A DNA stretch of 64,000 nt. Source: Diphasiastrum complanatum (lineage: Eukaryota; Streptophyta; Lycopodiopsida; Lycopodiales; Lycopodiaceae). Shown here in pieces: positions 1-64,000 of this stretch. How positions within the stretch are numbered: position 1 is the stretch's first letter; each line of letters starts with the position of its first letter. A program made the position numbers and the translations under genes. The stretch lies in assembly GCA_029204225.1 (NCBI GenBank), contig CM055102.1, forward strand, positions 29,254,969 to 29,318,968, in the 5' to 3' direction. A model generated the notes under the pieces. It did no database searches, was not told the origin of the DNA, and worked only from the letters and a program-made list of their open reading frames with translations.

Positions 1-204
1 TTTTCATATCTTTTGATGATAGGTTTTCTTTCTTGACAACACCTATGAGTTTGTCTAAGTTGTTTAACACTTGTCTCTTTTCCACTCGATTACTTACTTC
101 CAATGTCTGTGTGGCTTGAACAATTTCTTTCCAAATTTCATATCTGACACTAGATTCTTTGCATGTGTGATTGGATAAGAATCTTCTTGCTTTAGCACCT
201 CCAA

Positions 205-1344
205 TTAATGGCTTATTAGAAACATTTTTTTTTTCCCGAAGAGTTTGTCACTTTTTTCAATGGTGACATTCCCTGTTTGTAGTCCTAACTTCGAAAGAAT
301 TTCTTCCGACCTCTTGATAGCTGCTTTAGCCACAAACTTTAGTTTTGAATTCCATACAAGGAGAATATAGAAATATTTTTTTTTTCCAATAATACAAACC
401 TCAGCATGCAATGTGCATATGTGAACATGTTTTAATGGAATTGGCAGCACACTTTTCATATTTGGATCTTCTGCTTCTCGTGTTTGGTCGTCTCAAATTC
501 ATATTATAGCAATCCTTCGTGCAATAAAGACATGAATATTTTGATGTTGCCCCATGAGAGACATTATACATACATTTCAATGTTTTCAAATCGCTTGCAA
601 GGTGCCACTAAATTTGAAAACTTCCATGATTTTCGATTGAAAATTTTTCACCCTCCAAATGTCTCTTTATAATCTTGCCATAATTTGTACGTGAAAATAT
701 TCATGAAAGTATTATATGGTCCTCTTTTATGACTTGTAAAAGAGCAAGTAATGCATGACATGTTAATAAAAAAATGCAATATATTCAATATTGATAACAA
801 TACTTAAAGAAAATTGAAAATTGAAAAGTATATCTGTTGGAATGCAGCCAACCACAACATGTGATTTTTCGATTGAACACTAAACGTTTGATCATCGGTA
901 TCTGAAATTTTGTTCATCAAACTAACACTCGTTCTAATTTTTTACCTTTGATGATTTCAGATTCATCTAATTTTACTACAATAATAATCTTTCCATTTAC
1001 TTGATGTTTGTCTAGTTTATAGAATCAAATAATATATTTTAGAACATATTCAATATCAAGAAAAATATATTGCAATCGTTGTAATTGAGCTCACCACATT
1101 CTGATTTGTATAAATCAGTTATATGAAGTGATTGGCCAACTAGTTTGAACATTCCGTCATTATAATAATTTCTTGCTAATCTTACCTGATAAGGACGAGA
1201 AAGATAAGTTTGTTTCACCATCACTTGAGAAAAGGCTTCTTTAACTATTCTAAAAAACGTAGAATAAGCACTTTTGCTAATTCCAAAATGATCACATGCA
1301 CCTTGTATCACATTTGCATCCAAGTAAGTTTGAACCTTATTCAA
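205..1344 (-). pseudogene. Unrecognised degraded ORF remnant
   Basis: Two minus-strand open stretches (1344-1039 and 589-205) lie in the same direction and may be pieces of one decayed coding sequence. The second contains a compact C-x2-C motif (HGATSKYSCLYCTKD), reminiscent of zinc-binding stretches in uncharacterised transposase-like proteins. I do not recognise the family. The intervening sequence is AT-rich with stops. No terminal repeats or target duplication were found. It could equally be chance ORFs in AT-rich DNA. Confidence 0.2.
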
Positions 1345-1449
1345 AACAGTCTCTACAATTTTTTTTTCATTTTTTCAAACCGAGCATTTTCATCATTGCC
1401 TTTGTTGACTTTCTTGGTAAAACATGACTTGGAGATTCTCCAATGCATG

Positions 1450-2289
1450 AATGATATGTTAAATAGTTCTTTGCCACCAAACATGATTTGCAACAAATAT
1501 ATAAAACTCAAATTATGTTTAATAAATTAATAATGCAAGTTATCAATTGCAAATCAAACTTAAATGACAAATACAAATCAAATAAACAGTTTATAAGAAA
1601 ACATACTTAAATGTTCAAATCCGATTGTTACTATGTGTGGATAAGTCATCAATATTCTTCAGCGGTACTTTTTTTTTTTTTTCATCATTGCCTTTTTTAT
1701 TGTATATCAACAACAGATTTTAAACTGTCAGATCGCAACTTCTCCATGGATTCTAACATATCTTTGTTTGAGCCTTGAAGACTAGTGACTGTAGCATTCA
1801 ACTATGATATAACATGCTTGAGTGCATTATTTTTAACACTAGTATGTTGCACATAATGAAGCAATTGTTGATTTGCACATTGAAATTGTTGATTAGCAAC
1901 CTGAAATTGCTAATTAAGACAAGATACACTATGCATTCCAATATCATGCAGCCTTTGACAATACTTGTGAAAGGATTCTTCAAAGTGATTTTGTGACCCT
2001 CAACAAACTAGATATAAACACATCAAAAAACTAGACAGACCTAGATCACAAATCTAAGAATCAATCTTCACCCAAAAAAACTAGTCACCTTAAAAAATGG
2101 ACCTTGCCTAGATCACAAAGATTAAAACTCACAAAAAATTGAATTAAAACACACCAAAATTAGACCCAATTACCCCTATTGGACTCAACCAAGACCAATG
2201 ACTCTTCCTCTTGAGAATTGGAATGAATTTGAAAAGATTTGATTCCAAACAATGTCCTAGATTTCCTTCTCACTTGACTAATTCTCTCA
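1450..2289. other. AT-rich stretch, nothing recognised
   Basis: No ORF with a recognisable motif, no LTR ends and no RNA gene were seen. A run of T occurs near 1669-1683, and short degenerate repeats of 'gaaattgttgatt' type lie around 1880-1915. Confidence 0.4.
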
Positions 2290-3600
2290 TAACTTGAGAT
2301 TCTTGGACAAACAAATAAGATTTGTCTATTTTCCACTCGAATTTGATGCTTCTCTCTCTCTATAAGAGTAATACTTTAAAGTGAATTCAACTCCTTCTGA
2401 GATCTTGCAATCACAATGTGAGATCAATCTCACACCCAACATCAATCCCTCCTTGTATCTAGATCTTGCCTTACACTAAGATAAGAAACTCTAAGATCAT
2501 TTGGGCCAACCTCTTCCACAAATTTCAAAACACTTTGGAAGCACTCAAAAGATCAAAAAAGACTCAAATTTCATGAAAGTATGTGACCATGGCGTCAAAA
2601 TCTCATCTAGATCACACATAAACTCGATTGACAATGCAAAATCATGAATTTTTTATGATCTAAGCTAGATATGAGCAATCCTTGGCACACCAGGTTGGAT
2701 GTTCTATCCACCTTCATTTGAATGCCAATAACTTTTTCAAGCCAAGTCCTTTTGGCTTGAAACCAATTGCATCACATACTAGACTTCACTAGCTTTCCAA
2801 CAAGCAATCATTCACTAGATTTGGATCTACCTTGGAGAAACACCAACCAATCAAAGTTGGGTGATCTCACATGTGCCTGAGCACTACAATCCATAACAGT
2901 ACCCAACATGGATCAATCCAATGTGTTTTTTACCCCTCTTGATCCAAAAATCACTTTGATTACTATCGAGATCCAACTAGGCTGTCAATCCTAGTTTTTT
3001 TCAAGCAATTTCTTATCAAGCTTGATGCATCATCCTTAGGCTGGATTTGAGGCTCAAAAAGTGTGATTATTCTCTCTCACTAAGATGTGTGCTTCAGAAA
3101 GCTAGATCCACTTAGTAAGATCTTGATCACAAAGGAGAGAATCAACTTGAGTTACTAGATCTTGCCTTTCACAAATGAAGGAACCCCAAGAGAATTTGGA
3201 TCACACAATACACATGAGTTTCACACACCTCTATGACTATTTCAAGCCAAAAAAACACTCAAGAACTATGAGTAGGAGTGAAACAAAGTGACTAGGATCT
3301 CAAAATCTCATCTAGAACTCTCAAAACCTAAATTCACAATGTAACCTTGAGTTTTTTTTATACAACCATCAAGATTTGATGCTCTTTGGAAAAAGTCACC
3401 AGGTTGGATGCCCAACCTACCTCCAAATAAATCTTGATATACAGTGAACCAATTCACATAAGATCTCTTGCACCTAAATCTTTACTCAAATAGCTTTTCA
3501 ACAAGTATTTACTTGCACAATTTGGATCACCACAATCTTTTCAATTGTCAAAAAAATCACAAATTCATTAGAATTATTTGGATCAACATACTGGGCAAAC
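2290..3600. repeat. Diverged tandem duplication, period ~700 bp
   Basis: Blocks recur at a nearly constant offset of 700-712 bp: 'ctagatcttgcctt' near 2460 and 3160, 'tcaaaatctcatctaga' near 2597 and 3299, 'ccaggttggatg' near 2690 and 3402, and a 'tttccaacaag' type block near 2790 and 3490. The copies are strongly diverged with many indels, so the event is old. No coding sequence was recognised in either unit. Confidence 0.5.
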
Positions 3601-4067
3601 ATGCAACGTTGTTAAGAGCTGGTTGAAACAATGAGACAAAAAGATCATAATTTTATATCCATACTTAATAGAATATGACAATGCGAACACACCACTTTTG
3701 ACATAGATTTTTGAAACAAACTATGTCATTGCAAACTTCCATTCGATCTCACATTCTCACACACCTATTTTATACAAACTTTGATAAAGCAAAACACGAT
3801 GATGACGCCTTGCAACAATCAACTGAAACTTAATACATCTTGCAAGCAATGGACTAAATTCTTAAAGTGGGGTATCCCACAAGTGCTCTGAGCACAGTAG
3901 TCTGTATTGTACTTTCTAGATCCAAATCAATATGATTGTTGTCGATCTTGATGCCAAAATCCCTTGGAAGCTAGTCGAGATCCTCTACCACCCTCTTAGC
4001 CTTGATTTTCACTCTCAAATCTTTATCATAGATGCATTTCATCACACCTTAGGTGCCTCTGATACCA

Positions 4068-4609
4068 TGTGTACTTTTCACACGTGTGAGTACACACAAA
4101 CCAATGTGTTTGATCTTCTAAAGTGGGTGTGATTGCACATGAAACTATTACTTGATTGTAGCAAGCAATCTTCCTAGAAAATCTTCAAGGCAAGCACACA
4201 CAAGCATTCATCAATGATCACTCACACTTTCTCACTCAAACCAAACACTTAGCATGAAGAAAATTAAGTCCCAAACACATTCAAAGAGTGAGAGAGAGCC
4301 CTTGCTCTCGGGTGGAGATAGAAAGAGAGACTTGTACTCATGTAGAGAAAATACATATACATAGTGAAGGGAAAAAAAAACTCCATGATTATCATTCAAA
4401 AAACCATATGTACAATGAAAGAAGTCATATAGTACTAACTCGAGATCTAGCATGAGAAATGCTTGAGATCGATTGGACCTCTTGGATTCCACCTCTCATA
4501 ACGATTGGACCTCTAAATTCTCACCTCTCCATGATTGGACCAACTAGCTAGAACCTCACAATATGATTGGCCAAATGATTTGCACCTTTAAACATGATTG
4601 GGCCAAACA
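4068..4609 (-). repeat. LTR of a copia-type retrotransposon (minus strand)
   Basis: The stretch starts TG and ends CA on the plus strand. It is bordered at its low end (4055-4067) by the reverse complement of a primer-binding site, reading tggtatcagaggc on the minus strand, which matches the initiator-methionine tRNA 3' end used by copia elements. At its high end (4610-4627) lies a purine tract on the minus strand resembling the polypurine tracts at 13624 and 41925. Having a primer site on one side and a polypurine tract on the other implies internal element sequence on both sides. No recognisable gag or pol flanks it. Confidence 0.45.
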
Positions 4610-4627
4610 TTTTGCCCCCCTTAATGG

Positions 4628-7365
4628 ATACTTGGTGACTATTCTACCCATTTTTTGAACAGATTAAAAAGCAGAATAGTCATTTGTTTTCTTCAAAAAA
4701 AAATTGGTGCGCTTTCCAACCTACGCGTCAAGCGTCAAGCTACCACGTGGCAGATTGACTAGTCAAAAAAAGTCAAAGTGCTAATTATGCTTCATAAAGA
4801 ACATGTAGAAAAAGTCAAAGTATCCATTACGCAATGGAAGGCGCCGAGCATAGGCCACTCTGCCCGGTTCAGCTTTCCAAAAAATTTTAGGCTCGACCCC
4901 TTCAAGCCTCGCCCAAAAAATTCTAAAAATCCTTACCAAGTAAAATGACATGTGCCCGGCTCCTTCCATAGTACTCAATGTGATTGGCTTTAGCATATCA
5001 TCTCTTAATTTGATTGGCCATATTTGACTTTGAAAAGAAGATTTGGTTGCATACTAGCACATATCAAATCCTTACATTCTGTGATAAGTGTCACCATTTC
5101 ACTAGACTCGAGTTCGAGGCCTCGACTTTTCAAACTCTACTTGAAAAATATGTACAAGACACTACTGTACATTTGTATATGAAATTGACAAATCAATCAA
5201 GCTAAATCTATTTTTCACAAAAATAAAATAATTAGAATTCTTCTGGTGGACTCCGACTACTCTCACAAGACTCAAGAGTACTTCATATTGACCATTGAAA
5301 GGGATCTACCCATGACTTAAGCAATGATCTTAGTTTGTGAGAACTGCTTGGAAAGAAATTCAGCACGTTTCTTCAGATCAAAGTGTAAGATGATCATATC
5401 ACCTAATTCTGAAATAGACATTCAATTTTTCTGCGATAGATTATAAACTATCCTGCTTTTCTGGAAGCTCCTCGCCGGTAGTGCTGTACAAGCTCTCTTC
5501 CTCAGAACTGCTGCTGCATACAGTTTATCCCTCTTTCACCTCTATCTTCATGTGAAAATTTCAGGTGATGCGTCTTTGTCTTCTTGCCCATTTCTCATCC
5601 TTCTGAATTTAACTATATTTTTTAACCCCTGCTTCTGATCAACTGGTATGGTAAACCAATCTGGTTTGCTCTATCAGTTCATCATCCGAGAGATCCCCAA
5701 CATGTTGGAGATTTTAAGTGTTTCCTCTAGGACACCTTCCACTGGAATTAAAAATTCAAGGAGAATGGTCTACAGATCTTGCTCCCTTCCGTGAGGCGCT
5801 TGTGTTTTGGATGTGTCTGTGGTTTTCTAGATACTTAAATGTTATTTTTCCAGAAACAAACTGGCTTCTAAAGGGTTCTCAATTCTTCTTAGCGCCTTGT
5901 AAAACATCAACGAGCGATCTTTCTCAGTCGTCACTTTCCTTCGCTGGTGGAACTAGTAATTAGATTCTAACGAGCTTGACTGAAGCGCCTCACTACTAGG
6001 CTTTGCAAAAACAAAATTTAAGTGCCTCAATACTAAGCTTTGTTATTTCAGCAATCTTCAAAGCTGAAACATCTGCCCCCAACTATGAACGTGTGATGAC
6101 TTAAAGAATCTGCATGCCTATCCTCCCTTGTCACTGGACCTTTTATAAGAATCAAAATACTCTTCACCAAAGTAGCCGGAGTCCTCTTCTGCTAGTAAAA
6201 GGTCGTAGCTCCTATCTTTTCTTTTCTCGAATGTCCTCAATTGTTCGTAGATTGGAATCAAACTCTTCACCTCAAGAAGAAAAGGATAGGAAGTCCTTAC
6301 CAGCAGCTCACCACTCGTTTCTTACAGCTTGAAATATTTTATTCATGAGTGACAAGATTTTGCTCAGCTGTTGTGTGCTAGGGAGGGTGCTGTATCAATT
6401 GCTCCTATCAAGTTGCTCGTTCCCTATTCTCCCAATCCTCTCGCTCATGGCCATTTTGCCTCACTCTGTCACAACTGGTTTGTGGGAACTTTTCACCAGT
6501 TGAAGTTGAATTACTGTAAAGGTACTCCAGCAGTTTTCCTCTTTTCCTAAACCTCACTTTCTGTCTAAATGTTGTAATTATTTTTATTTATTTCTGAGAT
6601 CTGAATATATTCAAAGTCACAAATTTGACTTGAGAATTTGGTGATGTCATTAGGTGAAGCTTAGAAAAAGCATGCATGTATGCGCATTGATCAAGGCAAA
6701 GTGGATATATTTTCAGAAACAGAGATATCTATCTATTATCGATAAGGCAGTAGTGGGTGGTGAGATCGGAATATAAGTTATGTAAAATTGTAAAGAGAAC
6801 TGTATTTGTGATGATGCTCTCACTTTGCAAGACCCAAGTCTAGCAAACACCCATAGATAGTATTATACCAAATTTCAAATGAAATGAATCAGCATACGTA
6901 TGTCATCACGCCCATCCATCATGAATACGACTTCTTGATAAGCAAACACCTCAGACTAGCTACATTGTCACCCATCACCTTGTTTAAGTGCATCAATTTA
7001 TGATGGAAATCTAAACTTGGTAACTTCCTTCTAGTAATGCATGACTTGCAAAAAACAGCTTTCATCTCCTAGAAGTCATGACAGAAACCAAGTTCCAACT
7101 GGCATTGGGAGTCCTGAAACATATTAAACACCCATGTCCACCTAGGATTAAGTAGCAGTTTATATTTCAGGTTAAATTCCCGTTTGGGTGTTGTGAACCA
7201 TCTTTTGCTCGGTATCTGTTGGGCAGATAAGCATACCAGATTCTTGTTAATGTTATACACAGCTATAGTTTGGTGCTCGATCCCTAGAGACCTCAAGTAA
7301 TATACATAAGGTTGTATGCTTAAGAAATGGTATAGATGAGAAGTTACAGAGAGCTCATGAGCACT
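4628..7365. other. Downstream flank, no recognised gene
   Basis: Several open stretches occur (for example 5014-5205, 5718-5963 and 6114-6332 on the plus strand). None carries a motif I recognise, and none is supported by codon pattern or neighbours. No terminal repeats were found. It may hold very old transposon debris. Confidence 0.35.
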
Positions 7366-7373
7366 ATTCAAAC

Positions 7374-7965
7374 CAGAGTAGCAGCGGATCGCTGCAAAAA
7401 CATTCCGGAACGTCAGTGATCTGCGACCCGGATCGCGAATTTTTTTTTTTTTTTGTGGAAAAAAGACTAATGGCCAATTTTTTTTTTTTTTGATAGTTTA
7501 ATACTAACCAAACTTGGATGGTGGACATGATTACAATCCAAGATTGGAGTTGAAACAACTATAAACTCTGTTACATATGGCATATGAAAGAACATTAGAA
7601 ACTCCTGACCCAGAGAACTCACACACGCACGACCGTTCGAAAGGATGCTTATGCTTATGCTTCTGAGATGGGTGCTTATACTTCATAATTGTTGTCGGTT
7701 TGCTGCCATTTAATACGGTTCCATGTGATTTCATTTCACATAATACAGAAATAGAGATGTTCAATAAAGAATCACTTAATGGCCCAAAATTGGACCGCAC
7801 TCCAAACTAGATAAGTGAATTGCTCTTGAAAACACCTTTAATCTGATACCCATATTGGCACCCAAAAAAAAAAGGAAAAGAAAAAAATTTGCGTTCTGGG
7901 AAACCCTAATTGGATTTCACAGATCACGTTCCGGATTGCGTTCCAGAACGGAACCTGCAACTCTG
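7374..7965. mobile_element. Small non-autonomous hAT-type element
   Basis: A 592-bp element with imperfect terminal inverted repeats: the left end reads cagagtagcag and the right end, reverse complemented, cagagttgcag (10 of 11). It is flanked by a perfect 8-bp target duplication, ATTCAAAC, at 7366-7373 and 7966-7973. An 8-bp duplication is the hAT hallmark. Subterminal regions are dense in cggatcg and ccggaacg motifs in both orientations, probably transposase binding sites. It has no transposase. It lies about 490 bp past the transporter stop codon, so it could sit in or near that gene's 3' UTR. Confidence 0.8.
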
Positions 7966-8456
7966 ATTCAAACCAAACATGCTTGATAAAAATGCTTGAT
8001 CATTTCCTCGTTACACTCAAGATGCTAATCACACATTAGTACTATTGCATGCTTGACAATTTCCTCGTTAAACTTAAAATGCTGATCAAATTAGTACTAT
8101 TAATTTTCCATTGAAACACAATAGACCAAGTCTAATGGCTTTGCCAACTCAAGGAATTGCAACCATACTTCCTATATTTGTTTTTACTTTTCAAAAACTC
8201 ACAAACGGTAGATTCCATCATTTGAATCTGTGGAGATGGGTATTGTACAAATAATCCGCTGCTGCAAATCAATGGTCTTAATAAGAAAAGCGCATTAGCA
8301 CAAGGGCACTAACGCTACAAGATTAGCGGATCTGTTCCCCAAAAAATTATTATTCAGTACTTTCAATCGACAAAGCCACAAGGGGCAACCAAGTGACCAG
8401 GTCTTAAAGGCTTCTCAACAATCCTGCAACAAGATAGAGAGTCCATATCCAGCATC

Positions 8457-8618
8457 TTACGATGCCTTCTCCTTGACCACATAAGGATAGCGTTGATAGA
8501 TAATATTGCTGAGTATAACCAGAGGGAGAGCTCCTAGCACATAAACTGATGGGGGGATATCGTCAACAGCATACTGTAAAAAAGCTGTTACCACCAAAGC
8601 TGAGACAATCACAAATCC
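8457..8618 (-). CDS. ROCK1: Transporter exon 7 (last, 53 codons plus stop)
   Basis: The exon starts after acceptor 'ttggtag' at GGA TTT GTG, encodes [17 protein letters not shown] through [10 protein letters not shown], and stops at TAA (8459-8457). It contains the last two hydrophobic spans of the carrier. Phase 0 with exon 6. Confidence 0.92.
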   Translation of the reverse strand, partial: GFVIVSALVVTAFLQYAVDDIPPSVYVLGALPLVILSNIIYQRYPYVVKEKAS

Positions 8619-11600
8619 CTACCAAAATGATAATACGCACAGCATTAGTATTTCTTGAACTCTCCAAGATCTAAATAGATCATAACCGATTTTTAGCAAA
8701 ACTTTTCAGGTCACAAGCGTGCCTCGAGCTTATGTCGTATGGGCATTTTATGAAATTTTAGTAACGTGTTTGACATTCTGGAACCTCAGGCAAACAGAGT
8801 AAAGTTACTAGCCAGATACAGCATGCAATTTTTCATTCAAGCCAGCAAGTAATGTAGATTCGCCAAACAAAATGACTTCTCCACGAGCAAAAAGTGAAGT
8901 GATATTCAAGCTTGTTGCTGAGAAAAAGTTGGCTTGCTTAAGTATAAAGACCCGTGGAGCACTGTAAGTGTCTGAACAACTGTCTTCACAAAGAAGAAAA
9001 TTGCCCTTCAAGGAGTGTACATAATTAGTTTTCAATATCTTGCAGTAATGCTGTAAAGACCGATGTGAGCAATTACCAAAAACCAATTGCACTTCAAGGA
9101 GAGTACATAACTTGTTTTGAATATCTTCCAGTAATGCTGTAAAAACTGCCGTGAGCAATTACCAAACACCTAAAGGTCAAGCCTTGGAAATGGGCAGACA
9201 GCATTTATTGCAAGGAAATGCCGATGCAAACTTTCACCGAAATTTACTAAATCTTAAACACACAACAACTACCAAACAGAATTCCCAAAATGCATGCTTA
9301 AAAGAAAAGAAGAACGGCCCTCCTTTCTACTGTGGGAATCAACAAGTTCACAAGAGGTTATATTTACACTCTTTGTGGAACCATTGTAGTAAATTTTTTG
9401 ATGAGGCCCCTGTCTATGTAGATACCTAACAAGCAACTAAATCTCTTTCCTGAAGGGTAAGACAAACAAACTTTGCATACCTTTTTCACTCCACCAGCAT
9501 AGGTGGTCACTAGACCCACCAAAATTCCACCAACAGCATTTGAAAAAATTGGTAACTGCATAATACTTAAATTTAATTAATTGCTGCGTACTAGAAATTG
9601 AAAACTGCTATAAGCAATCTGAGAAACTTTAAATGCATGATCTTGAAATTTACTTAACTTACCCAAGTATAGATTGTCCATCCTGAAAAAAATCCTTGCT
9701 GTTTGATGGCATTCCCATCTGGAGATTTTATCATACTAACCAATAGGCACATGCTAGCGATTGTTGACATCTCCACTGTCATTAAATAGCTGCTTCTTCT
9801 TTTAATCTTACAAACATTAAATTTCTATTAGAGTAATCGAATCATACTTTAAGAGGGAAAAAGCAAGGATTGTAAACATTTTGAGATATCTGACTTGAGA
9901 TAACCATTAGAGATATCTCACCTGAGATGCCCATTGACAGAGTGTTGATGCCAGGCCAGACAGAACGGAGGCGACCAGTACAGGTACTACCCCGAAAAGA
10001 AAAGTTTGTCCATTATCCAACTCGGAGGGAACATGAGATGCATTTTGACTGATGCTAATCAGCAAAGCAGCTACAAGCAACAGTAGCAGGGCTCCAACTT
10101 GTTGCTTAGATTGCTTATGCCTGCAAGAGATTGTGCTTCAACAACTTCAATATATTTCAAGTGACCTGCAATTGTCGACCAAATTAAAGAAAAATCACAT
10201 ATCAGAGTTACATATAAGTAGCATGCAAACTAGAGGCTCATTCAAATTAGCTGTGGAGTAACATTTAGAAAAAGTAAAGACGGTTGTAGACATTGTAAGC
10301 GTGTTCCATTAGTTACTGGAAACGCTACAGATCATTCTCAAGCATAGGACGCATCGTATAATCATATAGAAATAATTCTCCAGTGCTGGAATTCTGATGG
10401 TGAACTCGGAGACCTAAAGTTTGATATCTGGAGTTGCACACTCATAAAAGATCTATCACACTGATATAACCACACAACGCGATAGGAACAAATTTTTGAT
10501 ATTAAGCGATCCTAGAGATGTATTAACAATCAAATATCAATACGTTCTCAGGTGTTGCACAATGGATGGCGAACTCCTAGGCATAAAGTTTGGTATCTTG
10601 AATTGCACACTCCTCTTAGATCTATCACAGCAATGTAACCACAACACACACATATGAACAAATTTTTGAAATGAAGAGAACCCAGAGATGAATCAACAAT
10701 AGAAACATTATATTGATGTGTAAAAGTACAATACAGCACAGATGGAGCACCTTGTAGATTATCAACACTTACAAACAAAGTCAAGCATGTAGCACCTGAT
10801 AGACAAAATAGAGCACAATCTGAACATCCCATAGAATCTCATAAGAAGAACTCAAGAGAATCCTCAACATGTTGATGGTAGCCCTCCAACAAATGAATGG
10901 AACTCAAGCATCAAATCAATCTGAGTGGAAGGCATGACTACTGCTATTGTTTAGGAGGCCCTTAAAAGGAACCTCTAAGAAACATGATACATTTTACCCC
11001 ACCACTTGAGTTATTAGCCTAATCAGCATAAATGAAAATATGGACCATCGGTCCAACTCAATACATGACCATGTGAATAATAATGATTGAGGGATCAAAT
11101 AAAGGCCATGGATAATGTATGTACCAGTTAGACTCGTATGTCAATAACTTTCAAGCACTAACAAAACCGTTTTCCTCAATGTAGGCAATAAATGGAAGAG
11201 TTGCATATGAATTCTAAAATATGAAGTTAATGTAAGCTGCAAAATATACACCCATAAAAGTGCATATGCTAGAGATGTTGCCGCAAAAATGTAAACATTG
11301 TATAGCAGACCACAAAAATGCATATTGAATAAGTAGCCTCAACATAATGAAGCCACAAAACTGGAAGAATTGTTGAATGATAATATGAAACTCTGCCAAG
11401 CCAGACACATGAACATAGAACACCAAATGATTGCATTGTGATGAGCGTCATATGAACCATACAGTTTTGCATAGCTTCACTCACCCATACTTTTTTTATT
11501 CAACCTGCTCATCTCAATTAGGATCAAAATCAAATCGATTAGAAAATGATCAAGAACTACTCAAGATGAGTGGAGTGGTTGCAAAAATTTTCACACACAT

Positions 11601-14600
11601 TTTCCCAGATCCCAGGCCACTTGAAATCAGTCATTTCTCCATAGTTTTCAATCATTCAAAGCAGAAACAGCTAGTTGGAGGTCAAGCACCCATTGTGATC
11701 AGCCCAGTAGGAACTGAAAGCGTTCCTTTTGGTCAATTAGAGAGGAAGAACAAAGGAGAAGGCACAACCATCACGCCTAGCCCTGTGCATGAGGCCCAAA
11801 AATATTTCTTACTTGGTGCTTCTAAGGTGGGATGTCCCTCCAAAACGCAGATGGTTCAACGCGCAACCAACCAACGAGTGCCACTTCATAGGACCCAGGG
11901 AGATTTAACACCAGCCGTTGAATCTAAGGGGAATTAGGTTCCATATTCATTTCTCAAAGAAAATTTCATTTTTTAGGGTTCTAAGGTTTAAAAAAGAGGA
12001 GTTCTTCATTAAAAATTCCCCCAGTGGAATTTGAGCTGGGTCCCTAAGGGCAGACCGTTAGTTTTCAAACATTGTTCACGATTGGGTTCTTGCAAGAAAA
12101 TGGCCATAAATGAAAAAATAGAGTGATATTGACGTTGGAAAACGCAACACAAGCAGAAATGTTTGTGTACAGGAGCAATCTGTAAGTAATAGGCCATGTG
12201 CTAAGCCAAAAATCTCCAAAAATGGAGCTTGGATGGCAGAAAAAAAGAAATTCTAAGAGCGCAACAAACTCTATGGTGGCAATTTTTTTAGCTTACTTGC
12301 CAATTAAGGCAACTTCTCTTCCTTTCTGACAATGGTTCCCCACAACTTTGTGAGTGTTGTAGAAGCTAGAAGTTTTGACGAAGGACAATAATCAACAATA
12401 TACGGTGACGCTTGCAAAAGGGACAGATACTAAAGTCTGGAACACGATAATTCTAAAACTACACTTTTGATGCAAAATTGCATCAAGCAGACACACTTCC
12501 ATGTACTGAATCTCAATAGGACTAATGTGACTCTAAAATATAATGGTTCTTTAAAAATACACTAGAGAATTGTGTATTTTATGATGTTCATAATGATCCG
12601 AAGGTTTCCATTTTAGGCGAGAAAGATAATCCAACTTGTATTGCGCATTTGAAAATAGAAAAGTTCTCAAAAGTTTTGAGTATAATGAAATTCAAATATT
12701 GCCGAAGTTGGAAGGTACATTTCAGTGCTATTGAATCTTGTAGCAATAATTTATACCTAAGATTGCCTCAAATTTTCAATTCTCATGGTGGGCATTATGG
12801 CTCACTAGGTGCTCTGATTTGTCTTGAAAAAATTATATAAGGCCTCATGGACAGTGATCTACCTCCCTCTCTCCTTTGCTGAGCTCTATATGCTTGCTTT
12901 CCTCTCTTGCTACTGCGATTTCCAGCTTGGCTTCTCTTACTGAGGAGCTGTGGTTTCCAGCTTGTTACACTGCTTCTTTACGGGTGTAGAGGGCAATTTA
13001 CAGGTATGTTTCTCCCTATAGACCAGCGATCTGCCTCCATGGATGCTTGGGGATCTTTTGGTGCTTATTCTGAAGCATGTTTTACTGTTTTGAATGCATA
13101 TTCTTGACAGCTTTACTGCTCTTTAATTGTAGCAGAACGAATACCGTTTACAAGTGTAGCATTTACTCAGCAATAGTACACTTATTACTTTCAAATTAGT
13201 GCCCATTTATTCATAGAATCTAAGTGATTCTCAAACTTGGAGTAGACTAATCTTATTAGTACTCACAAAATAACCAAACTCAAGAGGAAGAAGAGGAATC
13301 ACAAGAACAGTGAACTGAATTGATCTGAATTGATAATGAAGGAGGGCGCCCATCTGCTCTTATAGAGATTGGACATGCTTTAAGGCAAAAGCTATTTGCC
13401 TACCATACCATTTGGTAAAAGCAACTATGCTAATTACAAAGTCTACAAAATAGCAATCTATGCTAGCATGATTATAAAATAGTATTCTATACTATTCTAG
13501 CAAAATTGGTACTAACTTAGGTACCTAGCCAATCTTAGACTTTGACTTATACTAAAAATAAGAATAGGCCTTTGAACTAGCTCGTTGGCCTCTACAATTA
13601 ATTAATTAACCATTAATTCTAACACTCCCCCTTAATGGATAATAGATTATCAATTACACCTAGGAGTGTCCTAAACTTCTCAAACTTTTCACGACCAAGT
13701 CCTTTTGTGAAGATATCTGCAACTTGATCATTGGTGTCACAGTAGATCAACTCTACTTCACCACTCTGCAACTTTTCTGGTATTAAATGCTGCTAAACTT
13801 CAATATGCTTTGTCCTGCTATGAAACACCGGATTTTTCGCAAGCTGAATGCAACCCTGATTGTCACACCAAAGTACTATAGGTTCAACGTGTTCTATATG
13901 AAGATCTTTTAGAATCCTTCGTAACCAAATTGCTTCACAAAGTCGCTGATGTAGTAGCCCTATACTCTGCCTCTGTAGAAGATAAAGCAATCATTGGTTG
14001 CTTTTTACTACTTCTAGATATAGCTCCAGTTCCAAGACTAAATGTATATCCTGTAGTCGATCTTCTATCTTCTGCATTTCCTGCCCAGTCAGCATCAACA
14101 AAACCCTCAAGTTTTATGTATGTTCCTTTACCATAATAAATGCCATACCTGAGTGTCCCTTTGACATAACGCAAAATCCTCTTTGTTGCTTTCCAATGAC
14201 AAACTTTTGGTAAAGACATGAATTGTCCATACCCACTGCATATGAAATGTCTGGTCGAGTAGTCGCTAGATAAATCAGACTACCTACAAGCTGCCTATAA
14301 AGTGTTTCATTCACACTTTCAGAATTCTCCTTTTTTGTAAGCTTTACACCTAAATCATAAGACGTAGTAATGGGCTTACAATCAAGCATGTTAAACTTCT
14401 TGAGTAATTCTCTTGCATACTTTGCTTGTGATATGAAAAGATTTTCCTTTGACCTCCAAACTTCAATACCCAAACAATACTGAAGACTCTCAAAATCTTT
14501 CATATCAAACTCCTGTGAAAGATTGTTCTTTATCTTCTCTATTAGTGACTTATTTGATATTGTGATAATAAGATCATCTACATAGAGAACAATAATGACT

Positions 14601-17290
14601 ATGTCATCTGAATCTTTCATAATATATAGTGTTGACTCTGACATGCTTTTATGAAAATTCTGCTTCAAAAAATAATTGTTGATGCGTGTACCATGCTCTA
14701 AGCGCTTGTTTCAACCCATATAATGCTTTCTTTAACTTGCAAACCAAGTGCTCCTTGTCTTCAACCTCATAACCCTAAGGTTGCTCCAGATAAACCTCCT
14801 CTTCAAGGTAACCGTTCAAGAAAGCACTCTTGACATCCATTTGTTGAATATCCCATCCAAAATGAGATGCAATCGCCAAAACACTCCTCAAAGTATTCAT
14901 TTTAGCAACAGGTGCGAAAGTATCTTCGTAGTCAATTCCTTCCCTCTGAGCATATTCTTTGGCTACTAATCTGGCTTTATACTTATCTATAGAACCATTA
15001 GACTTAAACTTGGTTCTATAAATCCACTTGCAACCAATCGGTTTCTTACCAACTAGAAGCTCGTTTTTCATAATAGAACTGTACTCCTCATCCATAGCAG
15101 TCTTCCAAACTTGTTCCTTAGCAACATCTTCATAAAATAAGGTATCCTTTTCTTTTGCTCTGCAAGCTTCTTCCTGCACTCAAAAGCAAAGTAATTGCAA
15201 TTCCCCTTCCTTCAAGGTGTGGAAGAAGTATTCGAGGAGGATTGCGCTTCTGACATCTGCAAGTTCTCCATTCCTTGCTCAAGTGTTTGTGGTGCTCCTT
15301 TGTTCTTGCCTTTACCTTTCTTCTTATCCTTGGCTGGATTTTGCTTCTTCTTAGAAGCAAAGGCATGCTCCTGGAAATCTTCCCTCTTGGAGAGATTAAC
15401 TCTCCTCATCTCCTCCTGTAACAAGAGGCCATAGCCTTCTTCATAGGTAGGGATCTTCTCTCTCACAGATATCATCATCACAAAGTTCTGATAAGCATAT
15501 GACAAGCTATTCAGAACTATTGGCACCAAGTCTTTGTCAGCAATAGACTCTCCAAGCACAAAAAGCTGATATCTAAGATCCTGAATCTTAGTAAGATGAT
15601 CAGTAACTGTCTCCCCTGTCTCCATTCTGAGAGTATACAACTTGTTCTTCAAGTAGAGAAACCTAGTTGTACTTGTTGTCTCATACAATGCACAAAGAAT
15701 GTGCCATGCATCCACAGGCCCTTTGGCTGACCTGATTAGAGGAATCACATTATCCCTCACTGACATGTTGATGCTCATGTGTGCATTTTCCCCTCTCTTG
15801 ATATAGTCCTTGAGTTCAAGTTCAAATGTTGGAACAACCTCCTCACCTGTCACAAGCTTCCAACATTCTTTGTCTTCAAGAACGTTCTTGATCTTGAATT
15901 TCCATATGCTAAAGTTAGTGCCATCAAGTCGGCTGGCTTCACTCAGCATGCTCTCTGACATAGCTATAAAACACAAAAGGCAAACTGGGGTTTTCACCCA
16001 ACTAGGGTATACAGCCACTTGCTCAATAGCCCTTAGCTTCTGGATTTGAAACTATCCCCCTGTATGGCTATCCTAGCCCTTGTCCACGATCCACTCAAAA
16101 CTTTCACTGAAGTCCCACTATAGAAAGCGCCCTCCTACAGTCATGGCTGTCCAAAAAGACTCAAAAAATTGTCCCAAATTAGAAACTTTTTGGCTCCCTG
16201 TACTCCCCTTGCCAACAATACTCCAACCATGCAGATAGCACAGAGATCAGATGCCCCTACAAAAAGGGCTCCCTCCTCAAAGGTAAGCTGCTCTCCAGGA
16301 ATGGCAGGAATCTGATCAAAAATAGGTCCAAGCTTTCACCACAGCACAGGCAACATAACCTACTCTGATACCATGACAAATTCCAAGGCCTAGCTATGGA
16401 GTATCATAACAGCATAGTAAGCACACTATGAAAGCTTGAAAAAACCAGCTATGGAGTAGAACACAAAAGCAAGAGAGAGAGGACTTCAAAGCTCACACAA
16501 CTCGAATGATTATTCAACGAGTAGTAGGGCGTGGAAACCGCTCCAAGCTTTGGGCTACATTTAGCATGTAATGTATAGAGGTGGTGTCTTGTTAATTCTA
16601 GCTCTAGAACCCACATGGGTCCTCAACCTACTTGTTATTACTTGCCTAATTGGCACAAGTGGGGTGTACTATGTACATAAATGTTTTACCCCCATGTCTT
16701 ATGCACAACTTACAAGTTACAAGTATACAAGCCTTAAGGGGCAAAATAGACATTTATTTCAACACATTCATGGCGGCATTTGGATCAAGATGTTACAAAT
16801 GTACCCTAATACCGACATCTATGTCAAAACTAGACCCATTCCACTCTGGTAAATGATTACGACTGCTTCTTTGAGGCTGTAATACTATCGTATGGTGATG
16901 ATAAGGTTTCTTGCCTAAGTGCTGATCAGTATGGCCTTTATTCTGATACAGTGTTACTAGGGCAAGACCTATTACGAGTAAAATAATCGGTACAGAAGAT
17001 TGGACTATTTATGATACATTTCATTTAAGCTTTTATGTAGCGAATCTTGTTTCGGACATGGATAACAACTTATGCTCAATTATGACACTTGTCTTCCTCA
17101 CTGTACTAATTCATGCGGTTTTGTTGGTAATATGGTGGCGGGTAACAGTTGAATGTCCTAAAACTTGCTTCACTTTATGGTGCTTTTGTACTGTAAGACT
17201 ATCTTTAGCTTCTTAATACCTTGTTATGCTATAAAACAAAGGGTTAAAAAGGTTTGGTCTTGACTTGTCAAGAGGAACTATGTGAAATCT

Positions 17291-17322
<32 letters not shown>

Positions 17323-19831
17323 GGTCGTTTTTGGATTTTCCAAGCTGTTTTTGGATTTTCCAACCAATCTCTACGTCGTTTTTGGATTTCCCAGCTATTT
17401 TAGAAGTCGTTTTTGGATTTCCCAGCCAATTTCGAAGCTGTTTTTGGATTTTCCAGCCTATATCTAGGTTGTTTTTAGATTTCTCAGCCATTTTCTAGGT
17501 CATTTTTGGATTTTCCAGCCATTTTCCAAGCTGTTTTTGGATTTTCCAGCCAATTTCTAGGTCGTTTTTGGATTTCCCAGCTATTTTATAAGTCATTTTT
17601 GGATTTTTCCAGCCGATTTCTAGGTCATTTTTGGATTTCCCGGCCATTTTCCAAGCTGTTTTTGGATTTTCCAGCCTATATCTAGCTCGTTTTTGGATTT
17701 CCCAGCCATTTTCCGGGTCACTTTTGGATTTTTCATCCATACCCTGCTCTTCCTCCGTTGCATTTTTTCTATCTCACGGCTCCAGGTTTAGAGTTGTGCA
17801 TAAAGCGGGCTAAGAGCTGCATGTCGAAAAACCCTCGAAAACGTCCTCGCACTTTGGAGACACCGACCACCAATCAATACGCTTCTATAAGTGCTCAGCC
17901 ATCAGTGGTTGTCGCTTCATCCTCAGCGCATATGGGGAACACCACCCACACACACCTATGCTCACCACGCCACTCCGGAGAACATCTCCTCCTTGAATGA
18001 ATACATCTCTAAGCAATCTGCAAATGTTCTCTCTCAACTTACTGAACTACGTGCGGATCTACTTACCAAGGCTGCCAAGATTGATGCCCAGCAGGCTGAA
18101 ATCACTTCTCTTCGTGCGGAGCTTGGTGCTTTGCAGGGCAACATCATCCCCAACATCACAAGTAAAGTTGAGGATGCTAAAGCTTCTATCGTTAAGATCC
18201 ACCACCTGAGAGTGCTAGTCACATCCATGTGCTTGAACAACGTCTTCATGAAACTGTGGAACATGTCCGGAAGATCCCTCCTCTCGAGAAAGAGGTCCGT
18301 GGTAGAACAACAATGCTGAGATGATATGAAGTTAAACTTGCGGTTGCAGGATCTTCCTACCGAGGGTACAACATTGCATCAGATTACATATTTGTTTACA
18401 TGGCGCATGGGACTATCTCTTCCAGGCATCCAGTACGCTTGGCGACTCAAGACTAATCCCAAGGTTTTATTTGTCAAATTCAAAACTCTACAAAACAGGC
18501 AGGCGGTTCTTCAGGCACGTCGCACTCTCTGCGGCTCTCACGTTTACATTGATGATGATCTTACTCACTGCCAATGGTTACAGCGCAAATCCATCAGCGG
18601 GTGGTCTTCACAAATGGCGGCCCGCAGTTTTGCTTCGGAGACATCTTCTTCGTGCTTCCGGAGGTGTCGCGTGTCTGTATCAATCTCTCCATACTCCTTT
18701 TGTTCGCATGCTTTCTTCGGATAGTTATGGTAGATTCTTGTGGCTTTCTCTCGATGCTTGTTTTTTGGGATTGGATAGAGATTTGTATGTCGCAGTCCGC
18801 TACTTTGCTCCTCATACTTCGGTGTTTACGGATTTGGGAGGAGATCCATTTCAGACCCTTGCCAGTGATATTGCTCGCCTTTCCATATGTGGTTACATCT
18901 TGCTTGTTGGAGACTTTAATGCTCGTACAAGTACCAGCCAAATTCACTTTTATGAGGATGTGCTTTGCCTTTGACCCCTGGATACGTCTTACGCACGCTC
19001 GTCGGTGGATTCAGCAGCTAGTGTCATCACACTTGGGGAGCAGGAGCAGCTTTTACTGTTGGCACAGGCACACAGGCTCATTTTCCTCAACGGTCTTCCT
19101 CAATGGCCTCTTCCTCTAGGTATACATGCCATCCTTTTGGCGGCGGACACAGTGTTGTCGATTATTTATTGCATCACCTGCTCTGCTTCCCCACTTGCAA
19201 TCTTTCACTATTTCTCCCTCAGTTCTTTCTGACCACTCTATGTTGTACCTTTCCTTTGCCCCTCACCTTCACCAACCTTCTTGTCCCTCCATTTCGCACC
19301 CCCAACCTCCTTTTTCTCGTATACCTCCCCATAAACGCCAGAACTACATTGACTGTGTCTCACGTGCCCAAATCACCCTTTTCCTCGAATCTCTCGACCC
19401 AAGCCTCCTTTCTCACCACCTCTCTCACCATTGCTGCTGCAGTCGTCGCCCCTCCCCCCCTCCACAGCTTTGCTCATCACAGGACACATAATAAATGGTA
19501 TGACAAATCTTGCTCTTCCTTCCAAACCTATCTCAAGTACGTCCAATCCGTTTCACCTTTGCTCTCTAAGCTCTTCCCTGGTTGAAAAACAGTAGCGCAC
19601 ATTTCTACACCGCAAGAAAGCTGTATACAATACGACCCGCTCAGCCCGACTACTTCACAACTTACACTCAGCCTCCTCCGCTGCCTTGCAAGGTTGCATC
19701 GAATCGCGGTTCGAACCGCCTTTTACGGTCGAACCATCGAATCGTTCGGACCCAGTTCGAATCGTTCGAATCACTCAAACCGTCTAGCCCTAAAACGATT
19801 CCATCGGGATTTGGCCCTCGGGATTCTGTTC

Positions 19832-19912
<81 letters not shown>

Positions 19913-20009
19913 AGGGGGGGGGAGGGGGGGTGGGTGTGCACTCAGGAGTCAGCACTCTGTGTGCACTGTGCATTTGCCATTCAGATTGTGTGTGTGTGTG
20001 CTCAGTGCG

Positions 20010-20071
<62 letters not shown>

Positions 20072-23000
20072 AAATGGTGTGATTTTGTGTGTGTGTGTGT
20101 GTGTGAGTGATTGTGTGATATTGTGTGTGTGTGCACTGTGTGTGTGTGTGTCTCCACTGTCTTTTGATGTGTACAGTGTGTGTGAGTGAATCAGTGAGTG
20201 TGTGTGAGAGAGAGTGTGTGTGTGTGTGATATTATGATATTGTGTGTGTGTGTGTGTGTGACATGTGTGCATTGTGTGTGTGTGTGTGTGAGTTTTGAGA
20301 TGTGTGCACACTGCACTGTGAGTTTACTGTTTGTGTGAGGCTTGAGCACTGAGATTGTGTGTGTGTGTGGGTAGTGGGCATTGTGACATGGGTGTGGGAC
20401 CTGGGTAGCTACTTAGTTAGAAGTTAGAAGTTAGAACTTAGAAGTTAGGAGTTAGTGACTAGTCTGAGTTAGTAGTTACTAGTTAGTACTAAGTAGTTAC
20501 TAGATAGTAGAGTCTAGTTAGAACTTAGAACTTAGAAGTTAGAACTTAGAGAGATCTGTAGACTGTCACCTGTGAGAGAGAGAGAGAGAGAGAGAGAGGG
20601 CCACCATGCCGAGGGATAGGGATCCCTTGTGGGATCACGTCACCATCGCTGCGGCCTATGGCACATCGGGCACGAAGAGATGGACTTGCAGATACTATCA
20701 CCAGTCTTACACTGGAGGGCCCACACGCATCAGGGCACATTTGTTACGTTTGAGGGGGTACGAGATTGCCCCTTGCCCATGTGCAGGGCACCCTGGCGCT
20801 CAAAGGACACTTGACTTAGTAAAAAGGAACTTTTACTGGCCAAATTTAAAAGTCAGGTAGAGGCATATGTTCGCAAGTGTGCGCAATGCCAAGTTAACAA
20901 AGCTAAAAGACTTAAGGCAACTGGTTTGTTAATGCCCTTGGAAATTCCCGAAAGAAAGTGGGAAAGCATTTCCATGGACTTTGTCGTTGGGCTACCTCGG
21001 ACAGGGAAGCAAAATGATGCCATTTGGGTAATAGTTGACAGGTTAACTAAAATGGCGCAGTTCATACCAACCAAGCAGTCTGTCAAAGCTTCTAAACTTG
21101 CACAGCTTTTCATGGAAAAGTTGTTCATGTTGTTTGGTTTGCCGAATGACATTGTTAGTGATCGAGATCCAAAGGTCACTGGCAAATTTTGGCAAGCGGT
21201 CTTTGAGAAGTTAGAGACCACTCTAAGTTTGAGGTCATCAGATCATCCTGAATCGGATGGTCAGACAGAGAGGACAAACCAGTCTATGGAAGATATGCTT
21301 TGGGCATATGTTTCCAGAAGACAGTCAGATTGGGAAAGGTACCTTCCAATCATTGAGTTTGCGTATAATAGCGCAAAGCACTCAGCGACGGGTTTTAGTC
21401 CATTTTCTCTGATGTATGGTTTGCAGCCTAGGGCTCCCATTTTAGTGGGCCTCAAAGGCCTCAAGGTTAAAGCAGCAGTAGATTTTCCTGCATGATATGC
21501 AAGAAATGTTGCTTGTTGCTCGCGAAAACGTAAAAACGGCTCAGGATAGAGCCCAATTTTACGCTAATCAAAAGCGACAACCTAGGGTCTATGAGGAGGG
21601 GGCTTGGGTATATCTTAGAATTCCAAAAGATTCTAAGGTACTAAGGACTGGGAAATGTCCTAAGTTATCAACTCGTTACGCAGGGCCATTCTGTATAGTA
21701 AAGAAACTCCATCGGAATGCGTACCAGCTAGAACTTCCTCAAGATTGTAAGGTACATCCAGTTTTTCACATTAGTCGTTTAAAGGAACGACTTGGTGGAA
21801 AGGATGACTTAATGCCTCAGGAGGATTTAGTTCAGCTGGAGGACCTATCATCCTTTGTTCCTACTGAACCACAGGCCATTGTTGATGTACGTCAACGTGG
21901 GCTCAAAAACCGGCAGGTAACTGAGTACTTGGTTCGTTGGAAAGGAAGTTCCGAGGACGATGATACTTGGGAGAAGGAACGTGACCTTAAACTGAGATTC
22001 CCTGGATTCCTTCCTTAGATAAGGAATTTTTTAAGGAAGAGGGAATGTTAGGGACCCAACTCCCTTGGGTCCCAAACCCAGACTTGAGACCAGACGATGA
22101 CTGGGCCTGTAGACTTGACCGGTGACTCGTGAACCTGCATGGTTGCCACGTGTCATGATCCAGGAGTGCACATGGCTTGGAGTCTCTCTCCTTGGAGGTA
22201 TACAAGGGGAGGAGGACTCATTTGCCATCCATTCTGTCTACCTAGGAGGAGGTGGATGGAGAGCGTGTGCACGGCCAGGATGTGTTGCTAGCGTGAGGCA
22301 GGAGATGGTTGAGAGCCTAGGCGATGGTATGGGACGCCATCTGGGATGGAGGTCGGATCCAGCTTGAAACGGTCAAAGGCCAGGGCACGGTGGGTGGACC
22401 CGGATTAGGTCCTATGGCGGGGTGGAACGTGAATCGTTCGGTCTCTTGTGGTTAACCGGCACCTGGAGGTTTGCAGTAAGTAAGATTGTAGCAATAACCT
22501 GCTGGATGAGCTTCAGATTTTCAGGCAGGAGACCTTGGAGTTCGCCACTGGCCCGGCGCTTTTTAGAGAGGGTAATAAACTGACCATGTGGCATGGTCCA
22601 TTACAGTTTAAACTTGTTACTTCGCATTTTACTGCACAGTTAGTCAATCATATTGTAACTTGTTGGAACTTGGAACTTGGTTGCATCTTGCAAGTTGCTA
22701 GTAGTAAGTACTAACTGACCCTTGAACTATGATTCAAGACCAGCTACGTCCCGTGTCATGGTGGTCGAAGTTTGGGGTTGATGTCCCCAAATTGCGTCGC
22801 CTTGCCATCAGGATTCTCTCACAGGACTGCACTGCAGTCGCTTGTGAGAGGAACTGGAGTGTCCATTCCATGATTCACACGAAGAAGAGGAATCGACTAT
22901 CATCAGCGCAGTTGGAAAGGTTGGTGTACGTACACGCCAACCTGAGACTTTTGGGTAGACTCCAGACCACCGCAGAGCCTATCCAGGTAACTTGTACACC

Positions 23001-26000
23001 ATAAATTATAATTTCTAAATTCTAACATGTGATCCATCATCCCAGGTGGCAGGACCCAGTTGGCAATTAGTAGATACATGATAGTAGATACTAGACTGTA
23101 CTATGTAGCTAAATTTCAACTTTTGTCGGAACTCGGCCCTCCAAATTTTGTTAAATTGTCTTGATTTCAATGTGCATTGTGACATGTGAGTAGGTTAATC
23201 CCGATCTGATCGATGTGGCAAAGGTTCCAGAGTTGCCACCGAGAGACCAGTCAGAGGAGGACGTGTACGCATTCTTCCATGAGGAGGCCATGCAGAGTGC
23301 AGGTGAGAAATTAGGATTGTCTAAGTAGTAAGGTGACAGGTCTTGAATTAAATTTTCGAAGTTTGTCACTAATTATCGTAAATTGTAATTTACTAACTTG
23401 CAGGCAATAACACATTTGTCCCTCTTTGTGTGCATTGTGCAGGGCCTGTCACTCGAGCAGAGCGTAGGAGGAGGGCAGGAGAGGCTAGCAGCTCCCATGC
23501 TCATAGCCCCGAGGACGAGCCTGAGTCTGAGTCTGAGGCATCGTCAGGGTCAGAGTTCTCAGAGGAGGAGTATGAGGATGAGGAGTCCGAGGAGGGCAGG
23601 GATGAGGATGAGGGGCATCATACCTCTGCCTTTGATGAGGATTTCGCAGATGAGCCTACCACTCGAGAGGCCACAGCAGGCTCCACAGTACCACCAGCGA
23701 GTGGGAGGAGACTCGGGCGTAGGAGAGCTTAGAGTGCTCACTGCAGCCTGGGCCCTGCTCAGTGCTCATTGATGTCAGTCTTCAGATGATTGTAGTATGT
23801 ACATTAGATCATTGTAGTTACTAGTTACTAGTCTGTAGATGACACTACAATGTTCATGTCACTAGATGAGCATTGACTCTTGAGATGTTTAATATTTACA
23901 CTGTAAAGTGTAGTATGACATATGTACACATCATGATTTATCATCAGACACATCGCGCGTTACATTGGTGACCGGACTCATGAGGCACCTGGCATTTGTA
24001 TTTACTATTTTGTTATGAATCATGATTCATGAATCATGATATATTATGGATTCTAGAATCTAGTTTCAAGTTTCAAGTTTCTGATTCCTGAAGTTCAGTT
24101 TTAACTTTTACCTGTAGTATGTACTATGTAGTCTGTAACCTGTTTAAGTTTTAACTGTAGTTACTGGCAACTGCTAACTAGTATGTACTATGTAGTCTGT
24201 TTAAACTTGGGTCATGACTCATAATGTCATTCTAATTTCTGTAAATTATGTTTTGAAAATTGAATCTTGATACGACAGGTCATACCGTCACAAGAGCTTA
24301 GAGATCTGATTATCCTGAATTCTGATATCTGTAAATTTAGAGGAAGATTGAAATTGTTTAGCTATTTAAATTTAAGTATCTGTACTATCAGTGAATGTTT
24401 GACTGTTTTTTTGAAGAATTGAAAACAAAAAGGTTCGAACAATTTTCCGATTCGAACCTAGCCTGGCGGTTTGAACCTCAAAGAATCGGTTCGAACCGGC
24501 CGGTTCGAATCGACCTGTTTGAATCGGGATGCAACCTTGTTGCCTTGTGGAGGGCTTTTCTTCCTAAGTCTCGCACCATTCCTCCCATCCCTCTCCAGTC
24601 CTGGATTGATCATGCGACCCACCTCTATACCACCCAACACCCCCCACTCCTTGTCTCCACGCCCACTTCATTGTGACCTTTTCGATCCCCATATCGTTGA
24701 AGATGTTATTCGTCAGCTCCACAACCACCGTTCTCTTGATGTCAATTTCCTTTCTGCTGAACTCATCAAACTCGTGGCCCAACTTGCTTCCCCTCTTCTC
24801 GCACATTGCTTCAATCGCTCTGTTACTGATGGTCTTCCTACGTCCTGGGAAACCAACCTCCTTGGCCCCATTTTGAAAAAAGGCGATGCAATGCAAGTTG
24901 ACAACTATCGAACCATCGTGATCAGCCGCACTGTAACTAAAGTCTTTGGCACCGTCCTTCATCGCATGCTTTCTATGGAGGCTGAATCACGTGGACTCTA
25001 TGCTACGTGACAGGCGGGATTTCGCCGCAGTTACTTACTGCACGCTTGATCATGTGCTCACCCTACGTAGCATTGTTGAAGAAGCCAAACTTGCGGACCG
25101 CAAAGTTTTTGCTTGCTTCGTCGACCTGCAAAAAGCTTTTGATTCAGTGCCCCGAGATTTTCTTCTTCGCAGGTTACGGCAACTTCATATTCCTAACTCT
25201 ATACTTGCAACGATTATTACCTTGTATGAGAGGGTTCTAGCAAGAATTCGGCAAGGGTCTAATTTGTTTGCTCCTATCTGCAACACTATTGGTGTTAAGC
25301 AAGGTTGTCCCTTGTCCACTACTCTATTTGCCTTGTATGTAGATGATTTGGAGCACCTTATCCGTGAAGAAGGTGGGGAAGGTTGTCCACTTGCTCACTT
25401 GATTATTCCTATCCTTCTTTATGATGATGACATTGTTCTTCTTTCTTCTTCCCCGACTGGTCTGTAGCGTCACTTACATGTCTTACATCAATTTTGTAAC
25501 TTATGGGGCCTATCTGTCAACCTAGGGAGAACTAAGGTTGAGATTGTCACTCCTCTAACTACTTGGGAGTCTTATTCACGGCACCAACTCCACTTCCTGA
25601 CCGCGCCACATTTATTACCAGACACACTTTCTTTCCCTTGATCCAGCCGGTTTACCTCTACCCCCGCTGTATCTCTCACAGTCACTCTCATACGGCTTGC
25701 GTTACCGCATTGGACAGCTATGCACCTCTTCCCATCAGCTTGTTGTTGAGACTGGTCGCTGCTGGAACATCCCGCGTGAGCATAGATTATGTCGCCTCTG
25801 TTCTATGGGTGAGCTTGAAGATGAGGCAAACTTCTTACTTTGATGCCCAGTTTATTATGAGATCTGTGGTCGATATTATTGTCTTTATCGGGATGGGGTC
25901 CACATACACTTACCAGTTTTTTCTCTATCCTGATGCTCGGTGTTTGGGGCTTCTTATCCGTGAGATGCGTTTACTTCGTCAGTCATTTTTGCCTCCGCAC

Positions 26001-27109
26001 GATCGTATGGGCATAGACTCTCAGCAGTTGCTAGTTACAGGATACTTTTAGACACGAGCCCGTGATGAGGATTCGGATGATGATATTGACATACCTGTCC
26101 TGCCACGGAAGAAAACCCGTCACAGTTGCAGAATTCCTGTTGGTGTCACCATCTTCAAGTAAGGCTATTTCTCGAACTCTTTAGCAATTCTTTTGATGGC
26201 TGTTAGCTTCAATTATCGAATTGTCAATCGGTTTCTCACAGTTTCTCATAGAATTGAGGTGGTATCTTGATGTTTGCCAGCTTAAAGCTTGAATACACAC
26301 AGCACGTTGCTGATTTGAGTAGTGTTTCATAAGTTCTTCGATTGCTAATCAGTAATTACTAATTTGTACACATGCATGCTGGATTATGACCTGAACTAAG
26401 TGAAAAAATCATAAATATAGCTAGAAAAGTGCAATTTTAGCAATTTTGGGCTACAATTTGATGTTAGGTAATAGTTAGATTGTGGTTCAATGTTAAAATT
26501 GTTGTAATGAGGTCGAATTGATGTCAAGAAGACAATAGCATGGGTGCATGTCATAGTAAAGCATTAGAACATTTAAAAAATTGTCGTTTTTTGGCGAAAA
26601 GGCATGATTTTTGGTCGTTTCTTCATGGAATTGTCTATATGTTGGTGTTCTAGAATTGTCGCATCCTTGCTCAGACTAATTAGGACATTATTGTTTTCAG
26701 GGAATTTTTTCCTAGCCTTATATTGTAGCAAAAACAAGTGCTTTTTAGTGTTTAATTTGCAACGTACATTATAATTAATCAAGGATCAAATCCAACTCCC
26801 GAGTCCAACCTATCGGTACATTCCATACTATATAGTACATACATCGATGACTCAAGGGTCATGTAACATCCCTCAGCATGGTCTTGACTCTCTCTAAACC
26901 CTAAATTTTACACTAATCTCTAACTTTCAAAACTAATCGCACACTAATTAGTAATCACCCACTAATCTAGATTCGATTATCTAACACAAATCTAACCTAT
27001 TATCTAATGCTGATTATTAATAAGTAGCAAGAGCTCCTACACAGTGCTCTAGATTTTAATCTATGTCTCATCTCATTCCCTACCCTCACACAAAAAAAGC
27101 ATTACTGAA

Positions 27110-27171
<62 letters not shown>

Positions 27172-30100
27172 GTCAAACCCTACACAAAACATAAGTCTTA
27201 TTCTAGTTCAAAATGTATGTTTCTATGCTTGGTCAGGGTTGCCTTTTGAAGTTCGTGAAGCTTGAGTGGCACACTTACATTTAATCGAAGACAGTCTTGG
27301 TTTGAAACTGTTTTTTCACACTTACATTTAGGCAAAAACAGTTCCGTTTCGAAACGGTTCGAAACTGTTCTTTTTTTTCAAACGGATTCAAACAGTCCTT
27401 TCGAATCGGACCGTTTCGAAACGACGATTCTTTGAACGAATCGCAATTCGAAGAAACTATACTACTAATCGTTGGTAATATCACATATAGTGCAGGCATG
27501 GAGTTATGATGATTTTCGTTGCTTTTATCAAGCTTGAAGTGCACCTAAATACAAAAAATAATAAATATATAAATGCCCTCTAAGTGCTCACACCTGTGGA
27601 CAATATGGTCCTTGTTGATGGGGCAATCACCTTGCAACATTAAATGCACCCTCAGCCAACCTTTATGGCATGTGATTTGGTCAAAAATCGCCCCAAGTTA
27701 TGTGCATCTAAAGTTTTGGCAACTTTATGGAAATTTGTTTAGCAAAACATTGATGCATGTGTCTATGTGAGAATGAAATCTTCTGAGGGGAACTTGAAAA
27801 TGGTTGTTTTGTGCTTATGGAGTCTTGCATGTGTCCTCTACAGTGGTTTCAAGTGGTTATATGCATTGAATGGTACTGATATTAATTTTATGATGAAAAA
27901 AATATATATATTTAAATTTTTCACACAATGTGAATTTTTGATAAAACTAAACTAATATCTAGTGTAGTATCAAAGTCTTTGACAAAATTCAGTTCATTAT
28001 TAATAGTAGAAGAACTGATCCTGTCGACTATAGTTCGATTTCTTTCCTAACAAGCTATTAATATTGTTAGTTAAAATCGATTTTTTTGAAGCAATTTACT
28101 GATTTGTTGTATTTACTGGTCCATGAGCATCTCTTAAAAGTATTTCAAAGGTAATTAGAATCATAGTTGCACAGAATCGCGATTCTGGGACTGGGCGTTT
28201 CTGAGAAACGCGATTCTCCCCCCAGAATCGCATTCCAGAATGGCACAAAAAAAAAATCAATAAATTAAAAATTTTCAACACCTCTTCACGGCCAGAATCG
28301 CGCCAGCCGTGGAGGAGATAAATTTTTTGTTTTGAGCTGTAGGCGTTGGATCTTGGCGTGTGGATAGTCGACAGGCATCTACTCGGCGATACGGAGGTGG
28401 CGTGCACGGTGCCAGGGGGATCTGAGCTTCGCGCAGATCGAAACGATCAGTTTTTGATTTGTGGTAAGTGGAGGCTTGTTTTTTTGCAAGTGTTGACATT
28501 GAGCTGTAGGCAACCAAATCAAGCGTAGTTTGGCTCTAGACCACCTTTCTTCATGCCTGGGGGGAGACCTAGAGGTTCTGGGAGGGGGGTTGAGTTCGCT
28601 TTTTGTAGACAGGAGTGGAGCATCACAAGCAGCCGTCGGCCAGGCATCATCACAGTGGGTAGGGCCATCCCAGGGCGTTGGATCACAGCCACCTGACACA
28701 CAGACACGCAGGGGTAGACACCGGGGTGGGCAGGCAGAGGGGGGGGCAGAGGAGGGGAGAGAGGCAGAGGCAGAGGTAGAGGCAGGGGGAGGATCCAGAG
28801 CCAGAGCACACAGCAGATAGCCTGTTAGGGACCCAACCCCCTTGGGTCCCAAACCCAGACTTGAGACTGGACGATGACTAGGCCTGTAGACTTGACCGGT
28901 GACTCGTGAACCTGCATGGTTGCCACGTGTCATGATCCAGGAGTGCACATGGCTTGGAGTCTCTCTCCTTGGAGGTATACAAGGGGAGGAGGACTCATTT
29001 GCCATTCTGTCTACCTAAGAGGAGGTGGGTGGAGAGCGTGTGCACGGCCAGGATGTATTGCTAGCGTGAGGCAGGAGATGGCTAAGAGCCTAGGCGATGG
29101 TACGGGACGCCGTCTGGGATGGAGGTCGGATCCAGCTTGATACGGTCACAGGCCAGGGCACGGTGGGTGGACCCAGATTAGGTCCTATGGCGGGGTGGAA
29201 CGTGAATCGTTCGGTCTCTTGTGGTTAACCGGCACCTGGAGGTTTGCAGTAAGTAAGATTGTAATATATGGTATCAGAGCCACTGCATACTGAAAGCAGG
29301 TGCGTTGATTCGTAGTAGATTTCTTGTAACTTACGACGCTTCTGACGGATTTCAATTCGGGTTTTAAACGCATTTCTTGGGCGTGTTTTTCTATTCTTCT
29401 TTCCGCTGTTTTTTTTGTAAATTTCAAGTAAAAAAGTTTCAAAAAAAAGTGGTAGGGGCCCTAAGGAGGACCTGCTACGTGGCACTGTCCAAGGTGGGAC
29501 AGGTGGCGGTTCCTCTTCCGCTCCAGAACTGTAGTTTTTTGGGTCGCAATGGGCCCTCCTCAGCGAATAACGAACGGAAAGTATTTACATCGCTGTTTGA
29601 CCAGCGGGAGGGTCAAGAAAGCTTGTAGGAAATCTGCCACGTGGCATCAGATGGGCCAGGAGAAGTGGCAGCAGGTAGCGCCCTCCTATTCCGATGAATC
29701 TCTGATCTCCAACTGTAGAAATCGGGGCCCTCCCTCAAAGCTTACATCATTTTTCTTCTCCCTATTGCTGTCTGCCAGCGATGGACAGGTAGAAGGAAAA
29801 ACTAAAGTAAGAAGGGAGAAAGGGAACTGTAGGCCACCTGGCAGGTGCTAGAAGTGCCCAGTATGCTGAGGTGGAAGCTAAGTGGCAAGGCAAAGCCACT
29901 TGGCAGTTGGTAGGATGGCATGAAGAGGGAGGTATGCCTCTTCTATGCCTTTGTTTTAGGTGAAAAGAGGTGGAGGTGGTGGTGCATCCTTCTCTTTGCC
30001 TTCTCTTATTCCTCTTGGCAGCCATGGACAACACCATTTGGTTTGTGAAAAGACAGCAAGAGTAGCCTTGTATCTACCTTCCTTGAGTAGCTTTTGATTC

Positions 30101-33100
30101 TCTTCTATCTTCTCTTCTTAATTCACCTCTCTTCTCTCTGTAAAAATGGAGCCTACTCCTACTACACAGCCTATGTCCCCTGCTCATGAGGCTACAGTAT
30201 CTGCCTCTGTTTTAGACCCTGATGCCTTGATGCTGGCTATTAACAGTCTACAACAACAGATTGTAGATATGCAAGCAAAGCAAAGTCGGGATCAGCAGGA
30301 CCTCAAGGAATTGACGCAGCTAAGGCAATTGGTGCATCAACCCTTGTTCACTCCTGAGGTTTTTGCAGGGGAAAAGAAGGATAGAACCCCGGAGGCGGTC
30401 TTGCAATGGCTGGATCGATGGAATTTGCACTTTTCCATGCACGATTCATCCGAGGACAACAAGATCAATCTCGCCCTCATGTACCTGCGAGGTAAAGCAT
30501 TTACCTGGTGGCAAGATATAAGGGGTAAGCCTGAAGTTCCTAAGAATTGGGAGGATTTTTGTAAGGCCTTTAAGGCGGCCTTCCTTCCTATTCTTGATGA
30601 TTTTGAATTTTACCGTCAGTATGCAACGATCCATATGGGGAACCAGCCCCTGGATCAATATTTGCAAGAATTTCAAGAGATCTATTCTCGTTTTGCAACT
30701 AGAATAGATCCTTTGCTAGTAAAGTTGCATTCATACTGGGGTTGCCAACCGGCTAGAGGTCAGGAGGAACCAGCCTCTTACCCTCGAGGATGTTGTTCGC
30801 TTCGCCAAAATCTACGATGATACTCGTACGATGGCCAAGCCTGAGACTGGTGTCTTACCCGACGTAAAGGGTAAGAGGCCTTTCTTTCCAAGGAAATCGA
30901 AAGATAAGGCAAAGGAAGGGGATTTAGGTTCAGGGAAATCGAAGAAAATATCTACATTGGACCAGGAAACATTCATGAAAGCCAGGAGCGACAATCTGTG
31001 CTTTAAATGCATGGAATGTCCAAAGAATTGTGTAAGACCGATAGGTACTTTGGTCGTATTTGGCTAGACGTCCTGGCAGGTCCTTCTAGATCTAGTGATG
31101 AGCTTGGAATGCAGGATTCCAAGATTTCTCCTCAGGACAGGATACAAAGAGACTATTCCATTAGGAATGGATTACTTTTCCGGAATGGAAAAATTTTGTG
31201 TGCCAGAAAATGATGATATAAGGGCCCAAATCCTGCATGAATGTCATGACAGCCCGTGTACGGGGCACCCTGGCGCTCAAAGGACGCTCGACTTAGTAAA
31301 AAGGAACTTTTACTAGCCAAATTTAGAAAGTCAAGTGGAGGCATATGTTCGCAAGTGTGCGCAATGCCAAGTTAATAAAGCTGAAAGACTTAAGGCAGCT
31401 GGTTTGTTAATGCCCTTGGAAATTCCCGAAAGAAAGTGGGAAACCATTGCCATGGACTTTGTCGTTGGGCTACCTCGGACAAGGAAGCAAAAAGATGCCA
31501 TTTGGGTAATAGTTGACAGGTTAACTGAAATGGCTCAATTCATACCAACCAAGCAGACTGTCAAAGCTTCTGAACTTGCACAGCTTTTCGTGGAAAAGTT
31601 GTTCAGGTTGTTTGGTTTGCCGAATGACATTGTTAGTGATCGAGATCCAAAGTTCACTGGCAAATTTTGGCAAGCGGTCTTTGAGAAGTTAGAGACCACT
31701 CTAAGTTTGGGGTCATCAGATCATCCTGAATCGGATGGTCAGACAGAGAGGACAAACCAGTCTATGGAAGATATGCTTTGGGCATATGTTTCCAGAAGAC
31801 AGTCAGATTGGGAAAGGTACCTTCCAATCATTGAGTTTGCGTATAATAGCGCAAAGCACTCAGCGACGGGTTTAAGTCCATTTTCTCTGATGTATGGTTT
31901 CCAGCCTAGGGCTCCCTAATAGCGCAAAGCATTCTGCGACGGGTTTTAGTCCATTTTCTCTTATGTATGGTTTCTAGCCTAGGGCTCCCATTTCAGTGGG
32001 CCTCAAAGGCCTCAAGGTTAAAGCAGCGGAAGATTTCCTGCATGATATGCAAGAAATGTTGCTTCTTGCTCACGAAAACGTAAAAACGGCTCAAGATAGA
32101 GCTCAGTTTTACGCCAATCAGAAGCGTCAACCTAGAGTCTATGAGGAGGGGGCTTGGGTATATCTTAGAATTCCAAAGGATTCTAAGGTACTAAGGACTG
32201 GAAAATGTCCTAAGTTATCACCTCGTTATGCAGGGCCATTCCGTATAGTAAAGAAACTCCATCGGAATGCGTACCAGTTGGAACTTCCTCAAGGTATTAA
32301 GGTACATCCAGTTTTTCACATTAGTCGTTTAAAGGAACGACTTGGTGGAAAGGATGACTTGATACCTCAGGAGGACTTAGTTCGGCTGGAGGACCTATCA
32401 TCCTTTGTACCTATTGAACCACAGGCCATTGTTGATGTACGTCAACGTGGACTCAGAAACCTGCAGGTAACTGAGTACTTGGTTCGTAGGAAAGAAAGTT
32501 CCAAGGAAGATGACAATTGGGAGAAGGAACTTGACCTTAAACTGAGATTCCCTAGATTCCTTCCTTAGATAAGGATTTTTTTAAGGAAGAGGGAATGTTA
32601 GGGACCCAACCCCCTTGGGTCCCAACCCCAAACTTGAGACTGGACGATGACTGGGCCTGTAGACTTGACCGGTGACTCGTGAACCTGCATGGTTGCCACG
32701 TGTCATGATCCAGGAGTGCACATGGCTTGGAGTCTCTCTCCTTGGAGGTATACAAGGGGAGGAGGACTCATTTGCCATCCATTCTGTCTACCTAGGAGGA
32801 GGTGGATGGAGAGCGTGTGCACGGCCAGGATGTGTTGCTAGCGTGAGGCAGGAGATGGCTGAGAGCCTAGGCGGTGGTATGGGACGCCGTCTGGGATGGA
32901 GGTCGGATCCAGCTTGAAACGGTCACAGGCCAGGGCACGGTGGGTGGACCCGGATTAGGTCCTATGGCGGGGTGGAACGTGAATCGTTCGGTCTCTTGTG
33001 ATTAACCGGCACCTGGAGGTTTGCAGTAAGTAAGATTGTAATAGAGCCAGAGCACACGGCAGAGCCAGGGCCACACCACTGCATATGGCTCCCTCCAGTT

Positions 33101-33288
33101 TTGATTCATCTACAGACCCTTGGGATCTGCAGTCAGGCACAGATTCAGATGACTACCATGACTCTAACGAGCCTGTAGTTTTCATTATGTTCATGGAACA
33201 TCATTGTACTCCATTTTGGTGCCATGTGGCCCGATATTATATATTACGATGATCCTATTCACAGCAGTGTAATGATTCAGTACTGTTC

Positions 33289-33374
<86 letters not shown>

Positions 33375-33520
33375 TATGGTTGAAAAACGATTCCATATGG
33401 TTGAAAAATGCTTCAGTACGGTTCAAGACGATGCAGTATGGTGATTGGTTCAGAACACTTAGCATGGTTTTTGTTTAGCATGATTCAGCATTTTTGTTTA
33501 GTTTGTTGGATCTGAGAGAG

Positions 33521-33555
<35 letters not shown>

Positions 33556-36500
33556 AAGGAGGGAGAATTTTGGGCATCATGTTTTTTTATTAATGCACCT
33601 GGGAGTTAAAGCGTAAACCTGGGAGTTAATGCACCTAAACTAGACCATCCTGCACCCGAAACATTCGGCAAAATACACAGTAATTTTGCTCTTAATTAGA
33701 GCTTTCATCTGATACCCATATTGCACAAAAAAAAACCCACAAAAAAAATAATTAAAAAAAACGTTTCTGAAAAAAAATTCCATATTTCCGAAACGCGTTT
33801 CAGAAACGCAGTGCAACTATGACTAGAATTGGAATTTTTGTTACTAGTACGTCACTATTCAATTTTCAATTTGATGAGAAAAGGTATCTGTCAACTGAAT
33901 CTAAACCATTTCTTGTCTAGGTAAGGCAACACCGTCATCATAAGAAGTAAGCATCAAAACAGGAAAATCAGCATAAGGTACTGATTTTGGTGAGGCATGT
34001 GTGTTTCCTCCAAAGTAAAAAGATGCTTTGTTATCCGCAAAGACTCGGACAGCCAACAAGAGGCTGTAGCAGGCTGTCCAACAGCCACAAAATCACCAAC
34101 ACTTTGCTATCCAGAGTGTTCCAAATGCGGACCTTGTTGTCCAAAAACCTTCCATGGGCCACGATGTAACATAGGCTGAAAATGATCAATAAACCATGGC
34201 TAAATATGTTGTCCACCATCTTCAAGAAAAAAACCATCAGCTTGCCACTTTGAACACCCAAAAAATCCAGCAACACGCCACTTTGAACCAATGTACTAAT
34301 TGACATGATTTTTTCCCCTCCTCCATTAGTACAAAATGACTTCAAAGAATGCTTGATTTCAGCCTTTTTCAAAACATTAACACTTGCAACAAATGGCTCA
34401 AGAGAAGAAGAATGCTCTACCATACCAACATTCAAATGCAAACTTGTACTTGTAGAAAGACAATGATCAAACTTTGCATGCCTTTGCTCTTCTACCTTCA
34501 AAGAGGATAAAGTAGAGAGGAGAAAGCATGATGATGAATCCTTTATTCCATACATCTTTAAAAGTGTTTCCCAAGCAATTTTAGAGGTCTTGCAAAATCT
34601 CAAATGATATAAGATAGATCTTGTTACCGATAAATCAATGAAAGAGCTTGATCATCACGTCGATGCCAAACCTCAGCTTGCAACTCCATGAAGAATAGTT
34701 GGTGCCATCCAACATATCTTCGCCCAAGCAAGTACGAATTGCTCCCAAATCTCTTGCCATAAGAACTAGCCAAGAAGATAAACTTTTTCAAACCCTAAAT
34801 GTGCCCTAAAAGACACAAAAACCAACAAGTACAAATCTGAAAAATCAGCACCGGAATGTGTCGAAACCACACATTAGATGGATGTAGGAAGTTGCCCTCC
34901 TACAAGCCTTGTGTGCTGAAAATTTCAGCCTGAAATTGCATTACAAACGCACTGCAACCTAAAAAATCAACAAATAACCAACTGATTTTTGGGCGCCCAA
35001 AATCCTACCATCTCCTTTGATGTGTGGCGCCCTCCTACAAAATGGAAAAGAGTCAAAACTAAACGGATCTTCACTCCAAAAAATCAGCAAAGGTGCTGAG
35101 TTTTTGTGATCCCTAAGTGAAGACGATCTCTTTTGGTAGGGCGCCCTAAATCAAGCATAGAAGATCCATGGCTCTGATACCATGTAGGAAATCAAAGTGC
35201 CAAGATCCTTCTAACATTCAATCTCCATATACAAGAAGAAGAAGAAGAAGAAGAAGAAGAGGGAGAGGATTAGGCGCCCTCAAGGAGAGAGAAAGTAGTA
35301 GCAATGCTTGAAAGGGAATGAATTACAAATGAATAATGAGCACATATAAATAGGCCTTCCAAGGGCCTAGACTCTTCCAAACCCTAAGTTCTAGAACCTT
35401 CCAAACCCACTACTAATTATAAGGCACCCCCAAAAGTCAAGATAGGGTCCCTTAACATAATTAGACTTTACTTGGACCCACGAGTTACTACTAGACCAAA
35501 ATTGGGTCCAACTTAACTAAAGCTGACTTGACATGGTCTAAATAATAAACCTAACCCATGGTTACACAAGTCTCGACCTTTTGGGTCAAAGTAACCTATG
35601 GGAAACTAACATTATTTTATTATTTCTAACACACGAGATGCAAGCACCCTAAATACAAGCGGTGTGTATGAATACGGTTGTGCTGCAGGCTAGACAGGGA
35701 CAACTCCTCGTGGATAGTAACCTGCTGGAAAAAGGGGTCTATGAGTGGAACCCTCTGATATGACAGGAGTAGGTCGTGGTGCAACTGCTGTGAGATGGGG
35801 CCGAGGCTGTACACCAATCGAAAAAGCTGGTGTAACATGACAAACTGGCCCAAGGAGGCGACGTGCACGTGTCGGTGGTGGAATGTGGGGGGCAGTTGTA
35901 TAAGTGGATGCAACAACTGAACTGGGTGGCTGAGCAGGAGGAGCCGTATGTGTGGGAGCTGTATGCCTAAGAGCTGTACGAGTGGGGGCTGTATGAGTAG
36001 GAGCCGTAAGAGTGGTAGTCGTATCTGTAGCAATTGATAGTGTTGGATCTGGCTAAATATGTGCATGTGGTGAGCCACCCTAGATCGTCAAACTCAACCT
36101 CACCCTGTCCAAACTGAAGGAGGTCTGACAAGGTCCTCTGGCGAACACGGCGGGTCCGATCTGCATCATCATCATGAGGAGCATCTGCAAGGGCCTGTGA
36201 ATCCTGCAAACCATCAATCCCTCCCACTGTGGCACAAGCATCTTCACGCTCTGATGTATCCCCTGCATAAGCGTCCTGTGCCATATGGTCAGCATCCCCA
36301 ACATGTGCTGCATCCACTGTCTCTCTCCCATGCTGTATATCCTCTGTTGGTGGATCAGACCGATACACATCCTGCTCTGGTGGATCTGGCTCATACATCC
36401 CTGCCATCATCCTCTGTAATCTCTCATCCCCCAGGCCATAGTCAAGCTCTGCCTCAACCTCTGCCTCAGCCCTACTCTCCAACCCGGGAGCAGAAATACC

Positions 36501-36610
36501 CATCATCCTTCTCATCCTCCTCATCAACACCCATGCCCATATCTGTCCCCTGGCCAGGACCTATATCCTGATCATGACCCACGTTGTCCATCAACAACCA
36601 TCTGACCCAC

Positions 36611-36708
<98 letters not shown>

Positions 36709-39700
36709 GCAATGTTAGTTGCAACATCATCCCTCTGCATGGGTCTGGTGGAATCAGTGAGATCATCAATGCCTAGTACACACTCCGAGGGGGGTAACAC
36801 CTCCAAAGGGTCCACAATAGATGCAAGTCTGTCACCCAACCTTGCATTGGTGTTGCAAAAAACCAGTCGTGCCATCTCTACAATAGTAAGGTGATTACGC
36901 CTTTTCGCGTGAATCAATGAAAATGTGCTCCAGTTGCGCACGCATACACTGGAGGAACAATCATGGTGACAATCATAAAATTCAGAAAAGCGTATTAGTT
37001 CCTTTCATCCATTTAAAAGGTATCTTTAATCACATAGAACTTGGTGGGTAAAGAAATACCTGTGATAAAGTTCCACCAAGTCACCACTTTCTCCCACTTG
37101 CTAGGATTCAGCGCCACATGATGGCCAAACACACCAACCTGCCTCTTAAATGCAATGTACTGTGTCTCTACAGCATTTATGTCAGTGAAGTGTCTGGTGG
37201 CTCCATCCAAGTATATCAACCAATGTCTAATGCCTGCCGCTGAGATAGCCACATGGGATGCAACAGGTGGGCAACAGAATGAATCAGCCTAAGGAACCAA
37301 TTCCACCTGCGCTTCTAGATGTCCCGCAACTCCACCATCTTGTTTCACATAGTAAATGACATGTCACCAAAAAACCCCGAAGATGTGAAGATGACAACAA
37401 ACTTATCCCAATTACACTAGACAGATTCAAAAACAACAAATGACTGAAACGAAATAAAGTACCATACCTGTTCTCCGAGAAAAAATGCTGCTTTAGAAGC
37501 TGTCCAATTCCATATCCATGAACTCGTAAATAAGGCCCATAGTGCTGCCCTCTCTGTCAACTAACCGTAGAACATGGTAGAATGGCCTCATCACAGATGT
37601 ATGCTCTCAGCCTCACGCCAAAAATCATCGTCAAATGCAATCAAAAAACTCTCAAATCATCAGGCCTAGTGGAGAATGGTAGCTCCCTAAATGCATCACT
37701 AGTGGCCATGTGTCTAAGCTGATGTCTGACCCTAAGAAACCTATCCATGACAACCAGGTTGAATGCAAAACATGTGGGAGTTGGTTTCTTCAGATCTAGT
37801 GAACTGAAGGTGCGGAAAAGGGCCAGGGCACGCCTCTTCCGGGTGACAAATGTCACCACGACAAGGGCCATCTCAACTATCCTGCGGACCCAGGGCAAGT
37901 GGCCCATATCCCCCAATCAATGCTATGTGCAGCACAGGGGGTCCATACAAAAGCAAGGTACTGCTGCTGTAGCAAGTGAGACATTTGCACACAATTACGC
38001 GGTGACAACCTGCACTACGTTGGCAAGGCCAACCTCCTCTATAACCTCATTGATGACATCGACCATAAATTGTCCGTCAATGCCCATCCCACCTCTACTA
38101 GCATCAATGGTGCGATAAAACATACTGCCCAAGCAACAAGACACCAGTATGTTGATCAGTGGCCGTCGGCGGGTGTCACTCCAGCCATCAGACATGATCG
38201 AGCACGCATAGCTCTCGCAAGCCTTCCTCAAAGGCATCATCTGTGTGGTGAGCTCCTCGACCCTGGATGTCAAGGTGGGTGGTACGGACAGTCTCAGCCG
38301 TGGGTGACCTGAAGCAAGGACCTGCAAAAGCAACTGCAACTGTAGCCATCTTCAAGGGCTTTGAGTCAGCAATGGCAAATGGCAGGTTCAGCTCATAGAT
38401 CATGTTTGCCAAGACACCAGTATGTTGATCACTGGCCGACAGTGGGTGTCACTCCAGCCATCAGACATGATCGAGCATCCATAGCTCTCCCAAGCCTTCC
38501 TTAGAGGCATCATCTGTGTGGTTCATGCCACAGATCATGTACTTAATTAATTAATTTTATTTTGGACCCTTTTCCTCCCAAAATTCCTCCCAACGGATTT
38601 TTGGTCCTCATTTCATTGCTTTTGTGCTAGAGATTGAGACAGAGGGAGCGTGGAGGTTTTAGGCTTATTTGTCTATTTCTTTTGCTTGTTCTTGGCCACC
38701 TTAGGGTTTAGGGTTTTGCTTGATAGAGTTCAGGTTTGGAATCCCCAGGAGAACTGCATTGCGTGGGAGCGCATATCCACTTATCCAGGACCGGTTTTCT
38801 GTGACCAAATGGTAACTCATTTGTCTTTGCTTGCACTTCTTATTTCTTCACTTCTGTATTACCTATTTCCTATACCATCTCACACCATGCCTGCTAGTGC
38901 TATGCCTGAGCTATGGGGTGTGGTAGACCAAGACCTCGTGTTCGTTAGGTCTGACATTTGGTCTGGGATGCGTGGATGGAACTGTAGGTTTTGTCATGGT
39001 CATTTTGTCAGCACTCTCACTAGGTTGAAAGGCCATCTCCTTGGTGTTGTCAAGGGTGATGGCAAACGCTTGGGCTCCCTCCCTTGCGCACACATGCTTG
39101 GTCGGGAGCGTTGTGAGCTCATTGACATATACGGAGCACGATTGACGCAGGCCGGTATGTCAGTAGATCTTTATGTATATGCAGTAGTGTCATCCACCCC
39201 ACGAGATGCACTTGCTCTCGTCCACCACCACCACGTCCTCCCTAGCCTCCTGTTCCTACTCCTCCCCCACAACCTAATGCACATCCACCACTCGTTCCTC
39301 AGCCCACTGCACCACGTACTACCGCACCACCACAGCCCACTGCACCACATCCCGCCCCTTCTTTTGCTGCATCTATTCTTGTGGGTGCGTTTCCACAGCG
39401 TCCTCCTGCGGTCACTCAAATGACTCGCCCAATGCAGACATTCCGATTTCTTCGCTTTGAGTCGGCACCAGAGGTCGTACAGGACACCCAGGACATACCA
39501 TCCACTTTCCCCCACATCAGAATGATTTGGAATCTGATGATGAGGATGGTGATGATGGACAGCATGGTGAGGCTGATTCATCTGGAGCTTCTTCACCACC
39601 ACCTCAGCAGCCCCAACATCCCCCGTAGCCGTAGCATCCCCCTCAGCCACCTCAAGCCCAGTTTCCCCCCAGCCTCGGCACCCCCCTGCCACTGACATAC

Positions 39701-42700
39701 CTCTTCCTACTCCTCGTAGGGGTGCTTACCGCACTAGGGCATCCTCCAGTAGATCGTCTCGCACCTCCCAATATAGACAGCAGTCCATAAGGGAGTCTTT
39801 CCAGCCCCATCTTGAGGCAGAGGCCCAATAGGCTTTAGCAAACATGATCTATGAGCTGAACCTGCCATTTGCCATTGCTGACACGGAGCCCTTCAAGAGG
39901 GCTATAGCTACAATTGCTGCTGTAGGTCCACGCTTCAGGCCACCCATGGCTGAGGTTGTCCGTACCACCCACTTTACTTCCAGGGTGGAGGAGCTCACCA
40001 CACACATGATGCCTCTTAGGAAGCCCTGGGAGAGTTATGGGTGCTCGACCATGTCTGATGGCTGGAGTGACACCCATCGTCGGCCAGTGATCAACATATT
40101 GGTGTCTTGCTGCATGGGCACTATGTTTTATCAAGCCATTGATGCTAGTAGAGGTGGGATGGTCATTGATGGACAGTTTATGTTCGATATCATTAGTGAG
40201 GTTATAGAGGAGGTTGGTCCTGCCAACGTAGTGCAGGTTGTCACCGACAACGCAAGTAATTGCGTGCACATGTCTCACTTGCTACAACAACAGTACCCTG
40301 CTATTGTATGGACCCCCTATGATGCACATAGCATTGATCTTATGTTGGGGGATATTGGCCGATTGCCTTGGGTCCGCACGATAGCTGATATGGCCCTTGC
40401 CATGGTAACATTTATCACCTGAAAGAGGCGTGCCCTTGCCCTATTCTGCACCTTCAGTTCACTTGATCTGAAGAAACCATCTCCCACACGTTTTGCATTC
40501 GACCTGCTTGTCATGCATAAGCTTATTAGGGTCAGACATCAAATCAGACACAAGGCCACTAGTGCTGAATTTAGGGAGCTGCCTTTCTCCAGTAGGCCTG
40601 ATGGTTTGAGATTTTTGAGGATTGTATTTGACGATGATTTTTGGCGTCAAGCTGAGAGCATCACATCTATGATGAGTACGCTCTACCATGTTCTACGGTT
40701 AGTTGACAGTGAGATTTGGATTGGTTGAGATACTTGGATGGAGCCGCCAGACACTTCACTGAGACACAGTGAATTGCCTTCAACAGGCAGGTTGGTGTGT
40801 TTGGCCATCATGCGGCGCTGAATTCTAGCAGGCGGGAGAAAGCGGTGACTTGGTGGAATCTCTATGGTTCTGCATGCCCAGCTCTACAAAAGCTGGCCTT
40901 GCGAGTGCTATCACAGGTATTTCTTTACCCACCAAATTCTATGTGATTAAAGATGGGTGTTAAATGGATGAAATCAACTAATGCGCTTTTTTTGAATTCA
41001 ATGATTGTCAATAGGATTGTTCCTCCTTGATTACAGAGTATGATGGCAGGGATGTATGAGCCAGATCTACTAGAGCAGGATGTGTATCGACCTGATCCAC
41101 TAGCAGATATACAGCATCAGAGAGAGAGTGGATGCAGCACAAGTTGGGGGTGCTAACCATATGGCACAGGACGCTTATATGTTGTTGTACCCAAGAAAGC
41201 TTGGGATATTCTAAAGAATTTGTACAAGACTGTGAATCAATGTCGAATCTTGTTCTTGACTAATAAGCTACGTACGTTATAGATGGGTACAGGTGAATCA
41301 GTAACGGACTACTTTAATGAGGGGAAAGATTTGAGAGGGCAACTTATTGCAGTTGGAGAAAGTGTTTCGAATTCAGTGTTGGTATCTATCATGCTTAATA
41401 GTCTACCTTTGGCCAATCAAAACTTTGTGATGATGTTGTCTTTACAAGAGACGAGGCCTTCTTTCGATGAGTTGAATGCTATGTCAGAATTTGTTATACA
41501 AATTCTAGATGGAATCTACTATTCCTACTAGCACTCACAAAGCAAGCATAGAGATTAAAGAGATTATAGATTATAGAAGAATTGAGCAAACCTCTAAACA
41601 ACTGGAATAAACTAAGGTGAGGTGCCAACCTACATATATAGTTTCTCTAATCTATGTGAAAAGCTAAAAGCATAAAGCAAATAGCAAAAGACAAAAAAAG
41701 CTATTTGCTAATATATCTACCTATATTGGATAAAGACCCAAGATGCGTTTCTAAGCAATAAAAAAATCCTAATCTAGTAGTAGTGCGCCCACCTACATGA
41801 TGAGTAATGAAAAAAATGACTTACTATAAATAGTACTAACCCTAAAATACAACTTACAAAAAATAGTAATGACGTAGGCATGGCCAAACTCACATTAAGG
41901 GGTACCAAACATTAATTCCTAACTCTCCCCCTTAATGTTTACTTTGTTATTATCTATTACTCCTAGAAGTTTTCTAAACTTATAAAAAAATTTCTTTGCC
42001 AAGTCCTTTGGTAAAGATATTTGCAACTTGCTCTTCCGTAAGACAATAGATAAGCTCCACTTCACCACTCTGAATCTTCTCTTTGATGAAGTGTTGTTGT
42101 ACTTCAATGTGCTTTGTCCTGTTGTAAAAAACAGGATTTATCGCCAATTTAATACAACTCTGATTGTCGCAATGAAGTACCGAAGGTGTATCCTGTACCA
42201 TATGTACATCATGTAGAATCCTTTGTAACCATATTGCTTCACTTGCCGATGATAATGCAATATTATGCTGCTTCTTTGAACTCAAAGAGATAGCACCAGA
42301 ACCAAGACTAAAAACATAACCTGTAGTAGATCTTCGGTCTTCCGCATATCCAGCCCAATGAGCATCCACATATCCCTGTAGCTTCAAATCATCATGTCTT
42401 CCATAGAGAATACCAAATCTCAAAGTACCCTGGATATATCTGAGTATCCGCTTAGCAGCTCTCCAATGAATCTGCTTAGGCTTAGCCATAAACTTACAAA
42501 CCATACTCACAACATAAGCAATATCTGGTCTTGTAGTAGTTAGATAGATTAAGCTCCAACAAGCTTTCTATATAACGTCTCATCTACATCTTGATCCTCC
42601 TCAGCTTTAGTAAGCTTACATTATAGAATCAATGAACCGTGGGTAGTTCACCGTGGTTCTAAGAACCATACGGATCTAAAAAAATTTAACCTGGAACCGT

Positions 42701-44603
42701 GGTGAACCGTACAGGTAATTAATTAATTAATTACTTTTTTTTTTTGGTCCCACCTCCAAAAATAGCCCAAAAAAATGCCAGAAAAATGCCAATATGACCA
42801 TCCCTGATCAAAACATAAAATGTATGCTCCGAACTACTCCGAAAGCCAAGCTCCTCAAAGCATTTATGACTTGGTCCTGGCACATCTGTATAGCTTGGCA
42901 AAGATTCACTTAATCTGTTCGCAACCATTTCCAATTATTTTGCTCACTTATTCGCATTGTTGAAACTCATTCAGCATGTGCATTTGTGTGCTCTAATATA
43001 TATAATACAACGTCAATGTTTGATAGCAGCATCTACATCATATGCATCTTATAGCTCATATTCTGTAGAACTACATCAGTTTAGTGTATTAACACGTACT
43101 GGTAATATTCCATCTATCACCAACATGGAGGCCAATGTTTTTACTACTATGGAAGGGTTATGGACATATGAGTTGGACCCAAGTCATGCTTTAATTTTTC
43201 AGTGACAATTCAAACTGATTACGACAGTGACCTTGTGGTAGGGGGCATACCGTGTTCGAAAGCAATAAACATAATTTGTGATGCTTTATGTGTGATTTCT
43301 TTCATAACAACAAACAAGCCTCAAATAATTACATTAATCAAAGGTAACGAACAATAGAATCAAAGGTGACCAAATGGTCTGGACATACGGATCATGTACG
43401 AAATACATTCATGCTACAGCGAATCAAAAGGGTTTTAAGTAATTCTTACCCAAGAATCAAAAACATGAACAGCGCAGTGAACAGCAACTTGGTCTGGTTC
43501 AGCAGAGAAAACGTGAGTGAATCAAGATGGCGATAAGATAGTTGCAACAGAGGATTCTGCAAGGCGTAAACCCCCGCTGGAAGTGCTGACGCTGTCAAAG
43601 CATCAAAAAATTGCCAATTTTTGCAAATGCTCTCAAGACTTCCCTCCCATGCCATGACAGCCAATGCACAAGCAACCTGCATTCACAACATTGTCATATC
43701 AAAAACATATAGATGCAAACGAGCATCAGCACAAGGAAAAAATCTTTTCGACATGAACCTAGTTAACGGTAATTTGGAGTGCGACTTCCTCAAAAAATGA
43801 ACATTGAGATGATTGTTCGCTGTAGCTCCAACATGGATCTAAAAAATTGGCACTGAGCTGATACTAGACCATCTATGAATGTACCTTCAATACTTCACAA
43901 GACAGCACAATAGAAGTCATTATCACTTGTTTCCTGCACAGCAGAATTTAGTCAACGCTGTAATCCAGGTAAACGTTTGGTTCAAACTTCAAAAGATTAC
44001 AAAATGCTTCTAAAATAAAGGCCCGCATAGAAGATAAGCTGGTGGCTTTGTAACAAAACAACACGAAGCTTAACAACAGCCAGAATCAAACGCGAAAAAA
44101 CTACTCATCGTGAGATCCTGTAAACAACAGACTCATACTTTGCTACGTGCAATAAGGGAAGCGACAACGCGATGTTTTAGCCATTTATCAACCGAAATAC
44201 GAGAAAACCTAAAAGGAGTCCCGTGGTGGAATACTCCAGAAGGATGAACTCTATCTACTAAATTTCACGCTGAAAAAGAGCACGTTCCAAGCAATGTCAT
44301 CAAAGTACTCTCACAAAAACGACAGGCAGAAGAGCATTATAAAGAACCGCTTGAAAAGACGAAAATCTGAAATCAATATCATGATAAACCTAACACGAAC
44401 ACGCTATTTGAACGAGGCAAAAGGGTTACAACACAAAAAAGGAGAAAAAAAAAAGGCGGAGACAAACCCTACCCGCTGAAGCGCTTGGAAAGCAGAGGCT
44501 GCACGCCATATTGGATCGTCAGCAAAACCATACACAACCATGCTCGTTTTTGTCGATCCTGCTCCGGCTGCAATTTTCCTTTCACAGACGACTCGGCAAC
44601 CAT
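8457..44603 (-). CDS. ROCK1: ROCK1-type nucleotide-sugar transporter, 7 exons
   Basis: Seven exons join in phase into a 328-residue protein, close to the roughly 325 residues of Arabidopsis ROCK1 as I remember it. ROCK1 is an ER multi-membrane-span carrier that imports UDP-GlcNAc and UDP-GalNAc. Conserved family blocks are in order: [13 protein letters not shown] (exon 1), [11 protein letters not shown] (exon 2), [20 protein letters not shown] and [11 protein letters not shown] (exon 3), [16 protein letters not shown] (exon 4), [11 protein letters not shown] and [13 protein letters not shown] (exon 5), [13 protein letters not shown] and YAGGVKK (exon 6), [17 protein letters not shown] (exon 7). 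Every intron has GT-AG borders and matched phase, with no stop or frameshift. The start ATG at 44603 fits the family N-terminus. The C-terminus is lysine-poor (KEKAS). Intron 3 is 33,329 bp; the others are 107-862 bp. Family identity is strong. Substrate specificity is inferred from ROCK1. Confidence 0.93.
8999..9170. repeat. 86-bp tandem duplication inside intron 6
   Basis: Two adjacent 86-bp units (8999-9084 and 9085-9170) begin aattgcccttcaaggag and aattgcacttcaaggag and end with 'gagcaattaccaaa' followed by acc. They differ at about ten positions. The repeat lies within the 862-bp intron 6 and does not touch splice sites. Confidence 0.85.
9481..9555 (-). CDS. ROCK1: Transporter exon 6 (25 codons)
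   Basis: The exon runs from acceptor 'tatgcag' to donor 'gtatgc'. It encodes [17 protein letters not shown] through YAGGVKK, one of the most conserved blocks of this carrier family. It is exactly 75 bp, phase 0 at both ends. Confidence 0.92.
9663..9806 (-). CDS. ROCK1: Transporter exon 5 (48 codons)
   Basis: The acceptor is 'tttgtaag' and the donor 'gtaagt'. It encodes [14 protein letters not shown], a hydrophobic span, then [17 protein letters not shown]. The start at ATT was chosen because it is the only nearby AG giving phase 0 with exon 4 and keeping the family block QWASQ-x-K intact. Confidence 0.9.
9922..10120 (-). CDS. ROCK1: Transporter exon 4
   Basis: A strong acceptor 'ctcttgcag' precedes it and donor 'gtgaga' follows. 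The first base completes the codon split with exon 3 (GG plus G). It encodes [17 protein letters not shown], then [14 protein letters not shown] and STLCQWASQ. The join to exon 3 is colinear with the family, with no missing residues, although the exons lie 33 kb apart. Confidence 0.92.
10384..10710. repeat. Tandem duplication of ~165 bp in intron 3
   Basis: Two diverged units start near 10397 and 10563. Shared blocks are 'tggtgaactcggagacctaa' against 'tggcgaactcctaggcataa', then 'gttgcacactc' against 'attgcacactc', 'gatctatcaca', and 'gaacaaatttttga'. Neither unit encodes anything recognisable. Confidence 0.6.
10711..13232. other. Intron 3 stretch, no recognised gene
   Basis: A 168-codon plus-strand ORF (11431-11937) has no motif I recognise and lacks supporting context. 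The remainder is AT-rich with stops in all frames. No terminal repeats were identified. Confidence 0.35.
13238..13623 (-). repeat. Copia 3' LTR
   Basis: It starts TGGAGTAGAC and ends TTCTAACA on the plus strand (TG...CA). The border is supported by alignment to the LTR at 41510, which starts TGGAATCTAC and shares the following 'ctcacaaa' block. A minus-strand polypurine tract (plus strand 'ctcccccttaatgg') follows immediately. Confidence 0.7.
13793..15179 (-). pseudogene. Copia reverse transcriptase-RNase H pseudogene
   Basis: Pol begins near 15179 with the block that opens copia reverse transcriptases ([63 protein letters not shown]). An in-frame stop near 14774 follows. The next segment holds the catalytic VLYVDDLII motif and RPDISYAVG (14668-14220). 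A frameshift near 14215 leads to RNase [37 protein letters not shown] and ALSSTEAEY. Another break near 13937 precedes [28 protein letters not shown] and KHIEV. This is typical copia order with at least three disabling lesions. The usual upstream protease and integrase are absent. Confidence 0.88.
15212..15961 (-). pseudogene. Copia gag polyprotein fragment
   Basis: An uninterrupted gag of about 250 codons. I chose the MSESMLSEA start rather than the upstream in-frame ATG at 16018, because the copia gag pattern ([19 protein letters not shown]) begins right after it. It has the UBN2-type middle ([58 protein letters not shown]). A lysine-rich tail ([19 protein letters not shown]) stands where a zinc knuckle would be expected, and no CCHC motif is visible. 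It ends about 30 bp before the reverse transcriptase block, marking the deletion joint. Confidence 0.85.
16362..16826 (-). repeat. Copia 5' LTR-like end plus primer-binding site
   Basis: Minus-strand TGGTATCAGAGT (plus 16362-16373) is a Met-tRNA primer site. The adjoining sequence 16374-16826 starts TGACA and ends TGTCA, a perfect 5-bp terminal inverted repeat as in copia LTRs. It is not similar to the 3' LTR of the same element. Confidence 0.6.
16832..17292. other. Spacer between copia and minisatellite
   Basis: No ORF or repeat ends were recognised. Confidence 0.3.
17293..17740 (+). repeat. (CT)n tract followed by a 31-bp minisatellite
   Basis: A (CT)n run (17293-17321) passes directly into about 13-14 tandem copies of a 31-bp unit built on 'gtttttggattttccagcc' plus a variable 12-bp part. 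Variants (ccagct, ccagcctata, ccaagctg) recur in a partly ordered sequence, hinting at higher-order units. The array ends about 80 bp before the first LINE ORF, so it may be the LINE 5' leader or promoter monomers. Confidence 0.85.
17821..18600 (+). pseudogene. LINE ORF1-like remnant
   Basis: It starts at ATG 17821 with a basic N-terminus ([13 protein letters not shown]). A frameshift near 17955 leads to a heptad-rich stretch ([34 protein letters not shown]) typical of the ORF1p coiled coil. Another shift leads to [17 protein letters not shown]. After a stop, a segment with [20 protein letters not shown] and [13 protein letters not shown] resembles the RNA-recognition and C-terminal parts of L1-type ORF1 proteins. 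It is presumably an RNA-binding chaperone in the intact element. At least two frameshifts and one stop are present. Confidence 0.6.
18600..19680 (+). pseudogene. LINE endonuclease domain remnant
   Basis: The endonuclease core is visible as GGVACLYQ, then [12 protein letters not shown], and the metal-binding signature LLVGDFNAR near 18905-18930. A stop at 18974 and frame changes follow. Further on, in another frame, [12 protein letters not shown] carries the catalytic SDH motif near 19220-19250. The N-terminal endonuclease motifs are absent, as though ORF1 and ORF2 were fused by deletion near 18595. The coding sequence runs into the hAT insertion at 19689. Confidence 0.75.
19834..20598. repeat. 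GA / GT microsatellite cluster and ttagaa repeats
   Basis: (AG)n spans 19834-19909, followed by a G-rich tract. Interrupted (GT)n and (GA)n runs extend from 19987 to about 20300. A short-period 'agttagaa' repeat occupies 20412-20550, and (GA)n 20574-20598. All lie in the left part of the hAT element, upstream of its BED exon. The purine-rich and alternating tracts could adopt triplex or Z-DNA, which is inference. Confidence 0.85.
20606..20778 (+). pseudogene. hAT transposase BED-finger exon
   Basis: It begins at ATG ([15 protein letters not shown]) and contains a BED-type DNA-binding motif, [19 protein letters not shown] then AHLLRLRG. The second cysteine of the C-x2-C pair reads tyrosine, so zinc binding is probably lost. 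The frame then runs directly into the integrase of the truncated gypsy element. Compare the better preserved finger NCRFCHGHF at about 38980. Confidence 0.65.
20786..22018 (+). pseudogene. Gypsy integrase plus chromodomain
   Basis: The integrase finger remnant ([25 protein letters not shown]) is followed by the DDE core: [20 protein letters not shown], and [19 protein letters not shown] with the catalytic glutamate. The DNA-binding C-terminal part has [10 protein letters not shown] and [11 protein letters not shown]. It ends with a chromodomain ([20 protein letters not shown]), which identifies the chromovirus clade and normally steers insertion to marked chromatin. Frameshifts lie near 20852 and 21486, where an extra T is present relative to the copy at 32030. 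Confidence 0.88.
22046..22490 (+). repeat. Gypsy 3' LTR (copy 1)
   Basis: It starts TGTTAGGGACCC right after polypurine tract gaagaggga and ends near 'aagattgta'. It is nearly identical to the LTRs at 28823 and 32596, differing at its last few bases. Confidence 0.85.
22498..23732 (+). pseudogene. hAT transposase C-terminal exons
   Basis: Four likely exons with GT-AG borders: about 22498-22571 ([15 protein letters not shown]), about 22739-22987 ([52 protein letters not shown]), 23194-23302 (ending [11 protein letters not shown]) and 23443-23732. The second is the hAT C-terminal dimerisation domain, recognisable from the W-W-x3-G and C-E-R-N-W-S pattern. The last encodes a strongly acidic tail of E, S and D followed by GRRLGRRRA and a stop. 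The same acidic-tail design is seen in the hAT copies at 36-41 kb. Confidence 0.72.
24548..25467 (+). pseudogene. LINE reverse transcriptase
   Basis: Upstream blocks [15 protein letters not shown] and [20 protein letters not shown] lead into the polymerase: [18 protein letters not shown] holds the first catalytic aspartate region, [20 protein letters not shown] follows, and [13 protein letters not shown] corresponds to the usual YADD box with A changed to D. A stop near 25007 (before the AGFR block) and another after SPTGL at 25467 interrupt it. Reading resumes in the same frame with [15 protein letters not shown]. In an intact element it would make cDNA by target-primed reverse transcription. 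Confidence 0.85.
25790..26160 (+). pseudogene. LINE C-terminal zinc-knuckle region
   Basis: The reading [17 protein letters not shown], stop, then CPVYYEI matches the cysteine-rich C-terminus common in plant LINE ORF2 proteins (C-x2-C, x8-12, H/N-x4-C-P). The histidine position reads asparagine. An acidic then basic end ([19 protein letters not shown]) is also visible before the element ends near 26165. Frames are broken. Confidence 0.55.
26171..28153. other. Intron 3 stretch with (CT)n and an inverted-motif cluster
   Basis: No gene recognised. A (CT)n microsatellite spans 27111-27168. At 27290-27455 the DNA is dense in ttcgaaac and gaatcg type motifs in both orientations, like the subterminal zones of the hAT elements, so it is probably a decayed element end ('cagggttgcc' at 27235 could be its terminus). 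The partner end was not found. Confidence 0.4.
28823..29281 (+). repeat. Gypsy 5' LTR plus primer-binding site (copy 2)
   Basis: The LTR begins TGTTAGGGACCC and ends GATTGTAATA at 29266. Two bases later comes tggtatcagagcc, complementary to the 3' end of initiator-methionine tRNA, the primer for reverse transcription. Its length, 444 bp, agrees with the 448 bp of the 3' LTR given one 4-bp indel. Confidence 0.9.
30146..31067 (+). pseudogene. Gypsy gag with truncated zinc knuckle
   Basis: ATG at 30146 ([15 protein letters not shown]). A predicted coiled coil ([19 protein letters not shown]) precedes the retrotransposon gag domain ([60 protein letters not shown]). A frameshift near 30750 leads to [15 protein letters not shown] and a lysine-rich linker. 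The nucleic-acid-binding knuckle starts as DNLCFKC but breaks off before the remaining ligands, the apparent joint of the pol deletion. Gag would form the particle in an intact element. Confidence 0.85.
31100..32568 (+). pseudogene. Gypsy integrase plus chromodomain (copy 2)
   Basis: It begins with the linker between RNase H and integrase ([17 protein letters not shown]), then the zinc finger ([22 protein letters not shown]) and the DDE core ([39 protein letters not shown]). It ends with the chromodomain, where the conserved W of the usual VRWKG reads R (VRRKE), so chromatin binding is doubtful. Lesions: frame change near 31213, stop after NFY at 31314, and a 72-73-bp tandem duplication (31846-31990) that adds stops. 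Confidence 0.87.
32596..33043 (+). repeat. Gypsy 3' LTR (copy 2)
   Basis: Directly preceded by gaagaggga and ending GATTGTAATA. It is followed by hAT-derived flank that resumes the 'gagccagagcacac' sequence seen just before the 5' LTR. Confidence 0.9.
33291..33553. repeat. (GT)n(GA)n and (GA)n microsatellites
   Basis: (TG)n runs 33291-33350 and passes directly into (AG)n to 33374. A second (GA)n lies at 33525-33553. Both are in the right arm of the hAT-type element. Confidence 0.95.
34031..35631 (-). mobile_element. Copia 5' end: LTR, primer site and decayed gag
   Basis: LTR 35183-35631 (TGTAGG...CTAACA on plus), primer-binding site (35182-35171, tggtatcagagc on minus), untranslated leader, then gag remnants. 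The gag signature is split by stops: [16 protein letters not shown] near 34640-34685, then [19 protein letters not shown] and [13 protein letters not shown] from 34603 down. Downstream gag is decayed and no pol follows. An (AAG)n run sits inside the LTR at 35233-35260. The element abuts the hAT pseudogene that begins just past 35631. Confidence 0.7.
35183..35631 (-). repeat. Copia 5' LTR
   Basis: About 449 bp with TG and CA ends. The lower end touches a perfect 12-base primer site, gctctgatacca on the plus strand (35171-35182). Confidence 0.72.
35640..38535 (-). pseudogene. hAT transposase pseudogene, minus-strand copy
   Basis: In minus-strand order: [13 protein letters not shown] (38404), the DUF659-type core with [20 protein letters not shown] and [17 protein letters not shown] (38339-37995), [20 protein letters not shown] and [12 protein letters not shown] (37916-37641), [18 protein letters not shown] then [11 protein letters not shown] (37252-37060), the dimerisation part [16 protein letters not shown] (36941 down), and an acidic tail (36530-36060). 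The N-terminal BED region is missing. A 48-base deletion removes the end of the WWNF exon relative to the plus copy. A duplicated piece of the core lies at 38415-38535. A (GA)n tract (36614-36705) is embedded within the coding region. Confidence 0.78.
36614..36705. repeat. (CT)n microsatellite within hAT coding sequence
   Basis: About 46 CT units. Read on the minus strand in the transposase frame it would encode an (Arg-Glu)n run directly after DDVATNIAA. Confidence 0.95.
38540..41165 (+). pseudogene. hAT transposase pseudogene, plus-strand copy
   Basis: A BED finger exon (38887-39170: [38 protein letters not shown]) keeps its C-x2-C pair. A long His/Pro-rich linker follows (39180-39830). 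The core (39844-40422) reads [36 protein letters not shown] and [15 protein letters not shown], the DUF659 and RNase-H-like catalytic region, ending at an in-frame stop. It continues as [20 protein letters not shown] to 40727, then [20 protein letters not shown] up to a donor at about 40917. The next exon (41035-41165, [16 protein letters not shown]) is the acidic tail. The dimerisation exon is missing. Confidence 0.78.
41170..41509 (+). pseudogene. Copia gag fragment (plus strand)
   Basis: [29 protein letters not shown], a stop at 41280, then [40 protein letters not shown] and [13 protein letters not shown]: the UBN2-type gag middle, related to the gag at 15212-15961. It begins abruptly after the hAT tail and ends abruptly at the LTR of the next, oppositely oriented copia. 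Confidence 0.75.
41510..42612 (-). mobile_element. Copia 3' end: RNase H and 3' LTR
   Basis: LTR 41510-41924 (starts TGGAATCTAC), minus-strand polypurine tract (plus 'ctcccccttaatg', 41925-41937), then RNase H reading from 42612. Blocks are [12 protein letters not shown], a stop, [87 protein letters not shown] and [13 protein letters not shown]. The RNase H reads through to its normal C-terminus, apart from a small deletion in the ALSST-x-EAEY block (now ALSSASEA). Everything upstream is lost beyond 42615. It belongs to the same family as the 3' half of the element at 13238. Confidence 0.85.
42616..43449. other. Intron 3 end, unassigned sequence
   Basis: At 42625-42715 there is a cluster of accgtgg and ccacggt type motifs in both orientations, like the subterminal zones of the hAT-type elements. 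No termini were identified. No gene seen before exon 3. Confidence 0.3.
43450..43676 (-). CDS. ROCK1: Transporter exon 3
   Basis: The acceptor is 'gaatgcag' and the donor 'gtaaga'. It encodes [20 protein letters not shown], then [37 protein letters not shown] and LFMFLIL plus two bases of a split glycine codon. It contains the invariant ALQN and LNQTK blocks of the carrier family. Its donor opens the 33-kb intron. Confidence 0.93.
43885..43933 (-). CDS. ROCK1: Transporter exon 2 (49 bp)
   Basis: A micro-exon between acceptor 'ctgtgcag' and donor 'gtacat'. The first base completes a split glycine codon. It then encodes [16 protein letters not shown], matching the family block before V-x-C/A-AL. 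It is too short to stand out as an ORF. Confidence 0.9.
44473..44603 (-). CDS. ROCK1: Transporter exon 1 with start codon
   Basis: ATG at 44603 begins [20 protein letters not shown], a polar cytosolic N-terminus, followed by a first membrane span [19 protein letters not shown] and FS, ending in two bases of a split codon at donor 'gtaggg'. The frame differs from the longer overlapping open frame there. It was chosen because only this frame gives the conserved [15 protein letters not shown] block and joins exon 2 in phase. Confidence 0.9.
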
Positions 44604-44720
44604 CTCGATTTCTGATAATAATCTGTTGCTTTCTCAAACAGTCAGCTCGCACACGAGCGAGGATCGGATCGTAGCATCAGAAATTTGACAGTTCAATCCT
44701 CGATGACGATGCTGCTCCTC

Positions 44721-44742
44721 CTGCTGCTGCTGCTGCTGCTGC
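44721..44742. repeat. (CAG)n in the probable 5' UTR
   Basis: Seven CTG units on the plus strand, CAG on the transporter's strand, about 120 bp upstream of its ATG. Confidence 0.85.
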
Positions 44743-44752
44743 ATTTATCTGT

Positions 44753-44759
44753 TATTATA
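44753..44759 (-). promoter_or_regulatory. Possible TATA box of the transporter gene
   Basis: The minus strand reads tataata in the context gtataataac, about 150 bp upstream of the ATG. That would put transcription start near 44725, close to the (CAG)n tract. Position and sequence are plausible, but many AT-rich sites exist here. Confidence 0.3.
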
Positions 44760-44769
44760 CTTCCACCAT

Positions 44770-45845
44770 TAAAGAGGTATGCCGTTTAACGAAGCCTCGG
44801 CACGCTATGATCCAGACCCCGGAATATTTCACAAACGCTCCGATTCTGCCACATGTTAAAATACAATCATAAAAAAGATGGATGTGCCACCCATGCCACA
44901 TGGTGAAAATCGAAGTGACGAACATAGTGTGCCTTAAGTCCGATCAGCTTCCCTCTTACCGTAGGATTGACTTTGGGCTTTAGTATTTGTTTTTTCTTTT
45001 AATGTGGTGCCTTGCATTGCAAAGCTCATATAAGCAAACATTATTAAGGCTAATATACTAGAAATGCATAACTCTCGCGATGAAAAGTTGAATGGCCTCG
45101 CTATTAAGTCGTCTTGGCGTATAACCCCATGGAACGGGCTCGAGGGCATCCCATTCTACCTCGTTTGACTTACAGGCTTGCCAAAATTCTCGCCCAAGCA
45201 ACTTACAGGGTAGAATGAGCTTTCCCCTCTCATAGTACATTGAATAACTAGTTTGGGATTCTTTTGTATAAAATAAAAAAATTTAGAGGCTTTATGACAA
45301 ATTGTGTTGAGTATGATGGCAAGAATTGCCCTTGTCGCCAATATGAAAAATCAAATATATGATGCTTAATAATGTCTTACAAAAATGAATGGATAGAATC
45401 CCATAATGTATTCATGTATGTGAGAATGGATTATCTAATTACCTTTGTACAAAATATCTCGAAGCCTTATGTCAAGGCATAATTGTATGGTCCAATAGTC
45501 AAGTGAAAATGTCACTAAATAATGGCTCCTTTTCTTAGAGAGAGTATGAGTGAGGTTGTTCAAACTTTACATGGTGGTATCTTCTCTCTTGAAATTTGAC
45601 ATTGCACGTGACTGTAAAAGTGGTATCATAGCCAAAACACAAGTGAAAATAGTAACCTTTGAAACTCCTTTCAATTTCCATTAAGAGCAACGACCAAAAA
45701 AAAATTTGTTTTGAAAGCAAGGTCTCCATGAACGCTTGGTTGCCACAAGCCAGTTACCCATGTGATAACTTTTTTGACACATCTAACTTCAAATTAGCAC
45801 GCGACGTCTGCCCTTTACATGAAAGCAGCTCATCAGACATACTAT
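44770..45845. other. Upstream region of the transporter, no recognised gene
   Basis: Short minus-strand open stretches (45240-45058 and 45149-44934) have no recognisable motif. Probably promoter and intergenic DNA. Confidence 0.35.
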
Positions 45846-45855
45846 CAGTAACCTA

Positions 45856-46715
45856 GGGTTTTGACATTCTGCGAGTAAATTTTTTGCGAGTTTTGCTTCT
45901 TCTACCCATGATCCCACGAAATGGTAGCACATGGTGTGCTACTCTTTTTATGCCACTACATGGTTTTTGAAGAATAAGAATTGTGGTTTGATACATACTT
46001 AAAACTTTGACTATCCATCAAATTTTAAATAGGTCCATCACAAAATACTTTGTTACTCTATAAATATAGGTTTACTTTTCTTTTAAAAAAAAATTTTTTG
46101 AAATTGTAAAAGCTAGCATGTCGACGTGCGACGAGACCGCCTGGAAAAAAAAAATTGTAGCCTCCAGCCGGCGTGCACAAGAGACAACCCGAAAAAAACG
46201 AAGACAAAAAAAAAAAAAATCAAAACAAAAATTGACATCACGTCGCCACCAATCTTGAAATACCACTCTCTCGTCTAAAGATGTCTAACTGCCGAAAAAC
46301 AGACAGGACCCCTACATGGCGGGTAGTTTATCTGGGGCGGATGTCTCCCAAAGCGTAACGGAGGTGTCCAAAGGTAGGCTCAAGCTAATCTTATGACCGC
46401 TTGTGAGCATAATGGCATAAGCCTGCATAATTGTAAGATTGGCCGGTCGAACAGAGACCAAAGTTGGCCATATTGATCTAGGAATACCGTGTGGAATTGT
46501 TTTTTTTTTTCTTTGGAGGTTGCAAAAAAAAATTAATTTGAATTTTTTTTGAGTTGTGACATTTTTAATTATGTACCAAACCACATTTTTAATAATAAAC
46601 ATTGAAGTAGTAGCATAAAAAAGGTAGCACACCATGTGCTATTTTTTTTGTTGAATCATGGCCAAAAATAAACTTGCAAAACTTGCAAAAAATTTACTCG
46701 CAAAATGCCAAGGCC
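45856..46715. mobile_element. Mutator-like non-autonomous element
   Basis: About 860 bp with long imperfect terminal inverted repeats. The left end reads gggttttgacattctgcgag then taaattttttgcgagttttgc; the right end reverse complemented reads ggccttggcattttgcgag then taaattttttgcaagttttgc. The flanking direct repeat cagtaaccta is 10 bp (45846-45855 and 46716-46725). Long TIRs with a 9-10-bp target duplication point to the Mutator superfamily; if the duplication is counted as 8 bp, hAT is the alternative. No transposase is present. A related copy in opposite orientation lies at 57086-57832. Confidence 0.72.
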
Positions 46716-47393
46716 CAGTAACCTACAGAGTCAAGCCACAAATCCCCAGGCCCACGTCATAGCCAATTCTTTTCCTAGAGTTACATATCTGTTTTGCCGA
46801 CTTCCCTTACCTACATTGTTCTATCGATTAGCAGATGTTTCAGCTTGGAGACCTGATGTAGTTGTGAGTACGAATGGGCCTACTCATTTGGTTACCATTT
46901 AGGCATTAACCATGGATGAAGATCAGTCGGAAGCTCGACATAGTCGTCCTTCGAATAGTTCAACTGTCTGAATTGTGTGATTCCTGCAAGTATCAAGTGA
47001 GCAGACATAGAACCAAAAGAGGCTTCATCTGACCCTAGATCAATGATCAATGAACGTGCAAAAAGAATCTTGAAATAGAAAATAGTATTCACCAACAACA
47101 CTGCTTTGATATCAAGTTAAAATTTGTTTAAAATAGGATCACAGATCCTCACACATAGTAACATACAGAAAGCACTCTCTCACACCAAGCTCTCATATAG
47201 CCTGTATTTCTCAAAACCAAAATACATTGTACATATAGCTTCCTTTTGGCAACCCATGCATGGCCTAGGTTGCCATTGATAGGACGCGGTCATGTCGACT
47301 CACCTCATCACGAGGCCAATTAGTCCTAATCAGCTGACAAGACCCACAGTACAGTAACTCAATAATTCTACTTTTATTCTAACTTAGAGAACT

Positions 47394-47521
47394 TCGGCTT
47401 CTTATGTAGAGGAGCAGGTTTCAGCAAAAGAAGGGAAAGGGAAAGCGAAAGGGGAGATGTCTGGCAATGTGAGTGAAGGGCAAGCTTTCACACAAGGCTC
47501 GGATTCAGAAGATGACAACTA
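47394..47521 (+). pseudogene. Acidic C-terminal coding fragment, unassigned
   Basis: An open stretch reads SASYVEEQVSAKEGKGKAKG then EGQAFTQGSDSEDDN and stop. The lysine/glycine linker and acidic end resemble tails of transposon proteins, but no family can be assigned. A degraded primer-site-like 'gctttgatatca' at 47104-47115 suggests nearby copia debris. Confidence 0.25.
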
Positions 47522-47881
47522 AGGAGTCTTTGATAAGTTCCCTTGTGATTTCGCTTTTAGTTGTTGATGTTTGTAGCATGTAGAAAAGAAGGGAATTTTG
47601 TTTCAACCTCTTTCTTAAGAAACAAAACAATATGTACATTTTTGAATGATTGGATTACATATTTATATATGATCTTTGTTTCACCATCTTTGTCTATCAA
47701 TGTTTATTTCAATTACTGTTCATGTACATTTCAATTATTTTTTAAACATCTATGACTGCATTGTCTATTTTAATTTTGTTTTCATTTATATTTCGCTTAT
47801 TGTTTCACCATTTATGATTGCATTATGATCTTATTTTTGTTATGAGAATGTTCATTGTTTTACAAACACAATTTAAGTAAC

Positions 47882-48292
47882 TCACATATAAATCTTTTTC
47901 CTTTGATGTCAAAGTTTGTGTAATCTAGTTTCAAGATCAAAACATATAGTACAAAACCAACATTGAACATTAACAAACCATGTATTTAAATGAAATGTAA
48001 ATGCATAACTTGTGTATACACTAAACTTAATTTCACAAAAGCACCATTTTAAGATTGACCACATGCCTCATTTGATTGGCTTAACAATCTTCTTCTTTCC
48101 AAGAACCATTCTTTTTTTTTTAACAAATCATTAAATACAATCAATAACTATCTTTTTTCTTTGATGTCTAGGTTTATCTAATCTAGTTTTAAGATCAAAA
48201 CATAGTGTACAAAAGCAGTATTGAATCGATCACCACATACTCTAACAAACCATTTACTAAAATGAAATGTAAATGAATAACTCTTTTTTACA
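47882..48292. repeat. Diverged tandem duplication, period ~257 bp
   Basis: The blocks 'ctttgatgtc', 'taatctagttt-aagatcaa', 'aacatatagtacaaaa' against 'aacatagtgtacaaaa', 'aacaaaccat' and 'aaatgaaatgtaaatg' recur in order near 47900-48004 and 48158-48274. AT-rich, with no coding signal. Confidence 0.6.
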
Positions 48293-48299
48293 TTAAATT

Positions 48300-49480
48300 T
48301 CATCTCACAATTTGGCAAAATGACAAGTTTCTTTTTTTTTGTAAATTTTGTGTGCACGGCACAGCCACCCATGGCTGTGTGGGGGCATATTCAACATTAA
48401 AAAAAATCTCTTTTTTTCTGGCCAGGGAAGGAGAGAGTTGCCGAAAAATGTGTTGATGTGGGCTCTACCATGCAAATTGCCATGCCAAGCCTGTCGGGCT
48501 AGAAATGGACCCCATCTTATGTGTGTGGCAAAATGCCAAGGTATGTAGTTGTGTATACCCCTCGAGTCATAGAGTCCAGGTAATGTGTCCAATCCTTTCT
48601 TTAATGTAATATCTCCCTCCAACTCCATAATGAATATATTTAAGTCATTTTGATGATCTGTAAAGCTAGTCTTGTCCTTTCTTCATATCTCATTCCTTTC
48701 TGGCCTTTTGTCAACTCCAAGCATGATACCACCCTATTCTTCCATATAGGATAGTCAAAATATGTCAATCTACCACTTGCTTCCAAAACGATGTTGCCAT
48801 GAAGACCCATATTGACTAGAATGTAAAAAAGTAGATCAACTTGATTAAATGAAGATGATATGCATAAGCCATAATCTTGTGCTTTCAAAATCACCCTATA
48901 AATGTTAGAGATCATACTCTAAACACTCATAAGAGATCATAAAAGATCAAGGAGAGATGAATTCACAATCTTTCTGCTCATTTGGCAATTCTATGAGCAT
49001 TGGCAACAAACCAATGTGACAATCTGGATACAAATCACTATCAATTATATTGATGAAATCTAGCTCAAATTAAGTCTAAAAAACTAAAAAATAGAGGGTC
49101 AAGCATTTTTTTTTGAGGTAGACACCTCCTTGAAAAAGCTGTGATGCCAAAATGCACCAAAGATTGTCTTCCTAGTTTCAATTCTTTGAGCTTGTTGTCA
49201 ACCTTGCACAAAAGCACTTGAATACCTTGACCAAAAATGAAAGTTCAGCAACCATAAATTTGGTACCATTTTAAAAATTTCAAACATTAAGAAAATCCTA
49301 TGTCATGATTCAATCAATCATTAATCTTGAAACTTGTAAGATGCAAAAGTAGCGATTTATTATGCATCAAGGTATTGCTACCAAAATTAGAATGAATTCA
49401 CATAAGACTAAAAGTGTGATTTTAGCACATAATGAAAATCTCATCCATAAAAACAAACCACTTCATTTATATGCCAAAAT
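48300..49480. other. No recognised gene
   Basis: Open stretches here carry no recognisable motif, and no repeat ends were seen. Similarly empty sequence occupies 46726-47393 and 47522-47881. Confidence 0.3.
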
Positions 49481-49482
49481 TT

Positions 49483-49690
<208 letters not shown>

Positions 49691-52085
49691 GCGTGCGTGC
49701 GTGTCTGTGCGTGTATGTGTATTCAAATATTTTCTTTTTTCTGCAAGTCAATAGATTTGCTATGAAGAACTTTGTAATTTGTGTTTTTTTTTTGTTTTAT
49801 GTTGTGAAAGTGACTTGAATTTTATGAAGGCTTTGTATTTATAATTTCATGAGCTCACAAGTGCTTGTGGGCGGATAGTATGGCGAGCAAGCTTGTTACG
49901 TCCATGTCCAATTAAGAGAATTCTGAATAATCACAAGAAGTTCCCTTTGAAGTCACTAATGTCTCATACCACCACCTTTCACTCCAAGAAGAGTCTCTGC
50001 TTCTAGACCTATTTACCAAATATTAAAAAAAATCAATCAACTAAAATATATTTAAATATAGGATTCACGTTACAACCAAAACCAGAAAATACTTCTTAAC
50101 CCCCCCCCCCTCCCCGAAAAAAAAAAAAGATTTTTGTATATATATAATAACTAAGACAACCAAGAGTTACGACTTCTGAAGCAATGCATAACATTTTTCT
50201 TGTCAATTCTAAAATATATTTTAAATATTTATTACGATATTGTTTCTCATTTTTTGAGTTTATTTTTCGTCCATATCTGGGTAGTTGTATTTTTAGATGA
50301 TATCCTCATCTACAATGAAATGCTTAAAGAGCATAAAAGAATTTTTTGGTTAAGAAGCATCTACTAGAATTGGTTGTAGATCTAATCCTATATTTATGTA
50401 TATGATAGGTAGTTGATCTTTCAGATTCTCTAGTAAATAGGTCTAGAAGTAGAGAACCTTATTGGAAGGAAAGCTAGTGATATGACACATCAATGATTCC
50501 AAAGCAACTGAAATGGTAAATCTAACAGATGAATCCATTGATAAAAATTTTTAGGATATTTTGAGAAATTATGAGATACAAGTCTGGAACTCAAATGGTA
50601 TTTTTCTATTTACAAAATTTGGAGACTCTAAATCTATTTCTCTTTTATTTGAACCCATACTTTTCCAATTTGTTTTGTATATGAAACAATTGGATTAAAA
50701 TTCATATAACTCCTAGTGATGGACTATGTTCTGAAGGACTGAACATTGTTATATGAAATACTACTTCCATATGGATGTAAATAAGACTTAGAATTTAATA
50801 AAATCTCTCAATTAATTTAGATTCATTGAAGGAATGATTAAATTTGCAGAATTTAGACTTCTTGAACCCAAAAATATCTCTATTTGATAGTTGATTAATT
50901 ATTAAGAAGTAAAGTTCATGTTGCTCAAGATAACATATTTTGTGATATGGAAAAAAATTTGCATTGTAATGGTGTGGGCCACTCACTACTGACTTTCTTT
51001 TATGATATTTTATATATCGTTTCTTGAGGAACTTATTGATTGAAATTTAAAAAAATCTTTTAAAAGAGGGATGAACTGATAGGAAAAGAACTTTCAAGGG
51101 ATCAGCCTATTGCATAGATTTTTTCTAAAGAAATTCACAATATGTACACGAGGTGAACTATCCAAGAGTACTAGGAAAAATCTCTAGGGACTATTGTGAA
51201 CAATCTAAAACTAGAGGAGTTTTGGCTATTGAACTATGGGTTATTCATGATTATGGAAAGTGGAGGTGAGGATTAAATTAAGATTTTGCTGATCAGATTT
51301 ACCAACACTATTTTGTTATCAATTGGATCAAGTTAAAATAAAGTTTTGATAAGCCAAGAATGTCTTTATAAGTTGATCTGGTCTTGGTAGGAATATTAAG
51401 ACTTGTGGTAGATTGATTTAATTGAAAAACATTTGTTTTTAAAAGTTAATGATTGAAAAATTTAGGCAGTTAATTCTCAGTTAATTTTGTGAGTAACATA
51501 TGCAAATTTTGGAGGAATATGCTAGATAATGATGTATATTTATGTATTGGATCATAGTGAAATATTTTTATACATACGTCCTAATCTTGTGGATCTACTA
51601 TGTGTATAGTTAAACTAGTCAGTGGACATAGACATATGATCAAGTAATGTTCAGAACAATTACTTGTAGCTTAATAGTTCTTTCTATGAAAAGGATGACT
51701 TATTAACTCAGTGTTGGTTTAGAAGAGGGTCTAAGTGTGGTGTCACTAGACCACTAGGGAAAACCCCTAAGATAAGGATAGGAAACACAACAGGAGACAT
51801 GTAGGAGCAAAACCTCCCAACCAAACCTAGATCAATCCTGGATCTAGCCCCCGACCCATGCCATGTGCAAGCAAGAGAAGAAGAGAGCAACTGGTGACCT
51901 AAACTCAAGTTGTCGACGGGAGGATCCGTACCCCAATATATATAAAGTAGATTCATGTGCATGAACCCATGCATTCCCCATGCAGGTCAACTACCTCCTC
52001 CGTCCCTCATTAGTCTCTCATCAACGACAAGACTGATTGCTCTCTCGAATGTCATATCTGGTAGGCTTAGTATGAGCATTCTCAA
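49691..52085. other. AT-rich stretch, no recognised gene
   Basis: Contains a C10 run near 50101 and an A-run after it. No coding motif or LTR pair was recognised. The stretch 51703-52030 has higher GC and could be an LTR of the adjacent copia remnant, but no borders were found. Confidence 0.3.
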
Positions 52086-52089
52086 CAAC

Positions 52090-52490
52090 TAATAGGACGC
52101 GGGTAGGGATTTCATGAAGTACATCAACTGTTGTGGTGTTGGGACTTGGTGTTCCTGTCCTGATGCAGCGAGTTGAGCAAAGATCGTTCTGATCTTCTCA
52201 ACATGCAGATCCAACTAGTTGCCATCCCATCGTGTAGATTGCAGCTGATTGTGAAGATGCATCACCGAAGCGACAGTCCTCACTTCGTACTTCTGCTTTA
52301 GTCTTTCCCATGCTTCATGGCTGCTCTCATAGTCTTCAATCTGCATGAGTATTTCTTTGTTGATGGACGAAATGATGATTGCCATTGCACGTTCATCTTT
52401 TATGATCCACTTAGCTCTCCTTGAGTCTCCCTCTGGAGGCTGCACCTCTGTGAGAATAGGTCCCATCTCTTCATGTGATCCTCCTACCTA
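52090..52490 (-). pseudogene. Copia gag fragment (minus strand)
   Basis: GPILTEVQPPEGDSRRAKW, IIKDERAMAIIISSINKEI, DYESSHEAWERLKQKYE and HNQLQSTRWDGN are followed by an in-frame stop at about 52215. The frame then continues as LDLHVEKIRTIFAQLAASG and QQLMYFMKSLPASY: the typical UBN2-type gag of copia elements. No primer site, LTR or pol was identified around it. Confidence 0.75.
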
Positions 52491-52499
52491 TATTCGTCA

Positions 52500-55252
52500 C
52501 ACGTACATGCACTACTCCATATGTCTCTATTAGACTGTCTGCGTCCTCTCAAGGTAATTAGTCATAAATAGGCCTCAACATGGAATTAAATCTCGACATG
52601 GCTAACAAACTTGAATACCGAAGGGCCGGTCTACCACATTAGGACTATTCCATGTTTTTAACAGAATATGGTCGTAACATTCTTCCTCCCTTAAACTGGT
52701 TCTGTCCTCATATTAGAAAAGAGAAGACATGAAAATATTCCTTAAGCTTTCAACTTATATTCAGGAGTTATTATATTTAGTCCGATCTTTCCATCTGAAT
52801 AAGTATTCTGAGATGTAACAATTTTTCACTTGCTTACCTCTACACATGAATACTAACAAAAAAAGATACACTAAGCTATAAATCATCCAAACAGGTTTAT
52901 CTTCTCCAAATAAAAGCTCATCACCTTCATGTAATCCAAATTACATAAACCACTAGGTGAATTAATTCTTTATTTCTGATATCAAGTCCAAAAGCTAAAG
53001 AAAATTTATTTTTATGATAGCTAAATCCTATCCACAATTTTCGTAGATAATAGTGCTTCTTGGTAGAAATATTCTTAGAATATGCAAATATTCTAAAATA
53101 GAATAATTCAATCAACTAAAATCTCTAGAAGATTTATAAAGTCTCAAACAATTATAACTCAATCCAGAGTATTGCAATTACTCTAGTGAGTTAATAGCCC
53201 CATTTCTAGCATCACATGCAAGAAATCAGCAATCCATCTGAATCTCAATAGATTTAACTGTCTCTTATAAATCTGGAGATATAGATTGAATTTGTACAAC
53301 AACACATATAGACTACAATCTATAGCTAAATACCATCCACTAAGGTAAGCAAAATCTCCTCATAAGCAAAACAATGTACTTAACAAAAAATGCATGTGAC
53401 ATCCATATGACTCAATAAAATACTAGAGAAAAGATATTTAGACTTTCAAAATACCAATATGAAATCTCAACTCATTTAATAGACTGGGAATTACTCAACA
53501 TACTTAAGAATCAACACATTTCTTGATTATCCACAAATTAAGTATCCATTTATGATTTGTCAATCACAAATAATTAGATTCTTATGATTCATCAATCATA
53601 ATTCTCTGGAATCTCAAAACATACTTAATTGCTAAAAGATACTGGAGTTTATGTCGAATGCATAACTCTAAAAAAAAAAACATTCTAAAATCTTCTCCAC
53701 TTTGGAGATACTTGATTTTAAGAATATTCTTCAAATTGGATTCTTAACCAAAATGTGAGTTATTCAAATTCTAAAACCATCAAGTAATCCAAGACAAAAT
53801 AACTATCTTCAATCACAAAAACTTCGAATCATTGTCCAAAACTAAATCTAGATATCCAAAGTTCTGCTGAATTTCCAAATAATTCATTTATCATTCTAGG
53901 GAATCAGTATGATTCGTTATTTAATTGAGCTCTATGGGATACAATCACTAATGAACCGAGTCTAATTCTCTTCTGAAAATACTCTACCAAGAATTCTTGT
54001 ATGTTCTATGCACATAACGTTCTAGACGAATCAGAATGATTCATAAATCGTACATCTTATAAGCAACATATATAAATAAACAGTTTCTGGTGAATTCTCT
54101 TCACACTGTTCTTCTCACCAATCAACTCTTCACATGAGTAATCCATCTACTCAAGTTAATTGCTTATGATTCAGAAATCTCAAATGTCTAGGTGCAGATC
54201 TTGATTGTACGAGTACAACACCACATTTAGATCCCTATCCAAATCACTTTTAAGTTAAGCTCTAAATCTTTCAGAACAAGATCTGTTAACTCTACAAGTA
54301 TTTGCTTAACCCAATACTTGACCATATGCTTATGTTTACTGAGTAGGTTAAGTGCACCGGATAATCCTAGTAACCAGGAAGGAATACATAGTAGATCCAT
54401 ACAAGATTAATCGTACACATATGAGAATAATCTGACTATGACCCAGTACATAACAATATGTCTTTATCTGGCATATTCCTCCAAAATCCGCATATGTTAC
54501 TCTCATATCTCATTGAGAATTTTGTAACTCAACTACAAAAAAATTTTATTTCTCATGAGTAAATAACATATCTGGGAAATCTCTGAGACTAGAAACACAT
54601 CCTCTCTCACGAGTTTTCCAACCCACTTACAACTTAGCAAAAAATTTCACTCAATCCACCCCTTCCTAATCCTAGTTGTCCAACTAAGATAAGGTTGATT
54701 TAAAACAGACATTCCATGATCAAATTCACTTCTATCCCTCAAAAACCTAGGATTAGTGGCTTCTGATCTTACTCAGTGTAATACTTATAATGATTTTCAA
54801 TTCCAAATCATTCCTAGTTCCAAATCGTTTCACACAATCCCTAGAAAATTTCTCTTAATTGGAAACTTCCAGTTTTGTATCTTATTCTGGATCTATCTGA
54901 AAATCCTTTCAGATAATCAAAATTCTATACATCATCTGGCTTATTTCTAGAAATTGTGCCACTGATAGGTCTGTTGGATTTTGATGCTCAGTCTCAAATC
55001 CATTCAATAACGAGCATCCTGAAAAATTTGTCGAAGTTCGACTTCAAAGTCATCGAAGATAACGAAGCCATCAGCTTCATCGACTTCGACTTCTCTCATG
55101 TAGATATATACATATGTTCAAACTCGACATTGACGTGCTCGACTTGCTCAACATCAACGTTTTACTAACCCCATCAAATCCGACTTTGTCGACTTTTCAC
55201 CAACCATCAACTAACCGACTTTTCCCATCAGAGAAAAACTGATCCAAATAGC
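52500..55252. other. AT-rich stretch, no recognised gene
   Basis: Stops occur in all frames throughout. No motif or terminal repeats were identified. A sequence near 52680-52710 ('ttcttcctcccttaaactgg') resembles a reversed polypurine tract. Confidence 0.35.
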
Positions 55253-55720
55253 TGTCAGAAGACTTTATGTTAGTTCACCAACTATTGTACATACATTTAT
55301 TGTTACAAGGCGATTGTAATAAATAGCATATAACATTTGATGCTAAAAGATACTTTAAACACATAGATATTTAGCAAGTGATATTTGTCAAAGTAGATAT
55401 TTATAGTATAGAATCAATTGAGAATGCAGTTAGGAGACAGTTGATCACTAATCAATCTTCTCAATAATTTGATTCTTCTGTTGCGTTATCATGCCCAAGT
55501 ATCAAGTTGAAGTTATCACTTCAAGCAATTGTACTCGTTATTGATATTAATCAGAGTGCAATTTTTGTCTCACTATTGTATTGTTCATTTGCGATTATCT
55601 GAATCATTCATCTTGAATATTTCTGCTGCTAGATGTGGCACTTCCGATCCTACACTGCCCACTCTCGCTCAAGCTTCTGCTGCCAGTCATACTCTCAATT
55701 TTTGACATGGTATCAAAGCT
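55253..55720 (+). repeat. Copia 5' LTR plus primer-binding site
   Basis: A 455-bp LTR with perfect 5-bp terminal inverted repeats (TGTCA/TGACA), followed directly by tggtatcaaagct. Confidence 0.78.
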
Positions 55721-56688
55721 TCTGTTATAATCAAAGTTTTACTAATCTGGTACTATAGTATCCCAAATATCATGGACATCACTTCCAAACTCCATTTGAG
55801 GAAGAAATTCTTCACCCTAAGAATGTCTGACGCAGATAGTGTTTCGAGAAAAACTTATGGAGTAGATGACTACAACTGGCTCAGTCATAGAAGATTTCGA
55901 TGTTGTTATGACTCTATTATCGAGTCTACCTGATGCCTATGAAAATTGGGCCATGGAAATGACCCAGGAGCATCTCACTCTATCAAGAGTAATTTTGATG
56001 CTTCTACAAGAGGAGATCAGAAGACCTGCATCCTCCTCCAGCTCAAGATCGGATCCTCAAAATCTATACCCAAAAAGAAATCAAAAGTTCAGATCGAACA
56101 AATTTACACAATCAGATTATCTTGACAAAAAGAGCAATATGCAGCAGCATGTATCAAACATACAATCAACTTTGAACTCTTCATCATTCCAACCAGTGCA
56201 GAAACTATTCTACAGATACTATAAGAGGATTGGACATGAAATTGAGGACTATAAAACTCCAATGAGAAGAATAAGCAGTTCCAACAACAAGCACATATTG
56301 CTACAACCAGTCACTCGATCCAGCAACAAGAGGACGATGAAGCAGCTTTCAAGACCAAGGTCGGAGAACAACAGGATATCGATTCTTGGTATATGGACTC
56401 TGGAGCAACTCCACATATGACTCACCATCAAGACTGGTTCAAGGATTACAAGTCATTCAACCACTCTCGAGTTGTGTAACTTGGAGACAACCCACTCATT
56501 CTATCAAGGGTGAAGGAACAATCAAGGTCAAATTTCAAAAAGGTGAAGTCAAGTTGTTGTCCAATATTCTCCACATTCCAAATCTAATCAAAAATCTGCT
56601 CTCAGTCAACAGCATCATTGATTTAGGTTGGAAAGTCAAATTTGATACAGACGATTGCACAATTCTTGACAAGTCTCAAATCTTTTAG
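55253..56688 (+). mobile_element. Copia 5' half: LTR, primer site, gag, protease start
   Basis: LTR 55253-55707 starts TGTCA and ends TGACA. The primer-binding site tggtatcaaagct follows at once (55708-55720). Gag begins at 55771 (MDITSKLHLRKKFFTLRMSD) with most of its N-terminus deleted. It then reads through SVIEDFDVVMTLLSSLPDAY, LSRVILMLLQEEIRR and a decayed zinc knuckle (LFYRYYKRIGHEIEDYKT, with its cysteines lost). In a shifted frame comes the protease active site as YMDSGATPHMT near 56393-56425, then KGEGTIKVKF and LLSNILHIPNLIKNLLSVNS of the pre-integrase region. It is truncated near 56690. Confidence 0.85.
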
Positions 56689-56699
56689 CTAGTAAGAAT

Positions 56700-56872
56700 A
56701 TAAACAACATGATAATGAAGTATACAAATAGATTTCACCCCCAAAAGCAAAGTAGAATAAATTTTAAAAACCTAAAAAAAATAAAGCATGCCATGTGCTA
56801 TCAATTTGACGTAATTTAAAAACACTATACTCGCAAAACTCGCAAATGATTTGCTTGCAAAGTGCCAAACCC
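56700..56872. mobile_element. Truncated end of a Mutator-like element
   Basis: The terminus, read inward from 56872 on the minus strand, is ggggtttggcactttgcaag followed by caaatcatttgcgagttttgc, which matches the TIR of the element at 45856. The left part is missing where the copia remnant ends. Confidence 0.55.
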
Positions 56873-57085
56873 CCACCGAGTAGAACTTCACTTACACTAT
56901 ATTGAATACCAACGATTATCATTTAAAATTAACAACACTAAATAATGGACAAAGATTAATTTATAATGACATAATGCATAGAAAGAGAGTCAATCCTGAT
57001 AAAAAAAATCCATCTTTTCCTCACAAGAGGAGCTGGAATAGGAAAAACATTTACACTATTTTTTATTGTACAAGGTTTAATAAGC

Positions 57086-57832
57086 GGGCCTTGGCATTTT
57101 GCAAGTTTCTTTCTTACCATCATTCAACAAAAAGATAGCACATGGTGTGCCACCTTTTTTATGCAACTACTTCAATTATTATTATTAAAAATGTGGTTTT
57201 GTACATAGATACAAATCCCACAAAGTAATAAAAATTTCAAATTAATTTCATTTTTTGTAAGCCTCCAAGGATAGCATGCCAGCGTGCTATCCTTGAAGGC
57301 TGCAAAAAAAATCTATCATTTAATATAACACATCAACGTGCTATCTTTCAAGGCTGCAATTTTTTTTTAGTTGTTTTACTTAGCACGTTGGCATACTATG
57401 TTTGAAACATAGTATGCCAAAATAGTATGTCAAACCAGAGGCGCGTCCGGCCCGGACCCTCAAGTCTGGTTTGAAGCTTGAAATAAATATTTTGCAATAA
57501 TTCTCAAAATTCGGTTCTCAAATGTGTCAAAATAGTTTTTCTATTTTATGATTTACTCGGCTAGCACATCGGCATGCTAACTTTTACAACTTCAAAAACA
57601 TTCTTAAAAAAAATAAAAGTAAGCCTATATTCATAGAGTAACAAAGTCTTTTGTGATAGACCTATTTAGAATTTAATGGATAGTCAAATTTTTAAGTATG
57701 CATCAAACCACAATTCTTATTCTTAAAACATCATGTAATGGCATAAAAAGAGTAGCACACTATGTGCTACCATTTTGTTGGATCATGGGTAGAAAAAACT
57801 CGCAAAAAACTTACTCGCAGACTGTCAAAACC
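57086..57832. mobile_element. Second Mutator-like element, inverted copy
   Basis: The left end reads gggccttggcattttgcaag; the right end reverse complemented reads ggttttgacagtctgcgag. The segment 57600-57790 is the reverse complement of 45890-46090 with modest divergence. No matching target duplication was found. The centre holds two hairpin-forming palindromes (57263-57293 and 57388-57420). Confidence 0.6.
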
Positions 57833-57870
57833 ACTTTGGAGGCTGCAAAAAAAAAATTGAATTTTTTTTT

Positions 57871-58191
57871 TTGTGGTCATGTGGACCATTCAATTGTTAT
57901 TTTATCATTTGTAAGGAAGAAAATACTCGTGTGCTTGTGGACTGCTCATTAGGTGGTGAAGCTTTGTCTAGGCAGCCTATTCAAGTAAGGCATTATGACC
58001 ATAATGCCCGAGCAAAGCATTACGATTTTTTTCAAAGGGCACTACAAATTAAATGTGAAAAAATGAATAAGGCTTTACGTGAGGTAAAGCCCTCAGATAG
58101 GTGCCCTTGCAAAGGTTGCCCTTCCTCAAGAATTGTGTTGTTGACACTACACTCGTCAGAGTCCATAAATATAAAGCTAAGTTATTCATAG
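57871..58191 (+). other. Unrecognised ORF with clustered cysteines
   Basis: About 106 codons, including REVKPSDRCPCKGCPSSR, a C-x-C-x2-C cluster, and EALSRQPIQVRHYDHNARA. Not recognised. It could be a transposon-derived fragment, since it follows directly on a Mutator-like element end. There are no splice or start features to support a gene. Confidence 0.25.
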
Positions 58192-59197
58192 AACAATGAA
58201 CTTCACATTAAAAACTTTGAAAGTGAGATCATCTTACTTTTTTTTGCATATTATGAAATTTGATAGTGGTGCCTCACTTGATTTTTTGGCATATTATTAA
58301 ATTTGCCATAAGAAATCTTCACAATGAAATTGTGTTTTAACTAAATCTGAAAAGAGAGATTATGACTCGTAAAAATTGCATAAGTGAGACTCGTAAGAAA
58401 TTTTCAGCCATAAATATGAGACCTCCTTGCTATTTACACTTGGGAAAGATCCTTCTAGTGACCTCTACACTGGGTCTTTACGATCATTGAATTATGGCTC
58501 GACCTAACGACCTTGTCATAATATTATGATTGTTTTAGTGGGTGCTTCACTAAGAAGACCATTCTTAATTACAAATCTACACAGACTTCAAGGTACATGA
58601 ATAAAATCCAATAAGCAAATGAAATCCCTTACTTCCTTGAACTCTATGTCCATCTCTTGGAACACAAACAAAATATTTGATTTGCACTTATTAGCTCAAG
58701 TTTCACCACATGACCACAAAAAAATACAAACAAAATTCCCCTTCAAAAGCATCCGCCCAAAAGAAGCATGGGCATCAAATCTTATTTGTGCACATCACCA
58801 CTCACGAGTCACCACATCACCACTTAGCCACTAAGCCACCCACGTCACCACTCACCACTTAACCTACACGGTTCCAACAATCCACATGCACTCCATCCTC
58901 TTCGATGGTCTTCAACAAGATCGCACGGACACATTATGAGAAAACAAATGGAAACCAAATTGAAAGAAATAGAATTTAGTCACCCAGCCCTTAAAGTATT
59001 TCCAATTACACGTTCCCATGGTCAACGTAAAGTCAAAACCTTGGACTTTGACAAATCAAAATGGAAATCTCATTTTATTCATATTCAACAAAACAAGAAT
59101 GAAGACCAACCTAAAAGAAACAAAGCTTTTCTACCCAGCCCATCAATTGTTTCGACTTACACGTGACCATATCAACATGAAGTCAAACTTGAAAATT

Positions 59198-59248
<51 letters not shown>

Positions 59249-59593
59249 TAACTAGACCACGAGCTGGAACCAAAATGCAGCACATAGTGAATAGTGAATT
59301 GAGAGCTTATCACGTACTTTAAAGGCCATAAACAAGTTCGGATCTGAGAGATTTAGAGCGCTACAGCAAATCAAATGGCCCAGTGGAGACTCGCTAATCA
59401 GTTTATTGGCGCTTCTTGTGAGAGATCAACATCGTTCCCTATGCAAAGACACCTTTGAACAAACAGCAATGCGCCAGCTCAATCAATCACCATAAAATTC
59501 CAATGTACGTACGTTATTTACTATTGCAGACGTGTTGATGAAATGGATGAGGTCTTTCCCGTGAGTCTGTCTGGAGCTGCTTCGGTATGATAC
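58192..59593. other. No recognised gene; (CT)n at 59200-59240
   Basis: A (CT)n microsatellite of about 20 units spans 59200-59240. Other open stretches carry no recognisable motif. Confidence 0.35.
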
Positions 59594-59917
59594 TTAAATG
59601 TCACGCCATGCCAGTAGGTCTTTGCCACCTCGCTTCTTGGCTTTGGACATGAAAGATTGTATGACAGTGGTTACAGATCTATCATTATCATATTCCTTTG
59701 AAGACGCCTTCACAGGCACAAGCACGGAGCTTCCAGTGGCTTCAGTGTGACGCGCAGCGAGGCGCCAGGCAACGAAAGCCACGAACGCCATATGGCCCAC
59801 AATCACCAAAGACCATAGGCCAATATCCCACCAGGTGCCCCAATCCTCATCAAGCAACGCTTCCTCTCGCTTTTCCAAGTGGCCAGAGAGATCCTTCAGA
59901 AGCGATGCTGCTTCCAT
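59594..59917 (-). CDS. Candidate small membrane protein or last exon
   Basis: An open frame with higher GC than its surroundings. From the N-terminus: an amphipathic segment (MEAASLLKDLSGHLEKREEA), an acidic/aromatic patch (LLDEDWGTWWDIG), one clear membrane span (LWSLVIVGHMAFVAFVAWRL), then a basic tail with FMSKAKKRGGKDLLAWRDI and a stop at 59594. The frame continues upstream of the ATG to EQEQRN and WQ with possible acceptor sites near 59945-59960, so it may be the last exon of a larger coiled-coil, tail-anchored protein. I do not recognise the family. Composition and amphipathic design favour a real gene over a chance ORF. Confidence 0.4.
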   Translation of the reverse strand: MEAASLLKDLSGHLEKREEALLDEDWGTWWDIGLWSLVIVGHMAFVAFVAWRLAARHTEATGSSVLVPVKASSKEYDNDRSVTTVIQSFMSKAKKRGGKDLLAWRDI

Positions 59918-59959
59918 ATTCCGTTGCTCCTGCTCCTGCCACTCAAGGGATTGTTACTG

Positions 59960-61915
59960 CACTCGCTCCAGCTACCTGCAGGCCTTGGGGTTGAATGTTG
60001 AATCCTATCTCTCACATGAAACGTTCGAAAGCAATTGTGAGAGGACATAGACAAGATTGGAGGTGGAGCACATGAGAGAGGGAGGTGTAGATCAGCTAAG
60101 AGGAGTGGCTGAGCCAGCCTGAGAGGGAGTAAAGAAGAAGAATAAGACGGATATGCGGATCTCAGCAGCATCAATGGCGCAATACTTGTGTTTGCGCACG
60201 CTATTGTTCCTACTTTTCTTCTGCTACTAGAGTTACTGCATTGAGAATCTTCAAAATGGTTCCAACTTCCAGCTTTAAGAAAAGAGTCAAAAGAAAATTC
60301 AAAAGAAATGGTTTTAAAATTCAAACTTCATCTTGTGGAAATGAAGACTTGAGACCACTCTTTAGGAAACCTCCCCAACAATTTCCTACATTGTTTTGAA
60401 GTTATCAATTTTTTTAATTTTTTGCCCTTGAGATACTGCATCTCAAATTTTTTGCTGGCAAGACATTAAAAATTTATTGTATTGACTCAATAAACCTACA
60501 TAACCCAAGGGTCTACCTAGTTTACTAAACAAAAAAAATTTCCAAGTGAAAATGGCAAACCTAAAATTAACTGCACTTAAAAAAAGTTGTTGATTTTTTT
60601 AAACTCAACTTCTTGTGAATTTTTTATGAAATCGGTTTTCGACGAAAGATGCCGGTTCCATTCTCAAGAGATGTCGGCTTTCCCGAACACTGACTTGAGA
60701 CCCCTTCTAAAGAGAGAAAGTGTTCATGTGACAATGAAGAAGACTTGATAGACTCACTTGGAGAACTGGGATCCATGTATCCATCCCCTCATAAGGAACA
60801 CTTCCAAAACTTGTGATGAGCTTTGTGCTCCTTATTGCGGTTACAAAATCTTGTTGCTGAGATTAAGTTTTGCAATAGACAAGGACATGTTATATGACAC
60901 GGTCATAATGAAACTTAGTTAGTACATATTGAAGTCCATGGTGGAGGGTCTAGTGCATCAAAATGTAAGGATTTTTTAGAATTTAGAGCTCACGAAGAAA
61001 TAAGGAGAAATTGAATATGCAATACATTTTTTTGTCTGGTGTTGTCTTTTGTGGTTCTTGGCTAAGTCTCTAACTCTAAATTATCTAACTCATCACATAT
61101 ATTGTAGTATATAGATGCGCATGTCATCATCATGTACACATAAACTTACACATGCATGTACAACATCTAGCATGAAAATCTAATACAACATGAAAACTAG
61201 GGTGAGGGCTACAATTACAACCTACTTAATTAAAGGCAATAATGTGACATAGTTACTCTCATTTCAGTGTGCATGTGTTCCTCTCTTCCATCCAAGAGTC
61301 ACATTTGGCTAGAGATCAAAGTACCTTTTGTGAAGTCCACCATAAAATTCTAATTCTAACATGAACTTGAAAGCATAAAAAACAATAGGGAGTTGAACAT
61401 TTATAACCCAATCACAGAGCAAATCCATGCTAACCTCATAATTGGAAGTTATCACATAATCAACATGCAAGTCTCGTCCATCTCCAATTAAAGAGATGCC
61501 ACACCTAGGTATTGTTGGAAGATCTTTAAGCTCATCCCATAGTCTAGGCCTCACACTCATGGAGTGAATGTACAACTATAGTTTAAGCATTATTCCAAAA
61601 GTGCTTATGGCATTAACAATTTCCCTTGCATGTCCATTCCAGTAGTCCCATGACTTGATTTAGGTCCTAGACTTCAAGTCATAACCCTATCACTATGAAT
61701 ATTCCTTAACCCTAGTTCGAATACCAGCTTATATTGTATGCTTGATACAAGTCATTAATTAGTCCAAATTAACTTTAGCATACCCCTAGTCAATTAGGGA
61801 CACAACACCTTCATCCATCATTACTCCTCTAATAAAGTTTGTGAGAATATGCTCAGTCACATCATGTCTCCAGAATGCATCTAGACAATTTCAGGGCACA
61901 TGTGCATGTGTTCGC

Positions 61916-61970
<55 letters not shown>

Positions 61971-62985
61971 TGTGTGAATTGAACAAATCCAAATAAAACT
62001 GAACATTATTGTCACAATACGAAAAATATAAATCTTAAAGTCAATAGAATTCGTACATAGTCATTATAGTGAGAAGTACCATCTTGACATAATCTAACTA
62101 CCAACAAAGCTCCAAGTTGATGAGAATATATTCACCTGCATCCATCCACAAGAACACCCACGTTAAAATAGGAAATTTCTTGTCGGAACTATAGGTGTCT
62201 AAACATATTCTCAATTGTTATTTGTGTCACAACAAATAGCCATTGCTGAGTTAGATGACTCTTCTTTTCCAGAATACGAGTATAAAAATAGATGATGTTT
62301 AATTTCTACTTAGAGTTGATAGATTGTAAAGTTGAAAATGTAGTAGCAAGTGCTTAAAACAATAAAATACATGTCTAAATTCTTGTGGAAACTACATATT
62401 GTGTCTAGACATAATCTTGAGAGACATATAGACTCTATGTACATGACTACTACAACAAAAGGGTAAAGTCGTTATTCTAAAACCAAAAGGCAAAAGCTAA
62501 GTTGCAAAAGATGAACGTGAATATGCTTTTAACTTGATTGGTATAAGTAAGTTAGATGTAGTGTGTGAACAAGTAGACTATCAAGAATGAACCTTATTCC
62601 TTTTAGTCAAATATTGAGTCACATGTATCCATGAGATGTTTTTTCATTTTCCTCCAGCCACTTATTGTAGCCATAAGGCACTATGTAAGTTATATTTGCC
62701 AGCTCCAAGTTCCTTTGTAACATCAATGTTAGAATCTAATGCTTGGCAAATGAAGAAACAACCAATAATATATAATCACTAGAAATGTTGACCACCAACA
62801 CATACTAAGTCAAATGATCAAAATGGCCAAGTAGACCACCAATTGAAGGCCAAATGAAATGTTGAGTAGAACAGTGTTGTCGCACTTACCACCTTTTGTT
62901 CCCAAAATGCTTGGAATGTTAAGTAGAAGACTTTGTCAAAGTCTTCACATTTTTTGCCTGTTGAAGATTGCATGTAAAAATGCAG
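59960..62985. other. No recognised gene; (TG)n at 61919-61976
   Basis: The minus-strand ORF 60324-59896 is low complexity and overlaps the candidate above, so it was not called. A (TG)n microsatellite of about 28 units lies at 61919-61976. No other structure was recognised. Confidence 0.35.
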
Positions 62986-62989
62986 ACTG

Positions 62990-64000
62990 TTACGAAAATA
63001 GTTCATTTATCTCCTTCACTTTTGATGTAGCTGCAACGTATTTAGATTTTGTAGAGGACAATGAAATATATTTATGTTTTCTGCTGTTCCATGAAATGGG
63101 TCCTCCTGCAAGGAAACAAATCTAACCAGATGTGAACTTTTTGGTATCAATGTCTCTTGCCCAATCTGAATCTGAATAGGTGACTAATGTAAGTGTAGCT
63201 TCTGTATTACCATTATAGCACAAAGCATAGTGCTTTGTTGTTTGAATGTACTTCATTACTCCTTTAACCACTAAGCGAGCTTTCCATTTGGATATTGATC
63301 CATCTGGCTTGAGCTTCAGTTTGAAGATCCACTTAGTGTCAATGAGTTTCATATCTGCAGAAGGATTAACAAGACTCCAAGTCTTGTTCTTCATCAATGA
63401 GTTGTACTCAACGTCCATGGCAACTTTCCATTTGTCTGCATCTGACATTGACAGTGCTTCTGCAACAGATGCAGGTTCATCATGATTGATACGCTTGAGG
63501 GACGAAACGATCAAGTTGATGTCATTGTCGTGTAGATCTTCGAGCTGTAGGTTCTTGAGTAGATGACTCTCCTGGGTGAATGACTGGGGTATCTTCAGGT
63601 TGTGGTTAATGAGCAATCGTAGGTCTGGGCCTATCGACGGTAAATGGAGTTGTTGGAACAAACTCCTGCATTTGATGCTTCTACTTAAAATCATAAAATT
63701 TGTCTTCAAGGAAGACAACATCTCAACTGACTGATATCTGACTTGTTTCAACATCATAAATGCGATATGCTTTATGTGATGTTGAGTAACCAATAAAAAT
63801 ATACTTACAACTGACTAGGTCTAGCTTTCTCCTAAGATTAGACAGTATTTGTGCATAGTAGAGATATCAAAACACACGTAGGTGTTTCAAACTTGGTTTG
63901 TAGCCGTAGTAGGCTTCAAACGGAGTTTTGGATTCAACTGCCTTTGTGCTGGAATAATTTTGTAGATAGCAGACTGTAGATATTGCTTCAGCCCAAAATT
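62990..64000 (-). mobile_element. Copia element, integrase to RNase H, cut by the window edge
   Basis: Reading from 64000: the integrase core end (FWAEAISTVCYLQNYSSTKA, TPFEAYYGYKPSLKHLRVF, then a stop), KYIFIGYSTSHKAYRIYDVE, and a spacer. Reverse transcriptase opens with EPASVAEALSMSDADKW, MDVEYNSLMKNKTWSLV, DTKWIFKLKLKPDGSI and KARLVVKG. It then jumps straight to RNase H (VTYSDSDWARDIDTKKFTSG, stop, GGPISWNSRKHKYISLSSTK, KYVAATS) ending at 62990. The catalytic YVDD part of reverse transcriptase is deleted. The element continues beyond the window. Confidence 0.88.

Follow-up and report, generated by a model that had tools for sequence, protein, structure and literature searches.

A 64-kb stretch of the Diphasiastrum complanatum genome (C11:29254969-29318968, hereafter the window; genome of 1.745 Gb in 5,176 contigs) very probably holds one intact nuclear gene for a Golgi/ER-type transporter of the family PF04142, whose third intron would have grown through transposable elements and would be spliced as one unit. 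The gene lies on the minus strand (44603..8457), where its seven exons extend over 36,147 bp, the first three being separated from the last four by 33 kb of repeat-rich DNA.

Exon structure and reading frame

The original prediction had drawn seven exons with GT-AG borders, joined in phase to 328 residues without stops, and all of them were found at the coordinates claimed for them (Table 1). The exon model, including the 49-bp exon 2, is confirmed as a real and correctly drawn gene model. The joined coding sequence of 987 nt runs from ATG to TAA, and no internal stop interrupts its 328 codons. The six introns, of 539, 208, 33,329, 115, 107 and 862 bp, all have GT-AG borders, and their phases are 2, 0, 2, 0, 0 and 0, respectively. 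A processed pseudogene was rejected because these six introns are retained.

Intron 3 divides a glycine codon (GG/G), which is completed across the 33-kb gap, in such a way that the single codon proposed for the end of exon 3 and the start of exon 4, and the length proposed for the intron, proved to be exact. The borders of this intron are TGG/GTAAGAAT at the donor and CTCTTGCAG/G at the acceptor, corresponding to a consensus GTAAG donor and a TTGCAG acceptor. The whole window, intron 3 included, contains no N.

Table 1. Coordinates of the exons of the transporter gene, of its third intron and of the transposable elements in the window
Feature	Position	Strand	Details
Exon 1 (CDS)	44473..44603	-	131 nt, starts with ATG
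Exon 2	43885..43933	-	49 nt
Exon 3	43450..43676	-	227 nt; ends with GG of the split glycine codon; PF04142 match in the whole-genome search
Intron 3	10121..43449	-	33,329 bp, GT-AG, phase 2, no N, GC 0.43
Exon 4	9922..10120	-	199 nt; begins with G
Exon 5	9663..9806	-	144 nt
Exon 6	9481..9555	-	75 nt
Exon 7	8457..8618	-	162 nt including TAA
Decayed Copia remnant	14117..16051	-	gag (Retrotran_gag_2) and two RVT_2 pieces above cut-off; same sense as the gene
Ty3 3' part	20775..22493	+	chromodomain 41.1 bits, above cut-off; integrase core 25.2, below cut-off of 32.6; one LTR, 22046-22493
LINE-type reverse transcriptase piece	24937..25464	+	RVT_1, 61.5 bits
Reduced Ty3 element	28823..33043	+	LTRs 28823-29266 and 32596-33043; gag and SH3_Tf2-1 above cut-off; integrase core and chromodomain below cut-off
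Weak Copia gag piece	34034-34651		in intron 3; under cut-off
Broken inverted repeat with DUF659 frame	36267..41178		DUF659 at 39832-40419, + strand, 148.4 bits
Second Copia-like piece	41907..42377	-	75.6-79.3% like 13608-14107
Copia piece	55866-56417		outside the gene; over its cut-off
Copia piece	63125-63814		outside the gene; under its cut-off

Family membership and related loci

The 328-aa protein matched the nucleotide-sugar transporter profile PF04142 with 120.4 bits (cut-off 27, E 1.2e-34), from position 8 to position 314 of the 315 of the profile. When the two sides of intron 3 were scored separately against the same cut-off, the residues before it covered positions 8-131 with 39.2 bits, and those after it positions 135-314 with 70.0 bits. 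Each half exceeds the cut-off and the two meet at profile positions 131/135, which argues that their linkage exceeds chance. The assignment to the nucleotide-sugar transporter family was thus borne out over the full domain and in both halves, and so was the proposed colinearity of the protein across the gap of 33,329 bp, the halves aligning with neighbouring segments of a single profile. PF16913 (PUNUT, purine nucleobase transport) also passed its threshold (42.4 bits, cut-off 30.6), far below the score of PF04142, and the EamA cut-off was missed (19.8 vs 28.2 bits). By these profile matches, the predicted product is a nucleotide-sugar transporter of PF04142.

The exons on either side of intron 3 could instead be two unrelated fragments, or the product of an assembly misjoin, standing in order by chance. 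All that connects them physically is a repeat-rich stretch of 33 kb, the kind of DNA that is hardest to assemble in a genome, and a misjoin within it is conceivable as long as the sequence is considered by itself. Both versions have to account for exons that share strand and order, profile halves that adjoin, a matched phase 2, consensus splice sites and a stretch free of N, and more weakly for a genome search that found no PF04142 place besides a paralogue on C2. Two unrelated fragments were rejected on the adjacent profile halves and the matched phases, and the explanation as a whole is scarcely credible.

In this search of the plant's own genome for PF04142, all 16 candidates were scored and three matches were obtained, two at C2:4.81 Mb and one corresponding to exon 3 of the transporter gene. 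As only one of the seven exons of the gene itself was reported, the search is insensitive and constitutes weak evidence for a single copy; a near copy with a similar exon 3 would be expected to appear in it. An intact second copy had been named as the finding that would make this gene a pseudogene, and within the reach of this weak search the other PF04142 locus turned out to be a paralogous gene encoding a different family member (L004, G000:C2:4804000-4813900). The C2 locus was rejected as a second copy, since tblastn of the 328-aa protein against two C2 pieces (L001 and L002) gave only E values of at least 1.4 and since, in a hand alignment, L004 has a phase-2 intron whose position is four codons upstream of that of intron 3. 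Possibly, the L004 intron and intron 3 represent a shifted or an independently gained intron.

Solved CMP-sialic acid transporters (6oh2, 6oh4 and 6i1r) could be aligned to residues 25-312 with E values between 5.9e-16 and 2.1e-7, the best being that of 6oh2 (5.9e-16). They are homologous over this range, but distant relatives only: 6i1r, presumably from maize and named CMP-sialic acid transporter 1 in its entry, scored 33.6 bits, below the 61.6 bits of 6oh2, which we take to be the mouse protein. This alignment retains the blocks QN, LD and Q-x-K midway through the protein and GG and KGF near its end, and the lysine aligns with position 124 of the 6oh2 chain, presumably a phosphate contact. 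Nucleotide-sugar transporters of PF04142 have ten transmembrane helices; a plain hydropathy scan of the 328-aa protein gave 13 hydrophobic stretches, many of them overlapping, and no clear helix count. In the endomembrane system, the protein would most likely work as an antiporter, moving nucleotide sugar against nucleotide monophosphate.

Arabidopsis ROCK1 (At5g65000) presumably belongs to the same Pfam family and has a similar length, and the 328-aa product is a likely candidate for its orthologue. ROCK1 is an ER transporter of UDP-GlcNAc/UDP-GalNAc according to the available text of two reviews (PMC10951099, PMC8158104), from which we infer UDP-GlcNAc/UDP-GalNAc as the substrate if the gene is indeed a ROCK1 orthologue. 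Among the papers listed in a literature search on the gene structure of ROCK1 or NST-family genes, none with exon tables appeared.

Transposable elements within and around the gene

A Pfam scan was carried out on 30 of the 51 stop-to-stop frames of at least 120 aa in the window. Thirteen of the 30 gave a match at E ≤0.001 (11 in intron 3 and two outside the gene), nine of them with at least one match at or above the curated cut-off, and the 13 comprise 12 retroelement proteins and one DUF659. Among the frames scanned, those of transposable elements within the gene all lie in intron 3. The intron had been described as filled with transposons, and Copia, Ty3, LINE and hAT-like remnants together with a broken inverted repeat were indeed found there (Table 1), in such a way that transposable-element domains sit in an intron of an otherwise intact gene model, as is characteristic of plant introns expanded by such elements. 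The RVT_1 piece is taken by us to derive from a LINE, and the DUF659 frame presumably from a hAT transposon. In the second Copia-like piece, the ORF 41983-42567 gave no Pfam match. A tandem array of a 31-base unit in about 12 copies was also detected in the intron, at 17335-17741. Intron 3 was probably short originally, and would have grown by successive insertion and decay of these Copia, Ty3, LINE and hAT-like elements.

The reduced Ty3 element retains both LTRs, and no reverse-transcriptase frame was found for it among the 30 frames scanned of the 51 in the window. Its LTR pair is identical at 432 of 444 ungapped aligned bases, with 12 mismatches and 4 gap columns (K2P 0.028). Grasses have a substitution rate of 1.3e-8, faster than that of magnoliids, and at this rate, which may not be that of the host, the element would be loosely 1 million years old. 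With the magnoliid-derived rate used in PMC8626473 (1.51e-9 substitutions per site per year), which may not apply to the host either, its age would be roughly 9 million years.

The broken inverted repeat is made of six pieces that are 86-95% alike in BLAST, and four pieces 72-91% alike appeared with looser settings. The longest pair of arms (37550-38412 and 39835-40713) shows 85.9% identity over 880 columns. A read-through transcript of this repeat could fold into a long double-stranded RNA.

Outside the gene, around 1.3 kb 5' of its ATG, a small element (45857-46711) carries terminal inverted repeats of about 150 nt that are 76% alike. Inside it, positions 46154-46511 (+) matched the Rfam bacterial LSU rRNA model with 99.1 bits. 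This stretch had 207 matches in bacterial plasmid records, 19 at 80-90% and 188 at 60-80% identity, mostly in alphaproteobacterial genera among those named; in the five plasmid matches listed, 53-55% of the query is aligned, at 70.5-72.0%. It is probably a mitochondrial rRNA caught in the transposon, as far as these similarities indicate. An inverted related copy of the arms, 85-88% alike, was located at 57097-57832, and the rRNA part was matched there only briefly, suggesting that one copy of the element gained the rRNA.

Candidate expression signals and long introns of other plants

At exon 1 and just upstream of it (44001-45000), the three 500-base steps gave CpG observed/expected ratios of 1.04-1.11, compared with an average of 0.47 for the 254 steps of the window. 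Values over 1.0 were found in nine of the 254 steps, these three and six others (starting at 19251, 27251, 28001, 45751, 46001 and 55001). The undepleted CpG at exon 1 would fit an unmethylated promoter, the signal not being unique in the window. No tRNA was detected in the 64-kb window, and the Rfam search at gathering cut-offs gave no RNA gene within the transporter gene or its introns.

Intron 3 contains 12 AATAAA hexamers in the sense orientation, which could permit early polyadenylation; with 14 in the antisense orientation, there is no sense excess. If the intron is retained, a stop follows directly after residue 136. In rice, according to the accessible part of PMC7145194, 5,809 introns in 4,227 gene models are heterochromatic, and transcription occurs at many of these loci. 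Loss of OsIBM2 leads to early polyadenylation within heterochromatic introns, early ends of this type being reported there for rice and Arabidopsis mutants.

These observations bear on two other accounts of the gene. According to one, intron 3 is a regulatory switch, with early polyadenylation giving a 136-residue form and the balance being set by intronic heterochromatin. Both the truncation upon retention and the early ends of the rice and Arabidopsis mutants agree with it, but sense hexamers are not enriched over antisense ones, and we regard a switch as quite improbable. A specific version, in which the antisense Ty3 elements and the inverted repeat at 36267-41178 would attract heterochromatin or small RNAs and so set full-length against 136-residue form, appears most improbable. 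According to the other account, the gene died recently, with the transposon load of the intron halting transcription and the frame not yet decayed. The same stop after residue 136 would be compatible with this, as would the early polyadenylation that heterochromatic introns can give upon failure of the IBM2 machinery (PMC7145194, available text). However, none of the 328 codons and 12 splice borders is disrupted, despite the 12 mismatches in 444 bases of the LTR pair, and death at the landing of that Ty3 element would predict several changes in the 987 nt, leaving room for a later death. A dead gene is very unlikely.

A working gene remains the preferred reading. RNA polymerase would traverse the whole 36 kb, intron 3 included, and the spliceosome would excise the mass of transposable elements, linking exons 3 and 4 in one mRNA; the gene is accordingly predicted to be expressed and the intron to be removed as a unit. 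If heterochromatic, intron 3 may need help of the IBM2 type. Rice and Arabidopsis have working genes with heterochromatic introns that rely on IBM2; these introns carry transposable elements, as intron 3 does.

Introns of this size are known from several plants. In Cycas panzhihuaensis, the available text of PMC9023351 gives a mean of around 30.8 kb and a longest intron of about 1.5 Mb, located in an expressed gene, and names LTRs as the main content of long introns in Ginkgo. In Chloranthus spicatus, 876 of the 2,184 orthologues compared exceed 20 kb, with long introns rich in LTRs and coding length unchanged, and magnoliids, compared with other angiosperms, more often have long genes and introns (PMC8626473, in part). 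This source also reports that expression is higher for long-intron genes and falls once intron length passes 40 kb. The long introns of Cycas, Ginkgo, Chloranthus and magnoliids resemble intron 3 in their large size, and LTRs are their main content in Ginkgo and Chloranthus. In Cycas, expression was shown for the longest gene and for the gene with the longest intron, whereas it is predicted for the present gene. The average intron measures 3,681 bp in Chloranthus and, across six magnoliids, 1,270-2,390 bp, both much shorter than the 33 kb of intron 3; rice averages 372 bp and Arabidopsis 153 bp (PMC8626473, same sections). In larch, the portion of PMC9370799 available gives 10,153 bp for the longest annotated intron and shorter introns than in other conifers, partly perhaps owing to the annotation's own threshold; this maximum implies that 33 kb should not be taken for granted.

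The unusualness first ascribed to a 33-kb intron full of transposons was therefore overstated, as introns of comparable size and composition are on record for large plant genomes, yet the part of the claim that concerns length stands, since the intron is well above angiosperm averages. Intron 3 is long by angiosperm standards and ordinary in kind. The locus appears to be a nucleotide-sugar transporter gene of the usual plant type with its third intron swollen by broken transposons, for which well-documented cases exist. It adds one further example to this class of plant introns, of low interest unless RNA data reveal regulation through intron 3. Its lesson is one of annotation: a single gene model can include exons that flank transposon remnants at a distance of 33 kb, and a gene finder that caps intron length could split the transporter gene.
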